64,000 bases of DNA from Rhodothermales bacterium (GTDB taxonomy: Bacteria; Bacteroidota; Rhodothermia; Rhodothermales; UBA10348): contig JANJTM010000068.1 of the NCBI GenBank assembly GCA_024711125.1, forward strand, positions 1-64,000, given 5' to 3'. The notes beneath the pieces were generated by a model. The model was not told the DNA's origin. It was given only the letters and a program-made list of their open reading frames with translations, and did no database searches. This document shows, piece by piece, positions 1-64,000 of this stretch. Position 1 is the first letter of the stretch, and every line of letters starts with the position of its first letter. Both the position numbers and the translations under genes were made by a program.

Positions 1-2
1 TC

Positions 3-302
3 GTCGTCCTGCTCCAGTCCGGTCAGGGCGGAGGCCTCGCCGGCGTCGCCGCGGGCTCGACCACGCAGATCCTCGGGTCCCGGCAGGCTCCGGACGTCCT
101 GGAGAAGATCACGTGGGGACTCGCCACGGTATTCATCGTGCTCTGCATCGCGACCAACTTCGCGATCGACAAGGACACCCAGGGCGGTTCGGTCATCCAG
201 GAGCGCTCGCAGGGCGCGGGAACCGAGCAGACCCTTCCGGCTCCGCCGCCGGCCGACGGCTCGGCGCCTGCCGGCGAGACCCCGACGCCTCCGGCCAACT
301 GA
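3..302 (+). CDS. secG: SecG, preprotein translocase subunit (5' truncated)
   Basis: SecG is the small inner-membrane partner of SecYE that helps the SecA motor push preproteins through the translocon. The visible part starts inside the first helix and has the family motif LLQSGQGGGLAG, then the loop STTQILGSR, then a second membrane helix (ITWGLATVFIVLCIATNF). A charged linker and a tail of about 40 residues rich in Pro, Ala and Gly follow, longer than in many SecG proteins. The start codon lies outside the window. A clear hairpin-plus-T-run terminator follows at 331-368, so secG ends its transcription unit. Confidence 0.9.
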   Translation, partial: VVLLQSGQGGGLAGVAAGSTTQILGSRQAPDVLEKITWGLATVFIVLCIATNFAIDKDTQGGSVIQERSQGAGTEQTLPAPPPADGSAPAGETPTPPAN

Positions 303-330
303 TCCTCGGGTCACGCTTCCCGATCCCGAA

Positions 331-368
331 AACGGCGGGCACCGGCAACGGGCCCGCCGTTTTCTTTT
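331..368 (+). terminator. Rho-independent terminator after secG
   Basis: A perfect 10-bp stem (AACGGCGGGC at 331-340 with GCCCGCCGTT at 352-361) with an 11-nt loop is followed by TTCTTTT. It lies 28 nt after the secG stop. The opposite strand also has a short T run after the stem, so it may also stop leftward transcription from rnpB. Confidence 0.8.
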
Positions 369-400
369 CCGCCCGGCCGCACCGGGCGGCCCGAAATGGG

Positions 401-428
401 AAGGGCGGCCCCACCGGGAGCCGCCCTT
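401..428 (-). terminator. Hairpin downstream of rnpB, possible terminator
   Basis: A 9-bp perfect stem (AAGGGCGGC 401-409, GCCGCCCTT 420-428) lies just past the 3' end of the RNase P RNA gene. On the minus strand it is followed only by CCCATTTC, so the T tract is poor. It may act as a 3' stabiliser, with the stronger hairpin at 331-361 ending transcription. Confidence 0.4.
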
Positions 429-439
429 CCGTGCGCGGT

Positions 440-838
440 CGTGTCGACCTGTAAGCCGAATTCTGTCTGATCCGGGTGTCCGCACCACCCGGACGAGACC
501 GTCATTTATCTGGGACTGCCGTCGCCGGCAGCCTCGAGCGGCCTACCCGCGCCCTCGGAACGGGCCGTTCCGCCCTTGCGGGGAGCGCTGCTTGGCCTTG
601 CATCCCGTGGGGTTTGCCTGGCCGCCCCGGTCGCCCGGGACGCCGGTGGGCTCTTACCCCACCGTTTCACCCATCACCTGTGCCCCGTTGCCGGGGCCAT
701 CGGCTGGCCTGTTTTCTGTTGCACTTGCCGTCTCCGACCGGTGCCGGAGCCTTCCCGTTAGGAAGCACGGTGCCCTGTGATGTTCGGACTTTCCTCACCC
801 CGGGACGATGCCCGGGACGCGACGGTCCGGCCGACACG
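440..838 (-). ncRNA. rnpB: RNase P RNA (bacterial type A)
   Basis: This is the catalytic RNA of RNase P, which cuts 5' leaders from pre-tRNAs. On the minus strand the universal core blocks are recognisable: GAGGAAAGTCCGAAC near the 5' end, the GTAGGCC/CTCGAG block near the 3' end, and ACAGAATTCGGCTTACAG before the 3' terminus. I set the ends by the P1 helix: CGTGTCGGCC (838-829) pairs over 10 bp with GGTCGACACG (449-440), with one G-U. The length of about 399 nt is normal for type A. It sits between secG and the zinc-ribbon-family gene, with hairpins on both sides. Confidence 0.95.
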
Positions 839-847
839 AAAATGGAA

Positions 848-878
848 CGCCCCGGGCGGCCGGAAGGTGCCCGGGGCG
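848..878 (-). terminator. Hairpin between the zinc-ribbon-family gene and rnpB
   Basis: A perfect 10-bp stem (CGCCCCGGGC 848-857, GCCCGGGGCG 869-878) lies 27 nt after the leftward gene's stop. On the minus strand it is followed by TTCCATTTTCG, a moderate T-rich stretch. It probably separates the upstream protein gene from rnpB. Confidence 0.55.
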
Positions 879-905
879 TGAAAATCGCAAAGGGGCCGGG
901 TTCGG

Positions 906-1667
906 TCAGGACGGGATTTCCCGTACGGTCTCTTCGAACAGCTCCTGGTCGACGATGATACGCCCGGTGTGTTCGCAGGCCACGATGCGGTTGCGCTGGC
1001 GGATCTCGAGCTGCCGCTGCGGCGGCACCGCGAATCCCGCCGCGGCGCCGCGCTCGAGCGGAACCACGGCACGACCGTCGCGAAGCCGGTTGCGAAGACG
1101 CTTGTACGCCCTCAGGTAGCGGGGATCGACGCTCGTCTCGGCGTCATTGCGCCGCGACTCCAGCTCGGCCTGCTCGTGCTTCGTGTCGTCGAGCACTTCG
1201 TTGAGTTCGGCCTGCTTGCCGGAGAGGATCTCATCGAGCACCACGAGGCGCTGCTGCGCGATCTCCATGTTGACGTCGTGCTCCGGCGCGCGGAGGGTCA
1301 ATTCCTCGACACGCAGGTTGGCATCGACGATGCGCTGCTTCTGCGCCTCGATTTCCTTGGTCAGCGCGTCGTACTCGCGGTTGTTGCGTACCTGGAGCTG
1401 CTGCTCCTCGTACTTCTTGATCAGCTCCTCGGCCTCCTTGACGTCGTATTCGGAACGGCGGCGCATGGCCTCGTCCTCCCCACGTTCGGCCTTCAGCTTT
1501 TCGATTCGGGTGATGAGACCCTCCTTCTCGTCCTCGAGGTCGCGGATCTCGTCCGGAAGATCACCCCGGAGCTTGGTGACCTGGTCGATCTTGCTGTCGA
1601 TGTGCTGAAGGCGGATGAGCGCCTTGAGCTGCTCGCCGATGCTGGTCTCCTGGACTGGGGTCGACAT
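906..1667 (-). CDS. Coiled-coil protein of the C4 zinc-ribbon (zf-RING_7) family with degenerate ribbon
   Basis: The protein has 253 residues. Residues 10-190 are an almost continuous, highly charged coiled coil typical of the CT398/HP0958-like family. The C-terminal part keeps the family framework VPPQRQLEIRQ and GRIIVD, where the family normally has two CxxC pairs. Here the first pair is replaced by Ala/Gly (GAAAGFAVPP), and the second reads ACEHTGRI with a single Cys, so four-cysteine zinc binding is lost. The precise role is unknown; relatives have been linked to RNA or protein scaffolding. It starts with ATG at 1667, and the Nif3-family gene ends 95 nt upstream in the same direction. Confidence 0.85.
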   Translation of the reverse strand: MSTPVQETSIGEQLKALIRLQHIDSKIDQVTKLRGDLPDEIRDLEDEKEGLITRIEKLKAERGEDEAMRRRSEYDVKEAEELIKKYEEQQLQVRNNREYDALTKEIEAQKQRIVDANLRVEELTLRAPEHDVNMEIAQQRLVVLDEILSGKQAELNEVLDDTKHEQAELESRRNDAETSVDPRYLRAYKRLRNRLRDGRAVVPLERGAAAGFAVPPQRQLEIRQRNRIVACEHTGRIIVDQELFEETVREIPS

Positions 1668-1762
1668 GAGGAAGCGGTGGGTTGCGGGAGAGACGGAGCG
1701 GGTCTACAGAACAGTCTGTAACCGACCAGCAGCGAATTGGTTCGTGGACATTTGGTGGAGGA

Positions 1763-2905
1763 TCACCGCCGCACGAACAAGGACACGGGGTTCGTGGGAT
1801 GCGAGGCCACGCGCCACTCCACTTCGGGAAACCGGCTTCGCAGGGCGTCGGCAAGCAGCGTTTCGGCAACGGCCTCCGTCTCGTAGTGCCCCGCGTCGAT
1901 GAGGGCGATGCGCGGCTCGCCGGCGGGTCCGAGGGCGTCGAACCACCGGTGGTACGTAACGTCGGCGGTAACGAACGCATCCGCCCGTGCCGAGATCGCG
2001 GCACCGAGGAATTCCGTGCCGGAGCCACCGCATACCGCCACCCGGGCGACCGTTCGCGAGGCGTCGCCGACGTGCCGCAGGCCCGGTGCGTGAAGGGCGT
2101 CGGCGACGCGCTCCAGGAAATGCCGAAGCGGTTCGGGATCCGGCAACGTTCCGACCGCCCCGTAACCGGCGTTGCGGAAGGGCTGCTCGACCGGGATCAC
2201 GTCGTAGGCGATCTCCTCGTAGGGATGCGCGTCGCGCACGGCCGCGAGCACCCGGGAGAGGTTCCACGAGGTCACCTCGGCTTCGATACGGGCTTCCGCG
2301 ACACGCTCGGTCGGGCCGCCCGACGCGCCGAGGTACGGGGACGCCTCCGGCCGCGGCGTGAACCAACCGTGTCCGCGCAGTTCGAAGGCGCAGTCGTCGT
2401 AGGCGCCGATCCGGCCCGCGCCGGCCGCGCCCATCGCCCGCCTTACCGCGTCGGCGTGCGATTCGGGCACGTAGACCACGAGTTTGCGCAACGGCCGGGT
2501 CTCGAGAGGGGCCAGGAACGCGACGTCGCGCAGGCCGAGCGCTCGGGCGAGGGCGAAGGAGACCCCGCCGGGAGCCGCATCGAGGTTGGTGTGGATCGAA
2601 TAGAGCGCGACCCCGGCCTCGGCGAGGGCGAGCGCCACGGCCGACACCGGGTGGCCGTCGGTGAGCGTGCGCGGGGGCTTGAAGAGCAGCGGGTGGTGCG
2701 TCAGCACCAACTCGGCGCCACGTTCCTTCGCCTCGGCGACGACCTGCGGGGTGCAGTCCAGCGCGATGACCGCACACGTGACGGCCCGGCCCGCGCGTCC
2801 GACCTGGAGCCCCGAATTGTCCCACGAGGCCGCGAGGCCGGGCGGCGCCCACTGCTCGAGGAACGCCGTGATGTCGCCGACGGTCGGTGGGGTGGCGGCC
2901 ATCAT
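1763..2905 (-). CDS. Nif3-like dinuclear metal-centre hexameric protein
   Basis: Nif3/YbgI/YqfO family proteins form toroidal hexamers with a dimetal site. They are often annotated as GTP cyclohydrolase I type 2 homologues, but their physiological reaction is unsettled. The 380-residue length matches the long YqfO form. The N-terminal half carries the metal ligand motif THHPLLF (about residue 70) and SIHTNLDAAPGG. A middle insertion of about 100 residues resembles the PII-like domain (HPYEEIAYDVIP). The C-terminal half resumes with VCGGSGTEF and the ligand motif IDAGHYETE. The start overlaps the stop of the MFS gene by 4 nt, so the two are translationally coupled. Confidence 0.92.
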   Translation of the reverse strand: MMAATPPTVGDITAFLEQWAPPGLAASWDNSGLQVGRAGRAVTCAVIALDCTPQVVAEAKERGAELVLTHHPLLFKPPRTLTDGHPVSAVALALAEAGVALYSIHTNLDAAPGGVSFALARALGLRDVAFLAPLETRPLRKLVVYVPESHADAVRRAMGAAGAGRIGAYDDCAFELRGHGWFTPRPEASPYLGASGGPTERVAEARIEAEVTSWNLSRVLAAVRDAHPYEEIAYDVIPVEQPFRNAGYGAVGTLPDPEPLRHFLERVADALHAPGLRHVGDASRTVARVAVCGGSGTEFLGAAISARADAFVTADVTYHRWFDALGPAGEPRIALIDAGHYETEAVAETLLADALRSRFPEVEWRVASHPTNPVSLFVRR

Positions 2906-4206
2906 GACGCGGTATCCAGGTCCGCATTCCTGCCGGACGCCGCGATGCCTTCCCGCTCATCCACGCGGAGTATCAGCAGGCCGCCGATGAGAAAGAAGGC
3001 GGCAACGACCGAGATGCCGACGCGATGACTGTCGAAGGCCCTCGTCAACTCGGCGAACAGGAGCGGCCCGAGAAACGCCGTTGCCTTTCCGGAAAACGCG
3101 AAAAAGCCGTAGAACTCGCTCTCATGGCGGGCCGGTGTGAACCGACCCATGAGCGATCTCGACGCCGACTGGTTCGGTCCCGCCAGGAGCCCGACCAACA
3201 GACCGGCCACCCAGAACCAGGTGCGATCCGGGGCGAGCACTGCAATCAGCGTCGCGACCAGGAGGCCGGCGGTGCTGAGCAGGATCGTCGCACGGCCCCC
3301 CGCGCGGTCGTCGAAGAAGCCGAACAACCAGGCTCCCAATCCTGCCGAAACATTGAGCCCGATTCCCAGGAGGAAGAGATCGGTGAACTCGAACCCGAAC
3401 TGGTTGGCCGCATACACGCCCCCGAGTCCGAAGATGGTCGTGAGCCCGTCGTTGTAGACGAGCTTGGCCACGAGCAGACGGACGATCTGCCGGTACCGAC
3501 GGAGGTGGGTCAACGTATGCCGCAACTCGGAGGCGGCTGCCCGGAAGAGAGAGAGGGTCGACTCCCGGGACCGCACCTGGCGGTCCGGTACCCACAGGAA
3601 AATGGGAATGCTGAACAGGGCGAACCAGGCGGCCACCAGGAGGTTCGCTGCGCGCACGTGGGCGCCCGTCTCCTTGTCCAGCCCGAACGGCGGGATTTCC
3701 GGGGCTACCAGCACGAAGTATCCGACCACGAGCGCCAACAGCCCTCCGACGTAACCCAACGCCCAACCGTACCCCGAGACCCGCCCGATGGCAGAGTGCG
3801 GGGCGATGTCGGGCAGGAACGCGTTGTAGAACACGCCCCCGATCTCGAACGCCACGTTGGCGACCACGAAGATCGCGAGCGCGGTCATCGCCTGGCCCGG
3901 AACCGGGAAAAACAGGGCCACCGAGCCGAGCACGCAGACGGCGGTCGACAGCATGAGGTATCGCTTGCGCCTTCCGCCCCGATCGGCCATGGCGCCGACG
4001 AATGGAGAGAGGAGCGCGATCAATATGGCCGACAGCGAGACGGCCCTTCCCCAGAGCCACGATCCGGTCGTACCGTCCGACGCCATCTGCGACGAGAAGT
4101 ACGCCGAATAGATGAACGTCACTACGATGGTCGTGAACGCCGAATTGGCGAAGTCATACAGCGACCAGCCGAAGACGACGCGGCGATCCAGGGTGTCGGA
4201 AGACAT
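2902..4206 (-). CDS. MFS transporter, UMF1/Atg22-like family
   Basis: This is a 434-residue inner-membrane protein with about 12 hydrophobic helices. Its start WSLYDFANSAFTTIVV is the signature of the UMF1 (Atg22-like) branch of the major facilitator superfamily. The MFS loop motif appears as GAMADRGGRRKR after the second helix. The eukaryotic relative exports amino acids from vacuoles; the substrate of bacterial members is unknown. I start it at ATG 4206 rather than farther upstream because family homology begins there, a promoter-like TTG-N20-TACCTTG element lies just upstream, and the longer version would run through that element. It is coupled to the Nif3-like gene by a 4-nt overlap. Confidence 0.88.
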   Translation of the reverse strand: MSSDTLDRRVVFGWSLYDFANSAFTTIVVTFIYSAYFSSQMASDGTTGSWLWGRAVSLSAILIALLSPFVGAMADRGGRRKRYLMLSTAVCVLGSVALFFPVPGQAMTALAIFVVANVAFEIGGVFYNAFLPDIAPHSAIGRVSGYGWALGYVGGLLALVVGYFVLVAPEIPPFGLDKETGAHVRAANLLVAAWFALFSIPIFLWVPDRQVRSRESTLSLFRAAASELRHTLTHLRRYRQIVRLLVAKLVYNDGLTTIFGLGGVYAANQFGFEFTDLFLLGIGLNVSAGLGAWLFGFFDDRAGGRATILLSTAGLLVATLIAVLAPDRTWFWVAGLLVGLLAGPNQSASRSLMGRFTPARHESEFYGFFAFSGKATAFLGPLLFAELTRAFDSHRVGISVVAAFFLIGGLLILRVDEREGIAASGRNADLDTAS

Positions 4207-4227
4207 GGGGGAGCGGTTGGGACCGCG

Positions 4228-4257
4228 CAAGGTAGCAGTGCGGCGGGAGGGGGGCAA
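4228..4257 (-). promoter_or_regulatory. Candidate promoter for the MFS/Nif3 pair
   Basis: On the minus strand TTG (4257-4255) is separated by exactly 20 nt from TACCTTG (4234-4228), close to the Bacteroidota TTTG/TAnnTTTG promoter pattern. It sits in the 55-nt gap after the sulfotransferase gene, and the predicted transcript would have a leader of roughly 15 nt before the ATG at 4206. Confidence 0.45.
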
Positions 4258-4261
4258 CGAC

Positions 4262-5158
4262 TCAGGCGTCGACGCGGCGAGACGAGCGGTCGCGCCACGA
4301 TGCATCGAAATCGACTCCCGTGAGTTCGAAGAGGTGCATCGCGTCCCGGCGGAAGTGCTCGTACAGCCGGTCGACTTCCGCGGGATGCAGCGAGGTGGGA
4401 CCCGCCCTGTTGAACAGTCGGTAGGCGCCGCCCGCGAGGGACCTTACGGGTCGCGGAAGCCAGCGCGCCGTCCGCGAGCGAACGTTCCGAACCACCCGGT
4501 GAACCAGCCAGGACCCGGGCGCGCCACGGCCTTCGTAGCGCCGTTCGACACGATCCGGGATCTCCGTTGCCGACAGGCCGACGTGATCCAGGACCGCGCG
4601 CATCCAGCCGGCCGGATCGCCGACCATCCGGTCGTACGAAAGGACCAGGACTCGCTCGCGACCGAACGTGTCGAGGAATCTCGCGAGCGCCTCGGCGTAC
4701 AGCGAACAGCGCGCGAAGCGGGTGTCTCGCTCGTTCGGCACCGAGCGCGGATCGCGGAGGGCCGCAAGGAGCCGATGCTCGAAGTCTGCAGCCGGCAGGT
4801 TCCGCTGTCCCGCCCACATCAGGTAGTGCGAGAACGCCCGTTCCACGGGGTGCCGCAGGCAGACGACGATCCGCGCGTCCGGGGTGACTTCGCGAATGGC
4901 GGCCGCGGCGTGTACGCTGTGCAGGTACACCGGTGAGATGTCGCCTACCCGCAGCGTTTCCGGGGTCACGCGGAAAAGGTCGGCGTAGGCCTCGATCGTG
5001 AGGATTCCCTTGGTTTCCCTCTTCTCGTGGTCCGGCGCGAAGTAGGACGGTTCGGGAATGGAAGAGAGCGTGACGCCCGGCACACGCGCGAGGGTGGCGC
5101 GAAGCCCGGTAGTTCCCGTCTTGGGAGGTCCGACGTGGTAGAAATCGGGTAGCCTCAT
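4262..5158 (-). CDS. Sulfotransferase family protein (last gene of the exopolysaccharide run)
   Basis: Sulfotransferases move a sulfuryl group from PAPS to a hydroxyl or amine. The 298-residue protein has the 5'-phosphosulfate loop GPPKTGTT at residues 10-17 and the 3'-phosphate motif RHPVERAFSHY around residue 103, the two PAPS-binding signatures. EPSYF at about residue 36 is a usual catalytic-region motif. It has no signal peptide, so it should act on lipid-linked or nucleotide-linked sugars in the cytosol. It lies 25 nt downstream of another sulfotransferase gene and is the last of the leftward run. Its acceptor cannot be read from sequence. Confidence 0.88.
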   Translation of the reverse strand: MRLPDFYHVGPPKTGTTGLRATLARVPGVTLSSIPEPSYFAPDHEKRETKGILTIEAYADLFRVTPETLRVGDISPVYLHSVHAAAAIREVTPDARIVVCLRHPVERAFSHYLMWAGQRNLPAADFEHRLLAALRDPRSVPNERDTRFARCSLYAEALARFLDTFGRERVLVLSYDRMVGDPAGWMRAVLDHVGLSATEIPDRVERRYEGRGAPGSWLVHRVVRNVRSRTARWLPRPVRSLAGGAYRLFNRAGPTSLHPAEVDRLYEHFRRDAMHLFELTGVDFDASWRDRSSRRVDA

Positions 5159-5183
5159 GCTGCCGTCGAATCACGGTCGCCTA

Positions 5184-5933
5184 TCATCGCCGGTATCCGT
5201 ATCGGTCGACGATATCGCCCCAGCGGTCGTTGAATACGGCCGTGACGCGTGGCGTGAAATGCTCGCGCCATTGGGAGGGCGCCGGATTGCGAACGTGGCT
5301 GGATCGATCCGTCACCGTTTCGCTCGAGCGGTACGCCACGATCCTGCGAAGTACCAGGCGTTCGGCCGCGGAAAGGCCGAAGTGCCCGGCGATGCGGGCG
5401 TAGGCCTTCGGGAGATCCTCGAGCACGTCTTCGTATCGCTGGACCAGTACGTTCGGGGAGTCGGGCCAGCTTCGCATCGACTCGAAATGCCGGGCGCGGA
5501 ATTCCGTCTCGGCCAGCAACCCTTCCTCTATCGGGAGCCTGTGCAGGCATTCCGAAAAGGATTCGCCGGCCGTGATCGCCGACGGAACGACCCCGTGCAC
5601 GACGGCGAAGTCGTCCGGAGTCGGGTCCGCCTTCAGGCACCACGGTTCGGCTCCGCGACGATGGTAGAAGTAGCCTGACACGACGAGATCGCGCGGATCG
5701 CGCACGAAACGGCTGACACGAACCGAATCGCGCACCTGGGACGGGAGCACGTGGTTGTTCAGTGACGAGACCGTGCACGCCGTCCACGAGTCGAGAAAGC
5801 GTTCGACCTCCGAGTTGAAATGCTGATACCGTCGGACGGAATGGGGAATCGGTGCCCACAGGGCGTGAAAAACCGATGCCGTGAGACCGGTCAGGCACTT
5901 GTGGTACGAGCAGTGCACGCCCCTTGCTTTCAT
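5184..5933 (-). CDS. Sulfotransferase-like protein
   Basis: This is a 249-residue protein with a sulfotransferase fold signature but a divergent phosphosulfate loop, CSYHKCLTG, near residue 8, where the usual form is xxPKTGTT. The 3'-phosphate motif reads RFVRDPRDLVVSGYFYH (about residues 75-90), a good match, and a late VQRYEDVLEDLPKAY segment is typical. The start overlaps the stop of the upstream sulfotransferase by 4 nt (ATGA). The altered P-loop means activity is less certain than for the neighbour at 4262, though H-K-C loops occur in related polysaccharide sulfotransferase families. Confidence 0.75.
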   Translation of the reverse strand: MKARGVHCSYHKCLTGLTASVFHALWAPIPHSVRRYQHFNSEVERFLDSWTACTVSSLNNHVLPSQVRDSVRVSRFVRDPRDLVVSGYFYHRRGAEPWCLKADPTPDDFAVVHGVVPSAITAGESFSECLHRLPIEEGLLAETEFRARHFESMRSWPDSPNVLVQRYEDVLEDLPKAYARIAGHFGLSAAERLVLRRIVAYRSSETVTDRSSHVRNPAPSQWREHFTPRVTAVFNDRWGDIVDRYGYRR

Positions 5934-6925
5934 CGCTGCGGCTCCTCGCTACGGCTGCGACCGTTCGGGACGGAGTGCGGCGGAACGTGGTCCACCGGTT
6001 CATACATCCGGTGCGCCACGGGCGACGTGATATCCCACACGGTCGAGCGTTGGCCGGCGGAGAGTTGGCCCACGCGGGTCTCGAAAATCGAGGCGCTGTT
6101 CCGGCGAAGGTCCGAAAGGCGGCCGGTTCGACCGTCCGCGTTCGCGTTCGACGTGAGGCGGGCAATCCGCCGATCCACGACCCGGTCCCAGGGCAGGTCC
6201 AACCGCTCGAATGCCTGGCGGAATGCCGTCGGGGCATCGGCACTCAGGTCCTCGTGGCGCAGGACGATGGCCCGGGGGCATTCCCGGAAGAGGAAGCCGT
6301 AGGCGACACGCCAGAAGACCGCCACTTCCTCCACGCGATCCAGGCTCGATTCGAGCAGTCGGAGGTCGTCGGAAGGCAGGCGTTCGAGCAGCGGTTCCTG
6401 GGTGCGGAACAGCTCGAGCTCGGGTGACCACCCGGTTCGGAGAAAGCTGGATGTCCAGGAGGCCGGGTGTCGAACCACGACAACCGTGCGCATGCCGCCC
6501 CGGCGCTCGAGGAACGGTGCGAGAAAAAATGCGGTCGGATCCTTGAGGATTCCCACGCTTCGTATCCCGGATCGTCTTGCAGCGCGATAGTAGACGGCGC
6601 CCCGCCCGCCCACGATGCGTTTTGCGACGCGCAGGTACACGGGGTCGCCCGGCCATACCTGGGTCTTGAACCGCAACGGACTCAGGGCCCGGATCCGGGC
6701 GACGATATCCGCGTAGCGCTCGGCGTCGACTCCCTGCCCCTCCGGGTCAAGGTACGGGTACCTCGCCGTCAGTCCCTCGACCGAGCACGACGGGTTGAAC
6801 GGTTCATGCACGTACGCGGCACCGCGTGCCGAGCGAAGGATCTCGGCGACGAAAGTCGTTCCGGACCGGGGGGTTCCGGTCAGAAAAACCCACGGAACGG
6901 TGGAAGGAGGACGTTCCGTGCTCAT
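5930..6925 (-). CDS. Sulfotransferase family protein
   Basis: This is a 331-residue PAPS-dependent sulfotransferase. The 5'-phosphosulfate loop is LTGTPRSGTTFV (about residues 14-25), followed by HEPFNPSC. The 3'-phosphate region is VVRHPASWTSSF around residue 145. The start at 6925 shares one base with the stop of the upstream polymerase gene (TGATG), which fixes the start and implies coupled translation. Context suggests the acceptor is the repeat unit of the exopolysaccharide. A longer upstream reading frame is open but runs into the polymerase gene and has no homology. Confidence 0.87.
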   Translation of the reverse strand: MSTERPPSTVPWVFLTGTPRSGTTFVAEILRSARGAAYVHEPFNPSCSVEGLTARYPYLDPEGQGVDAERYADIVARIRALSPLRFKTQVWPGDPVYLRVAKRIVGGRGAVYYRAARRSGIRSVGILKDPTAFFLAPFLERRGGMRTVVVVRHPASWTSSFLRTGWSPELELFRTQEPLLERLPSDDLRLLESSLDRVEEVAVFWRVAYGFLFRECPRAIVLRHEDLSADAPTAFRQAFERLDLPWDRVVDRRIARLTSNANADGRTGRLSDLRRNSASIFETRVGQLSAGQRSTVWDITSPVAHRMYEPVDHVPPHSVPNGRSRSEEPQR

Positions 6926-8346
6926 CAGTCGCGCACCGGGTTTCGGTCGGGCAGGCTCGCGAATGCCGTGCCGACGAACGTCCAGAGTATCAGGGCATGA
7001 ACTCCGTCGAAGGCGTTCACGAAGAAGCCGGCGGCGAGCAAACCGGCCACGCCACCGATCAGGGCGGCGTACCGTGGATCCTGCGGATTCCTCCCGCGCA
7101 CGATGACCACGAGAAGGCTGCCGAGACCGTAGAAGAAGAGGGCGGCTCCCAACCAACCGAACTCATACGGGAGCGCGATGTACCCGGAATCGATACTGAC
7201 GGTGTCGCCGGTCGTGAGCTTGGCGGCCTTGCCCGCCGCCCCCAGCCCGGTCCCCTCGGGTGAGGCCAGGAATTCGAAGGCGCGGTTGGTATAGAGATTC
7301 GTCCGGCGTCGCAGGCTGATGTCCTCGTCGAGTTCGGCGAGTGTGTCCATTCGCGTCGCGATACGGGATCCGAGTGGACCGGCGAGAAGCAGGAGCACGA
7401 CCGTGACGGATCCGACCAGCGCGATACGCCCGATCACGGCCCGCGTGTGCCCGGACGACGCGGCGAACGCCACGAGAACGGACACGATCCAGGCCCCCCA
7501 GGCCGCACGGGTCCACGAAAGAAGGAGGCCTGCCACGAGCGGAGCCGAGACCGGAAGCGACTTCAACGAACGGCCGCCGAGCAGCAGCGTGAGCCCGGCC
7601 ACCATGACGTAGCCGAAGGGGTGGGTCGAGTTCAGCGTTCCGAAGATCCGGAACCTGCCGGGATCGATGTAGCGGGTCGGATAGGCCTCGGAGGCTACCA
7701 TCCACGCCCGATCCCACGGAGCAATCCAGAAGAACTGCATGACCCCGTAGACGGCCGAGAATCCGCCGGCGATCACGAAGGTGACGAGCAGAGGTCGATA
7801 CAGCTCGTCGAGCGCCCGAGGGCGCGAGGACAGGAACAGCCCGAACGCGAGCGGTGCCGCGTATTCGAGAAGGCGGAAGGTCGGTCCCGGGATCCCGTAT
7901 CGCACCAGGCCCACCCCGTACGCGAGGAGAAGCCCGGCGGCCGCGGCCAGGAACGGCCAATACCGGCGGCGCAGCAGGACCGACGGCCTGGCAAGTACGG
8001 CAACCGCCGAGAGCCCGGCCACGGCGAACGGCGTGACCTGGACCGGGTTCACCGCGAGGTAGCCCAGCTGCCAATCGAGTATGCGGCGCACGAGCGGAGA
8101 CAGGATCCAGACCCACCAGACGAAGCCGACGTACCAGGTCGGTCTCAGCCACAGCATCGCGGCGGCCGAGATCGTCGCGACGACCGGAAACAGGTACCGG
8201 GCGGTCGCCAGATGACCCGCAGCGGCGGCGAGAAACAGCAATCCCGCCGAGGCCAGGACTACCGCGGCCACGAAAAGGCCGTGACGGCTCGCCTCGAGCG
8301 GAGGCCGTATCCGGGTGTCGAGCTGGTCAGCGCGGAACGACGGCAT
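6925..8346 (-). CDS. O-antigen ligase/polymerase family membrane protein (Wzy-like)
   Basis: This is a 473-residue polytopic membrane protein with about a dozen hydrophobic segments. It also has a large periplasmic loop in its C-terminal half, around residues 330-395 (RMDTLAEL to DSGYIALPYEFG), which is the hallmark of the Wzy_C/O-antigen ligase family. Such proteins polymerise lipid-linked repeat units at the periplasmic face or ligate the polymer. With a flippase and co-polymerase in the same run, the polymerase role is favoured. It overlaps the lipoprotein gene upstream by 20 nt and the sulfotransferase downstream by 1 nt. Wzy sequences diverge strongly, so the assignment rests on topology and context. 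Confidence 0.78.
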   Translation of the reverse strand: MPSFRADQLDTRIRPPLEASRHGLFVAAVVLASAGLLFLAAAAGHLATARYLFPVVATISAAAMLWLRPTWYVGFVWWVWILSPLVRRILDWQLGYLAVNPVQVTPFAVAGLSAVAVLARPSVLLRRRYWPFLAAAAGLLLAYGVGLVRYGIPGPTFRLLEYAAPLAFGLFLSSRPRALDELYRPLLVTFVIAGGFSAVYGVMQFFWIAPWDRAWMVASEAYPTRYIDPGRFRIFGTLNSTHPFGYVMVAGLTLLLGGRSLKSLPVSAPLVAGLLLSWTRAAWGAWIVSVLVAFAASSGHTRAVIGRIALVGSVTVVLLLLAGPLGSRIATRMDTLAELDEDISLRRRTNLYTNRAFEFLASPEGTGLGAAGKAAKLTTGDTVSIDSGYIALPYEFGWLGAALFFYGLGSLLVVIVRGRNPQDPRYAALIGGVAGLLAAGFFVNAFDGVHALILWTFVGTAFASLPDRNPVRD

Positions 8347-10870
8347 CGTCTGATCTCTCCACGCGTTCGTCCGGCAGGCCGTCGAGCTGGGATTTCGTCA
8401 CCAGGATCGTGGACGTCTCGAGGCGCACGAAGCGGTCCAGACCCGCGATCTTCCAGATCGACGCGTGCTCTTTTCCGGCCTGAAGGTACGCCGTCGAGTC
8501 TGCGGGCGCCCAGGAAACCGTAGGCCAGAACGTCTCCCAGTCGAAGCTGAATCCCCCGGCCTCCCGCCGGGTCGAGCGATTGTTCCCTGCGCCGAGCAGC
8601 GGAAGGGCGCGGTGGTCGCCCCCCAGCTCCGCAACGAAGAACCCGTCGGCCGTGAACAGGTACAGCCCGCCGAGGTCGTTGTTGGCGGCCCAGAGCGGGC
8701 CGGCCGCCGACGGAATGGGAAAGCCCACGATGCGCGAGGTCTGGGCCAGCCGGCCCCCGGCACTGAGGCCGGATTCCTGCCCCCGGCGGTACCACGGGTT
8801 GTCGTAGTGCCAGGTCCTGCCGCTCGTATGTACCCCGACGATCGGCCCCCCCGCGCGTACGGTCCAGCCATCGCCGGCATCGAGCACGTCACCCGTTCCC
8901 GGGCGCCGCCCGGGCCCGGTCGTTTCCAGGCGGTCCAGGTCGAACACCGGGACCCCGTCCGCACGGATCGCGGGCGGCCCGAGGCGCGAGAAATCCGAGA
9001 AGATCGTGGCCAGGTCCTGGCCCACGCTGATCGTCAGCGGCTCGCTTTCCACGGACCGGAACGCGATTTCGGCCGCGGAGACCCTGCCGTCCCGGTCAAG
9101 GTCAGACCATGCATACAGCCTGGTCCCGCCGTCTCGAGCCAGGATGCGTTCGACCGCCGGCCAAGTCTGGCCTGCCTTTGCGCCGACGAAGCCGACGGCC
9201 GCGACCAGCCGGGCGACATGATCCTCGTCCAGCATCCAGATCCCGGCCGTGGCCGTCTGCCCTTCGGGCGTCCGGTTGAAGGCGTTGAGCAGGTAGCGGT
9301 GTCCCAGGTGAAGAACCGGTTGCTCGGGCCCTGCCGACGGGAAGCTCAGGCCGTCGCCGGTATCCGTGGGGTGCAGGTAAACGAACTCCGGCCGGGACGG
9401 TCCGCCGTCCAGCGGGAGGCGGAACGCGATTCCGGAACGGGTCTGCCGCTTATCCTCGAGGTGCGCGTAATAGACCAGCGCAGGGTCCGCCGGGTCCACG
9501 ACACCGCCTCCGCCGTACTTGGGGCTTCCGTACATCGCTCGAACGAAGCGGCCGTCGGGAGACCAGACCGAGATCCTTCGCAGCACCGGGCTGTTCTCAG
9601 CCACCCACAACTCGTCGCCGACCCAGGCGAGACCTGCCGGATAATCCATCCGCGACGGGTCGTACGGGCCCGAACGCAGTCCACCCGGAATGCCGAATAT
9701 CGTGCCGTGAGCTCCGTCGGGCGACAGTCGGACCACGGTATGTGTCGACTCGTCCGACACGAAGAAACCGCCGGACCGGAAGACGACCCGCTGGGGACGG
9801 CCGAGCCCGTGGCGTACGGTCCCGGTGCGCGTGAGCGTGCCCGTTCGCCGATCGACCGCGTAGGACTCCAGGTTGGGCCCGGCCAGCACCCAGAGCGAAC
9901 CGCGATCGTCCACGGTGAGCCCGGAGGGTCGATCCACCGGAACACGGGACAGCAATCGGGTCTGCCGGGCGTTCCCCCCGAGGCGCAGGACGAGCAGCTC
10001 GGAGGTGGAGGGAACGCTCACGACCGCGAGGTCGCCGAGGATCGTGACGTCGGGGAGGGCACGATCCGCCGCAAGGGTCCCGGGTTCGTCGTACAGCCTC
10101 TGTAGACGGTCCTTGCCCACGTGACCTCGAAGGACCCACCGATCGGGAGTCTGGACGAGGGAGTACAGGTGCCGTCGATCCACGGCATCGGACGGGACGG
10201 CGAGCGCGACGCCTCCGTGCCAACCTTCGCGCAGCCCGAATAGCTTCGTGCCCCGCCCGTCCAGCCAGGCGTAGGAGTGTCCGGCCTCGGACAATTCGGC
10301 GGAAATGGCAGCCCGAGCTCCTGTGTAAGGGGTGCCAGGCTCCAGGGACACGATGGCGACCGGCGGCGCATGATCCGACAACCAGGCACCCGAGGCGTCC
10401 GGGAGATGCCAGGGAATCGTGGCGTTCGTATAGATCGAGCCGGCGAGCGTCAGGTCCAGCGAGTCACGAAGAAGCGCCCTGACCGTGTATTCGCCGGGTT
10501 CGACGCGTCGGAAAACCACGTCGTACCGGAAACCCATGCCGTTGCGGCGTTCGTTGGCGACACCGCCGGACGCGTAGCCGTCCCAGGCAAATTCGCGCGG
10601 GCCCGCGTCGACCCACCGACCCGACACGAGATTCCGCACGCGGTTTCCTTCCCGATCCTCGATGACGACCGACAGGAAGCCTGCGCGCGGAACGTTTACC
10701 AGGATCCGTATCCCCGGCGGCTCGCCGCCGGTCCGGACCGCTTCGGACGTTGCCGGGCCGGCGCCGGGTGTGCCGCACGCGGCCAGGGCGGCCAGCAGCA
10801 GCGGCAGCGCGCGACCGGTGCGAAGCCGGTTCCGCGAGAAGCAGGTGAAACGATGACTCAACGCTTCCAC
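8327..10870 (-). CDS. Large lipoprotein with FlgD-like Ig domain and beta-propeller repeats
   Basis: I do not recognise a named family. The 847-residue product has a short basic N terminus, a hydrophobic stretch and a lipobox LAAC (Cys near residue 32), so it is a lipoprotein, probably facing the periplasm or cell surface. Residues about 52-140 resemble the FlgD-type Ig domain (GIRILVNVPRAGFLSVVIED, then EFAWDGY). The rest has NHL/SMP-30-like beta-propeller blades, for example PSGLTVDDRGSLWVLAG and PAGLAWVGDELWVAENS, and DLDRDGRVSAAEI resembles an EF-hand-like calcium loop. The start is GTG at 10870 and overlaps the upstream sulfotransferase by 13 nt; TTG at 10861 is an alternative. Its place inside the locus suggests a role in handling or exporting the polymer. 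Confidence 0.75.
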   Translation of the reverse strand: MEALSHRFTCFSRNRLRTGRALPLLLAALAACGTPGAGPATSEAVRTGGEPPGIRILVNVPRAGFLSVVIEDREGNRVRNLVSGRWVDAGPREFAWDGYASGGVANERRNGMGFRYDVVFRRVEPGEYTVRALLRDSLDLTLAGSIYTNATIPWHLPDASGAWLSDHAPPVAIVSLEPGTPYTGARAAISAELSEAGHSYAWLDGRGTKLFGLREGWHGGVALAVPSDAVDRRHLYSLVQTPDRWVLRGHVGKDRLQRLYDEPGTLAADRALPDVTILGDLAVVSVPSTSELLVLRLGGNARQTRLLSRVPVDRPSGLTVDDRGSLWVLAGPNLESYAVDRRTGTLTRTGTVRHGLGRPQRVVFRSGGFFVSDESTHTVVRLSPDGAHGTIFGIPGGLRSGPYDPSRMDYPAGLAWVGDELWVAENSPVLRRISVWSPDGRFVRAMYGSPKYGGGGVVDPADPALVYYAHLEDKRQTRSGIAFRLPLDGGPSRPEFVYLHPTDTGDGLSFPSAGPEQPVLHLGHRYLLNAFNRTPEGQTATAGIWMLDEDHVARLVAAVGFVGAKAGQTWPAVERILARDGGTRLYAWSDLDRDGRVSAAEIAFRSVESEPLTISVGQDLATIFSDFSRLGPPAIRADGVPVFDLDRLETTGPGRRPGTGDVLDAGDGWTVRAGGPIVGVHTSGRTWHYDNPWYRRGQESGLSAGGRLAQTSRIVGFPIPSAAGPLWAANNDLGGLYLFTADGFFVAELGGDHRALPLLGAGNNRSTRREAGGFSFDWETFWPTVSWAPADSTAYLQAGKEHASIWKIAGLDRFVRLETSTILVTKSQLDGLPDERVERSDDAVVPR

Positions 10871-11754
10871 CGGGACAAGTCGAGATCGAGAAGGGTCTCC
10901 ACGGCCTCAATGTCTGTCGCGTACCGCTCCACCAGCATGGCGCGCACCGCCGGATCGATCCCGCTCTTCCGGGGACGGGTCCGGCGCATCACGAATCGTC
11001 GGACAGGCTCTCGTACCACGGCCGGCACGGACTTCTGAAGGATCCGCTTTGCCGACGAGTCCCGGAGAATGAAATGCCGGAGCGACCGGAGTCTCGATAC
11101 GCCGGACGACACGTTGAGTCGCTCGGAAACGTCCGGAACGAAACGGTCGTCGACTCCTATGAAGCGGAAGATCTCCCCCATGACGCGCTCCGGCTCGGCG
11201 TCGAAATCCTCATAGCGGAAGAACCGCACGCGGTCGGGTCCGAAGAGATCCACGTACGACCGGACCGCGTCAGCGTAGAGGCTGCGTCGAAGGCAGAATT
11301 CGGTGATCAGGTCGCCTGACCCGTGCCACGGACGATCGATGCGCCGATGGACGGCCGATCCGAAATCGGACTCGTCGACGTCTTCGTGGCTGGCCATGAG
11401 CATGAGGTAATGGGAGTACGCTCGCTCCACGGGGTCTCGCAGCACACCGACGATCCGCACGTCGGGAAGTGTATCGCGGATGGCGCGAGGTGCCACCGCT
11501 GAATGAAGGTACCGCGCCGAGACTTCCCCTCGGGTAGGGAAACCCCCGGATCCGTCGAACAGACGGCGGTATTCCAGGGCGTCACGGACAATGGGGTTGT
11601 CGTCGGCCGCGAAGAACGCCGGTTCCTTCATGGAGGGCAGGAAGACCTGCGGGTGCTGGCCGAGATACCGGTGCAACGACGTCGATCCGGTCTTTTCGGC
11701 ACCGATGCCGAGAAATGTCGGCCGCAGCGGCCAATCCGAGAGTCGTGCGTCCAT
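10858..11754 (-). CDS. Sulfotransferase family protein
   Basis: This is a 298-residue PAPS-dependent sulfotransferase with the phosphosulfate loop GIGAEKTGSTSLHRYL near residue 15, the motif MKEPAFFA around residue 42, and the 3'-phosphate site LRDPVERAYSHYL at about residue 105. It is the same length as the protein at 4262-5158 and shares its motif order, so the two look like paralogues. The start at 11754 shares one base with the flippase stop (TGATG), which settles the start. A longer open frame upstream is only the antisense of the flippase region and lacks homology. Confidence 0.88.
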   Translation of the reverse strand: MDARLSDWPLRPTFLGIGAEKTGSTSLHRYLGQHPQVFLPSMKEPAFFAADDNPIVRDALEYRRLFDGSGGFPTRGEVSARYLHSAVAPRAIRDTLPDVRIVGVLRDPVERAYSHYLMLMASHEDVDESDFGSAVHRRIDRPWHGSGDLITEFCLRRSLYADAVRSYVDLFGPDRVRFFRYEDFDAEPERVMGEIFRFIGVDDRFVPDVSERLNVSSGVSRLRSLRHFILRDSSAKRILQKSVPAVVREPVRRFVMRRTRPRKSGIDPAVRAMLVERYATDIEAVETLLDLDLSRWKR

Positions 11755-13271
11755 CACCGGGATTCGCCGGCGCTGCGCCGGAATAGTGCAGAGAGCGCGC
11801 GTTTCGCGTGGTGGCGGAGCGTGTCCGGGCCGAGCCACCACGACACCGCTGCAAACGCGACGGCCGCGGAGCCGACGGGGAGCAGAATCTGCACGAGGGT
11901 CGGACCGGGGATCAGACGCGCCGCCCAACCGACGGGAAGGCTGGCGAAGAACGCGATCCATCCCCACGTGCTGGAGCGAAGCACATCGGACAGCAGTCCG
12001 GATCTCAGCGCGCGGAACAGAGGCGTGACAAGGTAGGCCGTGGCGACGACGGCGGCGACGGCAACCCCGACAAAGCCGACGGTGAAGACCAACAGGACAC
12101 CGAGCCCGAGCTGCAGCGCCGTTCGTGCGGCCGAGTTCTTCAGTACGAGCATGACCTCGCCCCGCGCATTCAATGCCACGGTAGCGATCCACGAAAAGAC
12201 GCTGAAGTAGGTCATCGCCGCGTACGCGATCAGCGCGGGCATCGCCGGCAGCCACTTGTCGGTGTAGACGAAGCTCACGAGCCGATCGCCCGCGACCACG
12301 AGAAGGGCCAGCCAGAGCAGGTAGATGGGCGACAGGAGCTGGACATAGCGTGTCACCAACCGGCATTGCTCTTCGTCATTTCCCTGCAGCCGCGAAAAGT
12401 GCGAAAAAGACACCCTGGCGATGTTCCCGGTCATGACGAACGCCGGTTTCGTCCCCAGGCGGAGCGCCCAACCAAGGTAGCCGACGGCCGCCGGGCCGAT
12501 GTAGGTCGCCACCAGGGTGGGCGCAAGCCACTCCCTGGCCTTCTTGATCAGGCCCTGGGCCTGGAACGGAAGACCGTAGGCCAGCAGGTCACGCGCGAGC
12601 GACCAATCCAGTGCAAACCCGATGCGCCACCGCGCCATGGCGTACATCAAGGAGGCTCCGACCAGCCCGCGTCCGAGTACGGCGGCAACGAGGCTCCAGA
12701 CGCCGAATCCCATCCAGGCCAGCACGATGGCCACCACCTGGTAGACCACGTTTTCCGTCATGTCGACGAGAGCCAGCGGCCGGTAGCGCATCGACCGTTC
12801 CAGGACTACGGCGCTCACCGAACGGAGGGACTGGAAAAGGAGGTTCGCCGCCAGCACACGGATCAGCCAGGCGAGCTGCTCCGGATCCACCGGGTAGAAC
12901 CCCACGACGAGCGGCGTCACGAACCAGAGGATGAGTATGCCGACCGCCGTCAGCATCAACTGGAGTGTGAAGGCCACCCGCAAGGTCCTGGTCTCGAGTC
13001 CCCCGGCACGCTGGATCAGGGACGGAGCGAGGCCCACCTCCCCCCATTGGGCAAGGACGAGCACCACGAACGTGACGATGCCGAAAAGGCCGAATTCGGC
13101 AGGCGTAAGGATGCGGGCGAGGATGATTCCGCCCACGAGCGAAAGTACCTGCAGCGTCACGCCACGCCCGAGCATGACGCGGATCCCGGACCGGGCCCGG
13201 CGGTGAACCTCCTTGACGCCTTGGCGGTCGTCCGGATTCACGCTCTCCACGGGGTCCAGGGAGTCACTCAC
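11754..13271 (-). CDS. Oligosaccharide flippase (Wzx-like, MOP superfamily)
   Basis: This 505-residue inner-membrane protein would move undecaprenyl-linked repeat units across the membrane. After an acidic, soluble N terminus of about 28 residues it has around 12-14 helices. The family start GIRVMLGRGVTLQVLSLVGGIILARILTPAEFGLFG and the later segment around KKAREWLAPTLVATYIGP match the WzxC-type polysaccharide exporters. The start is GTG at 13271. The co-polymerase gene lies 78 nt upstream, and the stop is fused to the sulfotransferase start. Charged residues inside helices are consistent with a proton- or sodium-driven flippase. Confidence 0.85.
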   Translation of the reverse strand: MSDSLDPVESVNPDDRQGVKEVHRRARSGIRVMLGRGVTLQVLSLVGGIILARILTPAEFGLFGIVTFVVLVLAQWGEVGLAPSLIQRAGGLETRTLRVAFTLQLMLTAVGILILWFVTPLVVGFYPVDPEQLAWLIRVLAANLLFQSLRSVSAVVLERSMRYRPLALVDMTENVVYQVVAIVLAWMGFGVWSLVAAVLGRGLVGASLMYAMARWRIGFALDWSLARDLLAYGLPFQAQGLIKKAREWLAPTLVATYIGPAAVGYLGWALRLGTKPAFVMTGNIARVSFSHFSRLQGNDEEQCRLVTRYVQLLSPIYLLWLALLVVAGDRLVSFVYTDKWLPAMPALIAYAAMTYFSVFSWIATVALNARGEVMLVLKNSAARTALQLGLGVLLVFTVGFVGVAVAAVVATAYLVTPLFRALRSGLLSDVLRSSTWGWIAFFASLPVGWAARLIPGPTLVQILLPVGSAAVAFAAVSWWLGPDTLRHHAKRALSALFRRSAGESR

Positions 13272-13349
13272 GGGAACGCAGGGCGTGGATGGGGTTGACC
13301 GGCCCGGCCGGTCCGGACGGTCGGGGACCGTCGTCCGGCTGAGCGATCC

Positions 13350-15668
13350 TCATGTCGACGAGGGCAGATTCCGCGACCGCGAGCCGGGTGCCTCCTCGTA
13401 CCCGTATCCGTACCCGTACCCGTACCCGTATCCCGAGCCGGAAGAACCTGCCGTCGCCCGGTTGGCCACGATACCCGAAACCGCGGCCTGCACATTGGAA
13501 AGAGCCTCCAGGGCGTCGGATACGGCGGCGGTCGGGGTCCGATTGAGGGCTACGACCAGGAGGCTCGCGTCCACCCGGGTGCAGAGTACGGCGCTTTCGG
13601 TCGCCAGCAGCACCGGAGGGGTGTCGATGACCACGTAGTCGAACGATCGGGACATCTCGTCCACGAGCGAGCGCATGCGTTCCGAGCCGATGATCTCGGC
13701 GGGGGCCGGCACGGATCTGCCGGCGGGCACGATCCAGAGGTTTTCTGCCGGAGTCCGGAAGCGGGACCAATCCGCCGGCCCCTCGTCGAAGAGGAGGTCG
13801 GCCAGCCCGGGTGATCTCGGTGTCTGGAAGAGGTCGTGCTGTGAGGGCGACCGGAGGTCGGCGTCGACCAGGAGAACCCGGTTTCCGCCCATGGCCATGG
13901 CCACCGCGAGGTTGGCGACGACGGTCGACTTGCCTTCCGAAGCCAACGCACTCGTGACGACGACCGTGCGGGCCCTCCGGTCCGGGGAGGCAAACTGGAG
14001 ATTCGTTCGCAACGCGCGGAATGCCTCGGCCCCGGGCCCCATGGGCGCATGAAGCGACAGGACCTTGGCCGGTGTTTCGGTCCTCGGGGCGGATCCGTTC
14101 GTCTTGGCCAGCCAGGCACCGTCGCGGAATTCGGGGATGGTACCCAGTATGGGACGCCCGAAGGCACGAAGGGCGTGGATCGAGTGCACCCGGCGATCGA
14201 GGGCCTGCCGCGCGAACGCGAATCCGGTACCGAGGAGGAGCGAAGCGACGAAGGCCAGCGCCAGGTTCATTGCCGGGTTCGGACGGGCAGGCCGTGCGGG
14301 CTTCAGGGCACGGCGGACGATCGATACGTACCCGAGGGTGGACTGCTCGGAGACCCGGACCTGTTGCAGTTGGTCTGCGAGGCCGAGGAACGTGTGTTCG
14401 ACGCTCTGCCGTTGCCGCTGCAGTTGTCCGAGCCGGATCATGTTCGCGGGCATTCGATCCAATCGACGCCGGTACACGTCGAGCCGGGCCTGCATCGCCT
14501 CGAGCCGGGCCTGCATCGCGGAGCCCTGGATCCGCTTGTCGGCGAGTTCGCGGGTACGGTTCGTCACCGACTCCAGGTCGGCGCTGCCGGGCTCGACCGA
14601 GGCGATGCCGGCGGCCATGACCCGATCGACATAGCGCTTGGCCAGGGCCGACAAATCGGAGCGGGCCGAAACCAGCGATCGTTCGAGTCGGGCGAGTTCG
14701 TCCGGCCGGTCCGCATCCGGGTCGGAGGCCAACGCGGGGTATCGCACGTAGTACTCCGCCAGACGTGCCTCGATATCGGCCATCCGGTCCTGCACGGCGC
14801 GGATCTGCCGTTCCGGCGATTCGGCGATCCGGGCGGCCATGTCTGACGACACCGCCGAAAGCTGCCCCTCGATGGCGTCGATCTCCGCCGCATTGGCCTC
14901 CCGATCGATACGGAGGTCCTCAAGCCGCGAATCGAGCGCGGCGATCAGGTCCACCAGGAAATCGGCCTCCTTTTCCAGGACGACGATGCGTTCCTCCTCC
15001 ATGAAACGCTCCATGTCCTCTTCGATCCGGTCCAGCGTCTCGGCGCGGCTCGCAACCTGTCTCTCGAGGAACTCCCGGGTAGCAGTGACGCTCGCACGGC
15101 TGGTTTCCCGGGCCCAGGTCCGAAAGGTTTCGGCGTAGACGTTTGCCAGCAGGGTCGCTTCGGCGGCATCGCGGCTGACCGCCTTGATCTGGATCAGGCT
15201 CGGCCGGTTCTCTACGGCCGTGAACGTCATGCGGGCATCGAGAAGGGCCACGGCCACCTGCTGACGGGTCCGGACAACGCCCGACTCGTCCGAAAGTACC
15301 GGCAGCGCCGATCCGTCCTCCGGGGCGCGACCGATTGCCAACAGCGAATCTGCCACTCGCTCGGCGATCGGGAGCGACTTGCGCAGGATCTCGAGCTGGT
15401 TGTAGAACCGGCGATCCTCGGGCGTGCTGGTGCGCTCGACCGGATCGTAGCTCGACGAAGGCGTCTCCGACTTGATGTCGCTTGCATCGACCAGGACTAC
15501 GCTGGACGCTTCGTACTCCGGGCTCTGGACCGCCGTCAGGGCAGCGGTGAGCGCGAGCCCGACAACCAGCGTGGCGACGATGACCCAGCGACCGCGGGAT
15601 ATCGCCCTGACGAAGGCGGCGAACTCGGCGGTTTCCCGGGTAGAGGATTCCGAAAGCGGGGTAGGCAT
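13350..15668 (-). CDS. Polysaccharide co-polymerase with BY-kinase domain (Wzc-like)
   Basis: This 772-residue Wzz-plus-tyrosine-kinase protein controls chain length and export through cycles of autophosphorylation. A first membrane helix (about residues 28-50) leads into a periplasmic domain with a long coiled coil (about 190-400). A GNVR-like stretch precedes the second helix ([17 protein letters not shown]). The cytosolic kinase has Walker [17 protein letters not shown], Walker A' [10 protein letters not shown] and Walker B YVVIDTPP. The tail has six Gly-Tyr repeats, the tyrosine cluster that is phosphorylated. The start is ATG 15668, preceded 13 nt upstream by the end of the sugar transferase gene. 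Confidence 0.92.
13398..13433 (-). repeat. Hexanucleotide repeat coding for the Gly-Tyr tail of the BY-kinase
   Basis: Six near-identical 6-bp units (GGNTAC on the coding strand) encode [12 protein letters not shown] just before EEAPG. Unit gain or loss keeps the frame and would only change the number of phosphorylatable tyrosines. Confidence 0.85.
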
Positions 15669-15681
15669 GCAGTGGAGCGCC

Positions 15682-16389
15682 TCAGTGGGCGCCTTCGCCG
15701 AGGAGGATGGTGGGAAGGGTCGCCGCGAGGAGACGGACGTCTCCCGAAATCGTTGCCGTGCGGGCATACTCGGCGTCGAGCCGCACCCGCTCCGAGAAGG
15801 GGAGACTGTTTCGCCCGGAGGTCTGCCAGAGGCCCGTCAATCCGGGTCGCACCGCCAGGATCTCGTGCGCGTGCTCGCCGAGTTTGTCGATCTCCTCCGG
15901 AAGGTACGGACGCGGGCCGACGAGGCTCATGTCGCCCCTCAGGACATTGAACAGTTGCGGAACCTCGTCGAGGCTAAGACGGCGCATCCACCGGCCGACA
16001 CGCGTGACGCGGGGATCTTCCCGGAGCTTGTGAAACTGGTGATATTCGTGGCGCAGGTCCGGGTCCGAGGCCAGGATGCGCTCCAGGACGGCGTCGGCGT
16101 CCGGTCGCATGCTGCGGAACTTGAGCAGCGTGAATCTTCGCCCGGCCACCCCCAGGCGCTCCTGGCGGAACAGGACGGGCCCGTGGGTCTCCCACTTGAT
16201 GGCCGCCACCGCGAGCAGCGCCACCGGGGAAAGTACCACCGTGCCGAGGAGCGCAAGAACCACGTCTCCGAGTCGTTTTCCGGGCAGCGACCGGAATTTC
16301 ACGGTTTCCGGGCGGAACGCGGAACGATTCTCGGTCCCTTCTGCGTGCGGCATCTGCCCGACCGGGGTCGGCGCGATATCGAGTTCCAT
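15682..16389 (-). CDS. Undecaprenyl-phosphate sugar phosphotransferase (priming enzyme)
   Basis: This 235-residue protein of the bacterial sugar transferase family (WbaP/WcaJ/PglC catalytic core) starts repeat-unit assembly by moving a sugar-phosphate from a UDP-sugar to undecaprenyl phosphate. It has one membrane anchor ([25 protein letters not shown]). The catalytic region carries LKFRSM, the Asp-Glu pair in [24 protein letters not shown], and the late signature [14 protein letters not shown]. All are diagnostic. It is the short form without the N-terminal CoA-binding-like region. The 79-nt gap before it is one of the larger gaps in the run and could hold an internal promoter. Confidence 0.93.
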
Positions 16390-16468
16390 GGATGCCTGCA
16401 GGCCGACGTCGGAATCTCAGCGAATCCTGAATACAACCCGAAGATACCCCTGGATGTTCCTCGATGCC

Positions 16469-17668
16469 CTATTCACGGGGCAATTCCGTACAGCCCGGAG
16501 CGACCTCTTCGAACACCGCGTAGGTCCTGGTCCGGATGCCGTGGATGTCGAAGGTCTCCGCCGCGTACCGACGGGCGCGTCCGGCGAGACCGTCGGCGAA
16601 CGCCGGATCGTCCAGGACCAACGCAATGGCTTCAGCCAACGCGGCCGGGTTCTCGGGCGGAACCAGGAGTCCGGTCTCGCGCTGGCGGATGGTTTCCCTG
16701 GAACCTCCGAGATCCGACGCGATGACCGGGACCCCGGACAGTTGTCCCTCGATGGCCACCCGTCCGAACGCCTCGCTTTCTACCGAAGGGACAATCACCG
16801 CATCCAATGCACACAGGATGTCGACCGCATCGTCCCGATGGCCCAGGAACCTGACCCGCCCCCGAAGATCCGGTTGTCCGGCCCTCTCGCGCAACGAATC
16901 CGCGTACTCGGCGTCCCCGCCGAAGAGGGCGTCGCCGACCAGGAGGACCGTTACCTCGGGAAGCCGGGCTACGGCGTCGAGCAGAACGTGCTGCCCCTTC
17001 CAACGGGTAAGTCGGCTCAGGCAGCCCACGACGTTCCGGTCGGACTCGAGCCCGAGGGCCGTCCGCACGCGCATTCGGGTGCCGGCGTCGCGAACGAAGC
17101 GTGGCGGATCGAAACCGTCCGGGATGACGAGTACTCGATCCGCCGAGCCGCCGCTCGCGACATATCCTTCGGCGCAGGTTCGCGTCGGGGCGATCATTCG
17201 ATCGCAGAGCAGTTCCGATGCCGTGACCGTGGCGATACGGGCGAAGCCCGAATAGTACGAGTCGAGGACCGTGCGCTGGTGCCAGACGCACGGAACGCCG
17301 GACAATCGGGCCGCGAGGCCTCCGAGAAAGGCGGCCTTCTGCGAGTTGGTGTATACGAGCCTGGAACGGTCGGCCAATGCGGCGAGGCGCATGAGCGGAG
17401 ATGGCATTCCCGAGAAAGCCCGGACCGCCGCGCCGATGCCCGCCTTTCGCCGGAAGTGCGCCAGCCCCTCGACGACCGGCATGACCTCGCAGTCGATTCC
17501 GACGTCCGACAGCCTGGAAACCAGGGGGCCGTCATCGAACAGTACGACGCGGAAGAGTCCCGGGCGACCGGCGAGGAGGTCCAGCATGGACAGTTCGCCG
17601 CCGCCCATCTGGGCGGTCTGGTTAACGACCAGGATCGGGCGCACGGGCGCCGAGGCAGAACTCCGCAT
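16469..17668 (-). CDS. Glycosyltransferase family 4 protein
   Basis: This protein of about 400 residues has the GT-B fold. The C-terminal Rossmann domain shows the GT4 pattern: GCLSRLTRWKGQHVLLDAV, LLVGDALFGG, and the donor-binding SVESEAFGRVAIEGQLSGVPVIASDLGGSRE with the E-x7-E arrangement. The N-terminal acceptor domain has VVNQTAQMGGGELSMLDLL. It should add a sugar to the lipid-linked repeat unit. I chose ATG 17668, which begins just before the fold; ATG 17707 is also open and would overlap the upstream gene by 86 nt instead of 47. Confidence 0.88.
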   Translation of the reverse strand: MRSSASAPVRPILVVNQTAQMGGGELSMLDLLAGRPGLFRVVLFDDGPLVSRLSDVGIDCEVMPVVEGLAHFRRKAGIGAAVRAFSGMPSPLMRLAALADRSRLVYTNSQKAAFLGGLAARLSGVPCVWHQRTVLDSYYSGFARIATVTASELLCDRMIAPTRTCAEGYVASGGSADRVLVIPDGFDPPRFVRDAGTRMRVRTALGLESDRNVVGCLSRLTRWKGQHVLLDAVARLPEVTVLLVGDALFGGDAEYADSLRERAGQPDLRGRVRFLGHRDDAVDILCALDAVIVPSVESEAFGRVAIEGQLSGVPVIASDLGGSRETIRQRETGLLVPPENPAALAEAIALVLDDPAFADGLAGRARRYAAETFDIHGIRTRTYAVFEEVAPGCTELPRE

Positions 17669-18764
17669 GTCTACGAGCGATTTCCGTCCAGGAAAAATGG
17701 GTGTCATGGAACCGCCGCCCCGTGTCGCCGATTTCGCTGCGCGCGACGGCGTCCTCGCAGAGCCGGATCACCGTGCGATCGAACGCCTCGCGGTCCGAAT
17801 CGGGTACGAGTTCGAACGCTGCACCCGAACCCTCCCGCAGGAATCGGTCCGTGTCCGGGCCGGCGGTCGATACGGTCGGTATGCCGTGCTGCAGCGCGGC
17901 GATGAAGGAACCCCGGCGACCGGACACGCCCCTTCGAAAGGGCGTCGCGCAGAGGTCCATCGCGCAGAGGCCGTCGGGTACGGCGGCAATCGGAAGCGGT
18001 CCCGTCGAGACCACCGGCACCGAGCCGGCGGCACGGTGCACACGCTCCACGTCCGGTCCGACATAGAACAGGCGTGCGTCCACACCCCGCCGGCGGGCGG
18101 CGTCCACCGCTCCCGCAACCCAGTCGATTCGCCGCTCAGGCCGGACCTTGCCGAAGACACCCACGAGGATGGCGTCCTTCGGAAGGCCGAGTGACGAGCG
18201 GGCCGAAGGGCGCGGGACGATCCGCAGCGGAACGTTCGACCCGATGGGTATGGCGGTCACTCGACCTGCGCCGACCGCTCGCCCGAAGCCGGGTACCCAG
18301 GCCTCGATGGTGGATGCGACGCGGTCGACGTGCCGCAGGAGCACCGCCAACTGCACCCGGTGCGCGAGGCAGAGGACGGCCTTTCGAAGGGTCGCGGGTT
18401 CGATGTGGGTCTCGTGGGCCACGAGCACGATCCGGGTCGAGGGGGAACCCCGACGGACGCGGGCCAACACAGGCGCGAGCCATGGGTTCACGCCCCGGTG
18501 TCCGTAACTGAACGGGTTGTACTGTACCAGCAGGGCGTCCGGCCGGCGATCGACGACCGCCCGGGCGATCGCGGCGATCGACCGGCGCGGAGCTTCGTCG
18601 AAGACACGCTCGATCCTCGCTCCGGCGACCGGTGAAGGGTCGTGTTCGGAGGTCAGGATCCGGACGTCGGCGAACGGGGCAAGGTGTTCCGCGAGGATGG
18701 CCGTGTATTCTCCGATCGCGTCGAATGCCGGCGGGAGCCTCGGGAATACGAGGTCCATCGTCAT
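17622..18764 (-). CDS. Glycosyltransferase family 4-like protein
   Basis: This is a 380-residue GT-B glycosyltransferase. The N-terminal domain starts LVFPRLPPAFDAIGEYTAILAEHL, a pattern of GT4 acceptor domains. The C-terminal half has VGVFGKVRPERRIDWVAGAV and a donor loop SGRRGSFIAALQHGIPTVSTAGPD, more divergent than in the neighbouring GT4 genes and lacking the clear E-x7-E. The sugar donor is unknown. The start overlaps the stop of the sulfotransferase-like gene at 18761 by 4 nt, and its end overlaps the next glycosyltransferase. Confidence 0.82.
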   Translation of the reverse strand: MTMDLVFPRLPPAFDAIGEYTAILAEHLAPFADVRILTSEHDPSPVAGARIERVFDEAPRRSIAAIARAVVDRRPDALLVQYNPFSYGHRGVNPWLAPVLARVRRGSPSTRIVLVAHETHIEPATLRKAVLCLAHRVQLAVLLRHVDRVASTIEAWVPGFGRAVGAGRVTAIPIGSNVPLRIVPRPSARSSLGLPKDAILVGVFGKVRPERRIDWVAGAVDAARRRGVDARLFYVGPDVERVHRAAGSVPVVSTGPLPIAAVPDGLCAMDLCATPFRRGVSGRRGSFIAALQHGIPTVSTAGPDTDRFLREGSGAAFELVPDSDREAFDRTVIRLCEDAVARSEIGDTGRRFHDTHFSWTEIARRHAEFCLGARAPDPGR

Positions 18765-19630
18765 GGCGCGGCGCCGTACGTGCCATTGGAGCCGGCACCC
18801 GCTTCGCCCGGAGCGGACTCCGCCGTACGCGGTTCGTAACCGAAACGCGTGATGATCAGCGCCTCGCGCTCGTTGACGAGCCGTAGGGTGGCCGCGTCGT
18901 GGTGGCTGATCCGTTTCCTGCCGCGGAACGAGACGTTCGTCCTCGGGGCGTTGCGGAGATGCTCCACCTGGGCGTCGGTCAAGGGGGTCCCCGCGAGCCG
19001 CAGCGCCTTCACCAGGTCGTCCTCCAGGGACTCGTTACGGATCCAGTAGTCCACGAATTCCTGCCGGGCACACCACTCGACGAGGCCGTCCAGGGTCCCT
19101 CCCGAAACCGAACCGGGTGGGACGGAGGACCGCAGGTACAGGCGCATGTAGCGGTGACTCATGAACCCGAGCCGGTCGGAGAGGCCGCTGGCCGAATACC
19201 CTTCCCCGAGATGTTCGACCCATTCGGGATCGGCGATCCGATGCATCCAATCGCGGAATGCCCCGGGATCATTGACGTCAGCGTAGCATCGCTTCCACGC
19301 GCGCGTCCCGGTCAGGGATCGAACCAACCGTCCCGCGAAGTCTCCGTGGACGCCCCGTCGCCAGTCGACCCGCTGCAGCGTGACCGGGCGCGTCAGTCGT
19401 TCGTACAGCGCTCCCTTGCGGGAGCAACCGTAGGCCCAGAGCGAAACGTACCAGTCCCATGGATTGCGGATGGAGCCAAGGAACTTCCGCCCGGAGGCGA
19501 GCAGCGCGTCGGAAGGTCGGTTGTGACGGCCGACCTGGGTGCCCGGCACCAACTCAGACAGTAGGGTGGTCACATGGGTCCCACCCGTCTTGTGGAGTTC
19601 GACAAAGGCGAATCGATCGGTGACGTACAT
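18761..19630 (-). CDS. Sulfotransferase-like protein
   Basis: The 289-residue product fits the branch of sulfotransferases typified by carbohydrate sulfotransferases (Sulfotransfer_2-like). The N terminus FVELHKTGGTHVTTLL is the 5'-phosphosulfate loop, and SIRNPWDWYVSLWAYG near residue 53 is the 3'-phosphate motif. The C-terminal third has RTNVSFRGRKRISHHD, with the conserved HxxD-like ending of this group. It lies 3 nt downstream of a GT4 gene and overlaps the next GT4 by 4 nt, so it is embedded among sugar-assembly genes. Confidence 0.82.
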   Translation of the reverse strand: MYVTDRFAFVELHKTGGTHVTTLLSELVPGTQVGRHNRPSDALLASGRKFLGSIRNPWDWYVSLWAYGCSRKGALYERLTRPVTLQRVDWRRGVHGDFAGRLVRSLTGTRAWKRCYADVNDPGAFRDWMHRIADPEWVEHLGEGYSASGLSDRLGFMSHRYMRLYLRSSVPPGSVSGGTLDGLVEWCARQEFVDYWIRNESLEDDLVKALRLAGTPLTDAQVEHLRNAPRTNVSFRGRKRISHHDAATLRLVNEREALIITRFGYEPRTAESAPGEAGAGSNGTYGAAP

Positions 19631-19633
19631 GGT

Positions 19634-20782
19634 TCAGCCACGGGTCGGCGCACGCCGGGTTTCGAGTGCTTCCCGGTAGACTTCGATCGTCCGGCCGGCT
19701 ACCGCGGCCCACGCGAACCGATCCAGGGCGTATTCGCGACATCGTTGGGGCGACGGAGCGGGCAGGCGCCCTTCCAGCGCAGCCCGAAGATGGGCGGCGA
19801 GCGCTTCCGATGACGATCCCGGGCAGACGAGTGCGGGTTCGAGCGGACGGACGATCTCCGGCAGGCCGCCCACGGGAGTAACCAGGCACGGCGTACCGGA
19901 CGACAGTGATTCGACGCATACGAGGCCGAAGCCCTCCAGGTCGACGGTCGGAACGACGCTCCAGTCGGCGGCCGCGTAGACGAGGGGCAGCAGCACGTCT
20001 TCGACCGGTCCGGTGAATCGCACGGTTTCGTCGAGTCCGAGAGACGACGCGCGGCGTCGCAGGGACTCCCCTTCGCTGCCGGATCCCACGACGAAGAGAC
20101 GGAACCGGTGGCCGGCGTCCAGGGTGGTCCGGCAGGCTTCGAGCAGATTCTCGATGCCCATTCTCCGCTTCAACCGACGGACGGTGACGAAGACAGGGAG
20201 GTCGTTCTCCCACCCGAGTCGCTGACGGGCATCGGCGAGGGAACGGACGGGTACGAACCGCTCCGTGTCCACTCCTCCGGGCACGATTCGTATGCGATCG
20301 CGATGCACTCCGAAACGTGAGGTCGCCATTTCGGCGAAAGCCGACGAGAGCACGATCACCCGATCGGCGGCGCGGTATACCCTCCTTTCGACGAGTCGTT
20401 TCGCGGCGACCACGAGGGGGTGTGCACCCTCAAACGCTGATTCCAGCGACCACGGGCCATGGAAATGGAAGACGAACGGGTGGCCCCGGATCACGTCCAG
20501 AGCAGGCAGGGCATAGGGCGCGAAGTGGGCGGCGACGACATCGGGTCGAGAGTCCCGCACCACTTCCCGGGCTCCGCGACGCACGGCCCGCAGCTTGGCT
20601 GCCATGGATGCGGAGTGCGGTCCCAGCAGGAGGTCCACGGAAGGATCGCCGGAGTCGCTGAAGCTCGCGGTGATCACGTCCGCATTCCGCGCCCTCAGTC
20701 CACCGACGAGCCCCTCGACCATGCGGTTCAGGCCGCCCGGTTCGTCGGCGAAGGAGGACATTCCGATTTCCAGGACTCGCAC
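19634..20782 (-). CDS. Glycosyltransferase family 4 protein
   Basis: This is a 382-residue GT4 enzyme of the GT-B fold. The N-terminal domain has GGLNRMVEGLVGGL and FVFHFHGPWSLES. The C-terminal domain carries VTVRRLKRRMGIENLLEAC, FVVGSGSEGESLRRRA, and the donor motif VDLEGFGLVCVESLSSGTPCLVTPVGGLPEI with the expected E-x7-E. The start is GTG at 20782 (MRVLEIGMSSFADEPGG). It is 39 nt downstream of the first sulfotransferase gene of the run and 3 nt upstream of the next. Linkage and donor are not predictable from sequence. Confidence 0.88.
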   Translation of the reverse strand: MRVLEIGMSSFADEPGGLNRMVEGLVGGLRARNADVITASFSDSGDPSVDLLLGPHSASMAAKLRAVRRGAREVVRDSRPDVVAAHFAPYALPALDVIRGHPFVFHFHGPWSLESAFEGAHPLVVAAKRLVERRVYRAADRVIVLSSAFAEMATSRFGVHRDRIRIVPGGVDTERFVPVRSLADARQRLGWENDLPVFVTVRRLKRRMGIENLLEACRTTLDAGHRFRLFVVGSGSEGESLRRRASSLGLDETVRFTGPVEDVLLPLVYAAADWSVVPTVDLEGFGLVCVESLSSGTPCLVTPVGGLPEIVRPLEPALVCPGSSSEALAAHLRAALEGRLPAPSPQRCREYALDRFAWAAVAGRTIEVYREALETRRAPTRG

Positions 20783-20821
20783 GGGCTTGAGCGGATGAGT
20801 TGGGACGGCGGGCGCAGGTTG

Positions 20822-21556
20822 TCAGTAGCCCATGGCGGCCCGCAGGCCCCCTATGCGCTCGCGGCAGATCCGCAGTTCTTCGGCGGTCAGCACGTCGGTA
20901 TGTCTGCGATTGCCCCCCGTCGCCAGGTGGAATCGCTCGAAAGGTTCGTCCCTTGCGACGATGGCCTGCGCAGAATAGCGTGAGGCGATGTCTCGCAGCC
21001 GGTCGTCCGCGACGTCGATCCCGAGCCAGTCCCGCAGCCGTCCGAGTTCAGCCGGTGCGTCTGCGAGCAGGTCTTCGTATCGCACGGCAAGCGTGCCTGC
21101 ACGGTGAGCCCAGAAGGACCACTCCGCCAGGTACGGCTCCAGGTAGTCGAGTGCCGTTCGCACGTCGGTGACCGACGCGTGGTCAGACCGGTTTCCCTTT
21201 TCGCGTGCGCGCCGTCCGTGGTCCATCAGCGATACGACGACGTCAAACGGGTCCCGATACGAGAGCACGACGCGGATCAGGCCGGCCCTCGCGATCACGC
21301 CCGTGGAATAGGAGCCGGCGCGATGCGTCGTGACGAGGAACGGGCCGGTCCTCCTGGAAGCCAGGAGCAATCTCGCCAACCGCAAGGGATTCCGGCCGTT
21401 GACGTGATCGGTCTTTTCCCGGATGACGGTCTGCAGACCGCTGCGCTCCCGAACGTCTGCGGCCCGTGGATACCCTGCGGCCTCGGCGACGTCGGAGGCC
21501 ATCCGGTAGAACCACGCGCTGCCGGATTTCTTCATCCCGACATGGAGAATCAACAT
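20822..21556 (-). CDS. Sulfotransferase-like protein, first gene of the exopolysaccharide run
   Basis: This is a protein of about 244 residues with a phosphosulfate loop HVGMKKSGSAWFYRM at its very start and a 3'-phosphate motif VLSYRDPFDVVVSLMDHG near residue 88. The C-terminal half holds AVRYEDLLADAPAEL, usual for sulfotransferases. I start it at ATG 21556, where the fold begins; ATG 21604 is also open. A TATCCT box at 21620-21615 could be the promoter of the whole leftward run, but its -33 partner is weak (TTC 23 nt upstream). The divergent tRNA gene lies beyond. Confidence 0.8.
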   Translation of the reverse strand: MLILHVGMKKSGSAWFYRMASDVAEAAGYPRAADVRERSGLQTVIREKTDHVNGRNPLRLARLLLASRRTGPFLVTTHRAGSYSTGVIARAGLIRVVLSYRDPFDVVVSLMDHGRRAREKGNRSDHASVTDVRTALDYLEPYLAEWSFWAHRAGTLAVRYEDLLADAPAELGRLRDWLGIDVADDRLRDIASRYSAQAIVARDEPFERFHLATGGNRRHTDVLTAEELRICRERIGGLRAAMGY

Positions 21557-21735
21557 CACGGACAAAGGTTCGGCAATCGCGGGTTCGTTTTCCGGCGGTT
21601 CCATCGGTACGCGCAGGATACGGCAATTCTTCCGCCCGGACGAGAATTCGCGAAGCCCGGGCCGCGAGTACGGGGTCGGGCGAAAATCGGGCGACGGCGA
21701 ACCCGTGTCGGCGGCCGCGCGTTCGTACGCGCCAG

Positions 21736-21808
21736 GCCCTCGTAGCTCAGGGGATAGAGCAGCGGTTTCCTAAACCGCGTGTCGCAAGTTCGAGTCTTGC
21801 CGAGGGTA
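21736..21808 (+). tRNA. tRNA-Arg (anticodon CCU)
   Basis: A 73-nt cloverleaf. The acceptor GCCCTCG (21736-21742) pairs with CGAGGGT (21801-21807) with G-U at the tip. The D arm is GCTC/GAGC. The anticodon stem GCGGT/ACCGC holds the loop TTCCTAA, giving anticodon CCU for AGG codons. The T arm is GCAAG TTCGAGT CTTGC. The discriminator base is A, and CCA is not encoded. The next base is C, then the ATG of the following gene, so the two are almost fused. Confidence 0.95.
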
Positions 21809-21809
21809 C

Positions 21810-22874
21810 ATGAAGGCAACGCCCCTGCTCATCTACGGCGCGTACGGCTACACCGGCGAACTGATCGTCGCCGAGGCCCTGCGGCGGGGCCTGCGTCCGA
21901 TCCTGTCCGGTCGAAACCGTCGAGCCCTCGAGCGGGTCGCCCCCGGCGTCGGGTTGGAGATCCGCGCGGTGGATCTCGATGACGAGTCCGGACTGAGGAA
22001 GGCCCTGGACGGCGTTACGGCTGTCCTGCATGCGGCAGGCCCTTTCACGACGACGTCGAAGCCCATGGGACGGGCCTGCCTCGAGGTCGGCGTACACTAC
22101 CTCGACATCACCGGCGAGATTCCCGTTTTCGAGAAGCTGGCTGCGCTCGACACCAGGGCACGGGATCGTGGCGTCATGCTGCTGCCCGGCACCGGATTCG
22201 ACGTGGTACCCAGCGACTGTCTCGCGGCACACCTCAAGCGCCGGCTTCCGTCCGGGACCCGCCTCGAGCTGGCCATCGGATCGGATGGCGGCGGTTTGTC
22301 CCGCGGGACGACGCGTACGATGCTTCGGCACCTCGGGCGCGGCGGGATCGAGCGGGTCGCCGGGCACCTCGTACCGGCACCCGTGGGCTCCCGTCGCCGA
22401 ACGGTTGACTTCGGAAGCGGGCCGCGGAAGGCGATCTCGATACCGTGGGGTGATCTGTCGACGGCCTATCACTCGATTGGGGCGAGCGATATCGTCGTGT
22501 TTGCCGCGTACCCGGCGCTGATGCGGGAGGTGGCGACCCGCGTGCACTGGTTCGGGCCGGTGCTCGGCACGATGCCGGTGCAGGCCGCGTTGCATTGGGC
22601 GGTCGGGGTGTTCCTGCCGCCCGGACCCAGTGCCGAAACGCGCGCAACGGCGCGGAGCCACGTCTGGGGCCGGCTTTCGGATGCGGAAGGCCAGAGCGTG
22701 AGCGCACGCATCGCGGGACCCGAGGGATACGCGCTCACGGCCGTCACGGCGGTCGACATGGCGATCCGGGCGTTGGCAGGCGAGGCAAGACCGGGCTTCT
22801 GGACGCCGTCGCGCCTGCTCGGTCCGGATTATCCGCTGTCGCTGCCGGGATTCGACCGGGAGGACCTTTCCTGA
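21810..22874 (+). CDS. Saccharopine dehydrogenase-like NAD(P)-binding oxidoreductase
   Basis: This 354-residue protein resembles the saccharopine dehydrogenase-like/trans-acting enoyl reductase family. The Rossmann start LLIYGAYGYTGELIVAEALRRG at residues 6-27 fixes the N terminus. Later family motifs are AGPFTTTSKPMGRACLEVGVHYLDITGE and LLPGTGFDVVPSDCLAAHL. The reaction is unknown; relatives reduce lipid or polyketide intermediates. The ATG lies one base after the tRNA 3' end, leaving no space for a ribosome binding site outside the tRNA. The message is therefore probably co-transcribed with the tRNA and becomes leaderless when the tRNA is cut out. Confidence 0.85.
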   Translation: MKATPLLIYGAYGYTGELIVAEALRRGLRPILSGRNRRALERVAPGVGLEIRAVDLDDESGLRKALDGVTAVLHAAGPFTTTSKPMGRACLEVGVHYLDITGEIPVFEKLAALDTRARDRGVMLLPGTGFDVVPSDCLAAHLKRRLPSGTRLELAIGSDGGGLSRGTTRTMLRHLGRGGIERVAGHLVPAPVGSRRRTVDFGSGPRKAISIPWGDLSTAYHSIGASDIVVFAAYPALMREVATRVHWFGPVLGTMPVQAALHWAVGVFLPPGPSAETRATARSHVWGRLSDAEGQSVSARIAGPEGYALTAVTAVDMAIRALAGEARPGFWTPSRLLGPDYPLSLPGFDREDLS

Positions 22875-22946
22875 CCGGACTCGATACCTGCGTGCCGCTT
22901 TTCGTGCGGCGGGCTACCTTGGCTTTCCCGAGACAGGAGAGAAGCC

Positions 22947-24059
22947 ATGACGTCGAGACGATCGTTTCTGAGGACCGCCGCGGCCGGACTGGGCGGCATG
23001 TGGATCGCGGGTGCCGCCGGGGGAGCGCCGCGATTTGACCCGCGGAACGCGGCGAGGCGCGAGGGGCGCAGGTTGGGCTTCGCGCTGGTGGGCCTTGGAT
23101 CGCTGTCCATGAACCAGATCGTGCCCGCGTTGGCGAAGACCGAGCACGCGCGGCTCGCCGGCGTGGTGACCGGAACCCCGTCGAAGGGTCGTCGCATGAT
23201 CGAGGAGTACGGCCTCGCCCCGGGCTCCGTATACGACTACACCACCATGGAGCGCATGCGCGACAACGCGGACATAGACGTCGTGGTCGTCGTGACGCCC
23301 AACGGACTGCACCACCGCGACACGCTGGCCGCGGCCCGGGCAGGCAAACACGTGCTCTGCGAGAAACCCATGGCGAACACGGCCGCCGAGTGCGAGGAGA
23401 TGATCGCGGCGTGCCGCCGGGCCGGCGTGAAACTGGCGATCGGATACCGCTGCCAGTTCGAGCCCCATCACCTGGAATGCATCCGCCTTGCGCGGGAGCA
23501 GGCGTTCGGGGCCGTGAAGATCGTGGAGGCGGGTCTCGGCTTCCGCATCGGGGACCCGTCCCAGTGGCGTCTTCGGAAGGATCTCGCCGGGGGCGGCGCG
23601 ATGATGGACGTCGGGGTGTACGCGCTGCAGGCGTGCCGATACCTCACGGGCGAGGAGCCCGTTCGTGTCTCGGCCCACGAGACCAAGACCGACCCGGTCA
23701 AGTTCGCCGAGGTGGATGAGACGATCACGTTCGACCTCGTCTTTCCGTCGGGCGTGCTGGGATCGTGCACGACGACATACAACGCCAGCGGCGCCAACTA
23801 CCTGCGGGCGTTCGCCGAGCGGGGGTCGTTCGGAATGGACCCGGCGTATTCGTACGGAGGCCTCAAGGCCTGGTCGAGCGCGGGCGAGATCCGGTTCGAT
23901 CCGACCGATCACTTCGCGGTGCAGATGGATGATTTTGCCCGCTGTGTGCTCGAGGGCCGGGAGTCGAAGGTGCCGGGCGAGGAAGGGCTGCGGGACCTTC
24001 GCATCATCGAGGCCGTGTACGAGTCGGCACGCAGCGGCCGCGCAGTGACGCTCGGGTAG
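22947..24059 (+). CDS. Gfo/Idh/MocA-family oxidoreductase with Tat signal
   Basis: This is a 370-residue NAD(P)-dependent sugar oxidoreductase. The N terminus TSRRSFLRTAAAGLGGMWIAGAAG is a twin-arginine signal, pointing to export of the folded cofactor-loaded enzyme, as in glucose-fructose oxidoreductase. The Rossmann fold starts FALVGLGSLS; EKPM at about residue 138 is the family catalytic Lys-Pro motif; GGGAMMDVGVYALQACRYLTG is the C-terminal domain hallmark. GGAG lies 7 nt before the ATG. A small GCCGC/GCGGC hairpin at 22893-22910 and a TACCTTGG box at 22915-22922 lie just upstream, compatible with a terminator followed by a promoter. Confidence 0.9.
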   Translation: MTSRRSFLRTAAAGLGGMWIAGAAGGAPRFDPRNAARREGRRLGFALVGLGSLSMNQIVPALAKTEHARLAGVVTGTPSKGRRMIEEYGLAPGSVYDYTTMERMRDNADIDVVVVVTPNGLHHRDTLAAARAGKHVLCEKPMANTAAECEEMIAACRRAGVKLAIGYRCQFEPHHLECIRLAREQAFGAVKIVEAGLGFRIGDPSQWRLRKDLAGGGAMMDVGVYALQACRYLTGEEPVRVSAHETKTDPVKFAEVDETITFDLVFPSGVLGSCTTTYNASGANYLRAFAERGSFGMDPAYSYGGLKAWSSAGEIRFDPTDHFAVQMDDFARCVLEGRESKVPGEEGLRDLRIIEAVYESARSGRAVTLG

Positions 24060-24157
24060 GCCCCCGAGCGAACGGTCATGTCCGGATCGTCGCGTGTTCC
24101 TGTCCCGCGCGTCGTGTCCGGACGGGTGTAGGATGGATCAGCCAACAGGAGCCGACC

Positions 24158-24982
24158 ATGCTGCACCCTTCCGTCCGTGTCGAACCGTGGATCCGGCGGA
24201 TGCCGCTTCGGGGAATCAGCGTCATGTCGTGGTTCGCCGCCGCCGTCGCCGTGATACCGATGCCCGTCGTGGCCCAGTCGACCTACGGTTCATCGAATTC
24301 GAGTCGAGTACACGTCACGTTGAGTGCGGGTCCGTCGATTCCGCTGCAATCATGGCGAGGGCTCTCCGGTGCGGCTCCGGAGTACGCGATGAACCCCTCG
24401 GACTTCAGCAGGAGCGCGATTCCATCCGCTGCGTCCCGCGTCGGGCTCGGCATCCCCGTGACCCGGCATTTCGCGGTGGACTTGTCCTGGGCTGCGAGCT
24501 TCCCGGAAGCCTTCGCCATTCGAACCGGGCGTACCGCCTACGAGCCCTTCGGCGACGGACGGGGCGTATGGTGTCGGGTGGGCAGGACCGCGTCCGGCTT
24601 CGAAGTGCTGGGCGTGGCCGTCCTCTCCGAGGCCTCCTCGACGATTCTGACCCGCTTCGGAATTGGAATCGGCACCTATGCCGTCAGTGCATGGTTCCGG
24701 CCGTATGCCAAGAAAGTCACCTACACGTTGACCGGGGAAACGACGTCAACCCGTCGGATGGTCGCACCCGTCGCGAGGGCCGAGGCGCAACTGGGTCGCA
24801 GGTCCTTCTTCGCCACGGTTTCGGGGACTCTTCGCCTGCTGTCGGATCTTGACTTCGACCCCGTGCATATCGGGTATCTGGACGCCGAGAACGTTCGAAC
24901 ATCGGTTACCGTCGTACCGAAGGGGATCCCGTATGCCGAATTCTCCGTCGGGCTCGGGTTCGGGATCAGGTTTGGCCGCTGA
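24158..24982 (+). CDS. Hypothetical outer-membrane beta-barrel protein
   Basis: I do not recognise a named family. The 274-residue product has a basic N terminus, a hydrophobic segment (SWFAAAVAVIPMPVVAQ) and a likely signal-peptidase site after VAQ. The mature part has alternating hydrophobic strands (HVTLSAGPSIPL, RVGLGIPVTRHFAVDLSW, FARVGIG-like turns) and ends SVGLGFGIRFGR, a strand finishing in aromatic-Gly-Arg as in small barrels. AGGAG lies 6 nt before ATG 24158, supporting this start although it lengthens the signal peptide. It may be functionally linked to the YaiO operon 100 nt downstream, but nothing proves this. Confidence 0.7.
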   Translation: MLHPSVRVEPWIRRMPLRGISVMSWFAAAVAVIPMPVVAQSTYGSSNSSRVHVTLSAGPSIPLQSWRGLSGAAPEYAMNPSDFSRSAIPSAASRVGLGIPVTRHFAVDLSWAASFPEAFAIRTGRTAYEPFGDGRGVWCRVGRTASGFEVLGVAVLSEASSTILTRFGIGIGTYAVSAWFRPYAKKVTYTLTGETTSTRRMVAPVARAEAQLGRRSFFATVSGTLRLLSDLDFDPVHIGYLDAENVRTSVTVVPKGIPYAEFSVGLGFGIRFGR

Positions 24983-25085
24983 CTCGGCACGCCGTCTCCC
25001 GGCCGAACCATGGATCGCCGACCCCCCGGGGTCGCGGAACGGAGCGGACTGTACGACGGGTACCCGCGTTTCGTACGTTTGCACG

Positions 25086-25865
25086 ATGCGTATCGTTCGG
25101 TTTTCCGTCTTCCTGCTGCTCGCCGCCGCCGCGATTCCGACGTCGGCGTGGGCGCAGGACCGTGATCGGGAAACGACGGGCCTTCGGGTCACCGTGATCG
25201 GCGAAGGGTTGCGGTTCCGCGACGGGCACGACCCCTGGTATGCGGCCGGCCTGCGCGTCGGCGCCGACCCGGCGTTCGGAACCGTCAGTGCGGAATGGCG
25301 CCGCAGCAGTCGCTTCGGCCGATGGGATGACCTCGTCGGGCTCGACGCGTGGTTCCACGCAAGTCGGCACTGGTACGCAAACGCCCGACTCGAACTGGGT
25401 CCGGGGGCCGATGTACACCCGGGTACCGACCTGCTCGCCGAGGTCTTCCGACCGATATCGGGCGGTTGGGAGCCGTCGATCCAGCTTCGGCTGATGCGCT
25501 GGCCGGGTACCGATGTGCTCCTCGGCGGCGGAGCGATCGGGCGGTATTCCGGTGCCTGGTACCTTCGCGCCCAGGCCGTGGTCTCGCGCTCGCGCGATGG
25601 AACGGGTGCGGCCTTCGTCGCCGCGGCGAGACGGTACCTGCGAGAACCGGATCGATACGTGGAGGGTCAGGCTGTTGCCGGGCGCGAAGTGATACCCACC
25701 GGTCCGGCGGGGCTCCTCGAGACATCGACGACCCGGGCCGTTGCGCTGCGCGTCCGTTGGGGCGTCGCCGGGCCCTGGCACGTCGGTGTCTCGGTGGTGT
25801 CGCAGGACGACCGTGCTCTCGGGCGACGCGAGGGACTCTCCGCCGAACTTTCGGCCCGACTCTGA
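25086..25865 (+). CDS. YaiO-family outer-membrane beta-barrel protein
   Basis: This is a 259-residue protein with a signal peptide (MRIVRFSVFLLLAAAAIPTS, cleavage after WAQ) and a string of amphipathic strands that matches the YaiO barrel domain: AAGLRVGADPAFGTVSAEWRRSSRFG, YANARLELGPGADV, SIQLRLMRW, and the C-terminal AVALRVRWGVAGPWHVGVSVVSQDD. YaiO proteins lie in the outer membrane and often sit beside polysaccharide genes; their function is not settled. A TACGTTTG box at 25074-25081 resembles a Bacteroidota -7 element but is only 4 nt from the ATG. The HEAT-repeat gene follows 5 nt after the stop. Confidence 0.78.
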   Translation: MRIVRFSVFLLLAAAAIPTSAWAQDRDRETTGLRVTVIGEGLRFRDGHDPWYAAGLRVGADPAFGTVSAEWRRSSRFGRWDDLVGLDAWFHASRHWYANARLELGPGADVHPGTDLLAEVFRPISGGWEPSIQLRLMRWPGTDVLLGGGAIGRYSGAWYLRAQAVVSRSRDGTGAAFVAAARRYLREPDRYVEGQAVAGREVIPTGPAGLLETSTTRAVALRVRWGVAGPWHVGVSVVSQDDRALGRREGLSAELSARL

Positions 25866-25870
25866 CAGCC

Positions 25871-26845
25871 ATGCCCCAGGGGGATCTCGACCTGCGGTTT
25901 GCGCTCGCCGCCGGGGCCGGAGCCCTGGCGATGGTGCTGTATCTCCTGGCCCTCATCCTCGTGGCAAGGGCATTCGAGGTCACGAACCGCATCCGGCGGA
26001 GCAAATTCGTGGACAACTGGAACGAGGTGCTCTCCGGGGCCAGACCCGCGGTACCCGCGTCGATCGCACGGTTGCGACCCAGGGAGCGCCGGGACATGGT
26101 CGAGCGGTGGAACGCGGCCTTTGCCGACGCGCGGGAATCGGGCGTCGACCCCCAACGTCGCGATTCCGACCTGCGCCGGCTTCGGCGCATCGGCGAAGCG
26201 ACGGGACTCGTCGAAGCGTCCTTCCTGATGCTGCGTCAGCCCGGGCGGGACGAACACGTCGCGGCGGTGACCTGCCTCGGGCACATGCGGGCCCTTTCAG
26301 CATGGAACGACCTGGTGCCCCTGGTGCGCGACCCGGATCCGTATGTCTCGCTCTCGGCCCTGCTGGCGCTCGTCCGGATCGACGAGTTGGATGCGGCGCC
26401 GTTCCTGACCCGCCACTTCGGTGCGCACCCGGACTGGCCGGAACACGCCGTGGCGACGCTGATCGACGAGGTGTCCGAGGCCACGCGGGAAACGCTGATC
26501 CTGTATGCGCTGCACGGCACCCCGATCGAGACGCGCGCGCGCATCTTCGCGGGACTCGAACAGGTCGGGCATTCCGGCGCGGCGCGCCTGCTCGACGATG
26601 TGGTGGCCGAAGGAACGTCGGTGGACGACCTGACCCGCTTCCTGTATGCCGCTCGCCTGGAGGGGCATGTGGAGCGGCTCTCGGCGGCGATCCGCGAGGG
26701 GCGGGAACGCGCTCGTGCGCACGCCGTGAGCCTTTTCTCGTCGGTGCCGGGTGTTGCCGATCGCTGGGAGTCCGAACCCCCGTGGGTCCGTGCCCTCGCC
26801 GTCAACCTTCTTGCGGCGTCGGACGAAACGCCGGCCTTCCGCTGA
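25871..26845 (+). CDS. Membrane-anchored HEAT-repeat protein
   Basis: This 324-residue protein has one N-terminal membrane helix (LAAGAGALAMVLYLLALILVA, about residues 10-30) and then a cytosolic alpha-solenoid. Repeats such as EHVAAVTCLGHMRALSAWNDLVPLVRDPDPYVSLSALLALVRI match HEAT units. Solenoids of this type bind partner proteins. It sits between a YaiO barrel (5 nt) and a GT2 synthase (5 nt), so it probably scaffolds or regulates that synthase at the inner membrane. It has no catalytic motif. A longer upstream frame is open, but it is only the shadow of the YaiO gene. Confidence 0.82.
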   Translation: MPQGDLDLRFALAAGAGALAMVLYLLALILVARAFEVTNRIRRSKFVDNWNEVLSGARPAVPASIARLRPRERRDMVERWNAAFADARESGVDPQRRDSDLRRLRRIGEATGLVEASFLMLRQPGRDEHVAAVTCLGHMRALSAWNDLVPLVRDPDPYVSLSALLALVRIDELDAAPFLTRHFGAHPDWPEHAVATLIDEVSEATRETLILYALHGTPIETRARIFAGLEQVGHSGAARLLDDVVAEGTSVDDLTRFLYAARLEGHVERLSAAIREGRERARAHAVSLFSSVPGVADRWESEPPWVRALAVNLLAASDETPAFR

Positions 26846-26850
26846 CGGCC

Positions 26851-28221
26851 ATGGCGTGGTCCCTCGTCGTCGATATCGTGCAGTGGTTCTTCCTCGCGTA
26901 CTTCGCCGGGCTGCAGCTCACGTATTTCACTCTGAACCTCGTCGCGTTCGTCGATCTGCTCGGGCGGCGACGGGTACGACGCGGAGAGGCCCGGCCGAGC
27001 GTGTACCGAGGCTACGAGCCCAGCGTCTCGATCATCATGCCCGCCTACAACGAGCAGGCGATGATCCTGGAGGCCCTGAAGACGATGTTGCACCAGGACT
27101 ACCCGGCCCTGCAGATCGTCATTGTCAACGACGGATCGAAGGACGCGACGCTGGACGTGCTGATGGAGGCATTCGACCTCGTTCCGCTCGAAATCGAGCC
27201 CCGCAGCAGGCTCGAGGCCAAGCCTGTGCGGCGGGTATACCGGTCGCGAACGCAGGCCGACCTCGTGGTGATCGACAAGGAGAACGGCGGAAAGGCAGAC
27301 GCACTGAACGCGGGCATCAATTTCGCCCGGCACGATCTCGTATGCATGATCGACGCCGATACGGTCTTCGAGCCCGACTGCATCCGGCGCACCGTCGAGC
27401 TTTACATGGAGCGGCCGGACACGATCGCCGCGGGCGGCACCATCATGCCCATGAACGGCAGCGTGCGCGACGAACGCGGATTCGTGGTGCGGCCCGGGCT
27501 GGCACGCAATTTCTGGGCGCGCATCCAGACGGTCGAGTACGTACGCGCTTTCCTGTTCGGGCGCCTGGGTTGGGTGCCGGCCAACGCACTGCTCGTGATT
27601 TCAGGCGCGTTCGGGCTCTTCGACCGCCGTGCCGTGGTTGCCGTGGGCGGCTACCGTCGCGACACGGTGGGGGAGGACATGGAACTCACGGTGCGCCTGC
27701 ACCGGTGGGCCCGGGAGCAGGGACGCCCGTATCGGGTGGCATTCGTGCCCGGAATCACGTGCTGGACGGAAGTACCGGAGAAGGGCTTCGTGCTGCAGCA
27801 GCAGCGCATCCGCTGGCACCAGGGCCTTTCGGAATGCGTGGCGATTCACCGCGGGCTGCTGTTCCGCCACGGCGCCGCCGGCTGGCTGGCGATGCCGGCC
27901 CAGGTGGTGTTCGAGTGGCTGAGCCCGGTCGTCGAGGTGTCGGGCTACCTCTTCGCCGCGGTGGCCCTCGCCCTCGGGCTCATCGGTCACGAAGCCGTGA
28001 TCGCGTTCCTCGTGCTGTCCGTGGGACTCGGGATCCTGCTGTCCGTGTCGTCGCTGCTACTGCAGGAACTCGTTCTGAAGGCGTTCCCGCGTTTCCGCGA
28101 CGTCGCGGTTCTTTGCGGCTACGCGGTGCTCGAGAACGTGGGCTATCGGCAGGCGCACGCCGCATGGCGCATCATCGGCCTGTTCCGCTGGCTGGGCCGG
28201 CGGGGTTACAGCTGGCACTGA
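26851..28221 (+). CDS. Processive glycosyltransferase family 2 (poly-GlcNAc synthase-like)
   Basis: This 456-residue membrane GT2 protein is related to PgaC/IcaA and hyaluronan/cellulose-type synthases, which polymerise and extrude a polysaccharide across the inner membrane. An N-terminal helix pair (about 5-37) precedes the GT-A domain. Its signatures are SIIMPAYNE, VNDGSKD, MIDADT (DxD), GEDMELTVRLH, and QQQRIRWHQG, the Q-x-x-R-W acceptor motif. Three or more C-terminal helices follow. The start at 26851 is 5 nt after the HEAT gene. No deacetylase or PgaA-like porin is nearby, so the polymer and exit route are open questions. Confidence 0.88.
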   Translation: MAWSLVVDIVQWFFLAYFAGLQLTYFTLNLVAFVDLLGRRRVRRGEARPSVYRGYEPSVSIIMPAYNEQAMILEALKTMLHQDYPALQIVIVNDGSKDATLDVLMEAFDLVPLEIEPRSRLEAKPVRRVYRSRTQADLVVIDKENGGKADALNAGINFARHDLVCMIDADTVFEPDCIRRTVELYMERPDTIAAGGTIMPMNGSVRDERGFVVRPGLARNFWARIQTVEYVRAFLFGRLGWVPANALLVISGAFGLFDRRAVVAVGGYRRDTVGEDMELTVRLHRWAREQGRPYRVAFVPGITCWTEVPEKGFVLQQQRIRWHQGLSECVAIHRGLLFRHGAAGWLAMPAQVVFEWLSPVVEVSGYLFAAVALALGLIGHEAVIAFLVLSVGLGILLSVSSLLLQELVLKAFPRFRDVAVLCGYAVLENVGYRQAHAAWRIIGLFRWLGRRGYSWH

Positions 28222-28233
28222 CGTCGACGGCGC

Positions 28234-29532
28234 TCACGCCGATACGGGTCGTACCGAGAGCACCTCGTTGACGAGCTGCTGCCAGGCCTTCCATTCGGCC
28301 TGGACCTCGGCACGCAATGCGGCGATCCGGGCTTTCGCGGCGGTGACCTCTTCCCGCCGGGCAACCCGCCGTGCGGCGCGGTACGCGTCGACAGCCTCCT
28401 TCAGTTCGGCAATCCGGGCGACGACGGCGTGGCTGGCTTCTTCGACGCGCCGTCGCGTGGCTTCAATGCGGGCGAGATAGGCCTCGTGCGCATGGTCCAG
28501 CCGCTCCTGTCCGGCGTGCCGCCACCCGGCGAGGCTCTCGTGTGCATGGTCCAGCCGTTCCTGTCCGGCCTGCCTCCACCCGGCGAGGCTCTCGTGCGCG
28601 ACGGACCGGAGGTGATCCAGGAGCAGGGCACGGTCGGCGGCCACGAGTCGCTTCTTGATCGTCAGGTCGCCTACGCGCTTGAGGTTGCGGGTGAGGCCCA
28701 CCTTCGAGAGCAGCCAGATCATGTGCTTGGACGGATCGAAATGGTACCACTTGATCCCGTTCCGATAGTCGCCCGCAAACGTGTGATGGTAGTTGTGGTA
28801 GCCCTCGCCGAACGTGAGCAGCGCGATCACGAAGTTGTTGACGGCCGAATGCTCGGTCGAGTACGGTCGCGATCCCCAGATGTGCGCGATCGAGTTGATG
28901 AACCACGTACCGTGGTGGGAGAGGAAGAGCCGCAGCAGGAACGCGAAGACGAACCCACCCCAGAGGTCTCCCGCCAGCAGCCCGATCCCGACCGTCGTGA
29001 TGACGTTCGAGCCGATCGCCCACGCCAGGTAATGTTCGTGCTGGGAGCGGATGACCGGATCACGCAGCAGGTCCTTGACCAGGCTCTCGTTGACGGGGGC
29101 CTGCCGCTTGAACATCCACAGGACGTGGGAATGCCAGAAGCCGAGTTGCGTCCCGTACGGGTCCCCGTCGCGGTCCACGTGCTTGTGGTGGAGGCGATGA
29201 TCGTGGGACCACTTGACGATGGAGCCCTGGAGGGTCACGCTTCCGAAAAACACGAGGAGCCACTCGACGATGCCCGCCGCTTCGTACGTGCGATGCGAAA
29301 AGAGACGATGGTACCCCATCGTGATGCTCAGCATGGTGACCGTGAGCAGCGCGAGGGTCCACGCGAGGAGCGGAAGGGACGGTGAGCCGAACCCGAGGTA
29401 AACGGGCAGCGCGATCGCGAGGACCACGTGGTAGCCTGCGATGAAGCCGAAAATGCCCCAGTCGATGTCGTTCTTGCGGAAAAAGTCGAGAGCCCGGCGC
29501 AGCATGGTTCGGAACGGGATGGCCATGAACAC
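28234..29532 (-). CDS. Acyl-CoA/acyl-lipid delta-9-type fatty-acid desaturase with coiled-coil tail
   Basis: This is a membrane di-iron desaturase that introduces a double bond into fatty acyl chains. The three histidine boxes are HRLFSH (about residue 77), HDHRLHHKHVD (about 113) and EGYHNYHHTF (about 245). Four membrane segments are visible and the core covers about 300 residues. The last 130 residues form a highly charged helical extension that typical desaturases lack. It contains two copies of an 18-residue unit beginning HESLAGWR. The convergent GT2 gene ends only 12 nt away. Regulation by temperature is plausible for such enzymes but not shown here. Confidence 0.88.
   Translation of the reverse strand: MFMAIPFRTMLRRALDFFRKNDIDWGIFGFIAGYHVVLAIALPVYLGFGSPSLPLLAWTLALLTVTMLSITMGYHRLFSHRTYEAAGIVEWLLVFFGSVTLQGSIVKWSHDHRLHHKHVDRDGDPYGTQLGFWHSHVLWMFKRQAPVNESLVKDLLRDPVIRSQHEHYLAWAIGSNVITTVGIGLLAGDLWGGFVFAFLLRLFLSHHGTWFINSIAHIWGSRPYSTEHSAVNNFVIALLTFGEGYHNYHHTFAGDYRNGIKWYHFDPSKHMIWLLSKVGLTRNLKRVGDLTIKKRLVAADRALLLDHLRSVAHESLAGWRQAGQERLDHAHESLAGWRHAGQERLDHAHEAYLARIEATRRRVEEASHAVVARIAELKEAVDAYRAARRVARREEVTAAKARIAALRAEVQAEWKAWQQLVNEVLSVRPVSA
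28480..28600 (-). repeat. 54-bp tandem duplication in the desaturase tail
   Basis: Two 54-bp units (28480-28533 and 28534-28587) differ at a few positions, and the start of a third follows. They encode 18-residue helical repeats, AHESLAGWRQAGQERLDH and a copy with Q changed to H, so the length remains in frame and in helical register. Confidence 0.85.
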
Positions 29533-29553
29533 GAAACCCCGGCTTTACCGGGG
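29533..29553 (-). terminator. Hairpin after the RRM gene
   Basis: Reading leftward, CCCCGG-TAAAG-CCGGGG is followed by TTTCGTG. It lies between the RRM gene stop (29600) and the desaturase start (29532). The stem is short but GC-only and the T run is weak, so termination may be partial. Confidence 0.45.
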
Positions 29554-29599
29554 CTTCGGGAGAAAGATCCGTGCGCCGAGCGCGGCGACGGGCTGATTC

Positions 29600-29974
29600 T
29601 CAGTAGCGGTCGCGGTCGCGTCCGCCGCCGCCGCCGCCGCCGTAGCCGCCACGGCTTCCGCCGCCGCCGTAGCCACCCCCACCGCGGTTGCCTCCGCCGC
29701 CGCCGCCGGGGCCGCGACGCTCAGGGCGCTCGGAGCGCGGACGGGCTTCGTTCACGACGAGGGCGCGGCCGCCCATGTCGGTGCCGTTGAGCGCATCGAT
29801 CGCGTTCTGCGCCTCGTTGCGGTCGGGCATTTCGACGAACCCGAACCCGCGGGAGCGATCCGTCTCGCGATCCTTGACGATGGAAGAGGAGTCGACGCGA
29901 CCGTACGCTTCGAACATGTTGCGAAGCTCTTCTTCAGAGGTCCGCCAGGGGAGATTGCCTACGTAGATGTTCAT
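29600..29974 (-). CDS. Glycine-rich RRM RNA-binding protein
   Basis: This is a 124-residue protein with one RNA recognition motif. RNP2 is NIYVGNLPW at the N terminus and RNP1 is RGFGFVEM near residue 43, both with the expected aromatics. A tail of about 45 residues is made of Gly runs with Tyr and Arg (GGGGYGGGGSRGGYGG) and ends RDRDRY. Such proteins act as RNA chaperones and are often cold-induced. I start at ATG 29974, directly before RNP2, instead of farther upstream. A candidate promoter lies at 30117-30148, implying an untranslated leader of roughly 130-140 nt, compatible with post-transcriptional control. Confidence 0.93.
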   Translation of the reverse strand: MNIYVGNLPWRTSEEELRNMFEAYGRVDSSSIVKDRETDRSRGFGFVEMPDRNEAQNAIDALNGTDMGGRALVVNEARPRSERPERRGPGGGGGGNRGGGGYGGGGSRGGYGGGGGGGRDRDRY

Positions 29975-30465
29975 GACCAGACTGTCGTTCTTACCGGGTC
30001 GATGCCACTGGCGCACGGGAAAGACCGACAGGGGGTAGCCGCGAAAGCCAATCTCCAGTCCGCGTCGAGTGCGGATGACAACGCCATAACCGAGCGGTGC
30101 AACAGGCGGTTTTCGTCAAAGATCCAAGATGTGCAAATTTTTTTTCAACCTCCGGCCATCCAAGACGTTGGGGCACAACCCGGTGCGGCCTGCGGTCCCG
30201 CCGCTCCCGCACGGAACGCACGACGGGAACCCGCCCTCCGTACCGGGTAGACGGGCGTAGGCAACCGTCCTATCCCCGAAACAGGGATCGTTGTACGCGG
30301 GATCGTAAGATTCGCCCGCAGGGCCGGCCGTCGGGCGTTCGCATCTTGCGACCAACGCGCGGATCGTGCCGAGGACGGAAGCCCTGGAAATCGGGCACCG
30401 ACGACGGCTTTCAGGGCGCCATGGACGACCACCGACGCGGCATCAAACCCATGGGAGGTTTCCGT
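29975..30465. other. Divergent intergenic region between the RRM gene and a lipoprotein gene
   Basis: This 491-bp stretch has no credible protein. It includes the presumed leader and promoter of the RRM gene and an A/T-rich island (30134-30145, AAATTTTTTTTC on the plus strand), unusual for this GC-rich window. I see no clear promoter for the rightward lipoprotein gene. Confidence 0.5.
30117..30148 (-). promoter_or_regulatory. Candidate promoter of the RRM gene
   Basis: On the minus strand TTG (30148-30146) and GATCTTTG (30124-30117) are 21 nt apart, one mismatch from the Bacteroidota TAnnTTTG -7 box, with an A-tract between them. The predicted transcript starts near 30110. Confidence 0.4.
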
Positions 30466-30813
30466 ATGCGAGTGCTCGCCGCCGTCATCCTGCTCGTGTT
30501 CATGACGGGATGCGACTCCAATGACAACAACAACAACGTCAACCCGCCGATCACCAACACGAACCCGCGCGTCCAGGTCAACAACCAGAGCGCGACCACG
30601 ATCGTCACGTTCCAGTGGAGCGACTGCTCGGCGACCGTCTGGGGCGGCGACCGGCTCGGGACCGACGTCATCGGTCCGGGCGGAAGCCGTGCTTTCGAAC
30701 TTGCCCCGGGCTGCTACGACTTCCAGGCCGTCAACGACCTGGGCCTCGTGCGCCAGTTGATGGGTCAGCAGGCCAACTACAACCAGACCATCCAGTTCAA
30801 CTTCACGAACTGA
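30466..30813 (+). CDS. Small hypothetical lipoprotein
   Basis: This is a 115-residue product with a clear lipoprotein signal (MRVLAAVILLVFMTGC, lipid-anchored Cys at residue 16). An Asn/Pro/Thr-rich linker (DNNNNVNPPITNTNP) follows, then a compact domain with two cysteines and beta-strand-like segments (ATTIVTFQWSDCSATVWGG, FELAPGCYDFQAVND). The domain is shaped like a small Ig-type fold, but I do not recognise its family. GGGAGG ends 7 nt before ATG 30466, a strong ribosome site that decides the start over ATG 30451. A 12-bp hairpin follows the stop, so it is probably monocistronic. Confidence 0.78.
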   Translation: MRVLAAVILLVFMTGCDSNDNNNNVNPPITNTNPRVQVNNQSATTIVTFQWSDCSATVWGGDRLGTDVIGPGGSRAFELAPGCYDFQAVNDLGLVRQLMGQQANYNQTIQFNFTN

Positions 30814-30850
30814 CGGTCTCGGAATACGTCCACGCTCTGCGGATCGACCC

Positions 30851-30889
30851 GGAAGCCTCGCGCCGAAGCGCGGGGCTTCCGCGTTTCGT
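30851..30889 (+). terminator. Terminator-like hairpin after the small lipoprotein gene
   Basis: A 12-bp stem (GGAAGCCTCGCG 30851-30862 with CGCGGGGCTTCC 30869-30880, one G-T pair) and a 6-nt loop are followed by GCGTTTCGT. The stem is strong and the T run weak. Confidence 0.6.
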
Positions 30890-30918
30890 CCGGGTCCCCG
30901 GACCTGTTCGGCGGGTCG

Positions 30919-30947
30919 TTGCCAAGGTTCGGGACCGTGGGTATCCT
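30919..30947 (+). promoter_or_regulatory. Candidate promoter of the ThuA/sugar dehydrogenase gene
   Basis: TTG (30919-30921) is followed after exactly 20 nt by TATCCT (30942-30947). This is the same geometry as the element at 4228-4257 on the other strand, and it sits 21 nt before the start codon. Confidence 0.45.
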
Positions 30948-30968
30948 AGCACGTCTCCAGCAACCGCC

Positions 30969-33032
30969 ATGGCCCGCTTCCTGTACGCCACCCTGCTGCT
31001 GATGCTTCCCGGCATCACCGCCTGCACGCCCGATCCGCACCTCCTGGTGTTCTCGAAGACCGCCGGGTTCCGTCACGATTCCATCGAGCCCGGCATCGAG
31101 GCGCTGCGCAGGCTCGGGGCCGAGAACGGATTCACCATCGAGGCGACCGAGGATTCGACGGTCTTCTCGGACGAGAGCCTGGCCCGCTTCGATGCGGTGG
31201 TTTTCCTGTCCACGACCCAGGACGTCCTCGGCGAGCCGGGCCAACAGGCCCTCCAGCGCTACATACAGGCAGGCGGAGGGTACGTGGGAATCCACGCCGC
31301 GAGTGACACCGAATACGGATGGCCCTGGTATGGGCAGCTCGTCGGAGGCTATTTCGAGAGCCACCCGGCCATCCAGGAAGCCCGACTCCTCGTGGTGGAC
31401 CGGCAACACGAATCGACGGCGCACCTGCCGGACGAGTGGATCCGCACCGACGAGTGGTACGAGATCGACCGCGTCAACCACGACGTGAACGTGCTGCTCG
31501 ACATCGACGAAACGTCGTACCGGCGATTCCGGCCAGCACACGAAGGCGACAGGCGGCCGCTCGCCTGGTACCACGAATTCGAAGGCGGGCGCTCCTGGTA
31601 CACGGCGCTGGGGCACACGATCGAGTCGTACTCCGAACCGGAGTTCCTTCGCCACGTGCTGGGGGGCATCCGCTGGGTGACCGACGGACGGGGTGGCCTG
31701 GACTATGGGCGCGCGGGTGTGAGACCCACGTTCGACCGGTTCACGCGCGAGGTGTACGACCAGGATCTCGACGAGCCCATGGAACTCGACGTGCTGCCCG
31801 ACGGACGTGTCGTGTTCGTCGAGCGGAGGGGAGCGGTCAAGGTGCACGACCCGCGGGCGCGGGTTACCCGGCTGGTCGACTCGCTCCACGTGTACTACGG
31901 GCTCGAGGACGGGCTGCTCGGATTGGCGCTGGACCCCGAATGGGAGCGCAATCGCTGGGTCTACTTCTATTATTCGTCCCCGGACGCCGTGGAAAACCGT
32001 CTCTCGAGGTTCGATTTCGACGGCGAAACCCTCGACGTGACCTCGGAGAAGGTGCTCCTGACCGTGCCTACGCAGCGGGACGAGTGCTGCCACGCGGGCG
32101 GTTCGGTCCAGTTCGGACCGGACGGCCTCCTGTACGTTTCGACGGGCGACAACACGAATCCGTTCGCTTCGGACGGGTTCAGTCCGACCGACGAACGTCC
32201 CGGGCGGTCGGCATGGGACGCGCAGCGCACGGCCGCCAATTCGATGGATCTCCGCGGCAAGATCCTCCGGATACGCCCCCTTCCCGACGGGTCCGTCGAG
32301 ATTCCGACCGACAACCTGTTTGCCGCGGATCCCGCGCGAGGTCGACCCGAGATCTACGTCATGGGAAACCGGAACCCGTTCCGCATCCACGTGGACGGAC
32401 GCACCGGGTGGCTCTACTGGGGGGACGTCGGTCCCGACGCGAACGCGGAGGATTCGACGAGGGGCCCGGCGGGGCACGACGAGATCAACCAGGCGCGCGA
32501 AGCGGGCTTCTTCGGGTGGCCCTATTTCATCGCAGACAACCGGGCGTACCACGACGTCGATTTCGCGACAGGACGTTCGGCCGGTCCGAGGGACGCGTTA
32601 GCGCCGGTGAACGATTCGCCGAACAATACCGGCGCCCGCGACCTTCCCGAGGCCCGGGGCGCATTTCTCTGGTACCCGTATGGACCGTCGAAGCGGTTCC
32701 CGTTGGTCGGACAGGGAGGACGGACGGCCATGGCCGGCCCCGTATTCCACGAGTCGCTCTATCCGGCGGGTCCGGCGCGTTTCCCGTCGTATTTCGACGG
32801 CAAGCTCTTCGTATACGAGTGGATGCGGCACCGCATCTGGGTCGTCACGATGGATGCGGAAGGCCGGTACCGCTGGATGGACACCTTCCTGCCCGAGATC
32901 CCGCTGGTTCGACCGATGGACCTCGAGTTCGGTCGGGACGGCTCGCTGTACCTGCTCGAATACGGGGAGGTATGGAACCAGCGAAACCCCGACGCCCGGC
33001 TCTCACGCATCGCGTGGCGAGGCGATCCGTGA
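30969..33032 (+). CDS. ThuA-domain / PQQ-type sugar dehydrogenase fusion lipoprotein
   Basis: This is a 687-residue exported protein. The N terminus ends in a lipobox-like ITAC (Cys about residue 19). Residues about 25-240 are a ThuA (trehalose utilisation, glutamine-amidotransferase-like) domain with SKTAGFRHDS and GIHAASDTEYGWPWYG. Residues about 265-687 form a six-bladed beta-propeller of the soluble glucose/sorbosone dehydrogenase type: GLLGLALDPEWERNRWVYFYYS, HAGGSVQFGPDGLLYVSTGD, GNRNPFRIHVDG. Longer relatives add PKD and cytochrome c domains, absent here, so an external electron acceptor is needed if it is a dehydrogenase. The gene is followed 64 nt later by a PHP phosphodiesterase. 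Confidence 0.88.
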   Translation: MARFLYATLLLMLPGITACTPDPHLLVFSKTAGFRHDSIEPGIEALRRLGAENGFTIEATEDSTVFSDESLARFDAVVFLSTTQDVLGEPGQQALQRYIQAGGGYVGIHAASDTEYGWPWYGQLVGGYFESHPAIQEARLLVVDRQHESTAHLPDEWIRTDEWYEIDRVNHDVNVLLDIDETSYRRFRPAHEGDRRPLAWYHEFEGGRSWYTALGHTIESYSEPEFLRHVLGGIRWVTDGRGGLDYGRAGVRPTFDRFTREVYDQDLDEPMELDVLPDGRVVFVERRGAVKVHDPRARVTRLVDSLHVYYGLEDGLLGLALDPEWERNRWVYFYYSSPDAVENRLSRFDFDGETLDVTSEKVLLTVPTQRDECCHAGGSVQFGPDGLLYVSTGDNTNPFASDGFSPTDERPGRSAWDAQRTAANSMDLRGKILRIRPLPDGSVEIPTDNLFAADPARGRPEIYVMGNRNPFRIHVDGRTGWLYWGDVGPDANAEDSTRGPAGHDEINQAREAGFFGWPYFIADNRAYHDVDFATGRSAGPRDALAPVNDSPNNTGARDLPEARGAFLWYPYGPSKRFPLVGQGGRTAMAGPVFHESLYPAGPARFPSYFDGKLFVYEWMRHRIWVVTMDAEGRYRWMDTFLPEIPLVRPMDLEFGRDGSLYLLEYGEVWNQRNPDARLSRIAWRGDP

Positions 33033-33096
33033 CGGGGTCACGTTCCGGTAATCCGGCGCCGCTATCCTGCTCCGAACCCTGCCGTCCATCTCCGCC

Positions 33097-34242
33097 ATGG
33101 CCCGTCCGCACCCGTTCCGCATCCTGAAGACCGTCGCGATCCCGTTCCTGGCCCTGCTCGCCCCGGGACCGGTCCTGTCGCAGCATACCCACGCGCCGAG
33201 CCGGGCCATCGAGTTCCCGGACGTGCCGGGTTACGAGACCCTCGTCTGCGACCTGCATATCCACTCGGTCTTCTCGGACGGCAGCGTCTGGCCGTCGATC
33301 CGGGTGGAAGAAGCGATCCGGGACGGGCTCGACTGCATCGCGACCACCGAGCACCTCGAGTACCAGCCCCGCAAGGCCGACATCCCGCACCCGGACCGCA
33401 ACCGGTCGTTCGAGGTCGCCAAGGGCGCGCTGCGCGGGCGCGACCTCATCGTGGTCAACGGGAGCGAGATCACCCGGTCGATGCCGCCCGGCCACGCCAA
33501 CGCGGTGTTCGTGAGCGACGCGAACCGGCTCCTGGCGGATGATCCGATCGATTCGTTCGAGGAGGCAGGCCGGCAGCAGGCCTTCGTGTTCTGGAACCAC
33601 CCGAACTGGGACGCGCAGAAGAAGGACGGAATCGCGTCCGTCTGGCCGATGCACCGGAAGCTGATCGACGACGGCCTGCTCCACGGCATAGAGGTCGTGA
33701 ACGACCTGACCTTTTCGGAAGAGGCGCTGCAGATCGCGCTCGACAACGACCTGGCGATTCTCGGCAACTCGGACATCCATGACCTGGTGGACTGGCAGTT
33801 CGACATTCCCGCCGGCGGACACCGTCCGGTTACGCTGATCTTCGCTTCGGAACGATCCGAAGCGGGCATACTCGAGGCGCTTCGGGCACGGCGCACGGCG
33901 GCCTGGTTCCGAAACCAGTTGATCGGAAGGCCTCGGGAGGTGCTGCCGATCGTCCGGGCGTCGGCCGTCGTGACCGCGGCGAAGTATCGGGCCGACACGG
34001 TCATCCTGGAGGTGACCCTCGAAAACCGGTCCGACGCGCCGTTCCTCCTGCTGAACGAATCTCCGTACTCGTTCCACCGGGACGCGGACCTCGTCGTCCT
34101 CGAACCGCACTCGACGTACGTACTCGAGGTGAAGACGGTCACGCGCGTCGAGACGCTCGAACTTCCGATGCGGGTCCTGAACGTCGTGACCGCCCCGGGC
34201 GAGAATCCGGTGGTGTCGTTCCCCGTCGTCGTGCAGCCCTGA
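33097..34242 (+). CDS. Exported PHP-superfamily phosphodiesterase (Sb-PDE-like)
   Basis: This is a 381-residue protein with a signal peptide (cleavage near VLSQ) and a polymerase-and-histidinol-phosphatase fold. Metal ligands are visible in CDLHIHSVFSDGSVWP, ATTEHLEY, FWNHPNWD and LGNSDIHD, in the family order. Relatives such as Sb-PDE hydrolyse phosphodiesters, but the physiological substrate here is unknown. The C-terminal 100 residues (VTLENRSDAPFLLL) look like a beta-sandwich. A TATCCT box lies 34 nt before the ATG. The gene is convergent with tonB, whose stop is 18 nt away. Confidence 0.85.
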   Translation: MARPHPFRILKTVAIPFLALLAPGPVLSQHTHAPSRAIEFPDVPGYETLVCDLHIHSVFSDGSVWPSIRVEEAIRDGLDCIATTEHLEYQPRKADIPHPDRNRSFEVAKGALRGRDLIVVNGSEITRSMPPGHANAVFVSDANRLLADDPIDSFEEAGRQQAFVFWNHPNWDAQKKDGIASVWPMHRKLIDDGLLHGIEVVNDLTFSEEALQIALDNDLAILGNSDIHDLVDWQFDIPAGGHRPVTLIFASERSEAGILEALRARRTAAWFRNQLIGRPREVLPIVRASAVVTAAKYRADTVILEVTLENRSDAPFLLLNESPYSFHRDADLVVLEPHSTYVLEVKTVTRVETLELPMRVLNVVTAPGENPVVSFPVVVQP

Positions 34243-34259
34243 GCCCGGGGGCGTCCCGG

Positions 34260-34949
34260 TCAGAGTCCGAACGAGAACGTGATCGTCGTCCAGGCTTCGA
34301 CCGCGCGACCGTCCTGGCGGGCGGGGCGGAAGGTCCACTGCCGGGCCGTCGCCAGGGCGCTTTCCTCGAGGCCGTAACCGAGCGCGGCCACCGATTCGCG
34401 CTCGTTCCGCTCGGGATTGCGGACGAGAATGCGCTCGACGATGCGCGCGTCGGTCACCCGGCCGCGCGCGTCGACCAGGACCTCCACGACGATTTCGGCG
34501 CGGATCCTCCTGCGTCTTGCTTCCTCGGCATACTCGGGTTCCACGAAGCGCACGGGGCGCGGTCCGGAGTCGGGCCGGGTGGCATTCGTCCTGCCGGTCG
34601 GAGGGGATGGGGCGGCGGCGTCGCCCGTGTCACCGACCGCATCGGCCAGCGTGAGATCCTGGGAGAGTTCGAGGTCTGCATCGGGGAGAACGACGTCGTC
34701 CGGAACGATCACCGGGGGCACGGGAGCCGGTGGAGCGGGGGCGCGCCGTTGCTGCCGGGTCGGCAGGATTTCCTCGATCGTGATCGTTTCCTGGGCCCGG
34801 GTATCGAACACGAGCGTGGCCTCCTCCTCGGTCGGAACCGGCCAGAAACGCACGGCACCGATGCCGACGAGCAGGCTGAACACCAGCCCCGCCGCGATAC
34901 GAAGCGGGTAGGCGGCGTGTTCTTCGGTATGGCGGTCGAGCGGGGTCAT
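34260..34949 (-). CDS. tonB: TonB-family energy transducer
   Basis: The 229-residue protein has an N-terminal membrane anchor (LRIAAGLVFSLLVGIGAVRFW, about residues 16-37). A proline-rich periplasm-spanning segment follows (APAPPAPVPPVIVPDDVVLP). The C-terminal TonB domain is recognised by FVEPEYAEEARRRRIRAEIVVEVLVDARGRV and TARQWTFRPARQDGRAV. TonB passes the proton-motive force to outer-membrane receptors such as the STN-type receptor at 43911-46757. ExbB/ExbD are not in the window. The C-terminal domain has an insertion (LVRNPERNERESVAALGYG) between strands, longer than usual. Confidence 0.9.
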   Translation of the reverse strand: MTPLDRHTEEHAAYPLRIAAGLVFSLLVGIGAVRFWPVPTEEEATLVFDTRAQETITIEEILPTRQQRRAPAPPAPVPPVIVPDDVVLPDADLELSQDLTLADAVGDTGDAAAPSPPTGRTNATRPDSGPRPVRFVEPEYAEEARRRRIRAEIVVEVLVDARGRVTDARIVERILVRNPERNERESVAALGYGLEESALATARQWTFRPARQDGRAVEAWTTITFSFGL

Positions 34950-35245
34950 GGCGGAGTGGGTCTAACGAGTCCCCGCACCGGCGGTTCGGGCGCCCGGACC
35001 CCCACCGCCCCCGCGGTCGCCGAACCGGTGTCCCGGGGTGCCGAGACGTCGGGGCGGTACCCCGGGCCGGAGTTGTGGAAAACTTGACGGCATCCTCACG
35101 GAACCGCACTCCCTGCGCTCCTGTTCGAACGGACAATGCGCAAACCCCTTGCCGTTCGCGCGCAGCCGCACACTCCCACTCCCAGGTACTTCGAGAGGCG
35201 TGATCGCCGATCCCCTGATCCCCGCCACGGACGCCCGCCAGTCGG
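34950..35245 (+). other. carA leader region (no protein seen)
   Basis: This divergent region lies between tonB and carA. A possible rightward promoter TTGACG is at 35084-35089, without a convincing -10 partner. An extended hairpin lies at about 35118-35147 (TGCGC...TGTTC-GAAC-GGACA...GCGCA). The next element is a strong terminator, so a rightward transcript must begin here. I cannot match it to a known RNA family. Confidence 0.5.
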
Positions 35246-35277
35246 CCTTCCCGATCATTTCGGGGAGGCTTTTTTTT
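35246..35277 (+). terminator. Strong intrinsic terminator inside the carA leader (possible attenuator)
   Basis: CCTTCCCGA (35246-35254) pairs over 9 bp with TCGGGGAGG (35260-35268) around a TCATT loop, followed by C and eight T residues. This is the best terminator in the window. No rightward gene ends here; carA starts 66 nt downstream. It therefore either ends a small RNA or controls carAB by attenuation. Confidence 0.8.
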
Positions 35278-35342
35278 GGCGGTGACGTGACGGTGCGGGG
35301 CCTCGAGCCCGCTTCGCGACGTCCCGGAATCTCCGAAGCCCG

Positions 35343-36494
35343 ATGATCCCCGGCCTCATTACCAGCGATTCGATCCGCCCGGCCAAGCTGGCCCTCGAAG
35401 ACGGCACCGTCGTCACCGGCATCGCCGTCGGACACGAGGGAGAGACCGGCGGCGAGCTGTGCTTCAACACCAGCATGTCGGGATACCAGGAAATCCTCAC
35501 CGATCCGTCCTACCACGGACAGATCATGATGATGACCTACCCCCACATCGGCAACTACGGGGCGATGGACATCGACACCGAGGCAGCCGGGCCGATGGTC
35601 GCGGGTCTCGTCGTGCGGCAGTTCACCTTCCGCTACTCGAACCAGATCGCCGACGAGTCGCTGGAGTCGTTCATGCGACGCCACAGGCTGGTCGGCATCT
35701 CGGGGGTCGACACGCGCCGGCTCGTGCTGCACATCCGCGAGAAGGGGGTCATGAACGCCGTCATCTCGTCGGTCGACCTCGACGACGCGAGCCTCGTCGC
35801 CAAGGCGAAGGACTGGCCGTCGATGGACGGGCTGGAACTGGCGTCGCGCGTGACCACCGGTTCCGCCTACGATTTCTCGAGCGGCGACGGGGCGCGCATC
35901 GCGGTCTACGACTTCGGGGTCAAGCAGAACATCCTGCGCTCGTTCCGTGACCGGGCCTGCACGGTGCGCGTATTTCCGGCCTCGACGCCGCTTGCCGAGG
36001 TGCTGGCCTGGTCGCCCGACGGCCTCTTCTTCTCGAACGGTCCGGGCGACCCGCGCGCCATGCCGGCGACGATCGCCACGGTGCGCGACGCCGCCGCAAC
36101 CGGGCTTCCGATGTTCGGCATCTGCCTCGGGCACCAGCTGATGGCCCTGTCGCAGGGCCTGGACGTGTACAAGATGTACGTCGGGCACCGCGGCGCCAAC
36201 CACCCCGTCCAGTTCCTCGAGACGGGCCGGGTCGAGGTGACGACCCAGAACCACGGGTTCGCGGTCGACCCGAAGTCGCTCGGGGGCGACGCGGCCGAGC
36301 TGACCCACACGAACCTCAACGACTCGACGGTCGAGGGGCTGCGCTTCAAGCAGTTCGCCGGGTTCTCGGTCCAGTACCACCCGGAAGCGTCCCCGGGGCC
36401 GCACGACAGCCAGTATCTCTTCGACCGCTTCCTCGAGCTCGTCCGCGACGTGCGTGGGGTCGAGTCGAAGCCGTACGTGCTGCCCGTCCGCTGA
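35343..36494 (+). CDS. carA: Carbamoyl-phosphate synthase small (glutaminase) subunit
   Basis: CarA frees ammonia from glutamine and passes it to CarB to make carbamoyl phosphate for pyrimidines and arginine. The 383-residue length is normal. The N-terminal domain has [17 protein letters not shown] and [18 protein letters not shown]. The C-terminal class I glutamine amidotransferase domain has [13 protein letters not shown], the nucleophile Cys in [12 protein letters not shown] (about residue 261), and the His/Glu pair in [12 protein letters not shown]. carB starts 46 nt after the stop, so the two form an operon. The upstream terminator suggests control of read-through into carA. Confidence 0.96.
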
Positions 36495-36540
36495 CCTCCG
36501 CCAAGAACCCCTTCCGCCCCTCGAGATCGAACCGCCCGCC

Positions 36541-39369
<2,829 letters not shown>

Positions 39370-39550
39370 GGGCACCCCCAAAAGGATTCGCGGTCCTCGA
39401 GGGCCTCCTCACGCTCCGGCCGAAGGCCGCTCCGGCGGGTCGGGGAATACACGCGCGCCGCGCGTTTCGTCCGCTTATCGCGGGGGAGCGGACCCAGTGC
39501 GTCGAATCGGGGCTGAACGTCCTGGCGTTCGCGCGCTTCTCGGGGCCACG
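39370..39550. other. Intergenic stretch after carB
   Basis: No protein, RNA gene or T-run terminator is visible. It leads into the hairpin repeat array and a decayed toxin gene, so the whole 39370-40079 gap looks like an old insertion and decay site. Confidence 0.4.
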
Positions 39551-39708
39551 ATGTCGTCTTTCGGCGGAAAGTCGACATATTCAGCCGTCTTTTGGGGTCA
39601 AAATGTCGAAAAACGGCGGAAAGTCGACATATTCACCCGCATTTGGGGCCCAATACATCGACTATCGGCCGAAATCCCACATCCGCACCCTTTCGTGCCC
39701 TTGGGGGC
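39551..39708. repeat. 52-bp hairpin-forming tandem repeat, three units
   Basis: Unit 1 is 39551-39602, unit 2 is 39603-39654 and a degenerate unit 3 runs 39655-39708. The units share CGGCGGAAAGTCGACATATT and a TTTGGGG tail. Unit 1 folds into an 11-bp interrupted stem: ATGTCG/CGACAT outside, CTTTC/GAAAG inside, loop GGCG. Unit 2 keeps the outer pairs and unit 3 keeps them only partly. Confidence 0.85.
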
Positions 39709-39731
39709 GCGAACGAGGCCACAGCAGGCCG

Positions 39732-39929
39732 CTACCCCGCCCCGACGTAGCGCACCCGGTCCATCCCGGCGAAATCGGCGTCCTGCGTCCACAGCCGCCG
39801 AGACACCTCGTAAATGGCAATGCAGGGCACGAGCAGCCCATCCGGCTCTTCAACCGGCGGGGCGAAGACGGAAGCGCGGGGTCCGTTTCGGAAGTACTCG
39901 ATCCAACCGGAGGAGTCGGCGACGATCAT
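39732..39929 (-). pseudogene. VapC-type PIN toxin remnant with internal deletion
   Basis: The 65-residue frame starts MIVADSSGWIEYF, the exact N terminus of VapC PIN-domain ribonucleases with the first catalytic Asp, and continues to IAIYEVSRRL (about residue 46). It then jumps to TQDADFAGMDRVRYVG, the C-terminal end of VapC. About 65 residues of the middle, including further catalytic acids, are missing, so it cannot be an active toxin. Directly upstream, another frame reads EPDREL and stops in an ATGA overlap with this start, like the end of a VapB antitoxin, but it is broken by a stop farther up. Both genes look like relics. Confidence 0.75.
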
Positions 39930-40079
39930 AGCTCCCGATCGGGTTCTTGGATCGGATCCGACAACTATCCAAGGACTCACGGACGGCCCAATCATGACCT
40001 TCCGAATTGACCCCGTTTCCACGCAACGGAAGGGCCGCGCTGCCGTAGCCTGACGTCGGCAAGCCAACCCCATTCCGCC

Positions 40080-42821
40080 ATGAACCGCTTGATGAACGGC
40101 GCGCTCGTCGTGTGCGCGCTGATCGCGGCCGCGCCGGGTGCGCGGGCGCAGGATATTCCGATCGACATCCCGTACGAGTCGTTCACGCTCGACAACGGGT
40201 TGACCGTGATCGTGCACGAGGACCGCAAGGCGCCCATCGTCGCGGTCAACGTGTGGTACCACGTGGGATCGAAGAACGAGAAGCCCGGCAAGACCGGGTT
40301 TGCGCACCTGTTCGAGCACCTGATGTTCAACGGGTCAGAGAACTTCAATGACGACTACTTCCAGGTCATGGAGCGCATCGGCGCGACCGACCTGAACGGC
40401 ACGACCAATGAGGACCGCACGAACTACTTCCAGAACGTGCCCACCTCGGCGCTCGACCTGGCGCTCTGGATGGAGTCGGACCGCATGGGGCACCTGCTGG
40501 GGGCCATCACGCAGGAGAAGCTGGACGAGCAGCGCGGCGTGGTCCAGAACGAGAAGCGGGAAGGCGACAACCAGCCCTACGGGATGGTCGATTACCTGCT
40601 GATCGAGAACAGCTTCCCGAAGGGTCACCCGTACTCGTGGAGCGTGATCGGGTCGATGGAGGACCTGGACGCGGCGTCGCTCGAGGACGTGCAGGAGTGG
40701 TTCCGCACGTATTACGGGCCCTCGAACGCGGTATTGGTGCTCGCCGGGGACATCGACGCGGCGACGGCCCGCGAGAAGGTGCAGAAGTACTTCGGCGATA
40801 TCGAGCCCGGGCCGCCGGTGGCGCGCCACGAGGTGCACGTCGCGAAGATGACCGGCGAGCACCGGATGTCGATGGAGGACCGCGTTCCGCAGGCCCGCCT
40901 GTACATGCGCTGGAACTTCCCCGAGTGGAAGAGCCGGGAGTACGCGCTGCTCGACATGGTCTCTGACGTGCTGTCGTCCGGCAAGACGTCCCGCCTCTAC
41001 AAGCGCCTGGTGTACGATGAGCAGATCGCCACGAGTGTCTCGGCCTTCGTCGACGGGCGGGAGATCGCGTCGCAGTTCGGCATCCAGGCCGACGTCAGGC
41101 CGGGCGTGGAGCTGGCGACGGTCGAGGCGGCCATCCGCGAGGAGCTGTCGCGTTTGATCGCCGAGGGGCCGACGCCCGCTGAGGTAGAGCGCGTGCGCAC
41201 CCAGATCGTTTCGGGGCTCGTGCGCGGCACCGAGCGCATCGGTGGTTTCGGCGGAAAGAGCGACGTGCTCGCACAGGCCCAGGTCTACGGCGGGTCGCCC
41301 GACGCGTGGAAGAACCGCATCCGGGTCGTGCAGACGGCCACCGCGGCCGACCTGCGCGACGCGGCCCGGGCCTGGCTGTCGGACGGCGTGCTCCTCGTCG
41401 AGGTACACCCGTTCCCCGAATTCGCGGCGTCCGAAGTCGGTGCCGATCGTTCGGCGCTGCCCGCGACGGGGACTCCGCCGTCGGCCTCGTTCCCGGTCCT
41501 GCAGCGCGCCACGCTCGCCAATGGGCTGAAGATCGTGCTCGCCGAGCGGCCGACCGCCCCGATCGTCGAGTTCAACCTGATGGTGGACGCGGGCTTTGCG
41601 GCTGACCAGGCCGGGATTCCGGGCACGGCCCAGCTCGCGATGGCGATGCTGGACGAGGGCACGAAGACCCGCACGTCGCTCCAGATCTCCGAGGAGGCCG
41701 CCCTGCTCGGCGCCGGCATCGGCGCGGGAAGCAACCTCGACATGTCGTCGGTGTCGCTCTCGGCGCTGAAGGCGAACCTGGCGAAGTCGATGGAACTCTA
41801 TGCGGACATCGTGCTCAACCCGTCGTTCCCTGAGGCCGACTTCGCACGGTTGCAGCGTCAGCAGTTGATCGGAATCCAGCGGGAGAAGGTCACGCCGATC
41901 CAGATGGCCCTTCGGGTCTTCCCGGGCCTGTTGTACGGGCCGGGCCACGCCTACGGGCTTCCGTTGACCGGTTCGGGCACCGAGGAGTCGGTTGCGTCGC
42001 TCACGCCGGCGACCTTGGCCGACTTCCACCGGACCTGGTTCCGCCCGAACAATGCCACGCTCGTCGTGACGGGTGACATCACGATGGCCGAACTGCGTCC
42101 GCTCGTCGAAAAGGCGTTCGGCGGCTGGAAGCAGGCTGACGTGCCGATCAAGAACATCGCCGATGTGCCGTTGTCGACCGGCGGCACGGTGTACGTGATG
42201 GACCGGCCCGGTTCGCCGCAGTCGATCATCTTCGCGGGGCACCTCGCAGCGCGCAAGGCGGATGTGGACGAACTCGCGGTAACCATGGCCAACACGGCGC
42301 TCGGCGGCGCGTTCGTGTCCCGCGTCAACATGAACCTGCGCGAGGACAAGGGATGGGCGTACGGCGCGTTCACGGTGCTCTGGGACGCCAAGGCCCAGCG
42401 GCCGTATTTCGCGTATGCGCCCGTCCAGGCCGACAAGACGGCCGAGTCGATGGCCGAGATCCGCAAGGAGTTCGAGGGCGTGGTTTCGTCGAATCCCCTC
42501 ACGCAGGAGGAGCTGGATTTCGTGCGGTCGCAGCAGATCCTGGCGCTACCGGGCCAATGGGAGACGATCGGCGCCGTCGCGGGCTCGGTCTCGAACATCG
42601 TCCAGTTCGGCCTGCCCGACGATTATTACCAGGGGTACGCCGACCGGCTCGAGGCGATGGGCCTCGATCGCATGAACGAAGCGGCCAGGTCCCTGGTCAA
42701 GCCCGGCAACGTGGTCTACCTCGTCGTGGGTGACCGCGCCGCGATCGAGCCGCGCATGAGGGAGCTCGGCTTCACCGACATCCGGGCGCTGGACGCCGAC
42801 GGGAAGACGGTGGGGAACTGA
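40080..42821 (+). CDS. M16-family (insulinase/pitrilysin-like) metallopeptidase, two-domain
   Basis: This is a 913-residue exported zinc peptidase. The signal peptide ends near ARAQ (residue 24). The inverted zinc motif HxxEH is H76-L-F-E-H80 in FAHLFEHLMFNGS, followed by the distal Glu region in VVQNEKREGDN. The second, inactive M16 half begins about residue 475 (VLQRATLANGLKIVLAERP) and lacks the HxxEH (it has GTAQLAMAMLDEGTKT), as is normal. Periplasmic members degrade peptides, including those left after secretion. A hairpin terminator follows. It is convergent with the lipoprotein gene at 42911-43777. Confidence 0.93.
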   Translation: MNRLMNGALVVCALIAAAPGARAQDIPIDIPYESFTLDNGLTVIVHEDRKAPIVAVNVWYHVGSKNEKPGKTGFAHLFEHLMFNGSENFNDDYFQVMERIGATDLNGTTNEDRTNYFQNVPTSALDLALWMESDRMGHLLGAITQEKLDEQRGVVQNEKREGDNQPYGMVDYLLIENSFPKGHPYSWSVIGSMEDLDAASLEDVQEWFRTYYGPSNAVLVLAGDIDAATAREKVQKYFGDIEPGPPVARHEVHVAKMTGEHRMSMEDRVPQARLYMRWNFPEWKSREYALLDMVSDVLSSGKTSRLYKRLVYDEQIATSVSAFVDGREIASQFGIQADVRPGVELATVEAAIREELSRLIAEGPTPAEVERVRTQIVSGLVRGTERIGGFGGKSDVLAQAQVYGGSPDAWKNRIRVVQTATAADLRDAARAWLSDGVLLVEVHPFPEFAASEVGADRSALPATGTPPSASFPVLQRATLANGLKIVLAERPTAPIVEFNLMVDAGFAADQAGIPGTAQLAMAMLDEGTKTRTSLQISEEAALLGAGIGAGSNLDMSSVSLSALKANLAKSMELYADIVLNPSFPEADFARLQRQQLIGIQREKVTPIQMALRVFPGLLYGPGHAYGLPLTGSGTEESVASLTPATLADFHRTWFRPNNATLVVTGDITMAELRPLVEKAFGGWKQADVPIKNIADVPLSTGGTVYVMDRPGSPQSIIFAGHLAARKADVDELAVTMANTALGGAFVSRVNMNLREDKGWAYGAFTVLWDAKAQRPYFAYAPVQADKTAESMAEIRKEFEGVVSSNPLTQEELDFVRSQQILALPGQWETIGAVAGSVSNIVQFGLPDDYYQGYADRLEAMGLDRMNEAARSLVKPGNVVYLVVGDRAAIEPRMRELGFTDIRALDADGKTVGN

Positions 42822-42851
42822 GCGGGGCTCCGGGTCGGGCAGCAACGGAAA

Positions 42852-42881
42852 GAGCCCGGGTCGCTTGTGCGGCCCGGGCTC
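42852..42881. terminator. Bidirectional terminator between convergent genes
   Basis: A perfect 9-bp stem GAGCCCGGG/CCCGGGCTC with a 12-nt loop. It is followed by CTCGCTTTCC rightward and by TTTCCGTT leftward. It lies between the M16 peptidase stop and the stop of the leftward lipoprotein gene. Confidence 0.7.
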
Positions 42882-42910
42882 CTCGCTTTCCACCGGCTCC
42901 GAATCCCGGA

Positions 42911-43777
42911 TCAGGAGCCCGGATACAGCTCGTGGTTGTCGACGGTGATGCCGCCGGTCACGTTGATGAAGGTGAACCACGCGTAGCGGTTACCGCCCAC
43001 GATACCCGGAATGGTGTCGGCCACGTTGGAGAGCGTGCGCGACCAGACGACGTTGCCGTCCGCATCGAGCAGGTTCAGATCGACGGCGAGGTACCCGCCG
43101 GCATCGCGGAACGCGTGCTGCAGCGTGTACCAGCCGGCGGTCTCGACCTTGTAGCTCGCCTGCACGTGGAGATCCAACCGCGGTGCGAAGTTGGTATTGT
43201 TCGAGCCGAATACGTAGAGGCCCTGCCCGGCGATCGACGACACGTGGAAGATGAAGTCGCGCAGGTGGCCGCCGCCACTGTTGCTCGAGGCAACCGAATA
43301 GTCGAAGCCCTGGCCCGGCGTCCACGCCGGATCCAGGTAGACATCGATCTCGGCGAAGTAGTCACCAGGCCACGTGGCCTCGTAGCCGTCGAAGCGGGAG
43401 AAGGGACTTCCGGCGAGGTTCGCCGTGCCACCCGAAGCCGTGACCGTTCCGAACCATCCGGTAGCGTCCACCGAGAAGTCCTGCTGCCACCAATAGGCCT
43501 GGACGGGCGAGCAGTCGGGGCCGAAGTTCTTGCCGGGCATGCCCGGATAGGCCGAGCCGGGCTGGCCGTCCCCGTGCTTCAGGTGCGCGGCGAGGGCATT
43601 GCCGTTGATGGTGAGAAGCTGGAACGTGCCGCCGTCGACGTGGCAGACGTCCACCTTGGACTGCTTGCCCTTGGCGGCGATGTCGGCCTCGTCGAGGCCG
43701 GCCAGGTTGCTGTCTGCGCATCCCGCCACAAGCGCAAGCGCCAGGACGAGAAGCGCGGCATTACGTAGAGGTGCCAT
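42911..43777 (-). CDS. Lipoprotein with Cys-His motif domain and lectin-like beta-sandwich
   Basis: This is a 288-residue product. The lipoprotein signal ALLVLALALVAGC puts the anchored Cys near residue 20. Residues about 40-75 have VDVCHVDGGTFQLLTINGNALAAHLKHGD, a pattern (CH...HLxHGD) I have seen as a small module in secreted proteins of marine and FCB-group bacteria. Residues about 95-288 form a jelly-roll-like domain (FSRFDGYEATWPGDYFAEIDVYLD, WFTFINVTGGITVDNHELYPG) resembling carbohydrate-binding or LamG-like sandwiches. GGAG lies 6 nt before ATG 43777 and fixes the start. It follows the TonB receptor gene by 133 nt. Its function is not known. Confidence 0.78.
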   Translation of the reverse strand: MAPLRNAALLVLALALVAGCADSNLAGLDEADIAAKGKQSKVDVCHVDGGTFQLLTINGNALAAHLKHGDGQPGSAYPGMPGKNFGPDCSPVQAYWWQQDFSVDATGWFGTVTASGGTANLAGSPFSRFDGYEATWPGDYFAEIDVYLDPAWTPGQGFDYSVASSNSGGGHLRDFIFHVSSIAGQGLYVFGSNNTNFAPRLDLHVQASYKVETAGWYTLQHAFRDAGGYLAVDLNLLDADGNVVWSRTLSNVADTIPGIVGGNRYAWFTFINVTGGITVDNHELYPGS

Positions 43778-43910
43778 GCGTGTCTCCATTGAGGGGATGG
43801 ATCCGGGTGCGATCGGCCGCATCGATGAGATCTGTCGGCGTCGCATCCGCTTGTTTCGAATGGAAACGCTGGAATTCCGCCAATTCGCTCGCCGGGCGAT
43901 TCGGAGACCC

Positions 43911-46757
43911 TCACCACGACACCCGAATCGCGCCTGCAGCCGTGCGGCCAGGGTAATACCGCGCCGACGGCCGCAGGCCCGCGCCGTCCCACAGCAGGAT
44001 CCGGTCCAGTTCGTTGCGACGGTCCAGGATGTTCAACACCTCGATGCGGAACTGGGCCCGGACCGGACCGAGCGCGACCGCCCACGCCGCGGTTCCGTCG
44101 ACGGTGACGAGAGCGGGCAGCCGGTGCGCGCCCGGGTTGGAGAAGTCGTAACCCAGGTGGCGGGCGGTGGCCCCGTCGTGGCCGAAATAGTCGTAGTACA
44201 CCGGCCGGAATGCCCAGGTGCGCCCAACCTGGGCCACGGCCCGCAGCCCGAGGTCGAAGGAAGAGGCCGGGGCGGCGTCGATGCCGAACGAGACGCGATG
44301 GGGAGCGTGGCCGGGAGTCGGTACACGGCGGCCGGCAAACAACGATGCGGCGCTGCGCCAAGACGAAGACCGCTCATACCGCAGGCGAGCCGTCCAGCGG
44401 GCGGCCTCCCAACCGGCCGAGATGCCGAGCCCGCGATCCAGACCCCGACCGGGCGTCAGCAGCGTGGCCTGGTCCAGGCGAGCGCCGTCGACGAGCAGCG
44501 CGGGGTCGACGGCATAATTGAAGAGGTGGAGGTGCCGGTGATCCTTCACCCAGGCGTCGGCAACCACAGACGCATGGCGGACCGGCGACCAGGTGATCGC
44601 GGCGGCCGCGTTCGCCGACCGGGGCGGGCGTTGTGTCGCGTCGGACGGAAGCCATACCCGGGTCGACGGAAAGAATGCCCCGGCATTCAGCGACGAGAGG
44701 TCATACTGCCCGGTGAATTGCCGGTACAGGCCGCCCGAGGCCGTAATCGAAACCGCCCGCCGCGGGGACCAGGCCGCCCGGAGACGGGGTTCGGCGTAGA
44801 CGGTGGTCCGCTCCGGCCGCACGGTCGTCCGGATTCCGGGTTCCAGCGTGAGGCGGCCCAGGTTGATCCGGTCCGAAAGATGCGCCGCCCAGGTGACGAG
44901 TGTAGCGCGGTTCGAAACGCGGGCGTGTCTCGGCATGAATACCGACGCGGTCTCCCAGCTCACTTCGCTGCCGGGGCCGTTGGAGATCGGCACGACGAGC
45001 TCGCCGGCACTTCCCGCCGCGACCGACGCGAGACGCAGGTCGAACGCGCTGGACGTGCGGCCGACCTCCACGCCGCCCGACCAGTCGTGCCGTCCGCGGG
45101 CATACGAAAAACGCCCCGTGAGCCCCCACGCGTCGACCGCATTGCCGTCGCGCGCTTCGCCCGGCGACGACTCCGGCAGGGCGAACACCTCGTCGGAGGA
45201 TCGCAGGGCGATCCGGTCGGCCAGTCGGTACCGGTGGTCCAGTTCGTAACGGGTGACCCAGGCCTGGGCGGTCAGGAAGACGCGGGTTCCGAGCACGCGT
45301 TCGTGCCGTATCTGCGCCATGCGGCTTGACCAGTCGTAGGCATCCACCGAGCTGAACAGGGGCCTGTCGTTCACCGCGGAGTCGGAGACACGCTCGGCGG
45401 CCAGCCGGTTTCCGCCCACCCGGCGATTGCCGAGGTGTGCCGATGCATCCCAGGAGACTACGGGTCGAGGCCGGTACCGGGCTGCGAGGTGAAGGTCGTC
45501 GAACCCCAGCGTGGGGGTGGCGGGAACGAAGAGGCCGGTCGCATAGCCGATCGCGCCGGGCGTGGCCAGGTCGTAGCGGCCAAGCGGGGCGACGAGCAGG
45601 AACGGGTCCGGCCCGCTCCAGTCGCGCAGCATGGAACCCAGCGAGCGCGGGAGCATCGCGGCGCCCAGGCCGTGTCTCCACGAAACGAGGCCCTGCACCA
45701 CGCGGGAGTCGGAAACCGGGGAGAATCGGGCACGACCCGAGAACGCGTACGGATCCAGCTGCACGTCGATGCCGGGTCGTCCCGTCAGGGCATGGCGGAA
45801 ATCGAGTACGCCCCCGGTAGCGCTCGGCCCGGACGCCTCGAACCCGGCACCGTGTATCGTGATGCGGTCCAATGCGGCCGCTCCGACCGCGCCGACGAAC
45901 GACGCGATCGAGCGGGGTACGAAGAGCGGAACGCCGTCGAGTCGCAGCGCCACGTCGGCGGCGACCCCGCCCTGGATGCGGGCGTCGGCTCCGGCGTCGG
46001 ACAGCGTCACGCCGGCGCGATCGGCGAGTCGGGCCGCGACCGAACCCGAGCGATCCACGCCGGCCGGCATCTCGAGCGAGGACGCGCGGTCGGCGGCCAG
46101 CCACGGGTCACCCCCGGCGCGGTCGGCCTCGACGACCAGGGGCCGGACCACGAGGGGTGAGGCCCTCAGGCCCGCATCGACGAGGGTCCCGGCACCGGGA
46201 GCGACGAACAGGGAGTCCTGCCAGGGGGAGAACCCCAGGTGCGTGACGGTAAGTACGTAGCGGCCCGGAAGCAGCCGGTCGAGGTGGAATCGGCCGGAGC
46301 CGTCGGCGGCGGCTCCCCGGGCGACCCCGGCCAGCAGGACGTTCGCGCCGGGCAGCGGTGCCCCGCTCTCCCGGTCCACGATGCGGCCCGCGATCCGTCC
46401 GTACGCGGGCTCGATCTCCATGCGCGGGCCGATGACATAGGTGCCCGAGGCGCGGCGGAAGAATTCGAGCCCCGTGCCGTCGAGCAGGCATCGCAGGCGA
46501 GCCTCGGTGTCGGCGCTCGCGGTGACGCACCAGGCCGTCTTGCCGCGGACGAGCGCAGGGTCGAAGGCCACGCTCGATCCGGTCCGCTCGGCGAAGAACC
46601 GGAGGGCATCGGCCAGCGGGATGCCCTGGACCGCGAAGCGATCCAGACCCTGTCGGGCCAGCGCCGGCACCGCCGATCCGAACACGAGCGCCGCGAGGAC
46701 GAACCACCGTGGGAAGGCCGGGGGGCGTGGCGTCGGTATCGGGCCGGAAGAGTTCAC
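43911..46757 (-). CDS. TonB-dependent outer-membrane receptor with STN signalling domain
   Basis: This is a 948-residue receptor. After a signal peptide, residues about 38-105 form an STN domain (FAVQGIPLADALRFFAERTGSSVAF, LLDGTGLEFF), used to relay ligand binding to a FecR-type anti-sigma factor. A carboxypeptidase-regulatory beta-sandwich follows (GRIAGRIVDRESGAPLPGANVLLAG), then a plug (LADRAGVTLSDAGADARIQGG and DVALRLDGVPLF) and a long barrel ending in IRVSW. The start is GTG at 46757, overlapping the upstream gene's stop by 4 nt. With the sigma/FecR pair upstream, the operon should be self-regulated by the receptor's ligand, which cannot be named. Confidence 0.88.
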   Translation of the reverse strand: MNSSGPIPTPRPPAFPRWFVLAALVFGSAVPALARQGLDRFAVQGIPLADALRFFAERTGSSVAFDPALVRGKTAWCVTASADTEARLRCLLDGTGLEFFRRASGTYVIGPRMEIEPAYGRIAGRIVDRESGAPLPGANVLLAGVARGAAADGSGRFHLDRLLPGRYVLTVTHLGFSPWQDSLFVAPGAGTLVDAGLRASPLVVRPLVVEADRAGGDPWLAADRASSLEMPAGVDRSGSVAARLADRAGVTLSDAGADARIQGGVAADVALRLDGVPLFVPRSIASFVGAVGAAALDRITIHGAGFEASGPSATGGVLDFRHALTGRPGIDVQLDPYAFSGRARFSPVSDSRVVQGLVSWRHGLGAAMLPRSLGSMLRDWSGPDPFLLVAPLGRYDLATPGAIGYATGLFVPATPTLGFDDLHLAARYRPRPVVSWDASAHLGNRRVGGNRLAAERVSDSAVNDRPLFSSVDAYDWSSRMAQIRHERVLGTRVFLTAQAWVTRYELDHRYRLADRIALRSSDEVFALPESSPGEARDGNAVDAWGLTGRFSYARGRHDWSGGVEVGRTSSAFDLRLASVAAGSAGELVVPISNGPGSEVSWETASVFMPRHARVSNRATLVTWAAHLSDRINLGRLTLEPGIRTTVRPERTTVYAEPRLRAAWSPRRAVSITASGGLYRQFTGQYDLSSLNAGAFFPSTRVWLPSDATQRPPRSANAAAAITWSPVRHASVVADAWVKDHRHLHLFNYAVDPALLVDGARLDQATLLTPGRGLDRGLGISAGWEAARWTARLRYERSSSWRSAASLFAGRRVPTPGHAPHRVSFGIDAAPASSFDLGLRAVAQVGRTWAFRPVYYDYFGHDGATARHLGYDFSNPGAHRLPALVTVDGTAAWAVALGPVRAQFRIEVLNILDRRNELDRILLWDGAGLRPSARYYPGRTAAGAIRVSW

Positions 46758-48595
46758 GGGCGGAAGCGGAACGACAACCACCAGCGGCGGGTCTCGAGGT
46801 CGTTCGAGCCCGAAGAACCATGCCACGTCGGCAGGGCGAGCAGCCGGATGTCGAAGCGGTCGGCCGGCGTCACGGTCACTCCGAGCAGGACGTCCGTGTC
46901 GATCTCGGTACGCTGCTCCCGCGGCTCCCGGTAACGCTCCCCGAATCCGGTCCTGGTCTCGGTGCGGCCGTCGGTTACCGTCGTACGCCGGTCGAACAGG
47001 GCAAGAGTCTCGTCTTCGATGCTCCACGCGGCCATTTCGCGCGTGATTCCGGCCATGAATTCCACCGTGGGATGGAACCGGTGCGTGTAGAGGATCGGGA
47101 TGCGCAGCGCCGTGCGGCGCGATTCGAAACGCCACTCCATGCGCTTCTCTTCCGAAATGCGCTCGTCGTACCGGTCCACGCGGCCGTCGTAAGCGTACCG
47201 GTAATACCTCGAGCGGTAGGCTACGACGTCCTCCCCGGTTTCGGTCCGCGTGCGGTCGATGTCCACGTTGGCGCCGACGGAAAGCCGGGACTTCGCGCCC
47301 ATCGGCCAGTCCATGGACAGCGAGAATCGATTGCCGGTGCCTGTCCGCGTTCCGGCCCCGGAACGCTGGTCCGAGACCCGGCCCCAGCCCTCGCTCTCCC
47401 AGCGATTGGCGGTTTCCTGTTGGAAATAGAGGTATTCCGAGGTGTCCCGGACTGCGGACGCGACCACGAGGTCCGTCGATTCGCTCAGCAGGCGCCAGGT
47501 CGCGGTCAGGATCCGGCCGCCTCCCAGGAACCGGCGCAGGAACGCCGACGCGTGGTAGGTCGTGCCGTCCTCCTCCCACGAGGCGTCGGATGCCCCGCCC
47601 TGCATGTTGCGGGTCCAGTACCCCGACACGGGCTGCGCACCGGTCCCCTGGCCCCAGAACGACGTGTCACGCCGCACGAGCTCCTGGGTGGCGGTCCCGG
47701 ACAGCCGGCCGATCGACGCCCCGAACAGCGTCCGGTCGTTCGCGCGGTACTCCGCCCCGAAGACGAGATCGAGGTGATCGTACTCCTGTTCGCGCGATTC
47801 CATGTGGGACCAGATCGACGCGAGCTGACCCGACGATGCCGGCGTGCGGGACGTGGAGCCCGACTCTCCGGTCCGGTCGAACGCGGCGAACCCGGCGCGC
47901 ACCCCGAATCTCCACGGTCCTCCGTCCCCGTATCCGACGTGGATCGTCGGGAAATGGCCCACCTGGTGCATGTCGTCCGAACCGGTATACACGTCGGTGA
48001 TCGAATACGAATCGTTCGTCATGCGCGACCCTTCGTAGTCGGCTCCGGGCGTGCTCCTGTACACGTCCTGCGGAATCGAATAGTAGCCCTGGTCGTCCAC
48101 GATGGCCTGGTACGTGAGACCGACCGTCAGGCCGGGCAATGCATCGGGCGTAGGCCGCAGGAAGAGCGCCGCCGCGACCACGGGTTCGGCGAGCCGGCGC
48201 GCCTCGCGGTAGTAGATCGGGTAGGAGAGCCGGTCGTACGACGCGACGTCGGACCGCACGGCGGCGTCTGCGTACATCGGCCAGTAGACCTCGTCCGCGT
48301 GCCTGCTCGACGTGGATCGGAAGTCGAGGTAGACGAAGTCCCGGGTCGAATCATCGGCTCCGAACCGGGACGGAGACAATTGCAGATCGACGAGCGGATC
48401 GCGAAGGAGCCCGGCGACCGACCTTCCGAACGCCCCCGCGCCATAGGGATTGAGATAGCCGGGGCGGAAGAAGAAGTCCGTCTTCTCGAAGCTCTTCTGC
48501 AGGACCTGCGCGTCGTAGTACTGCGCCTGCACGGCCGCGTTGGGGAGCAGGATGGCGAGCAGGGCGACGCACCGCCGGATGTTCGAGGTACACAT
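46754..48595 (-). CDS. Hypothetical outer-membrane beta-barrel protein coupled to the receptor
   Basis: This is a 613-residue protein with a signal peptide (cleavage near VQAQ, residue 25) and a tyrosine-rich, strand-alternating mature part. The segments LTVGLTYQAIVDDQGYY, FGVRAGFAAFDRTG, LVFGAEYRANDRTLFGASIGRLSG and the final RRWWLSFRFRP, ending in an aromatic-x-aromatic-Arg-Pro strand, point to an outer-membrane barrel of perhaps 14-18 strands. I do not recognise the family. Its stop overlaps the start of the TonB receptor by 4 nt (GTGA), so the two proteins are made together and may form an outer-membrane complex. Confidence 0.72.
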   Translation of the reverse strand: MCTSNIRRCVALLAILLPNAAVQAQYYDAQVLQKSFEKTDFFFRPGYLNPYGAGAFGRSVAGLLRDPLVDLQLSPSRFGADDSTRDFVYLDFRSTSSRHADEVYWPMYADAAVRSDVASYDRLSYPIYYREARRLAEPVVAAALFLRPTPDALPGLTVGLTYQAIVDDQGYYSIPQDVYRSTPGADYEGSRMTNDSYSITDVYTGSDDMHQVGHFPTIHVGYGDGGPWRFGVRAGFAAFDRTGESGSTSRTPASSGQLASIWSHMESREQEYDHLDLVFGAEYRANDRTLFGASIGRLSGTATQELVRRDTSFWGQGTGAQPVSGYWTRNMQGGASDASWEEDGTTYHASAFLRRFLGGGRILTATWRLLSESTDLVVASAVRDTSEYLYFQQETANRWESEGWGRVSDQRSGAGTRTGTGNRFSLSMDWPMGAKSRLSVGANVDIDRTRTETGEDVVAYRSRYYRYAYDGRVDRYDERISEEKRMEWRFESRRTALRIPILYTHRFHPTVEFMAGITREMAAWSIEDETLALFDRRTTVTDGRTETRTGFGERYREPREQRTEIDTDVLLGVTVTPADRFDIRLLALPTWHGSSGSNDLETRRWWLSFRFRP

Positions 48596-48638
48596 GGTTT
48601 GAGCTCGGATCGGCCCGCCGGGCGGGCCATGTGCGGAA

Positions 48639-49427
48639 TCAGGCTCTTTCGGCGAGGATCCGGACGACGTAGGACGCGGCGGGAATCTCCTCGCCGGCCC
48701 GCAACGGATACGGTTTCACGAGCAGGAGCCGGAGCGTGACGCCGTCGACGACGGCCCGGTTCGCCGTCGATTCGGCGGCCGGGTTGTCGCCCAGGACCAG
48801 CACCACCGGATCCCCGGTCGACGGCGCGACGACGAACCGCGCCCTGGCCTCGCCGGCCCATATGCACTGCACGTCGGCGGCACACCGGCTGTCGGCCTCG
48901 ATGCCGTCGAATCGCACGTCGATGCCCATGAGAACGGCGCTTCCGCCTGCCGGCAGCTCGACGACCTCGGCGGGCGGGGCCTCCACGACCGACGTCAAGG
49001 CCCAGGACATCTCGTCGTCGATGGCGTGGGCGATCCAGTCGATGTCCACGGCCGACGGCCAGCCGTTTTCGTCGTAGGTCACGGTGACCTGATCGGCTTC
49101 GCGTTCGGCGCGCTCGACCATGGCGAGCAGTCCGTCGACGGTCGGAAAGACCTCGGACCACCACGAGGGGTCAAGGCGCCAGCCCTGGTCCTCGACCGGC
49201 GCGGCGAAGACGACCGAGTCGCCGCGCACCATCACGTCCCATTCGCCGGCGCCCACGCAGTAACACATGCGGCGCATCCGCATGTCGTAATTCTCCAGGT
49301 CGAGCGACCGCCAGCGGGAGCGGGCGACCTCGAGATCCTGGAAGGCGGTCGCCGAACCTCCTCCGGCCACGATGCAGCCGGAGAAGAGCGGGAGAAGCAG
49401 TGCGAGCAGCAGGGATGGGGTTCGCAT
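48639..49427 (-). CDS. Lipoprotein with DUF6174-like domain and Cys-x(5)-Cys module
   Basis: This is a 262-residue lipoprotein; the signal LLLALLLPLFSGC anchors the Cys near residue 18. Residues about 35-150 resemble the DUF6174 family (LDLENYDMRMRRMCYC, VTVTYDENGWPSAVDID). Residues about 170-262 hold a second module with DSRCAADVQCIWAGEARARFVV, a small Cys-pair domain often seen in exported proteins of unknown role. It lies 14 nt downstream of the serpin gene and 43 nt upstream of the barrel gene, inside the same operon. The function is unknown; two modular domains in one secreted lipoprotein suggest ligand binding. Confidence 0.75.
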   Translation of the reverse strand: MRTPSLLLALLLPLFSGCIVAGGGSATAFQDLEVARSRWRSLDLENYDMRMRRMCYCVGAGEWDVMVRGDSVVFAAPVEDQGWRLDPSWWSEVFPTVDGLLAMVERAEREADQVTVTYDENGWPSAVDIDWIAHAIDDEMSWALTSVVEAPPAEVVELPAGGSAVLMGIDVRFDGIEADSRCAADVQCIWAGEARARFVVAPSTGDPVVLVLGDNPAAESTANRAVVDGVTLRLLLVKPYPLRAGEEIPAASYVVRILAERA

Positions 49428-49441
49428 GGCGTGGATCGGGT

Positions 49442-50668
49442 TCAGGCGAGGGAGCGGATGAGGCCCAGGAACAACAGGGCGCCGGAACTGCGCTCCCGGA
49501 TGGCAAACAGGAACGGGCGATCGACGCGGATGCCGCCGCCGCCGATCGAGGTCACGACGACGACCGTGGTGACGGCCGCCGCTTCGGTGCCTTCTTCGTT
49601 GACCTCGACCACGGCCTGGTGCAGCACGTCGCCGATCCAGAGGCCTCCGCCCGCGACCAGGTTCGAGAAATCGGCGCGACCGCCGTCGAAGGCGATGCCC
49701 ATTCCGAGCGCCGAAAGCGGTTCGACGAGCGAGGTCTTGTAGGACGTACGGAATCGGGGCAGCCAGATCTGCACGTCGGCGGGTTGCAGGTCGTCGACCC
49801 ACGAGGACCAGGTTTCCGCGTCGAGTTCCTCGAGGAGATCCTCCGGGTCGACGCCAGGGTCCGGCAGCACGACCGTCATCGAGAAGAGCGAATCGCCGTA
49901 CGCGAGGTCGAACGCGTCGAACCGGTCGGTGTGCAGGACCGGCAGGCGGGTCTCCAGCGTCATCATCGGGACGGTCGTCGTCGTGCCGTCTGCGTTATGG
50001 AAGGGCGCATCGCGGGTATCGTCGGTGTCGAACCGCGCTTTCCACGTGCCCTTGAAGTAGACGGCGTTCATCAGGTACAGCACGGCCGACGGGTCCAGGC
50101 CGTCGAGGACGCGCGGTATCATGCCGTGCGTACGCTGGTTTGCCCACCCGTTGATCCGGTCCACCGAAGCGGGTGCGGAAAAGTCCAGCGCCTCGACCTC
50201 GGCATCGTACCAGCGGTCGGCGACGTCGGCGAAGGTCGGAACGAGCGTCACGCCCCGGCGCGGCCACACCGAGTTGGCGATCTCGACCGTGACGCGCGGG
50301 TCGGCACCGGTGAGCAGCTCGGCCAGGTCGTGAGTGGCGCGGTTCATGGTCTCGGCGTCCATGCCGGCCCGGGAGAGGGTCGTGAGCATGGCCGACCGGG
50401 TCTGTCCCGCGGCGCCGTTTGCGGTAAGCGACAGCGCCGTGGACACGGAAAGCGGCGACAGGAATACGTTTTCACCGGACGGCTCGGCGGCGAGCGTACG
50501 GAAGAGCTCCAGGCCGAAGCGGTTGTCGGCACGGGATACCGCGGCTTCGTCGGCGGTCAGGGCGCGCAGCGACGCGGGCGGGTCGTCCGAATCCTGGGCC
50601 GATTGGGAACAGGCCCCGGTCAGCAGCAGGAAGGACATCAGGAGCAGGAAACGCACGCGGGCGATCAT
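49442..50668 (-). CDS. Serpin-family protease inhibitor, lipoprotein
   Basis: Serpins trap serine or cysteine proteases by a conformational change. The 408-residue protein has a lipoprotein signal (LLLMSFLLLTGAC, Cys near residue 20) and the full serpin fold: NRFGLELFRTL, NVFLSPLSVSTALSLTANGA, NAVYFKGTWKARFD, ADVQIWLPRFRTSYKTSL, and VNEEGTEAAAVTTVVV. The last is the reactive-loop hinge with small residues, as in inhibitory serpins. The end DRPFLFAIRERSSGALLFLGLI is canonical. The likely P1 position falls around the Thr-Ser-Ile stretch (TSI), so elastase- or chymotrypsin-like targets are possible. The start overlaps the FecR stop by 4 nt. Confidence 0.93.
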   Translation of the reverse strand: MIARVRFLLLMSFLLLTGACSQSAQDSDDPPASLRALTADEAAVSRADNRFGLELFRTLAAEPSGENVFLSPLSVSTALSLTANGAAGQTRSAMLTTLSRAGMDAETMNRATHDLAELLTGADPRVTVEIANSVWPRRGVTLVPTFADVADRWYDAEVEALDFSAPASVDRINGWANQRTHGMIPRVLDGLDPSAVLYLMNAVYFKGTWKARFDTDDTRDAPFHNADGTTTTVPMMTLETRLPVLHTDRFDAFDLAYGDSLFSMTVVLPDPGVDPEDLLEELDAETWSSWVDDLQPADVQIWLPRFRTSYKTSLVEPLSALGMGIAFDGGRADFSNLVAGGGLWIGDVLHQAVVEVNEEGTEAAAVTTVVVVTSIGGGGIRVDRPFLFAIRERSSGALLFLGLIRSLA

Positions 50669-51594
50669 GGGTGTCGTGAGGTGTCGGCAGCCACGACCGT
50701 CCATCCGTCGGCGGTTCGCGCATAGCGCAGGCCGAGAGCGAACGAAACCGCGTCGAGGACCTCCTCGACGTGCGGGCTGCCCGGGTTCATATAGGTAACG
50801 GTCCGATCGCGGGTCACTGCCGGATCGGCTTCGAGACGGATGTCGTACCGGCGTTCGAGTTCGTCCAGGAAGGCCTCCAGGGGCCGGTCGGACACGGCGA
50901 AGGAACCGTCGCGCCACGAGGCCGCCTGTTCGGCCGTATGTCCCGGATCCACGTGCCGGACGAGCCCGTCCGGACCGACCCTTGCGATGTCCCCGGCCTC
51001 GAGGGCCAACGCGACCGGCGCGGCGATGGCCAGGGCCGGCCCATCCGCCGGGGCTCCGGCCGGCCGAAGCAGCACCGAGCCTTCGACGAGCGCCACTTCG
51101 GTTCCGCCTGCGCCGGTCCAGGAACGCACGTTGAACCGGGTTCCGGTCACGGTTACGGTTGCGTCTTGCGTCGAGACCGAGAACTCCGCGTCGCCGCGGG
51201 CGACCTCGAAGAACGCCTCGCCGGAAAGCGAAACCCGCCGCTCCCCGGAAAACCGGAAGGACGCCTGCCGAAGCGTCGAGCCCGGCGCGAGCGTCACGCG
51301 CGAGCCGTCGGGCAGTTCGACCGCCAGCGGAGAGCCCACGGGGGCCACGAAAACCGATGGGCGCGCGATCCACCAGGACAGGCCGACGACGACGAATGCC
51401 AGGGCGAGCGAGCTCACCAGGCGCGGATGCACCGTCCAGATACCCGCCGCTCCGGCAAGTCCGGTGCGCGGGCGCGATTCGGCCGCGACGCGCCGCATGA
51501 CACGGTCGCTGAAATACGGACCGAAGGATTCGGCACGCGTGGTCGCGAGATGACGGCCCAGGGCAGAATCGTCGAGCGGCGGTTCGGATCGCAT
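50665..51594 (-). CDS. FecR-family anti-sigma factor/regulator
   Basis: This is a 309-residue membrane regulator. An N-terminal cytosolic part of about 55 residues should bind the sigma factor. One membrane helix (VSSLALAFVVVGLSWWIA, about residues 60-78) follows, then the periplasmic FecR domain (VELPDGSRVTLAPGSTLRQ, RRVSLSGEAFFEVARG, TGTRFNVRSW). The C terminus (DGSFAVSDRPLEAFLDELERRYDIRLEADP) is an STN-like domain, able to pair with the receptor's STN domain. The sigma gene ends 7 nt upstream and the serpin start overlaps its stop. This is the standard FecI-FecR signalling arrangement. Confidence 0.92.
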   Translation of the reverse strand: MRSEPPLDDSALGRHLATTRAESFGPYFSDRVMRRVAAESRPRTGLAGAAGIWTVHPRLVSSLALAFVVVGLSWWIARPSVFVAPVGSPLAVELPDGSRVTLAPGSTLRQASFRFSGERRVSLSGEAFFEVARGDAEFSVSTQDATVTVTGTRFNVRSWTGAGGTEVALVEGSVLLRPAGAPADGPALAIAAPVALALEAGDIARVGPDGLVRHVDPGHTAEQAASWRDGSFAVSDRPLEAFLDELERRYDIRLEADPAVTRDRTVTYMNPGSPHVEEVLDAVSFALGLRYARTADGWTVVAADTSRHP

Positions 51595-51601
51595 GGATTG
51601 T

Positions 51602-52189
51602 TCAGTCTTCGAGCGCCAAGGCCCCGAGGATCGACCGGAGACGGTCCTGGGCGCGGGACAGGCGGGACAGCACCGTTCCGACCGGGATCGACAGCGCCTC
51701 GGCCGTCTCCCGCGTCGAGAGCCCCTGGACGAGCCGGAGCACGACGACCGACCGGTAGTCCGGCGCAAGCGATCGAACGGCCCGATCGAGCCGATCGCGC
51801 AGTTCGGCCGCCCCGACGACTTCATCGGGTCGGGACCCCGGGTCGGCCAGGTCGTCCGGCACGTCGGACGAAAACCGGCGAAACCAGCGCGAGCGGGAGC
51901 GAAGCCTGTTCAGGGAGCCGTTCATTGCGATCCGGGTGAGGTAGGTGCCGACGGAGGAGTCCCCGCGGAACCGGTCGAGCGCCTTCCAGAAGCGGACGAA
52001 GGTCTCCTGGCCGACCTCTTCGGCGTCGGGCCCGCGGCCCAACATGCCGATGACGGTTCCGGCCACGAGCGGCTCGTACCGCTCGACCAGGGCCCGGAAA
52101 GCCGCCTGGTCCCCCGAGCGCGCCCGTCGCACGAGTTCGTCGTCGGGCGGGCCGCCGGGCCCCTGCGTCTCCGTCATACCCCGGTTCAT
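51602..52189 (-). CDS. ECF-type RNA polymerase sigma factor (sigma-70 family)
   Basis: This is a sigma factor of about 195 residues with only regions 2 and 4. Region 2 has DAEEVGQETFVRFWKALDRF, the core-binding helix with its promoter -10 contact face. Region 4 has SLAPDYRSVVVLRLVQGLSTRETAEAL followed by SIPVGTVLSRLSRAQDRLR, the -35-binding helix-turn-helix. I start at ATG 52189; TTG 52204 and ATG 52177 are alternatives. It heads the operon FecR-serpin-lipoprotein-barrel-receptor and probably drives it once the FecR protein releases it. Confidence 0.93.
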   Translation of the reverse strand: MNRGMTETQGPGGPPDDELVRRARSGDQAAFRALVERYEPLVAGTVIGMLGRGPDAEEVGQETFVRFWKALDRFRGDSSVGTYLTRIAMNGSLNRLRSRSRWFRRFSSDVPDDLADPGSRPDEVVGAAELRDRLDRAVRSLAPDYRSVVVLRLVQGLSTRETAEALSIPVGTVLSRLSRAQDRLRSILGALALED

Positions 52190-52241
52190 GGTGGCGTTCG
52201 ACAATTGGACACCGGATGGCCCCGGCGTATTCCCGCCCCGC

Positions 52242-53546
52242 TCAGGAAAGTACCGCGAGCGTGTACTCGTCGGTATCGACGATGCCGTCGTCGGCCACGC
52301 GGTCGAGCCGGACCGACGTGATCGTCCCCCGGGCCGGGCCGCCGGCAGCCGATCGCACCCGCAGGAAATTGTCGGTCAGCCCCGTGGTCGAGCCGTCGGG
52401 CTCGGGCGCCTCCCAGAGGACGGGGCGCTCGCGGCCGACGAACCGCGCGGCGAACGACCGGTGCAGGCGCTCGCCCAGTCCCGTGAGCACGCGATTCCTG
52501 CGCGAGCGTTCCGCCCGATCCACCCCGGATCCGAGTCCGGCCGCTACGGTGCCGGGCCGCTCGCTGTACGTGAAGACGTGCAGGTACGAAAGCTCGAGGC
52601 CGGCCACGAAGCGCGCCGTTTCCTCGAACGCATCGGGGGTTTCGGTCGGAAATCCGACGATCACGTCGGCCCCGATCGAGGCGTCGGGCACATGATCGCG
52701 GATCGCGCGCACGCGGTCTGCGAACACCTCCCGCCGGTACCGCCGCCGCATGGCGCCCAGGACCCGGTCGTCCCCGCTCTGCAGGGGTACGTGGAAATGG
52801 GGCTGGAAGGCGCGGGACCCCGCCACGAACGCGACGACGTCGTCGGTCAGGAGGTTCGGCTCGATCGACGAGATCCGGAATCGGGGGACGTCGGCCACCT
52901 GGTCGAGTGCCTGGAGCAGCGAGAGGAACGTGGACCCCGAGTCGAGGCCGTACAGGCCGATATTGACCCCGGTAAGCACGATCTCCGACGCTCCGTCCCG
53001 GGCCAGGCACCGGGCCCTGTCGACCAGTTCGCCGATGGAAGGGGACCGGCTCGCTCCCCGGGCCAGTGGAATCGTGCAGAAGGAACAGGAGTAATCGCAG
53101 CCGTCCTGCACCTTGAGGAATCCGCGGGTGCGGGATCCCCGGGCCGCTGCGTGCTCGAACGGCGCCTGGTTCATGCACGAGACGTCGATCTGCGTCCGCT
53201 CCGGGCGGGTCGCGTCTGCGAGGAGGCGGGGAAGCGCGGCCTTGTTCCTGTTTCCGACCACGACGTCGACGCCGTCGAGGCGACCCAGGTCGTCCGGTCG
53301 CAATTGGGCGTAGCATCCGGTGACCGCCACGATCGTGTCCGGACTCCCCGCCCGCGCGCGACGAACCGCCTGGCGGCACTTGCGCTCGGCTTCTTCGGTA
53401 ACCGAGCACGTGTTGATCACTACGGCATCAGCTGCTTCGCCGGACGGGACGACGGTCCAACCGGCCGCGGCAAAGGCCATTTCGAGCGAGCCCGACTCCG
53501 CGAAGTTGAGCTTGCAGCCGAAGGTGTGGATCGCTACGGTCGGCAC
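52242..53546 (-). CDS. mtaB: tRNA t6A37 methylthiotransferase MtaB
   Basis: MtaB adds a methylthio group to N6-threonylcarbamoyladenosine at tRNA position 37, using two iron-sulfur clusters. The 434-residue protein has the N-terminal UPF0004 cysteines (TFGCKLNFAES, NTCSVTEEAE, VTGCYAQL). The radical-SAM motif CxxxCxxC appears in DGCDYSCSFCTIPLARG (about residue 150), and a C-terminal TRAM-like segment ends the protein. The start is GTG at 53546. The sequence GCKLNFAES places it with MtaB rather than MiaB or RimO. It is divergent from psd, with an A/T-rich patch (TATTTTACG, 53582-53590) between them that could serve both. Confidence 0.93.
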   Translation of the reverse strand: MPTVAIHTFGCKLNFAESGSLEMAFAAAGWTVVPSGEAADAVVINTCSVTEEAERKCRQAVRRARAGSPDTIVAVTGCYAQLRPDDLGRLDGVDVVVGNRNKAALPRLLADATRPERTQIDVSCMNQAPFEHAAARGSRTRGFLKVQDGCDYSCSFCTIPLARGASRSPSIGELVDRARCLARDGASEIVLTGVNIGLYGLDSGSTFLSLLQALDQVADVPRFRISSIEPNLLTDDVVAFVAGSRAFQPHFHVPLQSGDDRVLGAMRRRYRREVFADRVRAIRDHVPDASIGADVIVGFPTETPDAFEETARFVAGLELSYLHVFTYSERPGTVAAGLGSGVDRAERSRRNRVLTGLGERLHRSFAARFVGRERPVLWEAPEPDGSTTGLTDNFLRVRSAAGGPARGTITSVRLDRVADDGIVDTDEYTLAVLS

Positions 53547-53629
53547 GTCGGGTTCCAGGTGCGCTGCGCGGGGGAAAGGGGTATTTTACGATTTCCGAGC
53601 CCCGGCTCCCCACCTGCCCGCACGCCAAC

Positions 53630-54298
53630 TTGTTCGCACGCGAAGGTCATGCGCTGATCGCCGGCGCCACGGTGATCTCTTTCCTGGTCGTCCTCATCGG
53701 GTTCCAGTTCTCGACCCCCGTCCGCATCGCCTCGGTCCTCTTCGCGGTTCTGCTCACGGGATTCCACCTCTGGTTCTTCCGCGATCCCGAGCGTACGCCC
53801 CCGGCTGACGCATCCGCCCTGCTCCTGGCACCCGCGGACGGCAAGGTCGTGGAAATCGTCGAGGAGCGGGATGCGCTCTACCACGACGCCGTGGTCCGTC
53901 GCATCTCGATCTTCCTGTCCCCGCTCAACGTGCACGTGAACCGTGCTCCCGCCGACGGGGTCATCGAGTTCGACCGGTACGTGTCGGGCGACTACCTCGT
54001 GGCCTGGCATCCCAAGGCCAGCGAACTCAACGAGCGGTCGCAGCTCGGCCTCCGGCATCCGTCCGGAACGAAGGTCCTCTTCAAGCAGATCGCCGGGGCG
54101 GTCGCGCGGCGCGTGGTCTACCACGTGACCGTGGGCGACACCCTGAAGGCCGGTGAGCGGTTCGGTATCGTCAAGTTCGGATCGCGCATGGACGTTCTCG
54201 TTCCGCTGGACATTCCGGTCTTCGTGAAGGTGGGCGATCGGGTCACGGCCGGCGAAACCGTGCTCGGACGCCTCGTTCCAGCGGGAGCCACACCCTGA
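53630..54298 (+). CDS. psd: Phosphatidylserine decarboxylase (short form)
   Basis: Psd turns phosphatidylserine into phosphatidylethanolamine at the inner membrane. The 222-residue short (archaeal/Bacteroidota-like) form has an N-terminal membrane helix pair (ALIAGATVISFLVVLIGF and IASVLFAVLLTGFHLWFF), the FLSPLNVHVNRAPADG active-site region, and the self-cleavage Gly-Ser in KFGSRMDVLVP that creates the pyruvoyl group. No ATG is available in frame; TTG at 53630 (followed by FAREGH) is the best start. The downstream pssA starts 7 nt after the stop, so both steps of the pathway are encoded together. Confidence 0.93.
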   Translation: MFAREGHALIAGATVISFLVVLIGFQFSTPVRIASVLFAVLLTGFHLWFFRDPERTPPADASALLLAPADGKVVEIVEERDALYHDAVVRRISIFLSPLNVHVNRAPADGVIEFDRYVSGDYLVAWHPKASELNERSQLGLRHPSGTKVLFKQIAGAVARRVVYHVTVGDTLKAGERFGIVKFGSRMDVLVPLDIPVFVKVGDRVTAGETVLGRLVPAGATP

Positions 54299-54305
54299 GC
54301 CATCG

Positions 54306-55154
54306 ATGAAAGGCCTGCGCAAGAAGGAAACCCGGCCGGGCCAGAAGCAGCGCCGCTTCCGACGGCGGCTCGATGCCTTCCGCCTGGCCCGGACGGGCGG
54401 AATCAAGCGCCGCATTCCCCGTGCCGCCGTGCCGTCGTTCTTCACGCTGATGAATCTCTTCAGCGGGTACCTGTCGATCGTGCAGGCCTACGACGGCAAC
54501 CTGCGTAACGCAGTGTGGCTCATCGTGCTGGCGGCATTCTTCGATCTCCTCGACGGCATGATGGCCCGGATCACCAACGGCCAGAGCCTGTTCGGCGTGG
54601 AGCTCGATTCGCTGGCCGACATCGTCTCGTTCGGCCTTGCGCCGAGCTTCATCCTCTACGTTTTCGGACTCCGGGACTCCGGCACGCTCGGGCTCGTGGT
54701 TTCCGGGCTTCCCGCCATTTGCGGCGCGGTGCGCCTCGCCCGCTTCAACGTCAATTTCGACGGGGAGAAACGTGACTATTTCATCGGCCTGCCGATCCCG
54801 GCCGCGGCCACCGCGCTCATGGCGGTGATCCTGGCCGTTCACGGCGACCAGTGGTACACCCGCGTCGGCCCCAGCGGATTCTCGATCCTCGTGCCGGTCG
54901 TCGTCGTGCTGTGCGCGCTGATGATCTCGAACATTCGGTTCGACACGATCCCGAAGCCGTCGCCTGCCTACCTCAAGGCGCACCCGGTAAAGTCCCTTGC
55001 GCATGTGGTCGGTTTCTTCCTCGTCGTGGTGCTGCAGCAGGTGGGTCTGCTGATCGTGATGTCCGTATACGTCGTCTCCGGGATCGCACGCTCGACGTGG
55101 GGGTTGATACAGGCGATCCGAACCATGGAACTGCCGGACGAACCGGCGTCCTGA
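54306..55154 (+). CDS. pssA: CDP-diacylglycerol-serine O-phosphatidyltransferase
   Basis: PssA makes phosphatidylserine from CDP-diacylglycerol and serine, the substrate for psd just upstream. The 282-residue protein has the CDP-alcohol phosphatidyltransferase motif from DGMMARITNG to ELDSLADIVSFG, with all conserved Asp, Gly and Ala-Arg positions (about residues 80-107). About seven hydrophobic helices follow. A basic N-terminal stretch of about 35 residues (KKETRPGQKQRRFRRR) precedes the first helix and may bind the membrane surface. Confidence 0.95.
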   Translation: MKGLRKKETRPGQKQRRFRRRLDAFRLARTGGIKRRIPRAAVPSFFTLMNLFSGYLSIVQAYDGNLRNAVWLIVLAAFFDLLDGMMARITNGQSLFGVELDSLADIVSFGLAPSFILYVFGLRDSGTLGLVVSGLPAICGAVRLARFNVNFDGEKRDYFIGLPIPAAATALMAVILAVHGDQWYTRVGPSGFSILVPVVVVLCALMISNIRFDTIPKPSPAYLKAHPVKSLAHVVGFFLVVVLQQVGLLIVMSVYVVSGIARSTWGLIQAIRTMELPDEPAS

Positions 55155-55173
55155 CCCTTCCGCCCGCTGCCCA

Positions 55174-55431
55174 ATGACGTTCAAGGCCAAGATCCGCGTG
55201 ACGCTCAGACCGTCCATCCTCGATCCCCAGGGCAAGGCGACCCATCACGCGTTGCACCAGCTGGGTTTTCACGGCGTCTCGGACGTGCGCATGGGCAAGT
55301 ACATCGAGTTGACCCTCGACGCGGCATCGGTCGAGGATGCCCGCGCGGTCGTGGCCGAGGCGGGGGCGAAACTGCTCTCGAACGCCGTCATGGAAGACGT
55401 GTCGTTCGATCTGGAGGTCGTCGCGTCCTGA
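55174..55431 (+). CDS. purS: Phosphoribosylformylglycinamidine synthase subunit PurS
   Basis: PurS is the small 85-residue linker subunit that joins PurQ and PurL in the fourth step of purine synthesis in organisms with split FGAM synthase. The sequence FKAKIRVTLRPSILDPQGKATHHALHQLG and VRMGKYIELTLDA are typical, and the length is exact. PurQ and PurL are not beside it, as they usually are. Instead the stop overlaps the start of clpS (TGATG), so purS and clpS are translationally coupled. Confidence 0.95.
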   Translation: MTFKAKIRVTLRPSILDPQGKATHHALHQLGFHGVSDVRMGKYIELTLDAASVEDARAVVAEAGAKLLSNAVMEDVSFDLEVVAS

Positions 55432-55775
55432 TGGCCGGCGCGTACGATCGACGTGCGCGGTCTCGGTGGATCGTCCAGGGTGCCGTGGCCGCCCCTGTAC
55501 GCGCCCGTCCGGCTCCGCAGGTACGGGTCGAGACCGAAGACGAGGTCGCGAGCCCGTGGCACGTGGTCCTGTTCAACGACGACGTGCATTCGTTCGAAGA
55601 AGTGATCGGGCAGCTCGTGAAGGCCACCCGGTGTTCGACCGACCGGGCGACGGAGCTGGCGTGGCAGGCCCACACGGAGGGCAAGGCCGTCGTATTCGAC
55701 GGGGAGTTCGCGGAATGCTACCGGGTCCAGGCCGTGCTCCAGGAAATCGCCCTGATCACGGAGCTCAGGGGTTGA
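55431..55775 (+). CDS. clpS: ATP-dependent Clp protease adaptor ClpS
   Basis: ClpS hands N-degron substrates to ClpAP/ClpCP. The 114-residue product has a variable N-terminal extension of about 40 residues and then the ClpS core: PWHVVLFNDDVHSFEEVI, with Asn-Asp-Asp in the substrate pocket, the helix VIGQLVKATRCSTDRATELAWQAHTEGKAVV, and the final VLQEIALITEL. The N-terminal extension is longer than in many homologues and contains several Arg residues. Confidence 0.93.
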   Translation: MAGAYDRRARSRWIVQGAVAAPVRARPAPQVRVETEDEVASPWHVVLFNDDVHSFEEVIGQLVKATRCSTDRATELAWQAHTEGKAVVFDGEFAECYRVQAVLQEIALITELRG

Positions 55776-55943
55776 TGCCCGGGTCGCGGCGGCGGCGTTC
55801 CACCGGAAAAGCGGGCCGCCGGCCGGAAGACTTTTCTCGATTCCGGTCTCCTCGGGGGCTACGGCGACCCTGCGCGTGACCCCGATCCCGCGCTTGGCAC
55901 GGATGTTGGCCGCAGAACCGGCGCACCCAACACGATACCTTCC

Positions 55944-56657
55944 ATGAGCCCTCGCCGCATCGCCCTCCTCGTTGCGCTGCTCTCGGTCTTCGCAGGGACC
56001 GCCACCGCACGCCAGGTCGAAACCGGTTTCGCCAGCTGGTACAACCGGGGCTTTCACGGCCTGCGGACCGCAAACGGGGAAACCTACGACCACGAAGCCC
56101 TCACGGCCGCCCATCGCACCCTTCCTTTCGGCACACACGTCCGCGTCACCCGGCTCGATACGGGCGCGAACGTCGTCGTGCGCATCAACGACCGGATGCC
56201 CGAAGGTCCCGGTCACGTCATCGATCTCTCGGGTGCGGCCGCCCGGCAGCTCGAACTGCTCCGGGTGGGAGTTTCCCGCGTCAGCCTGGAGGTAGTTCCG
56301 GCCCGTGATGCGGCAACAGCGGCACCGCCGCCGAGGCCGAACCGGCCCGACCAGGCGGCGACGCCGCGACCGGATCCGCCGGCGGGCGTCGCGGCGCCTG
56401 TTCCGGTCCCTGCCGAATCGGGCGCGACGTCGGCCCGCGCGTCCGGATACACCCTGCAGATCGGCGCCTTCACGCGCATCGACACGGCGCGGATGCTCGC
56501 CGCGCAGTACGAGCGAGCCTACGTAGTCGCCACGGGGGCATCGACCGGAGCGCGATACCGGGTGTTCTTCGGCTCGTTCGCAGACGCCGTCGCGGCGCGG
56601 GCTGAACAGGCCAGGCTCTGGGAGCACGGTCAGGATTCGGTACTTCGCCCTCTCTGA
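55944..56657 (+). CDS. rlpA: RlpA-like septal ring lytic transglycosylase/lipoprotein-like protein
   Basis: RlpA cleaves denuded glycan strands at division septa. This 237-residue exported form has a signal peptide (cleavage near TATARQ, residue 23) and no lipobox Cys. A double-psi beta-barrel follows: TGFASWYNRGFHGLRTANGE, the motif HRTLPFGTHVRVTRL, and VVRINDRMPEGPGHVIDLS with the catalytic Asp region. A Pro/Ala-rich linker (about 120-160) leads to a C-terminal SPOR domain (YTLQIGAFTRIDTARMLAAQ) that binds septal peptidoglycan. Confidence 0.92.
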   Translation: MSPRRIALLVALLSVFAGTATARQVETGFASWYNRGFHGLRTANGETYDHEALTAAHRTLPFGTHVRVTRLDTGANVVVRINDRMPEGPGHVIDLSGAAARQLELLRVGVSRVSLEVVPARDAATAAPPPRPNRPDQAATPRPDPPAGVAAPVPVPAESGATSARASGYTLQIGAFTRIDTARMLAAQYERAYVVATGASTGARYRVFFGSFADAVAARAEQARLWEHGQDSVLRPL

Positions 56658-56779
56658 TCGAGGGAGGTGCGCATTCGGACATCGCCACGGGGCGGGTATT
56701 GTCCCGTTTCCATAGAGGGTCCACCGCGGACCCCGGGAGGGCATCCGGCCGACGCCGGGTGCCCTTCGTACCTTCCGGC

Positions 56780-57433
56780 ATGCAGACCCCACACGATCCC
56801 ACGGGCCATTCCGATGCCTATCGTCGGCCTTCGGCCCGGGCGACCGCAGAGACCCGGGTCAAGGGATCCCGGTTCTTCGCCGAGGTGATTCCCGTCAGGG
56901 ACCCGGCAGGGGCCGGAGCCGGCCTCGACGGGGTCCGGCGTCGATGGCACGACGCGACCCACCACTGCTCGGCGTGGCGCCTCGGCCCTGCCGGGTCTCC
57001 GTTCCGGTTCGACGACGACGGCGAACCCTCCGGGTCGGCAGGACTTCCGATCCTCCGCCAGATCGAAGCCGCGGCATTGTTTGACGCCCTGGTCGTGGTG
57101 ACGCGCTGGTTCGGCGGAACGAAGCTCGGCACCGGGGGGCTGGTGCGTGCCTACGGCGACGCGGCCCGGGAGGCGCTGATGGCGGTTCCCGTGGAAGAGT
57201 GCATCCTGCGCGTGCGGTTCGTGGTCGACTACGCGTTCGAGGACACCTCGCCGGCCCTGCACTGCCTGACGCGCTTCGATATCGAGCGTGGCGAGCTGCA
57301 CTACGACGAGCGGACCCGGCTGGAGGCGGCCGTGCGCTCATCCCAGGCCGACGCATTCGAAAAGGCGTGGGTCGAAGCCCTGCGCGGTCGCGGCGGTATC
57401 CGGCGCGTGACCGCCGACGGAACTACGGCTTGA
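56780..57433 (+). CDS. YigZ/IMPACT-family protein
   Basis: This is a 217-residue protein of the YigZ/UPF0029 family (bacterial relatives of IMPACT, which affects the translation-linked Gcn2 pathway in eukaryotes). Signatures are [48 protein letters not shown] and [23 protein letters not shown]. The last is the near-invariant heart of the family. A C-terminal DUF1949-like domain is partly present. The molecular role in bacteria is not established. The gene ends inside the opposing rnhA gene, overlapping it by 11 nt tail to tail. Confidence 0.92.
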
Positions 57434-57902
57434 ACGCCTGCATGGCCTTGACCGCCAACTCGTCGGCCCGGTTGTTCAGGGCGTCGTCGGCGTGCCCCTT
57501 CACCTTGACGAACCGCACCTCGTGTCGCTCCATTCCGGCGAGCAGCGCTTCCCAGAGGTCCCGGTTCTTCACGGGTTTGCGGTCGGCGGTCAGCCATCCG
57601 CGCCGCTTCCAGTTGTCGATCCACCGCTCGGTGAACGCGTTGGAGACGTAGGCCGAGTCGGTATGCACGGTCACGCGGCACGGTTCGCGCAGCGCGGCGA
57701 GAGCCTGTACCACGCCCATGAGTTCCATGCGGTTGTTCGTCGTGGCCGGTTCCCCTCCAGAGAGCTCCCGCTCGGCCGACCCGTGGCGCAGGATCGCCGC
57801 CCACCCCCCGGGCCCGGGGTTTCCGGAGCACGCTCCGTCCGTATACACGATGACTTCCTTCACCGGAGGAATCCCGAGGCTCGCGTTGCGGTTGACGACC
57901 AT
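57423..57902 (-). CDS. rnhA: Ribonuclease HI
   Basis: RNase HI degrades the RNA strand of RNA-DNA hybrids. The four catalytic carboxylates are present: Asp in [15 protein letters not shown], Glu in [13 protein letters not shown], Asp in [12 protein letters not shown], and Asp in [13 protein letters not shown]. The basic protrusion [12 protein letters not shown] of the type-I enzyme is there. I start at ATG 57902, preceded by GAGGAGG two bases upstream, a strong but very close ribosome site; GTG at the Val of [10 protein letters not shown] is a possible alternative. It overlaps the end of the YigZ-family gene by 11 nt and is divergent from obg. Confidence 0.95.
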
Positions 57903-57961
57903 TCCTCCTCTATAGGGGGAAGGCCATCCGAAGCGGACGCGGCGGCGAGGTTCCGCCATCC

Positions 57962-58972
57962 ATGAAATTCGTCGACTACGTAACGATCACCGTGCGCAGC
58001 GGGAAAGGGGGCGCGGGCTCGACCTCGTTCCGACGCGCGAAGTACGAACCGCGCGGGGGCCCGGACGGCGGGGACGGCGGTGCCGGGGGATCGGTGATCC
58101 TGCGGGGGGACCGGCAGCTGTACACGCTCCTGGACCTGCGCTACAATCGCCACCACTTCGCGCAGGGCGGACAATCCGGCGCGGGCGCCCTCAAGACCGG
58201 AAAGAGCGGCGACGACATCGTGCTGCGCGTGCCGCTCGGTACCGTCGCGCTCGACACGGACACCGGAGACGTGCTCGGCGAGGTCACCGACATCGGCCAG
58301 GAACTCGTGCTGGCCAAGGGCGGGCGCGGAGGCAAGGGCAACACCTTTTTCAAGACATCGACCAACCGGGCGCCGCACTACGCGCAGCCCGGCGAGGACG
58401 GCGAGGAGCGCAACGTCACGCTCGAACTCAAGCTCATGGCCGACGTCGGGCTCGTCGGATTTCCCAACGCGGGCAAGAGCACCCTCGTATCGTCGGTTTC
58501 GGCCGCTCGCCCCAAGATCGCAGACTACCCGTTCACGACGCTCGAGCCCAGCCTCGGTGTCGTCGGTGTGGGTGAGTTCCGGTCCTTCGTGATCGCCGAC
58601 ATCCCCGGCATCATCGAAGGGGCGAGCGAAGGGCGGGGGCTCGGACTCAGGTTCCTCAAGCACATCGAACGCAACGCCGTGCTGCTGTTCGTCATCCCGG
58701 TGACCGACGAGAAGCCGGCCGCGAGTTTCCGAGTGCTGCTCGGGGAGCTGGAGGCCTTCTCGGACGAACTGATGGACAAGCCCCGCCTGGTCGCGCTCTC
58801 CAAGATCGATCTGCTTCCGCCCGACGAACGGGAACGCACCGTGAAGAAGATCGCCCGTTCGTTCGGGAAGGGCGTGGACGTGGTCGCGATCTCGGCGGTG
58901 TCGGGCGAAGGCATGGAGGAACTGAAATTCGATCTCTGGCGCCGCCTGGAGGCGCTCAGGGCCGAGTCGTGA
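57962..58972 (+). CDS. obg: Obg/CgtA GTPase
   Basis: Obg is an essential GTPase linked to 50S ribosome maturation and the stringent response. The 336-residue protein has the N-terminal glycine-rich Obg fold (residues 1-158; [29 protein letters not shown]). The G domain has G1 GFPNAGKST (about 166), G3 [10 protein letters not shown]4-like SKID and G5 SAVSGEG. The C-terminal variable domain of longer forms is absent. It opens a tight run: dprA starts 7 nt later and rluD 4 nt after that. Confidence 0.96.
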
Positions 58973-58979
58973 TCGTCCG

Positions 58980-60089
58980 ATGCGGGCCGTCGCCGATTTC
59001 CTGCTGCGCCTTGCGCGCGTCGAGCGACTGGGCGCGCTGCGAATGGGCCGGCTGCTCAGGAACGCGGAGTGCGACGTCTGCGCCCGACCGGACCCGTGCT
59101 TCGAAACCTTGGCCGCCGCCGCGGGGCTCGGGCCCGGCGGTGCCGCGGCGATCGCCCGTGCGATGGCGTTCGACACCTCGCCGCTCTGGGAAGCAGCCGA
59201 GCGATGCGGAGCCCGGGCCGTCACCTGGTGCGATGACGACTATCCGACCGGGTTACGGCGCATGAGCGACCCCCCGGGGCTGCTCTGGGTCCGCGGAACG
59301 CTTCCGCATCCCGACTCCCGTCTCGTCGCCGTGGTGGGCACGCGGAAAGCCACGCCGTACGGACGGGCCATGGCCCGGGCGCTGGGAGAGTTCCTGGTGC
59401 GGAACGGCGTCGGGGTCGTCAGCGGGCTCGCCCGCGGCATCGACGGCGAAGCCCATCGCGGCGCGCTGGCGGGCAGGGGATGGACGGGCGCGGTGCTCGG
59501 GTGCGGCATCGACCGGATCTACCCTCCCGAGCATCGCGGACTCGCCGTCGAGATGCTCGGGCAGGGCGCCATCGTCTCGGAGTTCGACCCCGGTGAGCGA
59601 TCGGCCGCGCATAACTTTCCGCGGCGAAACCGGATCATCGCCGGGCTGTGCGGTTCGACCGTGGTCGTCGAGGCCGGCGAAAAGGGCGGCGCGCAGATCA
59701 CCGCGAGGCTGGCACGCGACTACGAGCGCGAGGTTTTCGCCATACCGGGTCCGTTGACCAGCCCGTCGAGCCGGGGTTGCCACGATCTCGTCCGGTCCGA
59801 CGTTGCGCGGCTCGTTTCGCGATTCGAGGACATCCTCGGGGAGACCTGGGTCGACATGGCCCCCTTGTCGCCTCCGGAACGGCTCGCCGAGGTCGAATCG
59901 GCCCTTCTCAGGGCGGTCGGACCCGTCGGAACCGGTCTGGAGGCTCTTTGTGACGCTACCGGGATGGAGCATTCCGCGGCGCTAGTGACGTTGCTCGACC
60001 TGGAATTGCGGGGTTACGTGCTGCAGGTGCCCGGCCGGCAGTTCCTGCGCACCGCGCTGGCCGACCGCGCCGCCCCGTTCGTATCGTGA
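58980..60089 (+). CDS. dprA: DNA-processing protein DprA
   Basis: DprA binds incoming single-stranded DNA during natural transformation and loads RecA. The 369-residue protein has an N-terminal helical (SAM-like) region, then the Rossmann fold: VAVVGTRKATPYGRAMA, GLARGIDGEAHRGAL, GCGIDRIYPPEH, FPRRNRIIAGL, VVEAGEKGGAQITARLA. A C-terminal winged-helix (DML1-like, ATGMEHSAALVTLLDLELRGYVLQVPG) follows. Presence of dprA alone does not prove competence, since it also occurs in non-competent bacteria. Confidence 0.95.
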   Translation: MRAVADFLLRLARVERLGALRMGRLLRNAECDVCARPDPCFETLAAAAGLGPGGAAAIARAMAFDTSPLWEAAERCGARAVTWCDDDYPTGLRRMSDPPGLLWVRGTLPHPDSRLVAVVGTRKATPYGRAMARALGEFLVRNGVGVVSGLARGIDGEAHRGALAGRGWTGAVLGCGIDRIYPPEHRGLAVEMLGQGAIVSEFDPGERSAAHNFPRRNRIIAGLCGSTVVVEAGEKGGAQITARLARDYEREVFAIPGPLTSPSSRGCHDLVRSDVARLVSRFEDILGETWVDMAPLSPPERLAEVESALLRAVGPVGTGLEALCDATGMEHSAALVTLLDLELRGYVLQVPGRQFLRTALADRAAPFVS

Positions 60090-60093
60090 CGGA

Positions 60094-61173
60094 ATGAAGG
60101 AACCCGAGAAACAGGAAACCGTGCTCGATATCCCGGTGCCGCCGGGGTACCGGGGTGCCGAGCGTCTCGACGTCTACGTGACGCGATCGATCGAGAACGC
60201 CTCGCGTGCGAAGGTGCAGAAAGCGATTCGCGACGGCATGGTCTCGGTCTCCGGGGTCGTCGTGACGCGAGGGTCGCACGTCGTTCAGGCCGGTGAGCGT
60301 ATCGAGTGCCGCGTAATGCGGCCGCCGCCCATCGAGGTGGCTCCGGAGCCGATCCCGCTGTCGATCGTCTTCGAGGACGACCATCTCATCGTGCTCGACA
60401 AGCCGGCGGGACTCGTCGTGCACCCGGCCTACGGAAACCGCACCGGAACACTCGTCAACGCGCTGCTCTACCACGTGGGTGCCGGCCCCATCGCGCTGGA
60501 CGACGGCGCGGATGACGACGGCGAAGAACCGGACGTCGAAGGGCTCTCCGGGGTGAACGCCGTGCCGAGGTACTCGGGAGACCCGGCGATCCGTCCGGGG
60601 ATCGTGCACCGGCTCGACAAGGATACCTCGGGCCTGATGGTGGTCGCCAAGGATGACGTCACCCATCGCCGTTTGGCGAAGCAGTTCGCCGACCGCACGA
60701 TCCGCCGACGGTACGAGGCGATCGCCTGGGGACATTTCGATCCGCCGGAAGGGCGGGTCGAAGCCGCGATCGGCAGGGATCCGCGCGACCGGAAGAGGAT
60801 GGCCGTGGTGAAGGGCGCAAAATTCGCGGCAACCCGCTACGAAACGCTCGAGCGCCTCGAATACACCTCGCGCGTCGCGTTCCGACTGGAGACCGGGCGA
60901 ACCCACCAGATCCGGGTCCATTCGCGGTTCCTTGGGCATCCCATCGTCGGGGATTCCACGTACGGAGGTGACCGGATCGCGCTGGGACCCGATACGCAGC
61001 GACGCCGGGCGTATTGGCGCAACCTGTTCGCCCTGATGCCGCGCCAGGCGCTGCATGCGGCCACCCTGGGATTCAGGCACCCGGCGACGGGAGAGGACCT
61101 GGACTTCGAGGCCACCCTGCCGGCCGACATGGCAGAGGTGCTGAAGCGCCTTCGAAGCGGGGATCCGGGGTAA
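60094..61173 (+). CDS. rluD: RluA/RluD-family pseudouridine synthase
   Basis: This enzyme converts uridine to pseudouridine in 23S rRNA; RluD targets helix 69. The 359-residue protein has an N-terminal S4 RNA-binding domain (LDVYVTRSIENASRAKVQKAIRDGMVSVSG). The catalytic core has the Asp motif PGIVHRLDKDTSGLMVVAK, then FADRTIRRRYEAI and TGRTHQIRVHSRFLGHPIVGD. Between VNALLYHVG and the Asp motif is an acidic insertion of about 30 residues (DDGADDDGEEPDVEG) that is longer than usual. The RluD branch is inferred from length and the S4 domain. Confidence 0.92.
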   Translation: MKEPEKQETVLDIPVPPGYRGAERLDVYVTRSIENASRAKVQKAIRDGMVSVSGVVVTRGSHVVQAGERIECRVMRPPPIEVAPEPIPLSIVFEDDHLIVLDKPAGLVVHPAYGNRTGTLVNALLYHVGAGPIALDDGADDDGEEPDVEGLSGVNAVPRYSGDPAIRPGIVHRLDKDTSGLMVVAKDDVTHRRLAKQFADRTIRRRYEAIAWGHFDPPEGRVEAAIGRDPRDRKRMAVVKGAKFAATRYETLERLEYTSRVAFRLETGRTHQIRVHSRFLGHPIVGDSTYGGDRIALGPDTQRRRAYWRNLFALMPRQALHAATLGFRHPATGEDLDFEATLPADMAEVLKRLRSGDPG

Positions 61174-61349
61174 CGGTCGCGAGGGCCGGTCCCTGGAAAT
61201 CCGGGCGAGGAATTCAAGTACGTCCAGGGTCCGTGCGTTGCGGCGGGCGGGTTGCGGGGCGTAGTATCAAAGGTTCCGGTCTGCATTCGGCGGTTTTTGC
61301 TCCATTCGCAGTCCGGTTGCCCTGTCCGTCCGCCTCCCCGGTCCCCGAC

Positions 61350-61820
61350 ATGCAGATCAGCGAAATTCTCTCACCGGGCACCATCCGAGCCGGCCTGGAG
61401 GGTTCCGACAAGCGGTCGGTCATCCACGCGATGATCGATCTGCTCGCAGGCCATCCGGCCGTGGAAGACCTCGAGGAAGTGCGGCGCGTCGTACTCGAGC
61501 GGGAGGAGCTGATGTCCACGGGCGTGGGCAAGGGACTTGCGCTCCCCCACGGCAAGACCTCGGCCGTGACCGCGAACGTGGCAGCGCTCGCGCTGACCAG
61601 GGAGCCGATCGACTTCGAGGCGATGGACGATCAACCGGTGCGCCTCGTATTCCTCCTGGTCGGAACCCCCGAGGCCAAGTCGCAGCACGTGAAAATCCTC
61701 TCCCGGATCTCACGGCTCATGAATCGGGACGCCGTTCGCGACCGGATGCTCGCAGCGCGCACGCACGACGACCTCTACCGGGCGGTCGTCGAGGGCGAGG
61801 CGTCCCTTCTCGAACACTGA
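61350..61820 (+). CDS. ptsN: PTS IIA-like nitrogen-regulatory protein (PtsN/EIIANtr)
   Basis: This is a 156-residue single-domain IIA protein of the fructose/mannitol type. The phosphorylated histidine is in LPHGK (about residue 67) after GVGKGLALPHGK. The segment RLVFLLVGTPEAKSQHVKILSRISRLM is typical of PtsN. Such proteins regulate potassium, phosphate and nitrogen balance instead of transporting sugar. No EIIB/EIIC genes are nearby. A TTG-N21-TAGTAT element at 61238-61267 is a possible promoter, leaving a leader of about 80 nt. hisS starts 15 nt after the stop. Confidence 0.92.
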   Translation: MQISEILSPGTIRAGLEGSDKRSVIHAMIDLLAGHPAVEDLEEVRRVVLEREELMSTGVGKGLALPHGKTSAVTANVAALALTREPIDFEAMDDQPVRLVFLLVGTPEAKSQHVKILSRISRLMNRDAVRDRMLAARTHDDLYRAVVEGEASLLEH

Positions 61821-61835
61821 CCCGGAGCCTGCGTC

Positions 61836-63125
61836 GTGTCGAACCCGATCCGATCGATCACGGGCACGTTCGACGTGCTGCCCGATGCCTACCGAGTCGA
61901 CGATGCCCTGATCGCCGGTTCCGCGGCCTGGCGTCACGTGGAAGCGACCGTGCGGGATGTCATGGCACGGTACGGTGCGGAGGAGATCCGCACGCCTATC
62001 CTGGAGCCGACCGAATTGATCGCCCGGGGCATCGGCCAGCTCACCGACATCGTCTCGAAGGAGATGTTCGCCTTCGAACGCGGCGACACGAACTACGTGC
62101 TGCGCCCCGAGCTGACCGCTCCCGTGATGCGGGCGTACCTGCAGCACCGGCTCGACCAGCGCGGAGGGGTGCAGCGCCTCTACTACATCGGGCCCTGTTT
62201 CCGCGCCGAGCGCCCCCAGCGCGGGCGTTATCGCCAGTTCCACCAGTTCGGAGTGGAGTGCATCGGCGCCGAGGCGCCGCAGGCCGACGTCGAGGTCATC
62301 TCGATGATGATCGGGGTCTACCGCGCACTCGGCGTGAGCGACATGAAGCTGCGCCTGAATACGCTGGGCGATGCCGAGAGCCGGCCGCGATACAGGCAGG
62401 CCCTGCAGGCATTCCTGGCCCCGCACGCCGCACGCCTTACCGAAACGAGCCGGCAGCGGCTCGAGACCAACCCGTTGCGCATCCTCGATACGAAGGACCC
62501 CGGCGAGCGGGCCCTCCTCGCGGATGCGCCGAAGCTCGTCGACTTCGTGGACGGGGCATCAAGGGAACACTACGACCGCGTACGGAACCTGCTGTCGGCC
62601 CAGGGCATCGCCTTCGAGGAGGATCCGTTCCTCGTCCGCGGCCTCGACTACTACACACGGACCTCCTTCGAGCTGGAGAGCCCGGCCCTCGGCGCGCAGA
62701 GCGCGTTGGCGGGCGGAGGGCGGTACGACCTGCTCGCGCTCGAGGTGGGGGGACGGGAAGCCGTCCCGGCCGTCGGGTTCGCGGCCGGAATGGAGCGGCT
62801 CTTCCTCGCGCTCGACGCGGCCGGCATCGCGATGCCGGCCGCCGAACGGCTCGATGCCTACCTCGTGGCCCTGGGCGACGAGGCGTCCGAGTGGGCGACC
62901 GGGACAGCGGCCCGACTGCGCGAAGGCGGGCTTCGCGTCGCGACCGACCTGCTTTCCCGATCGATGAAAGCCCAGATGCGGGAGGCGAACCGACTGTCGG
63001 CGCGCTACGCGGTCATCGTCGGGTCCGACGAAATGGCCGCGCGCGAGGCCATGGTGCGTGACATGGCCGGGGCCGAGCAGGAGCGGGTCCCGTTCGACGA
63101 CCTCGCGCTGCGCCTCCGGGCCTGA
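61836..63125 (+). CDS. hisS: Histidyl-tRNA synthetase
   Basis: This is a class II aminoacyl-tRNA synthetase that charges tRNA-His. The 429-residue protein has the motif 1 region (EEIRTPILEPTELIARGIG), motif 2 GPCFRAERPQRGRYRQFHQFG, the histidine-specific RGLDYYTRTSFEL, motif 3 PAVGFAAGMERL, and the C-terminal anticodon-binding domain (DAYLVALGDEASEWA). The start is GTG at 61836, with GGAG 8 nt upstream. Confidence 0.96.
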   Translation: MSNPIRSITGTFDVLPDAYRVDDALIAGSAAWRHVEATVRDVMARYGAEEIRTPILEPTELIARGIGQLTDIVSKEMFAFERGDTNYVLRPELTAPVMRAYLQHRLDQRGGVQRLYYIGPCFRAERPQRGRYRQFHQFGVECIGAEAPQADVEVISMMIGVYRALGVSDMKLRLNTLGDAESRPRYRQALQAFLAPHAARLTETSRQRLETNPLRILDTKDPGERALLADAPKLVDFVDGASREHYDRVRNLLSAQGIAFEEDPFLVRGLDYYTRTSFELESPALGAQSALAGGGRYDLLALEVGGREAVPAVGFAAGMERLFLALDAAGIAMPAAERLDAYLVALGDEASEWATGTAARLREGGLRVATDLLSRSMKAQMREANRLSARYAVIVGSDEMAAREAMVRDMAGAEQERVPFDDLALRLRA

Positions 63126-63273
63126 CGATCCCGGGGTCCTCTGCCGCCTCGGCGTGTGAGCGTCCGGCCGCGGCTGACCCGGACGCACGAATCGCGACCC
63201 CGCGGCGCACCGGTCCCACGGGATCGCCCGCCGTACGCCGGCGTTGCACGCTGCAGCCACCTGCCCGCGCGCC

Positions 63274-64000
63274 ATGTATCCCCGCATCAGCGACCTGTTC
63301 AAGGACTTCCTGGGCTTCGAACTGCCGTTTCCCATCTACTCGTTCGGGTTCATGGTGGCCGTGGCGGTGCTGCTGGCCGCATGGATCACGCAGAAGGAAC
63401 TGGATCGCCTGCACGGAGAGGGTCGCATCGGCAAGGTCCGGCTCCCGGACCGCAAGGATCGCAAGCGCCTCGTGGACGTGAGTCCTTCCCATCTCATGGG
63501 AACGGTCACGATGCTGGCCGTCGCCGGCGGATTCGCTGGCGCCAAGCTCTTCCACATCCTCGAGAACCTCGGCGAGTTCTTCGCGGACCCGCTGGGTATG
63601 ATCTTCTCGTCGGGCGGATTCACGTTTTACGGAGGGCTGATCGTCGCCGCCGTGCTCATCGCGAGATACGTGAAGAAGCACGGCGTCGCCGTTCCGCTCT
63701 TCGCCGACGCGGTGGCCCCCGGACTCATGCTGGCCTATGGCGTCGGCCGGATCGGGTGCCACCTGGCGGGCGACGGAGACTGGGGCATCGCGTCGAACGT
63801 GGCCGACAAACCGTCGTGGATCCCGACCTTCCTCTGGTCGGAGACGTATCCCCGCAACATCTGGGGCGTCGACCTGTCGCAGTCGCCGGTCTACCCGACT
63901 CCGCTCTACGAATTCGCGATGGCCGCCCTGCTGGCCGCTGCCCTGTGGACCCTGCGTCGCCACCCGTTCCGCGCGGGATGGCTCTTTTCGCTGTACCTCG
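63274..64000 (+). CDS. lgt: Prolipoprotein diacylglyceryl transferase (3' truncated)
   Basis: Lgt attaches diacylglyceryl to the lipobox cysteine of prolipoproteins, the first step for the many lipoproteins in this window. The visible 242 residues start MYPRISDLFKDFLG at ATG 63274. They show membrane helices (SFGFMVAVAVLLAAWITQ, GFAGAKLFHILENL), the GGFTFYGGLIVAA segment, and the signature GRIGCHLAGDGDWGIASN, in the form typical of Bacteroidota-type Lgt. A C-terminal helix begins PTPLYEFAMAALLAAALW. The remainder lies outside the window. Confidence 0.93.
   Translation, partial: MYPRISDLFKDFLGFELPFPIYSFGFMVAVAVLLAAWITQKELDRLHGEGRIGKVRLPDRKDRKRLVDVSPSHLMGTVTMLAVAGGFAGAKLFHILENLGEFFADPLGMIFSSGGFTFYGGLIVAAVLIARYVKKHGVAVPLFADAVAPGLMLAYGVGRIGCHLAGDGDWGIASNVADKPSWIPTFLWSETYPRNIWGVDLSQSPVYPTPLYEFAMAALLAAALWTLRRHPFRAGWLFSLYL

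Follow-up and report, generated by a model that had tools for sequence, protein, structure and literature searches.

A sulfotransferase-dense operon in a Rhodothermales bacterium, probably for a sulfated Wzx/Wzy-dependent exopolysaccharide

What kind of glycan might be built from an operon in which six sulfotransferase-like genes are interspersed with genes for sugar assembly? The question is raised by a run of genes, all transcribed leftward, that extends from position 21604 to position 4262 of the window (the whole stretch of 64,000 nucleotides that was analysed). The run encodes a priming transferase, a Wzc-like BY-kinase, a Wzx flippase, a Wzy-like membrane protein, three GT4 glycosyltransferases, a propeller lipoprotein and six sulfotransferase-like proteins, numbered here ST1 to ST6 from the downstream end. 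An earlier note on this DNA had described six sulfotransferase-like genes in a leftward exopolysaccharide run, and every gene that it named is present, in that orientation; its inventory left out the lipoprotein. In our reading, the run is very probably a Wzx/Wzy-dependent exopolysaccharide (or capsule) operon in which the repeat unit would be sulfated in the cytoplasm.

Organization of the operon

Three parts of the Wzx/Wzy pathway are recognized by profile: the priming phosphoglycosyl transferase (Bac_transf, 15682-16389; PF02397, 6.8e-60), whose nearest NCBIfam family is WbaP, under its cut-off; the flippase (11754-13271; PF13440, 3.6e-55; PF01943, 3.4e-16); and the Wzc-like co-polymerase or BY-kinase (13350-15668), which scores above the cut-off of TIGR01007, matches Wzz, GNVR and AAA_31, and ends in a Gly-Tyr-rich tail. 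The GT4 glycosyltransferases lie upstream of these, namely GTa (16469-17644; PF00534, 2.4e-31), GTb (17622-18764; PF13692, 2.8e-10) and GTc (19634-20782; PF00534, 4.2e-33; PF13439, 4.3e-24). The start of GTa is uncertain, with the GTG at 17644 being one candidate and the longest open reading frame extending to 17707. The 847-aa lipoprotein in the middle of the operon (8327-10870) combines an FlgD-Ig-like domain with NHL/beta-propeller repeats, and it matches the designed Pizza propellers in the PDB (3e-10).

The earlier note had also argued for operon-like coupling through overlaps of 1 to 4 nucleotides, and the junctions bear this out: ST3/ST2 and ST5/GTb overlap by 4 nucleotides, Wzx/ST4 and Wzy/ST3 share a 1-nucleotide TGATG junction, and the largest intergenic gaps are about 79 nucleotides. 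A scan for promoters and terminators gave signals no better than those in shuffled sequence. A tRNA-Arg(CCT) gene on the forward strand (21736-21809) borders the operon at its upstream end, and the flanks otherwise encode MFS, NIF3, zinc-ribbon and saccharopine-dehydrogenase-like proteins. A chance origin of the open reading frames was rejected on the basis of profile matches, third-position GC and conserved motifs. The operon itself contains no nucleotide-sugar genes, and the sugars of the polymer therefore cannot be named.

The remaining pathway component, a polytopic membrane protein resembling Wzy and O-antigen ligases (6925-8346), has no Pfam match, although a homolog with 33% identity is set among sulfotransferases in a sister locus. 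This protein could be a ligase, from which it is indistinguishable, and the product would then be a sulfated glycan that stays bound to the cell (O-antigen-like, capsular, or attached to lipid or protein), not an exopolysaccharide released from it. Sulfotransferase and glycosyltransferase genes of Salinibacter ruber have been placed within an O-antigen cluster (PMC6060240). We nevertheless consider a cell-bound product less likely, since a Wzc-type BY-kinase with a Tyr-rich tail and a Poly_export/SLBB exporter (see below) go with exopolysaccharide or capsule synthesis, and no second polymerase was seen in the operon.

The six sulfotransferases

The curated Pfam cut-offs for sulfotransferases are passed by five of the six proteins, placing them in the superfamily as the earlier note had proposed, and no profile assigned a protein elsewhere. 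These five are ST1 (4262-5158; PF13469, 1.2e-17; PF00685, 1.3e-10; loop PKTGTT), ST2 (5184-5933; PF00685, 3.6e-10, with the loop region outside the match), ST3 (5930-6925; PF13469, 5.8e-9; loop PRSGTT), ST4 (10858-11754; loop EKTGST, with a KEP glutamate) and ST6, the product of the first gene of the operon (20822-21604; PF00685, 3.9e-10; PF13469, 3.6e-7; loop KKSGSAW). The divergent ST5 (18761-19630) has no Pfam match, though both PAPS motifs are kept (loop HKTGGT and 3' motif RNPWDWYVS); its AlphaFold models reached a pLDDT of only 35 when predicted alone and 44 when predicted with the other five proteins of the window. An alignment of all six proteins has just four invariant columns, the G of the 5'-phosphosulfate loop and the R, P and S of the 3'-phosphate site, R-x-P-(x)5-S. 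Two of the PAPS loops had been described in the earlier note as altered. The description holds for ST2, with its atypical HKCLTG, which is the only really unusual loop, but not for ST5, as the same KTGG loop occurs in a relative's protein that passes PF03567. Given its loop, ST2 may be inactive or altered in activity.

Comparison with solved structures by sequence gave superfamily matches for ST1, ST2, ST4 and ST6, and none for ST3. ST4 matches 3rnl (2.5e-41), NDST (5.6e-11) and 3-OST-3 (3.8e-7), and ST1 matches 3rnl (2.4e-20) and 3-OST-3 (1.8e-9). Residue E36 of ST1 is invariant in nine homologs and aligns with a glutamate of 3-OST-3 that we take to be the catalytic base in the NDST/3-OST enzymes. 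ST1 and ST4 resemble the N- and 3-O-sulfotransferases of heparan sulfate, and the glutamate at the position of the catalytic base is conserved.

Could the sulfate be destined for quite different acceptors, such as lipids or small molecules, with the operon merely shared? The superfamily does include small-molecule enzymes, and ST2 and ST6 find their best matches among SULT-type folds (for ST6, the SULT-fold protein retinol dehydratase, 4e-5). This explanation is nonetheless quite improbable, given the interleaving of the sulfotransferases with glycan genes, which recurs from this operon to many Rhodothermales genomes, and given the kinship of ST1 and ST4 with heparan sulfate enzymes.

The number of sulfotransferases led the earlier note to suggest a polymer sulfated at several positions, which is plausible, but the number of genes need not match the number of sulfate sites. 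Some of the enzymes could be inactive, could act at the same position or could serve alternative polymers, making the locus a reservoir of surface variation. There is an appreciable chance, though somewhat under even, that this accounts for the locus and that fewer than six sulfations occur. The unusual loop of ST2 and the divergence of ST3 and ST5 would fit; moreover, one of the two sulfotransferase mutants in Synechocystis had no clear phenotype (PMC8205485), and the S. ruber islands that carry such genes are hypervariable (PMC3669384). On the other hand, all six proteins are full-length with an intact 3'-PAPS motif, and the sulfotransferases that could be placed in a tree (all except ST5) fall beside sulfotransferases from other loci and do not cluster together, so that they are not recent local duplicates. 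Local duplication as the origin of the six genes was rejected on the basis of this tree, which has low support in its deep branches. A contig scan with ST4 as query returned only a Symploca relative (32%), and viral contigs yielded no relative of ST5.

PAPS supply and the proposed pathway

Sulfation requires a source of PAPS, and the earlier note had pointed to PAPS-forming genes as a check on its proposal. The genome does encode PAPS synthesis, by CysD together with a 659-aa CysN-CysC fusion (APS kinase, 2.7e-60). The fusion gene is preceded by cysD and followed by a gene for an SLC13-type permease, and all of these adjoin a second exopolysaccharide cluster that holds the seventh sulfotransferase of the genome. 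The other six of the seven sulfotransferases detected in this 3.79-Mb genome lie within the 17.3 kb of the operon (p ~6e-14 under random placement). Among 119 related genomes, a strong APS kinase match is found in 62 of the 68 with PF00685 and in 24 of the 51 without it.

No PAPS reductase (CysH) was found, the single PF01507 protein in the genome being CysD, and no siroheme sulfite reductase (PF01077) was found either; in 14 control genomes, the same searches gave matches in 14 and 11, respectively. Because the genome shows neither reductase, PAPS appears to be dedicated to sulfation in this organism. The assembly consists of 81 contigs, lacks a 16S rRNA gene, and has the PAPS genes and the operon on different contigs, but at 99.3% completeness an assembly gap is unlikely to explain the absence of CysH.

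The sequence itself shows the content and order of the genes, the family of five of the sulfotransferases, the PAPS genes and the lack of matches to either reductase family; the pathway that we propose, including the substrates, the timing of sulfation, its occurrence at several positions, the polymeric nature of the product and the activity of each enzyme, is a prediction. The priming transferase would load a sugar phosphate onto undecaprenyl phosphate, and the three GT4 enzymes would then build a short oligosaccharide on it. The sulfotransferases would transfer sulfate from PAPS, made by CysD and CysN-CysC and apparently used only for sulfation, to the growing lipid-linked unit, with ST1 and ST4 using an NDST/3-OST mechanism and a glutamate base. 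The completed unit would be flipped by Wzx and polymerized by the Wzy-like protein, with chain length controlled by the Wzc-like BY-kinase. Export would occur through an outer-membrane exporter encoded elsewhere; the genome has a single Poly_export/SLBB exporter gene, on another contig (C48).

Relation to known sulfated glycan loci

A close precedent is synechan, a proven sulfated Wzx/Wzy product with a sugar:sulfate ratio of 8:2 (PMC8205485). As in the xss cluster of Synechocystis PCC 6803, the operon groups Wzx/Wzy genes, glycosyltransferases and PAPS sulfotransferases, with the exporter gene elsewhere. Unlike xss, which has two sulfotransferases, eight glycosyltransferases and the XssQ/R/S regulators, the operon has six sulfotransferases for four sugar transferases (three GT4 enzymes plus the priming enzyme), and no such regulator adjoins it. 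It is a member of a known sulfated Wzx/Wzy locus type, but an unusually sulfotransferase-dense one.

The wps-1 cluster of Actinoplanes missouriensis also has a predicted sulfated Wzx/Wzy product, and both of its sulfotransferases are required for normal sporangia; its host is Gram-positive and sulfation of the product is a prediction (PMC13390465). The capsule loci of Vibrio KMM 8419 and Cobetia KMM 1449 likewise combine sulfotransferases and PAPS-synthesis genes with glycan genes, and their polymers were shown by chemistry and NMR to be sulfated, but they use an ABC-transporter pathway, and the Vibrio cluster is reported to have three sulfotransferases (PMC11641403, PMC11766843). In Pontiella, a member of the Kiritimatiellae, a sulfated exopolymer was detected and a GT-rich cluster for GAG-like exopolymers includes a sulfotransferase, although only one is in the cluster and three in the genome (PMC7356697).

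With no 16S rRNA gene in the assembly, the host is assigned to the Rhodothermales only by way of its relatives. Within the order, S. ruber (DSM 13855) is a relative of the host, and its published surface-glycan islands, rich in sulfotransferases, also bring these genes together with glycosyltransferases. The host belongs to another family, and the available portions of the S. ruber papers describe neither a sulfated polymer nor the gene order of the operon (PMC6060240, PMC3669384). The possibility that the locus is unique to its host was rejected, and the gene-order comparison advised in the earlier note was fruitful: at least four other Rhodothermales genomes carry loci with six to nine sulfotransferases among GT4 genes, and one related genome (G054) has the same architecture, in which six sulfotransferases and a homolog of the Wzy-like protein accompany a priming enzyme, a BY-kinase and GT4 enzymes. 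The earlier note was correct to read these genes as a Wzx/Wzy exopolysaccharide pathway, but its view that sulfated products of this kind are rare in bacteria needs qualification in light of these relatives, of synechan and of what is reported for the S. ruber islands.

Our literature search found no paper on the polymers of sulfotransferase-rich Rhodothermales loci. Papers as late as 2026 state that bacterial sulfated polysaccharides appear confined to cyanobacteria (PMC13390465, PMC13125312), even though the presence of such polymers has been demonstrated in Vibrio, Cobetia and Pontiella. A non-cyanobacterial order that has cultured members and loci with six to nine sulfotransferases would widen the bacterial range of sulfated polysaccharides. 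We raise only tentatively the broader idea that dense sulfation is general in the Rhodothermales, giving heparin-like polymers in which sulfates roughly equal or outnumber the sugars, and that some members, the host included, have lost reductive sulfate assimilation and make PAPS solely for sulfation. The loci of this order would in addition be a large and varied source of glycan sulfotransferases, among them relatives of the heparan sulfate enzymes, with which the placement of sulfate on sugars by bacteria could be tested.

Layout of the operon

The operon at 4262-21604 consists of 14 genes, all on the minus strand, transcribed in the order ST6, GTc, ST5, GTb, GTa, priming transferase, Wzc-like BY-kinase, Wzx, ST4, propeller lipoprotein, Wzy-like protein, ST3, ST2 and ST1, where ST1-ST6 are sulfotransferase-like proteins and GTa, GTb and GTc are GT4 glycosyltransferases. 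Pfam matches were obtained to Bac_transf, Wzz/GNVR/AAA_31 and Polysacc_synt_3 and for the three GT4 proteins. Two gene junctions are 4-nt overlaps, two are 1-nt TGATG junctions, and the intergenic gaps reach about 79 nt at most. For ST3 and ST4, the starts in a plain ORF list were rejected as overextended upstream; codon-position GC and the adjoining stops favour 6925 and 11754. The Wzc-like BY-kinase ends in a C-terminal Gly-Tyr run, and such runs are frequent in BY-kinases. A tRNA-Arg(CCT) gene (21736-21809, plus strand) flanks the operon, a class A RNase P RNA lies at 436-838 (minus strand), and 30615-34242 encodes a ThuA plus glucose/sorbosone dehydrogenase protein followed by a PHP/DUF5001 protein.

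The Wzy-like protein is a putative assignment, made only from its position, its hydrophobic stretches and one homolog (33%) found in a similar locus. The lipoprotein (8327-10870, minus strand) carries a FlgD-like Ig domain and NHL/propeller repeats, and may act extracellularly in binding or processing the polymer. Among 196 genomes, full-length relatives of it were found only in G047, in two copies (30-33% identity).

Sulfotransferases and their sulfate donor

The earlier note had described six interleaved sulfotransferase-like genes, and Pfam upheld five of them above the curated cut-off (PF00685 or PF13469): ST1 (4262-5158), ST2 (5184-5933), ST3 (5930-6925), ST4 (10858-11754) and ST6 (20822-21604). 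ST5 (18761-19630) has no Pfam hit but retains both PAPS motifs, HKTGGT and RNPWDWYVS, and is probably a sulfotransferase. It has one clear relative, in G056 (36% identity), and a weak one in G107 (E 1.6e-5, C-terminal third only) that is itself above the PF03567 (Sulfotransfer_2) cut-off. The G056 relative lies close to an exosortase-like membrane protein, called from sequence alone (segment L048, 1522-2505 and 3180-3803).

Only four alignment columns are invariant across ST1-ST6, the loop G and, at the 3'-phosphate site, R, P and S, which is the pattern expected of the sulfotransferase family. Among solved structures, ST4 matched the bacterial sulfotransferase 3rnl (2.5e-41), heparan sulfate N-sulfotransferase (5.6e-11) and 3-O-sulfotransferase 3 (3.8e-7), and ST1 resembles it in its matches (3rnl; 3-O-sulfotransferase 3). 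Nine homologs share an invariant loop K, G and T, the KEP/PEP Glu, and the 3'-site R, P and S.

The earlier note had proposed a search for PAPS-forming enzymes, and these are present in the window's own genome, whose one APS kinase is fused to CysN (659 aa) on contig C56, in the order CysD, CysN-APS kinase fusion, SLC13-type permease. These genes adjoin, in divergent orientation, a second EPS cluster (C56 64000-96000; segments L012 and L013) with a BY-kinase, an ABC-type flippase, glycosyltransferases, methyltransferase-like genes and a seventh sulfotransferase. Because CysD is the sole PF01507 protein, this single assembly (99.3% complete) has no detectable CysH-type PAPS or APS reductase; nor was a siroheme-type sulfite reductase (PF01077) found in it. 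With both missing from so complete an assembly, the most economical explanation would be that the genome makes PAPS for sulfation alone.

Across 119 related genomes, a strong APS kinase match occurs in 62 of 68 PF00685 carriers versus 24 of 51 non-carriers (Fisher p 1e-7, with no correction for relatedness or for genomes that carry other sulfotransferase families). In G047 an APS kinase (C104:6720-7178) stands immediately ahead of two sulfotransferases. G100 has a seemingly broken APS kinase copy with in-frame stops (C3:283597-284039) as well as an intact one.

Comparable loci and known sulfated polymers

The window's own assembly contains no 16S rRNA; its placement in Rhodothermales, the order of Salinibacter, comes by way of relative G038 from the same order, whose 35,505-bp second contig is 100% identical over its first 5,000 bases to plasmid NC_007678.1 of Salinibacter ruber DSM 13855. 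The sulfotransferase trait is patchy in the window's family (PF00685 in 5 of 27 genomes) and common in the rest of Rhodothermales. Within the order, the operon is not special. Extended loci, two of them with sulfotransferases checked by Pfam, occur in G069 (C4, about 2666-2687 kb; 9 sulfotransferases, 7 GT4), G107 (C189; 8 and 6), G067 (C2; 6 and 9-10) and G054 (C163; 6 and 5-6, with a Wzy homolog), and three of the four have a BY-kinase and ABC flippase close by. G067 and the window have in common adjacent GTb-GTa relatives and relatives of ST4, ST2 and GTc. In a tree of 74 sulfotransferases (ST5 left out; deep nodes weak), the window members cluster with those of other loci rather than mutually, which suggests that they arose by recruitment and shuffling, not local duplication.

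Sulfated polymers have been demonstrated in Vibrio (PMC11641403), Cobetia (PMC11766843) and Pontiella (PMC7356697) and predicted in Actinoplanes (PMC13390465), and published work on Salinibacter ruber already describes islands with an abundance of sulfotransferase and glycosyltransferase genes (PMC6060240, PMC3669384). The proven sulfated Wzx/Wzy polymer synechan is made with 2 sulfotransferases and 8 glycosyltransferases and has a sugar:sulfate ratio of 8:2 (PMC8205485), whereas the window operon has 6 sulfotransferases to 4 sugar transferases. This density and the apparent use of PAPS for sulfation alone are what distinguish the locus. If gene counts map as they do in synechan, an extrapolation, the repeat unit would be a tetrasaccharide with at most six sulfates.
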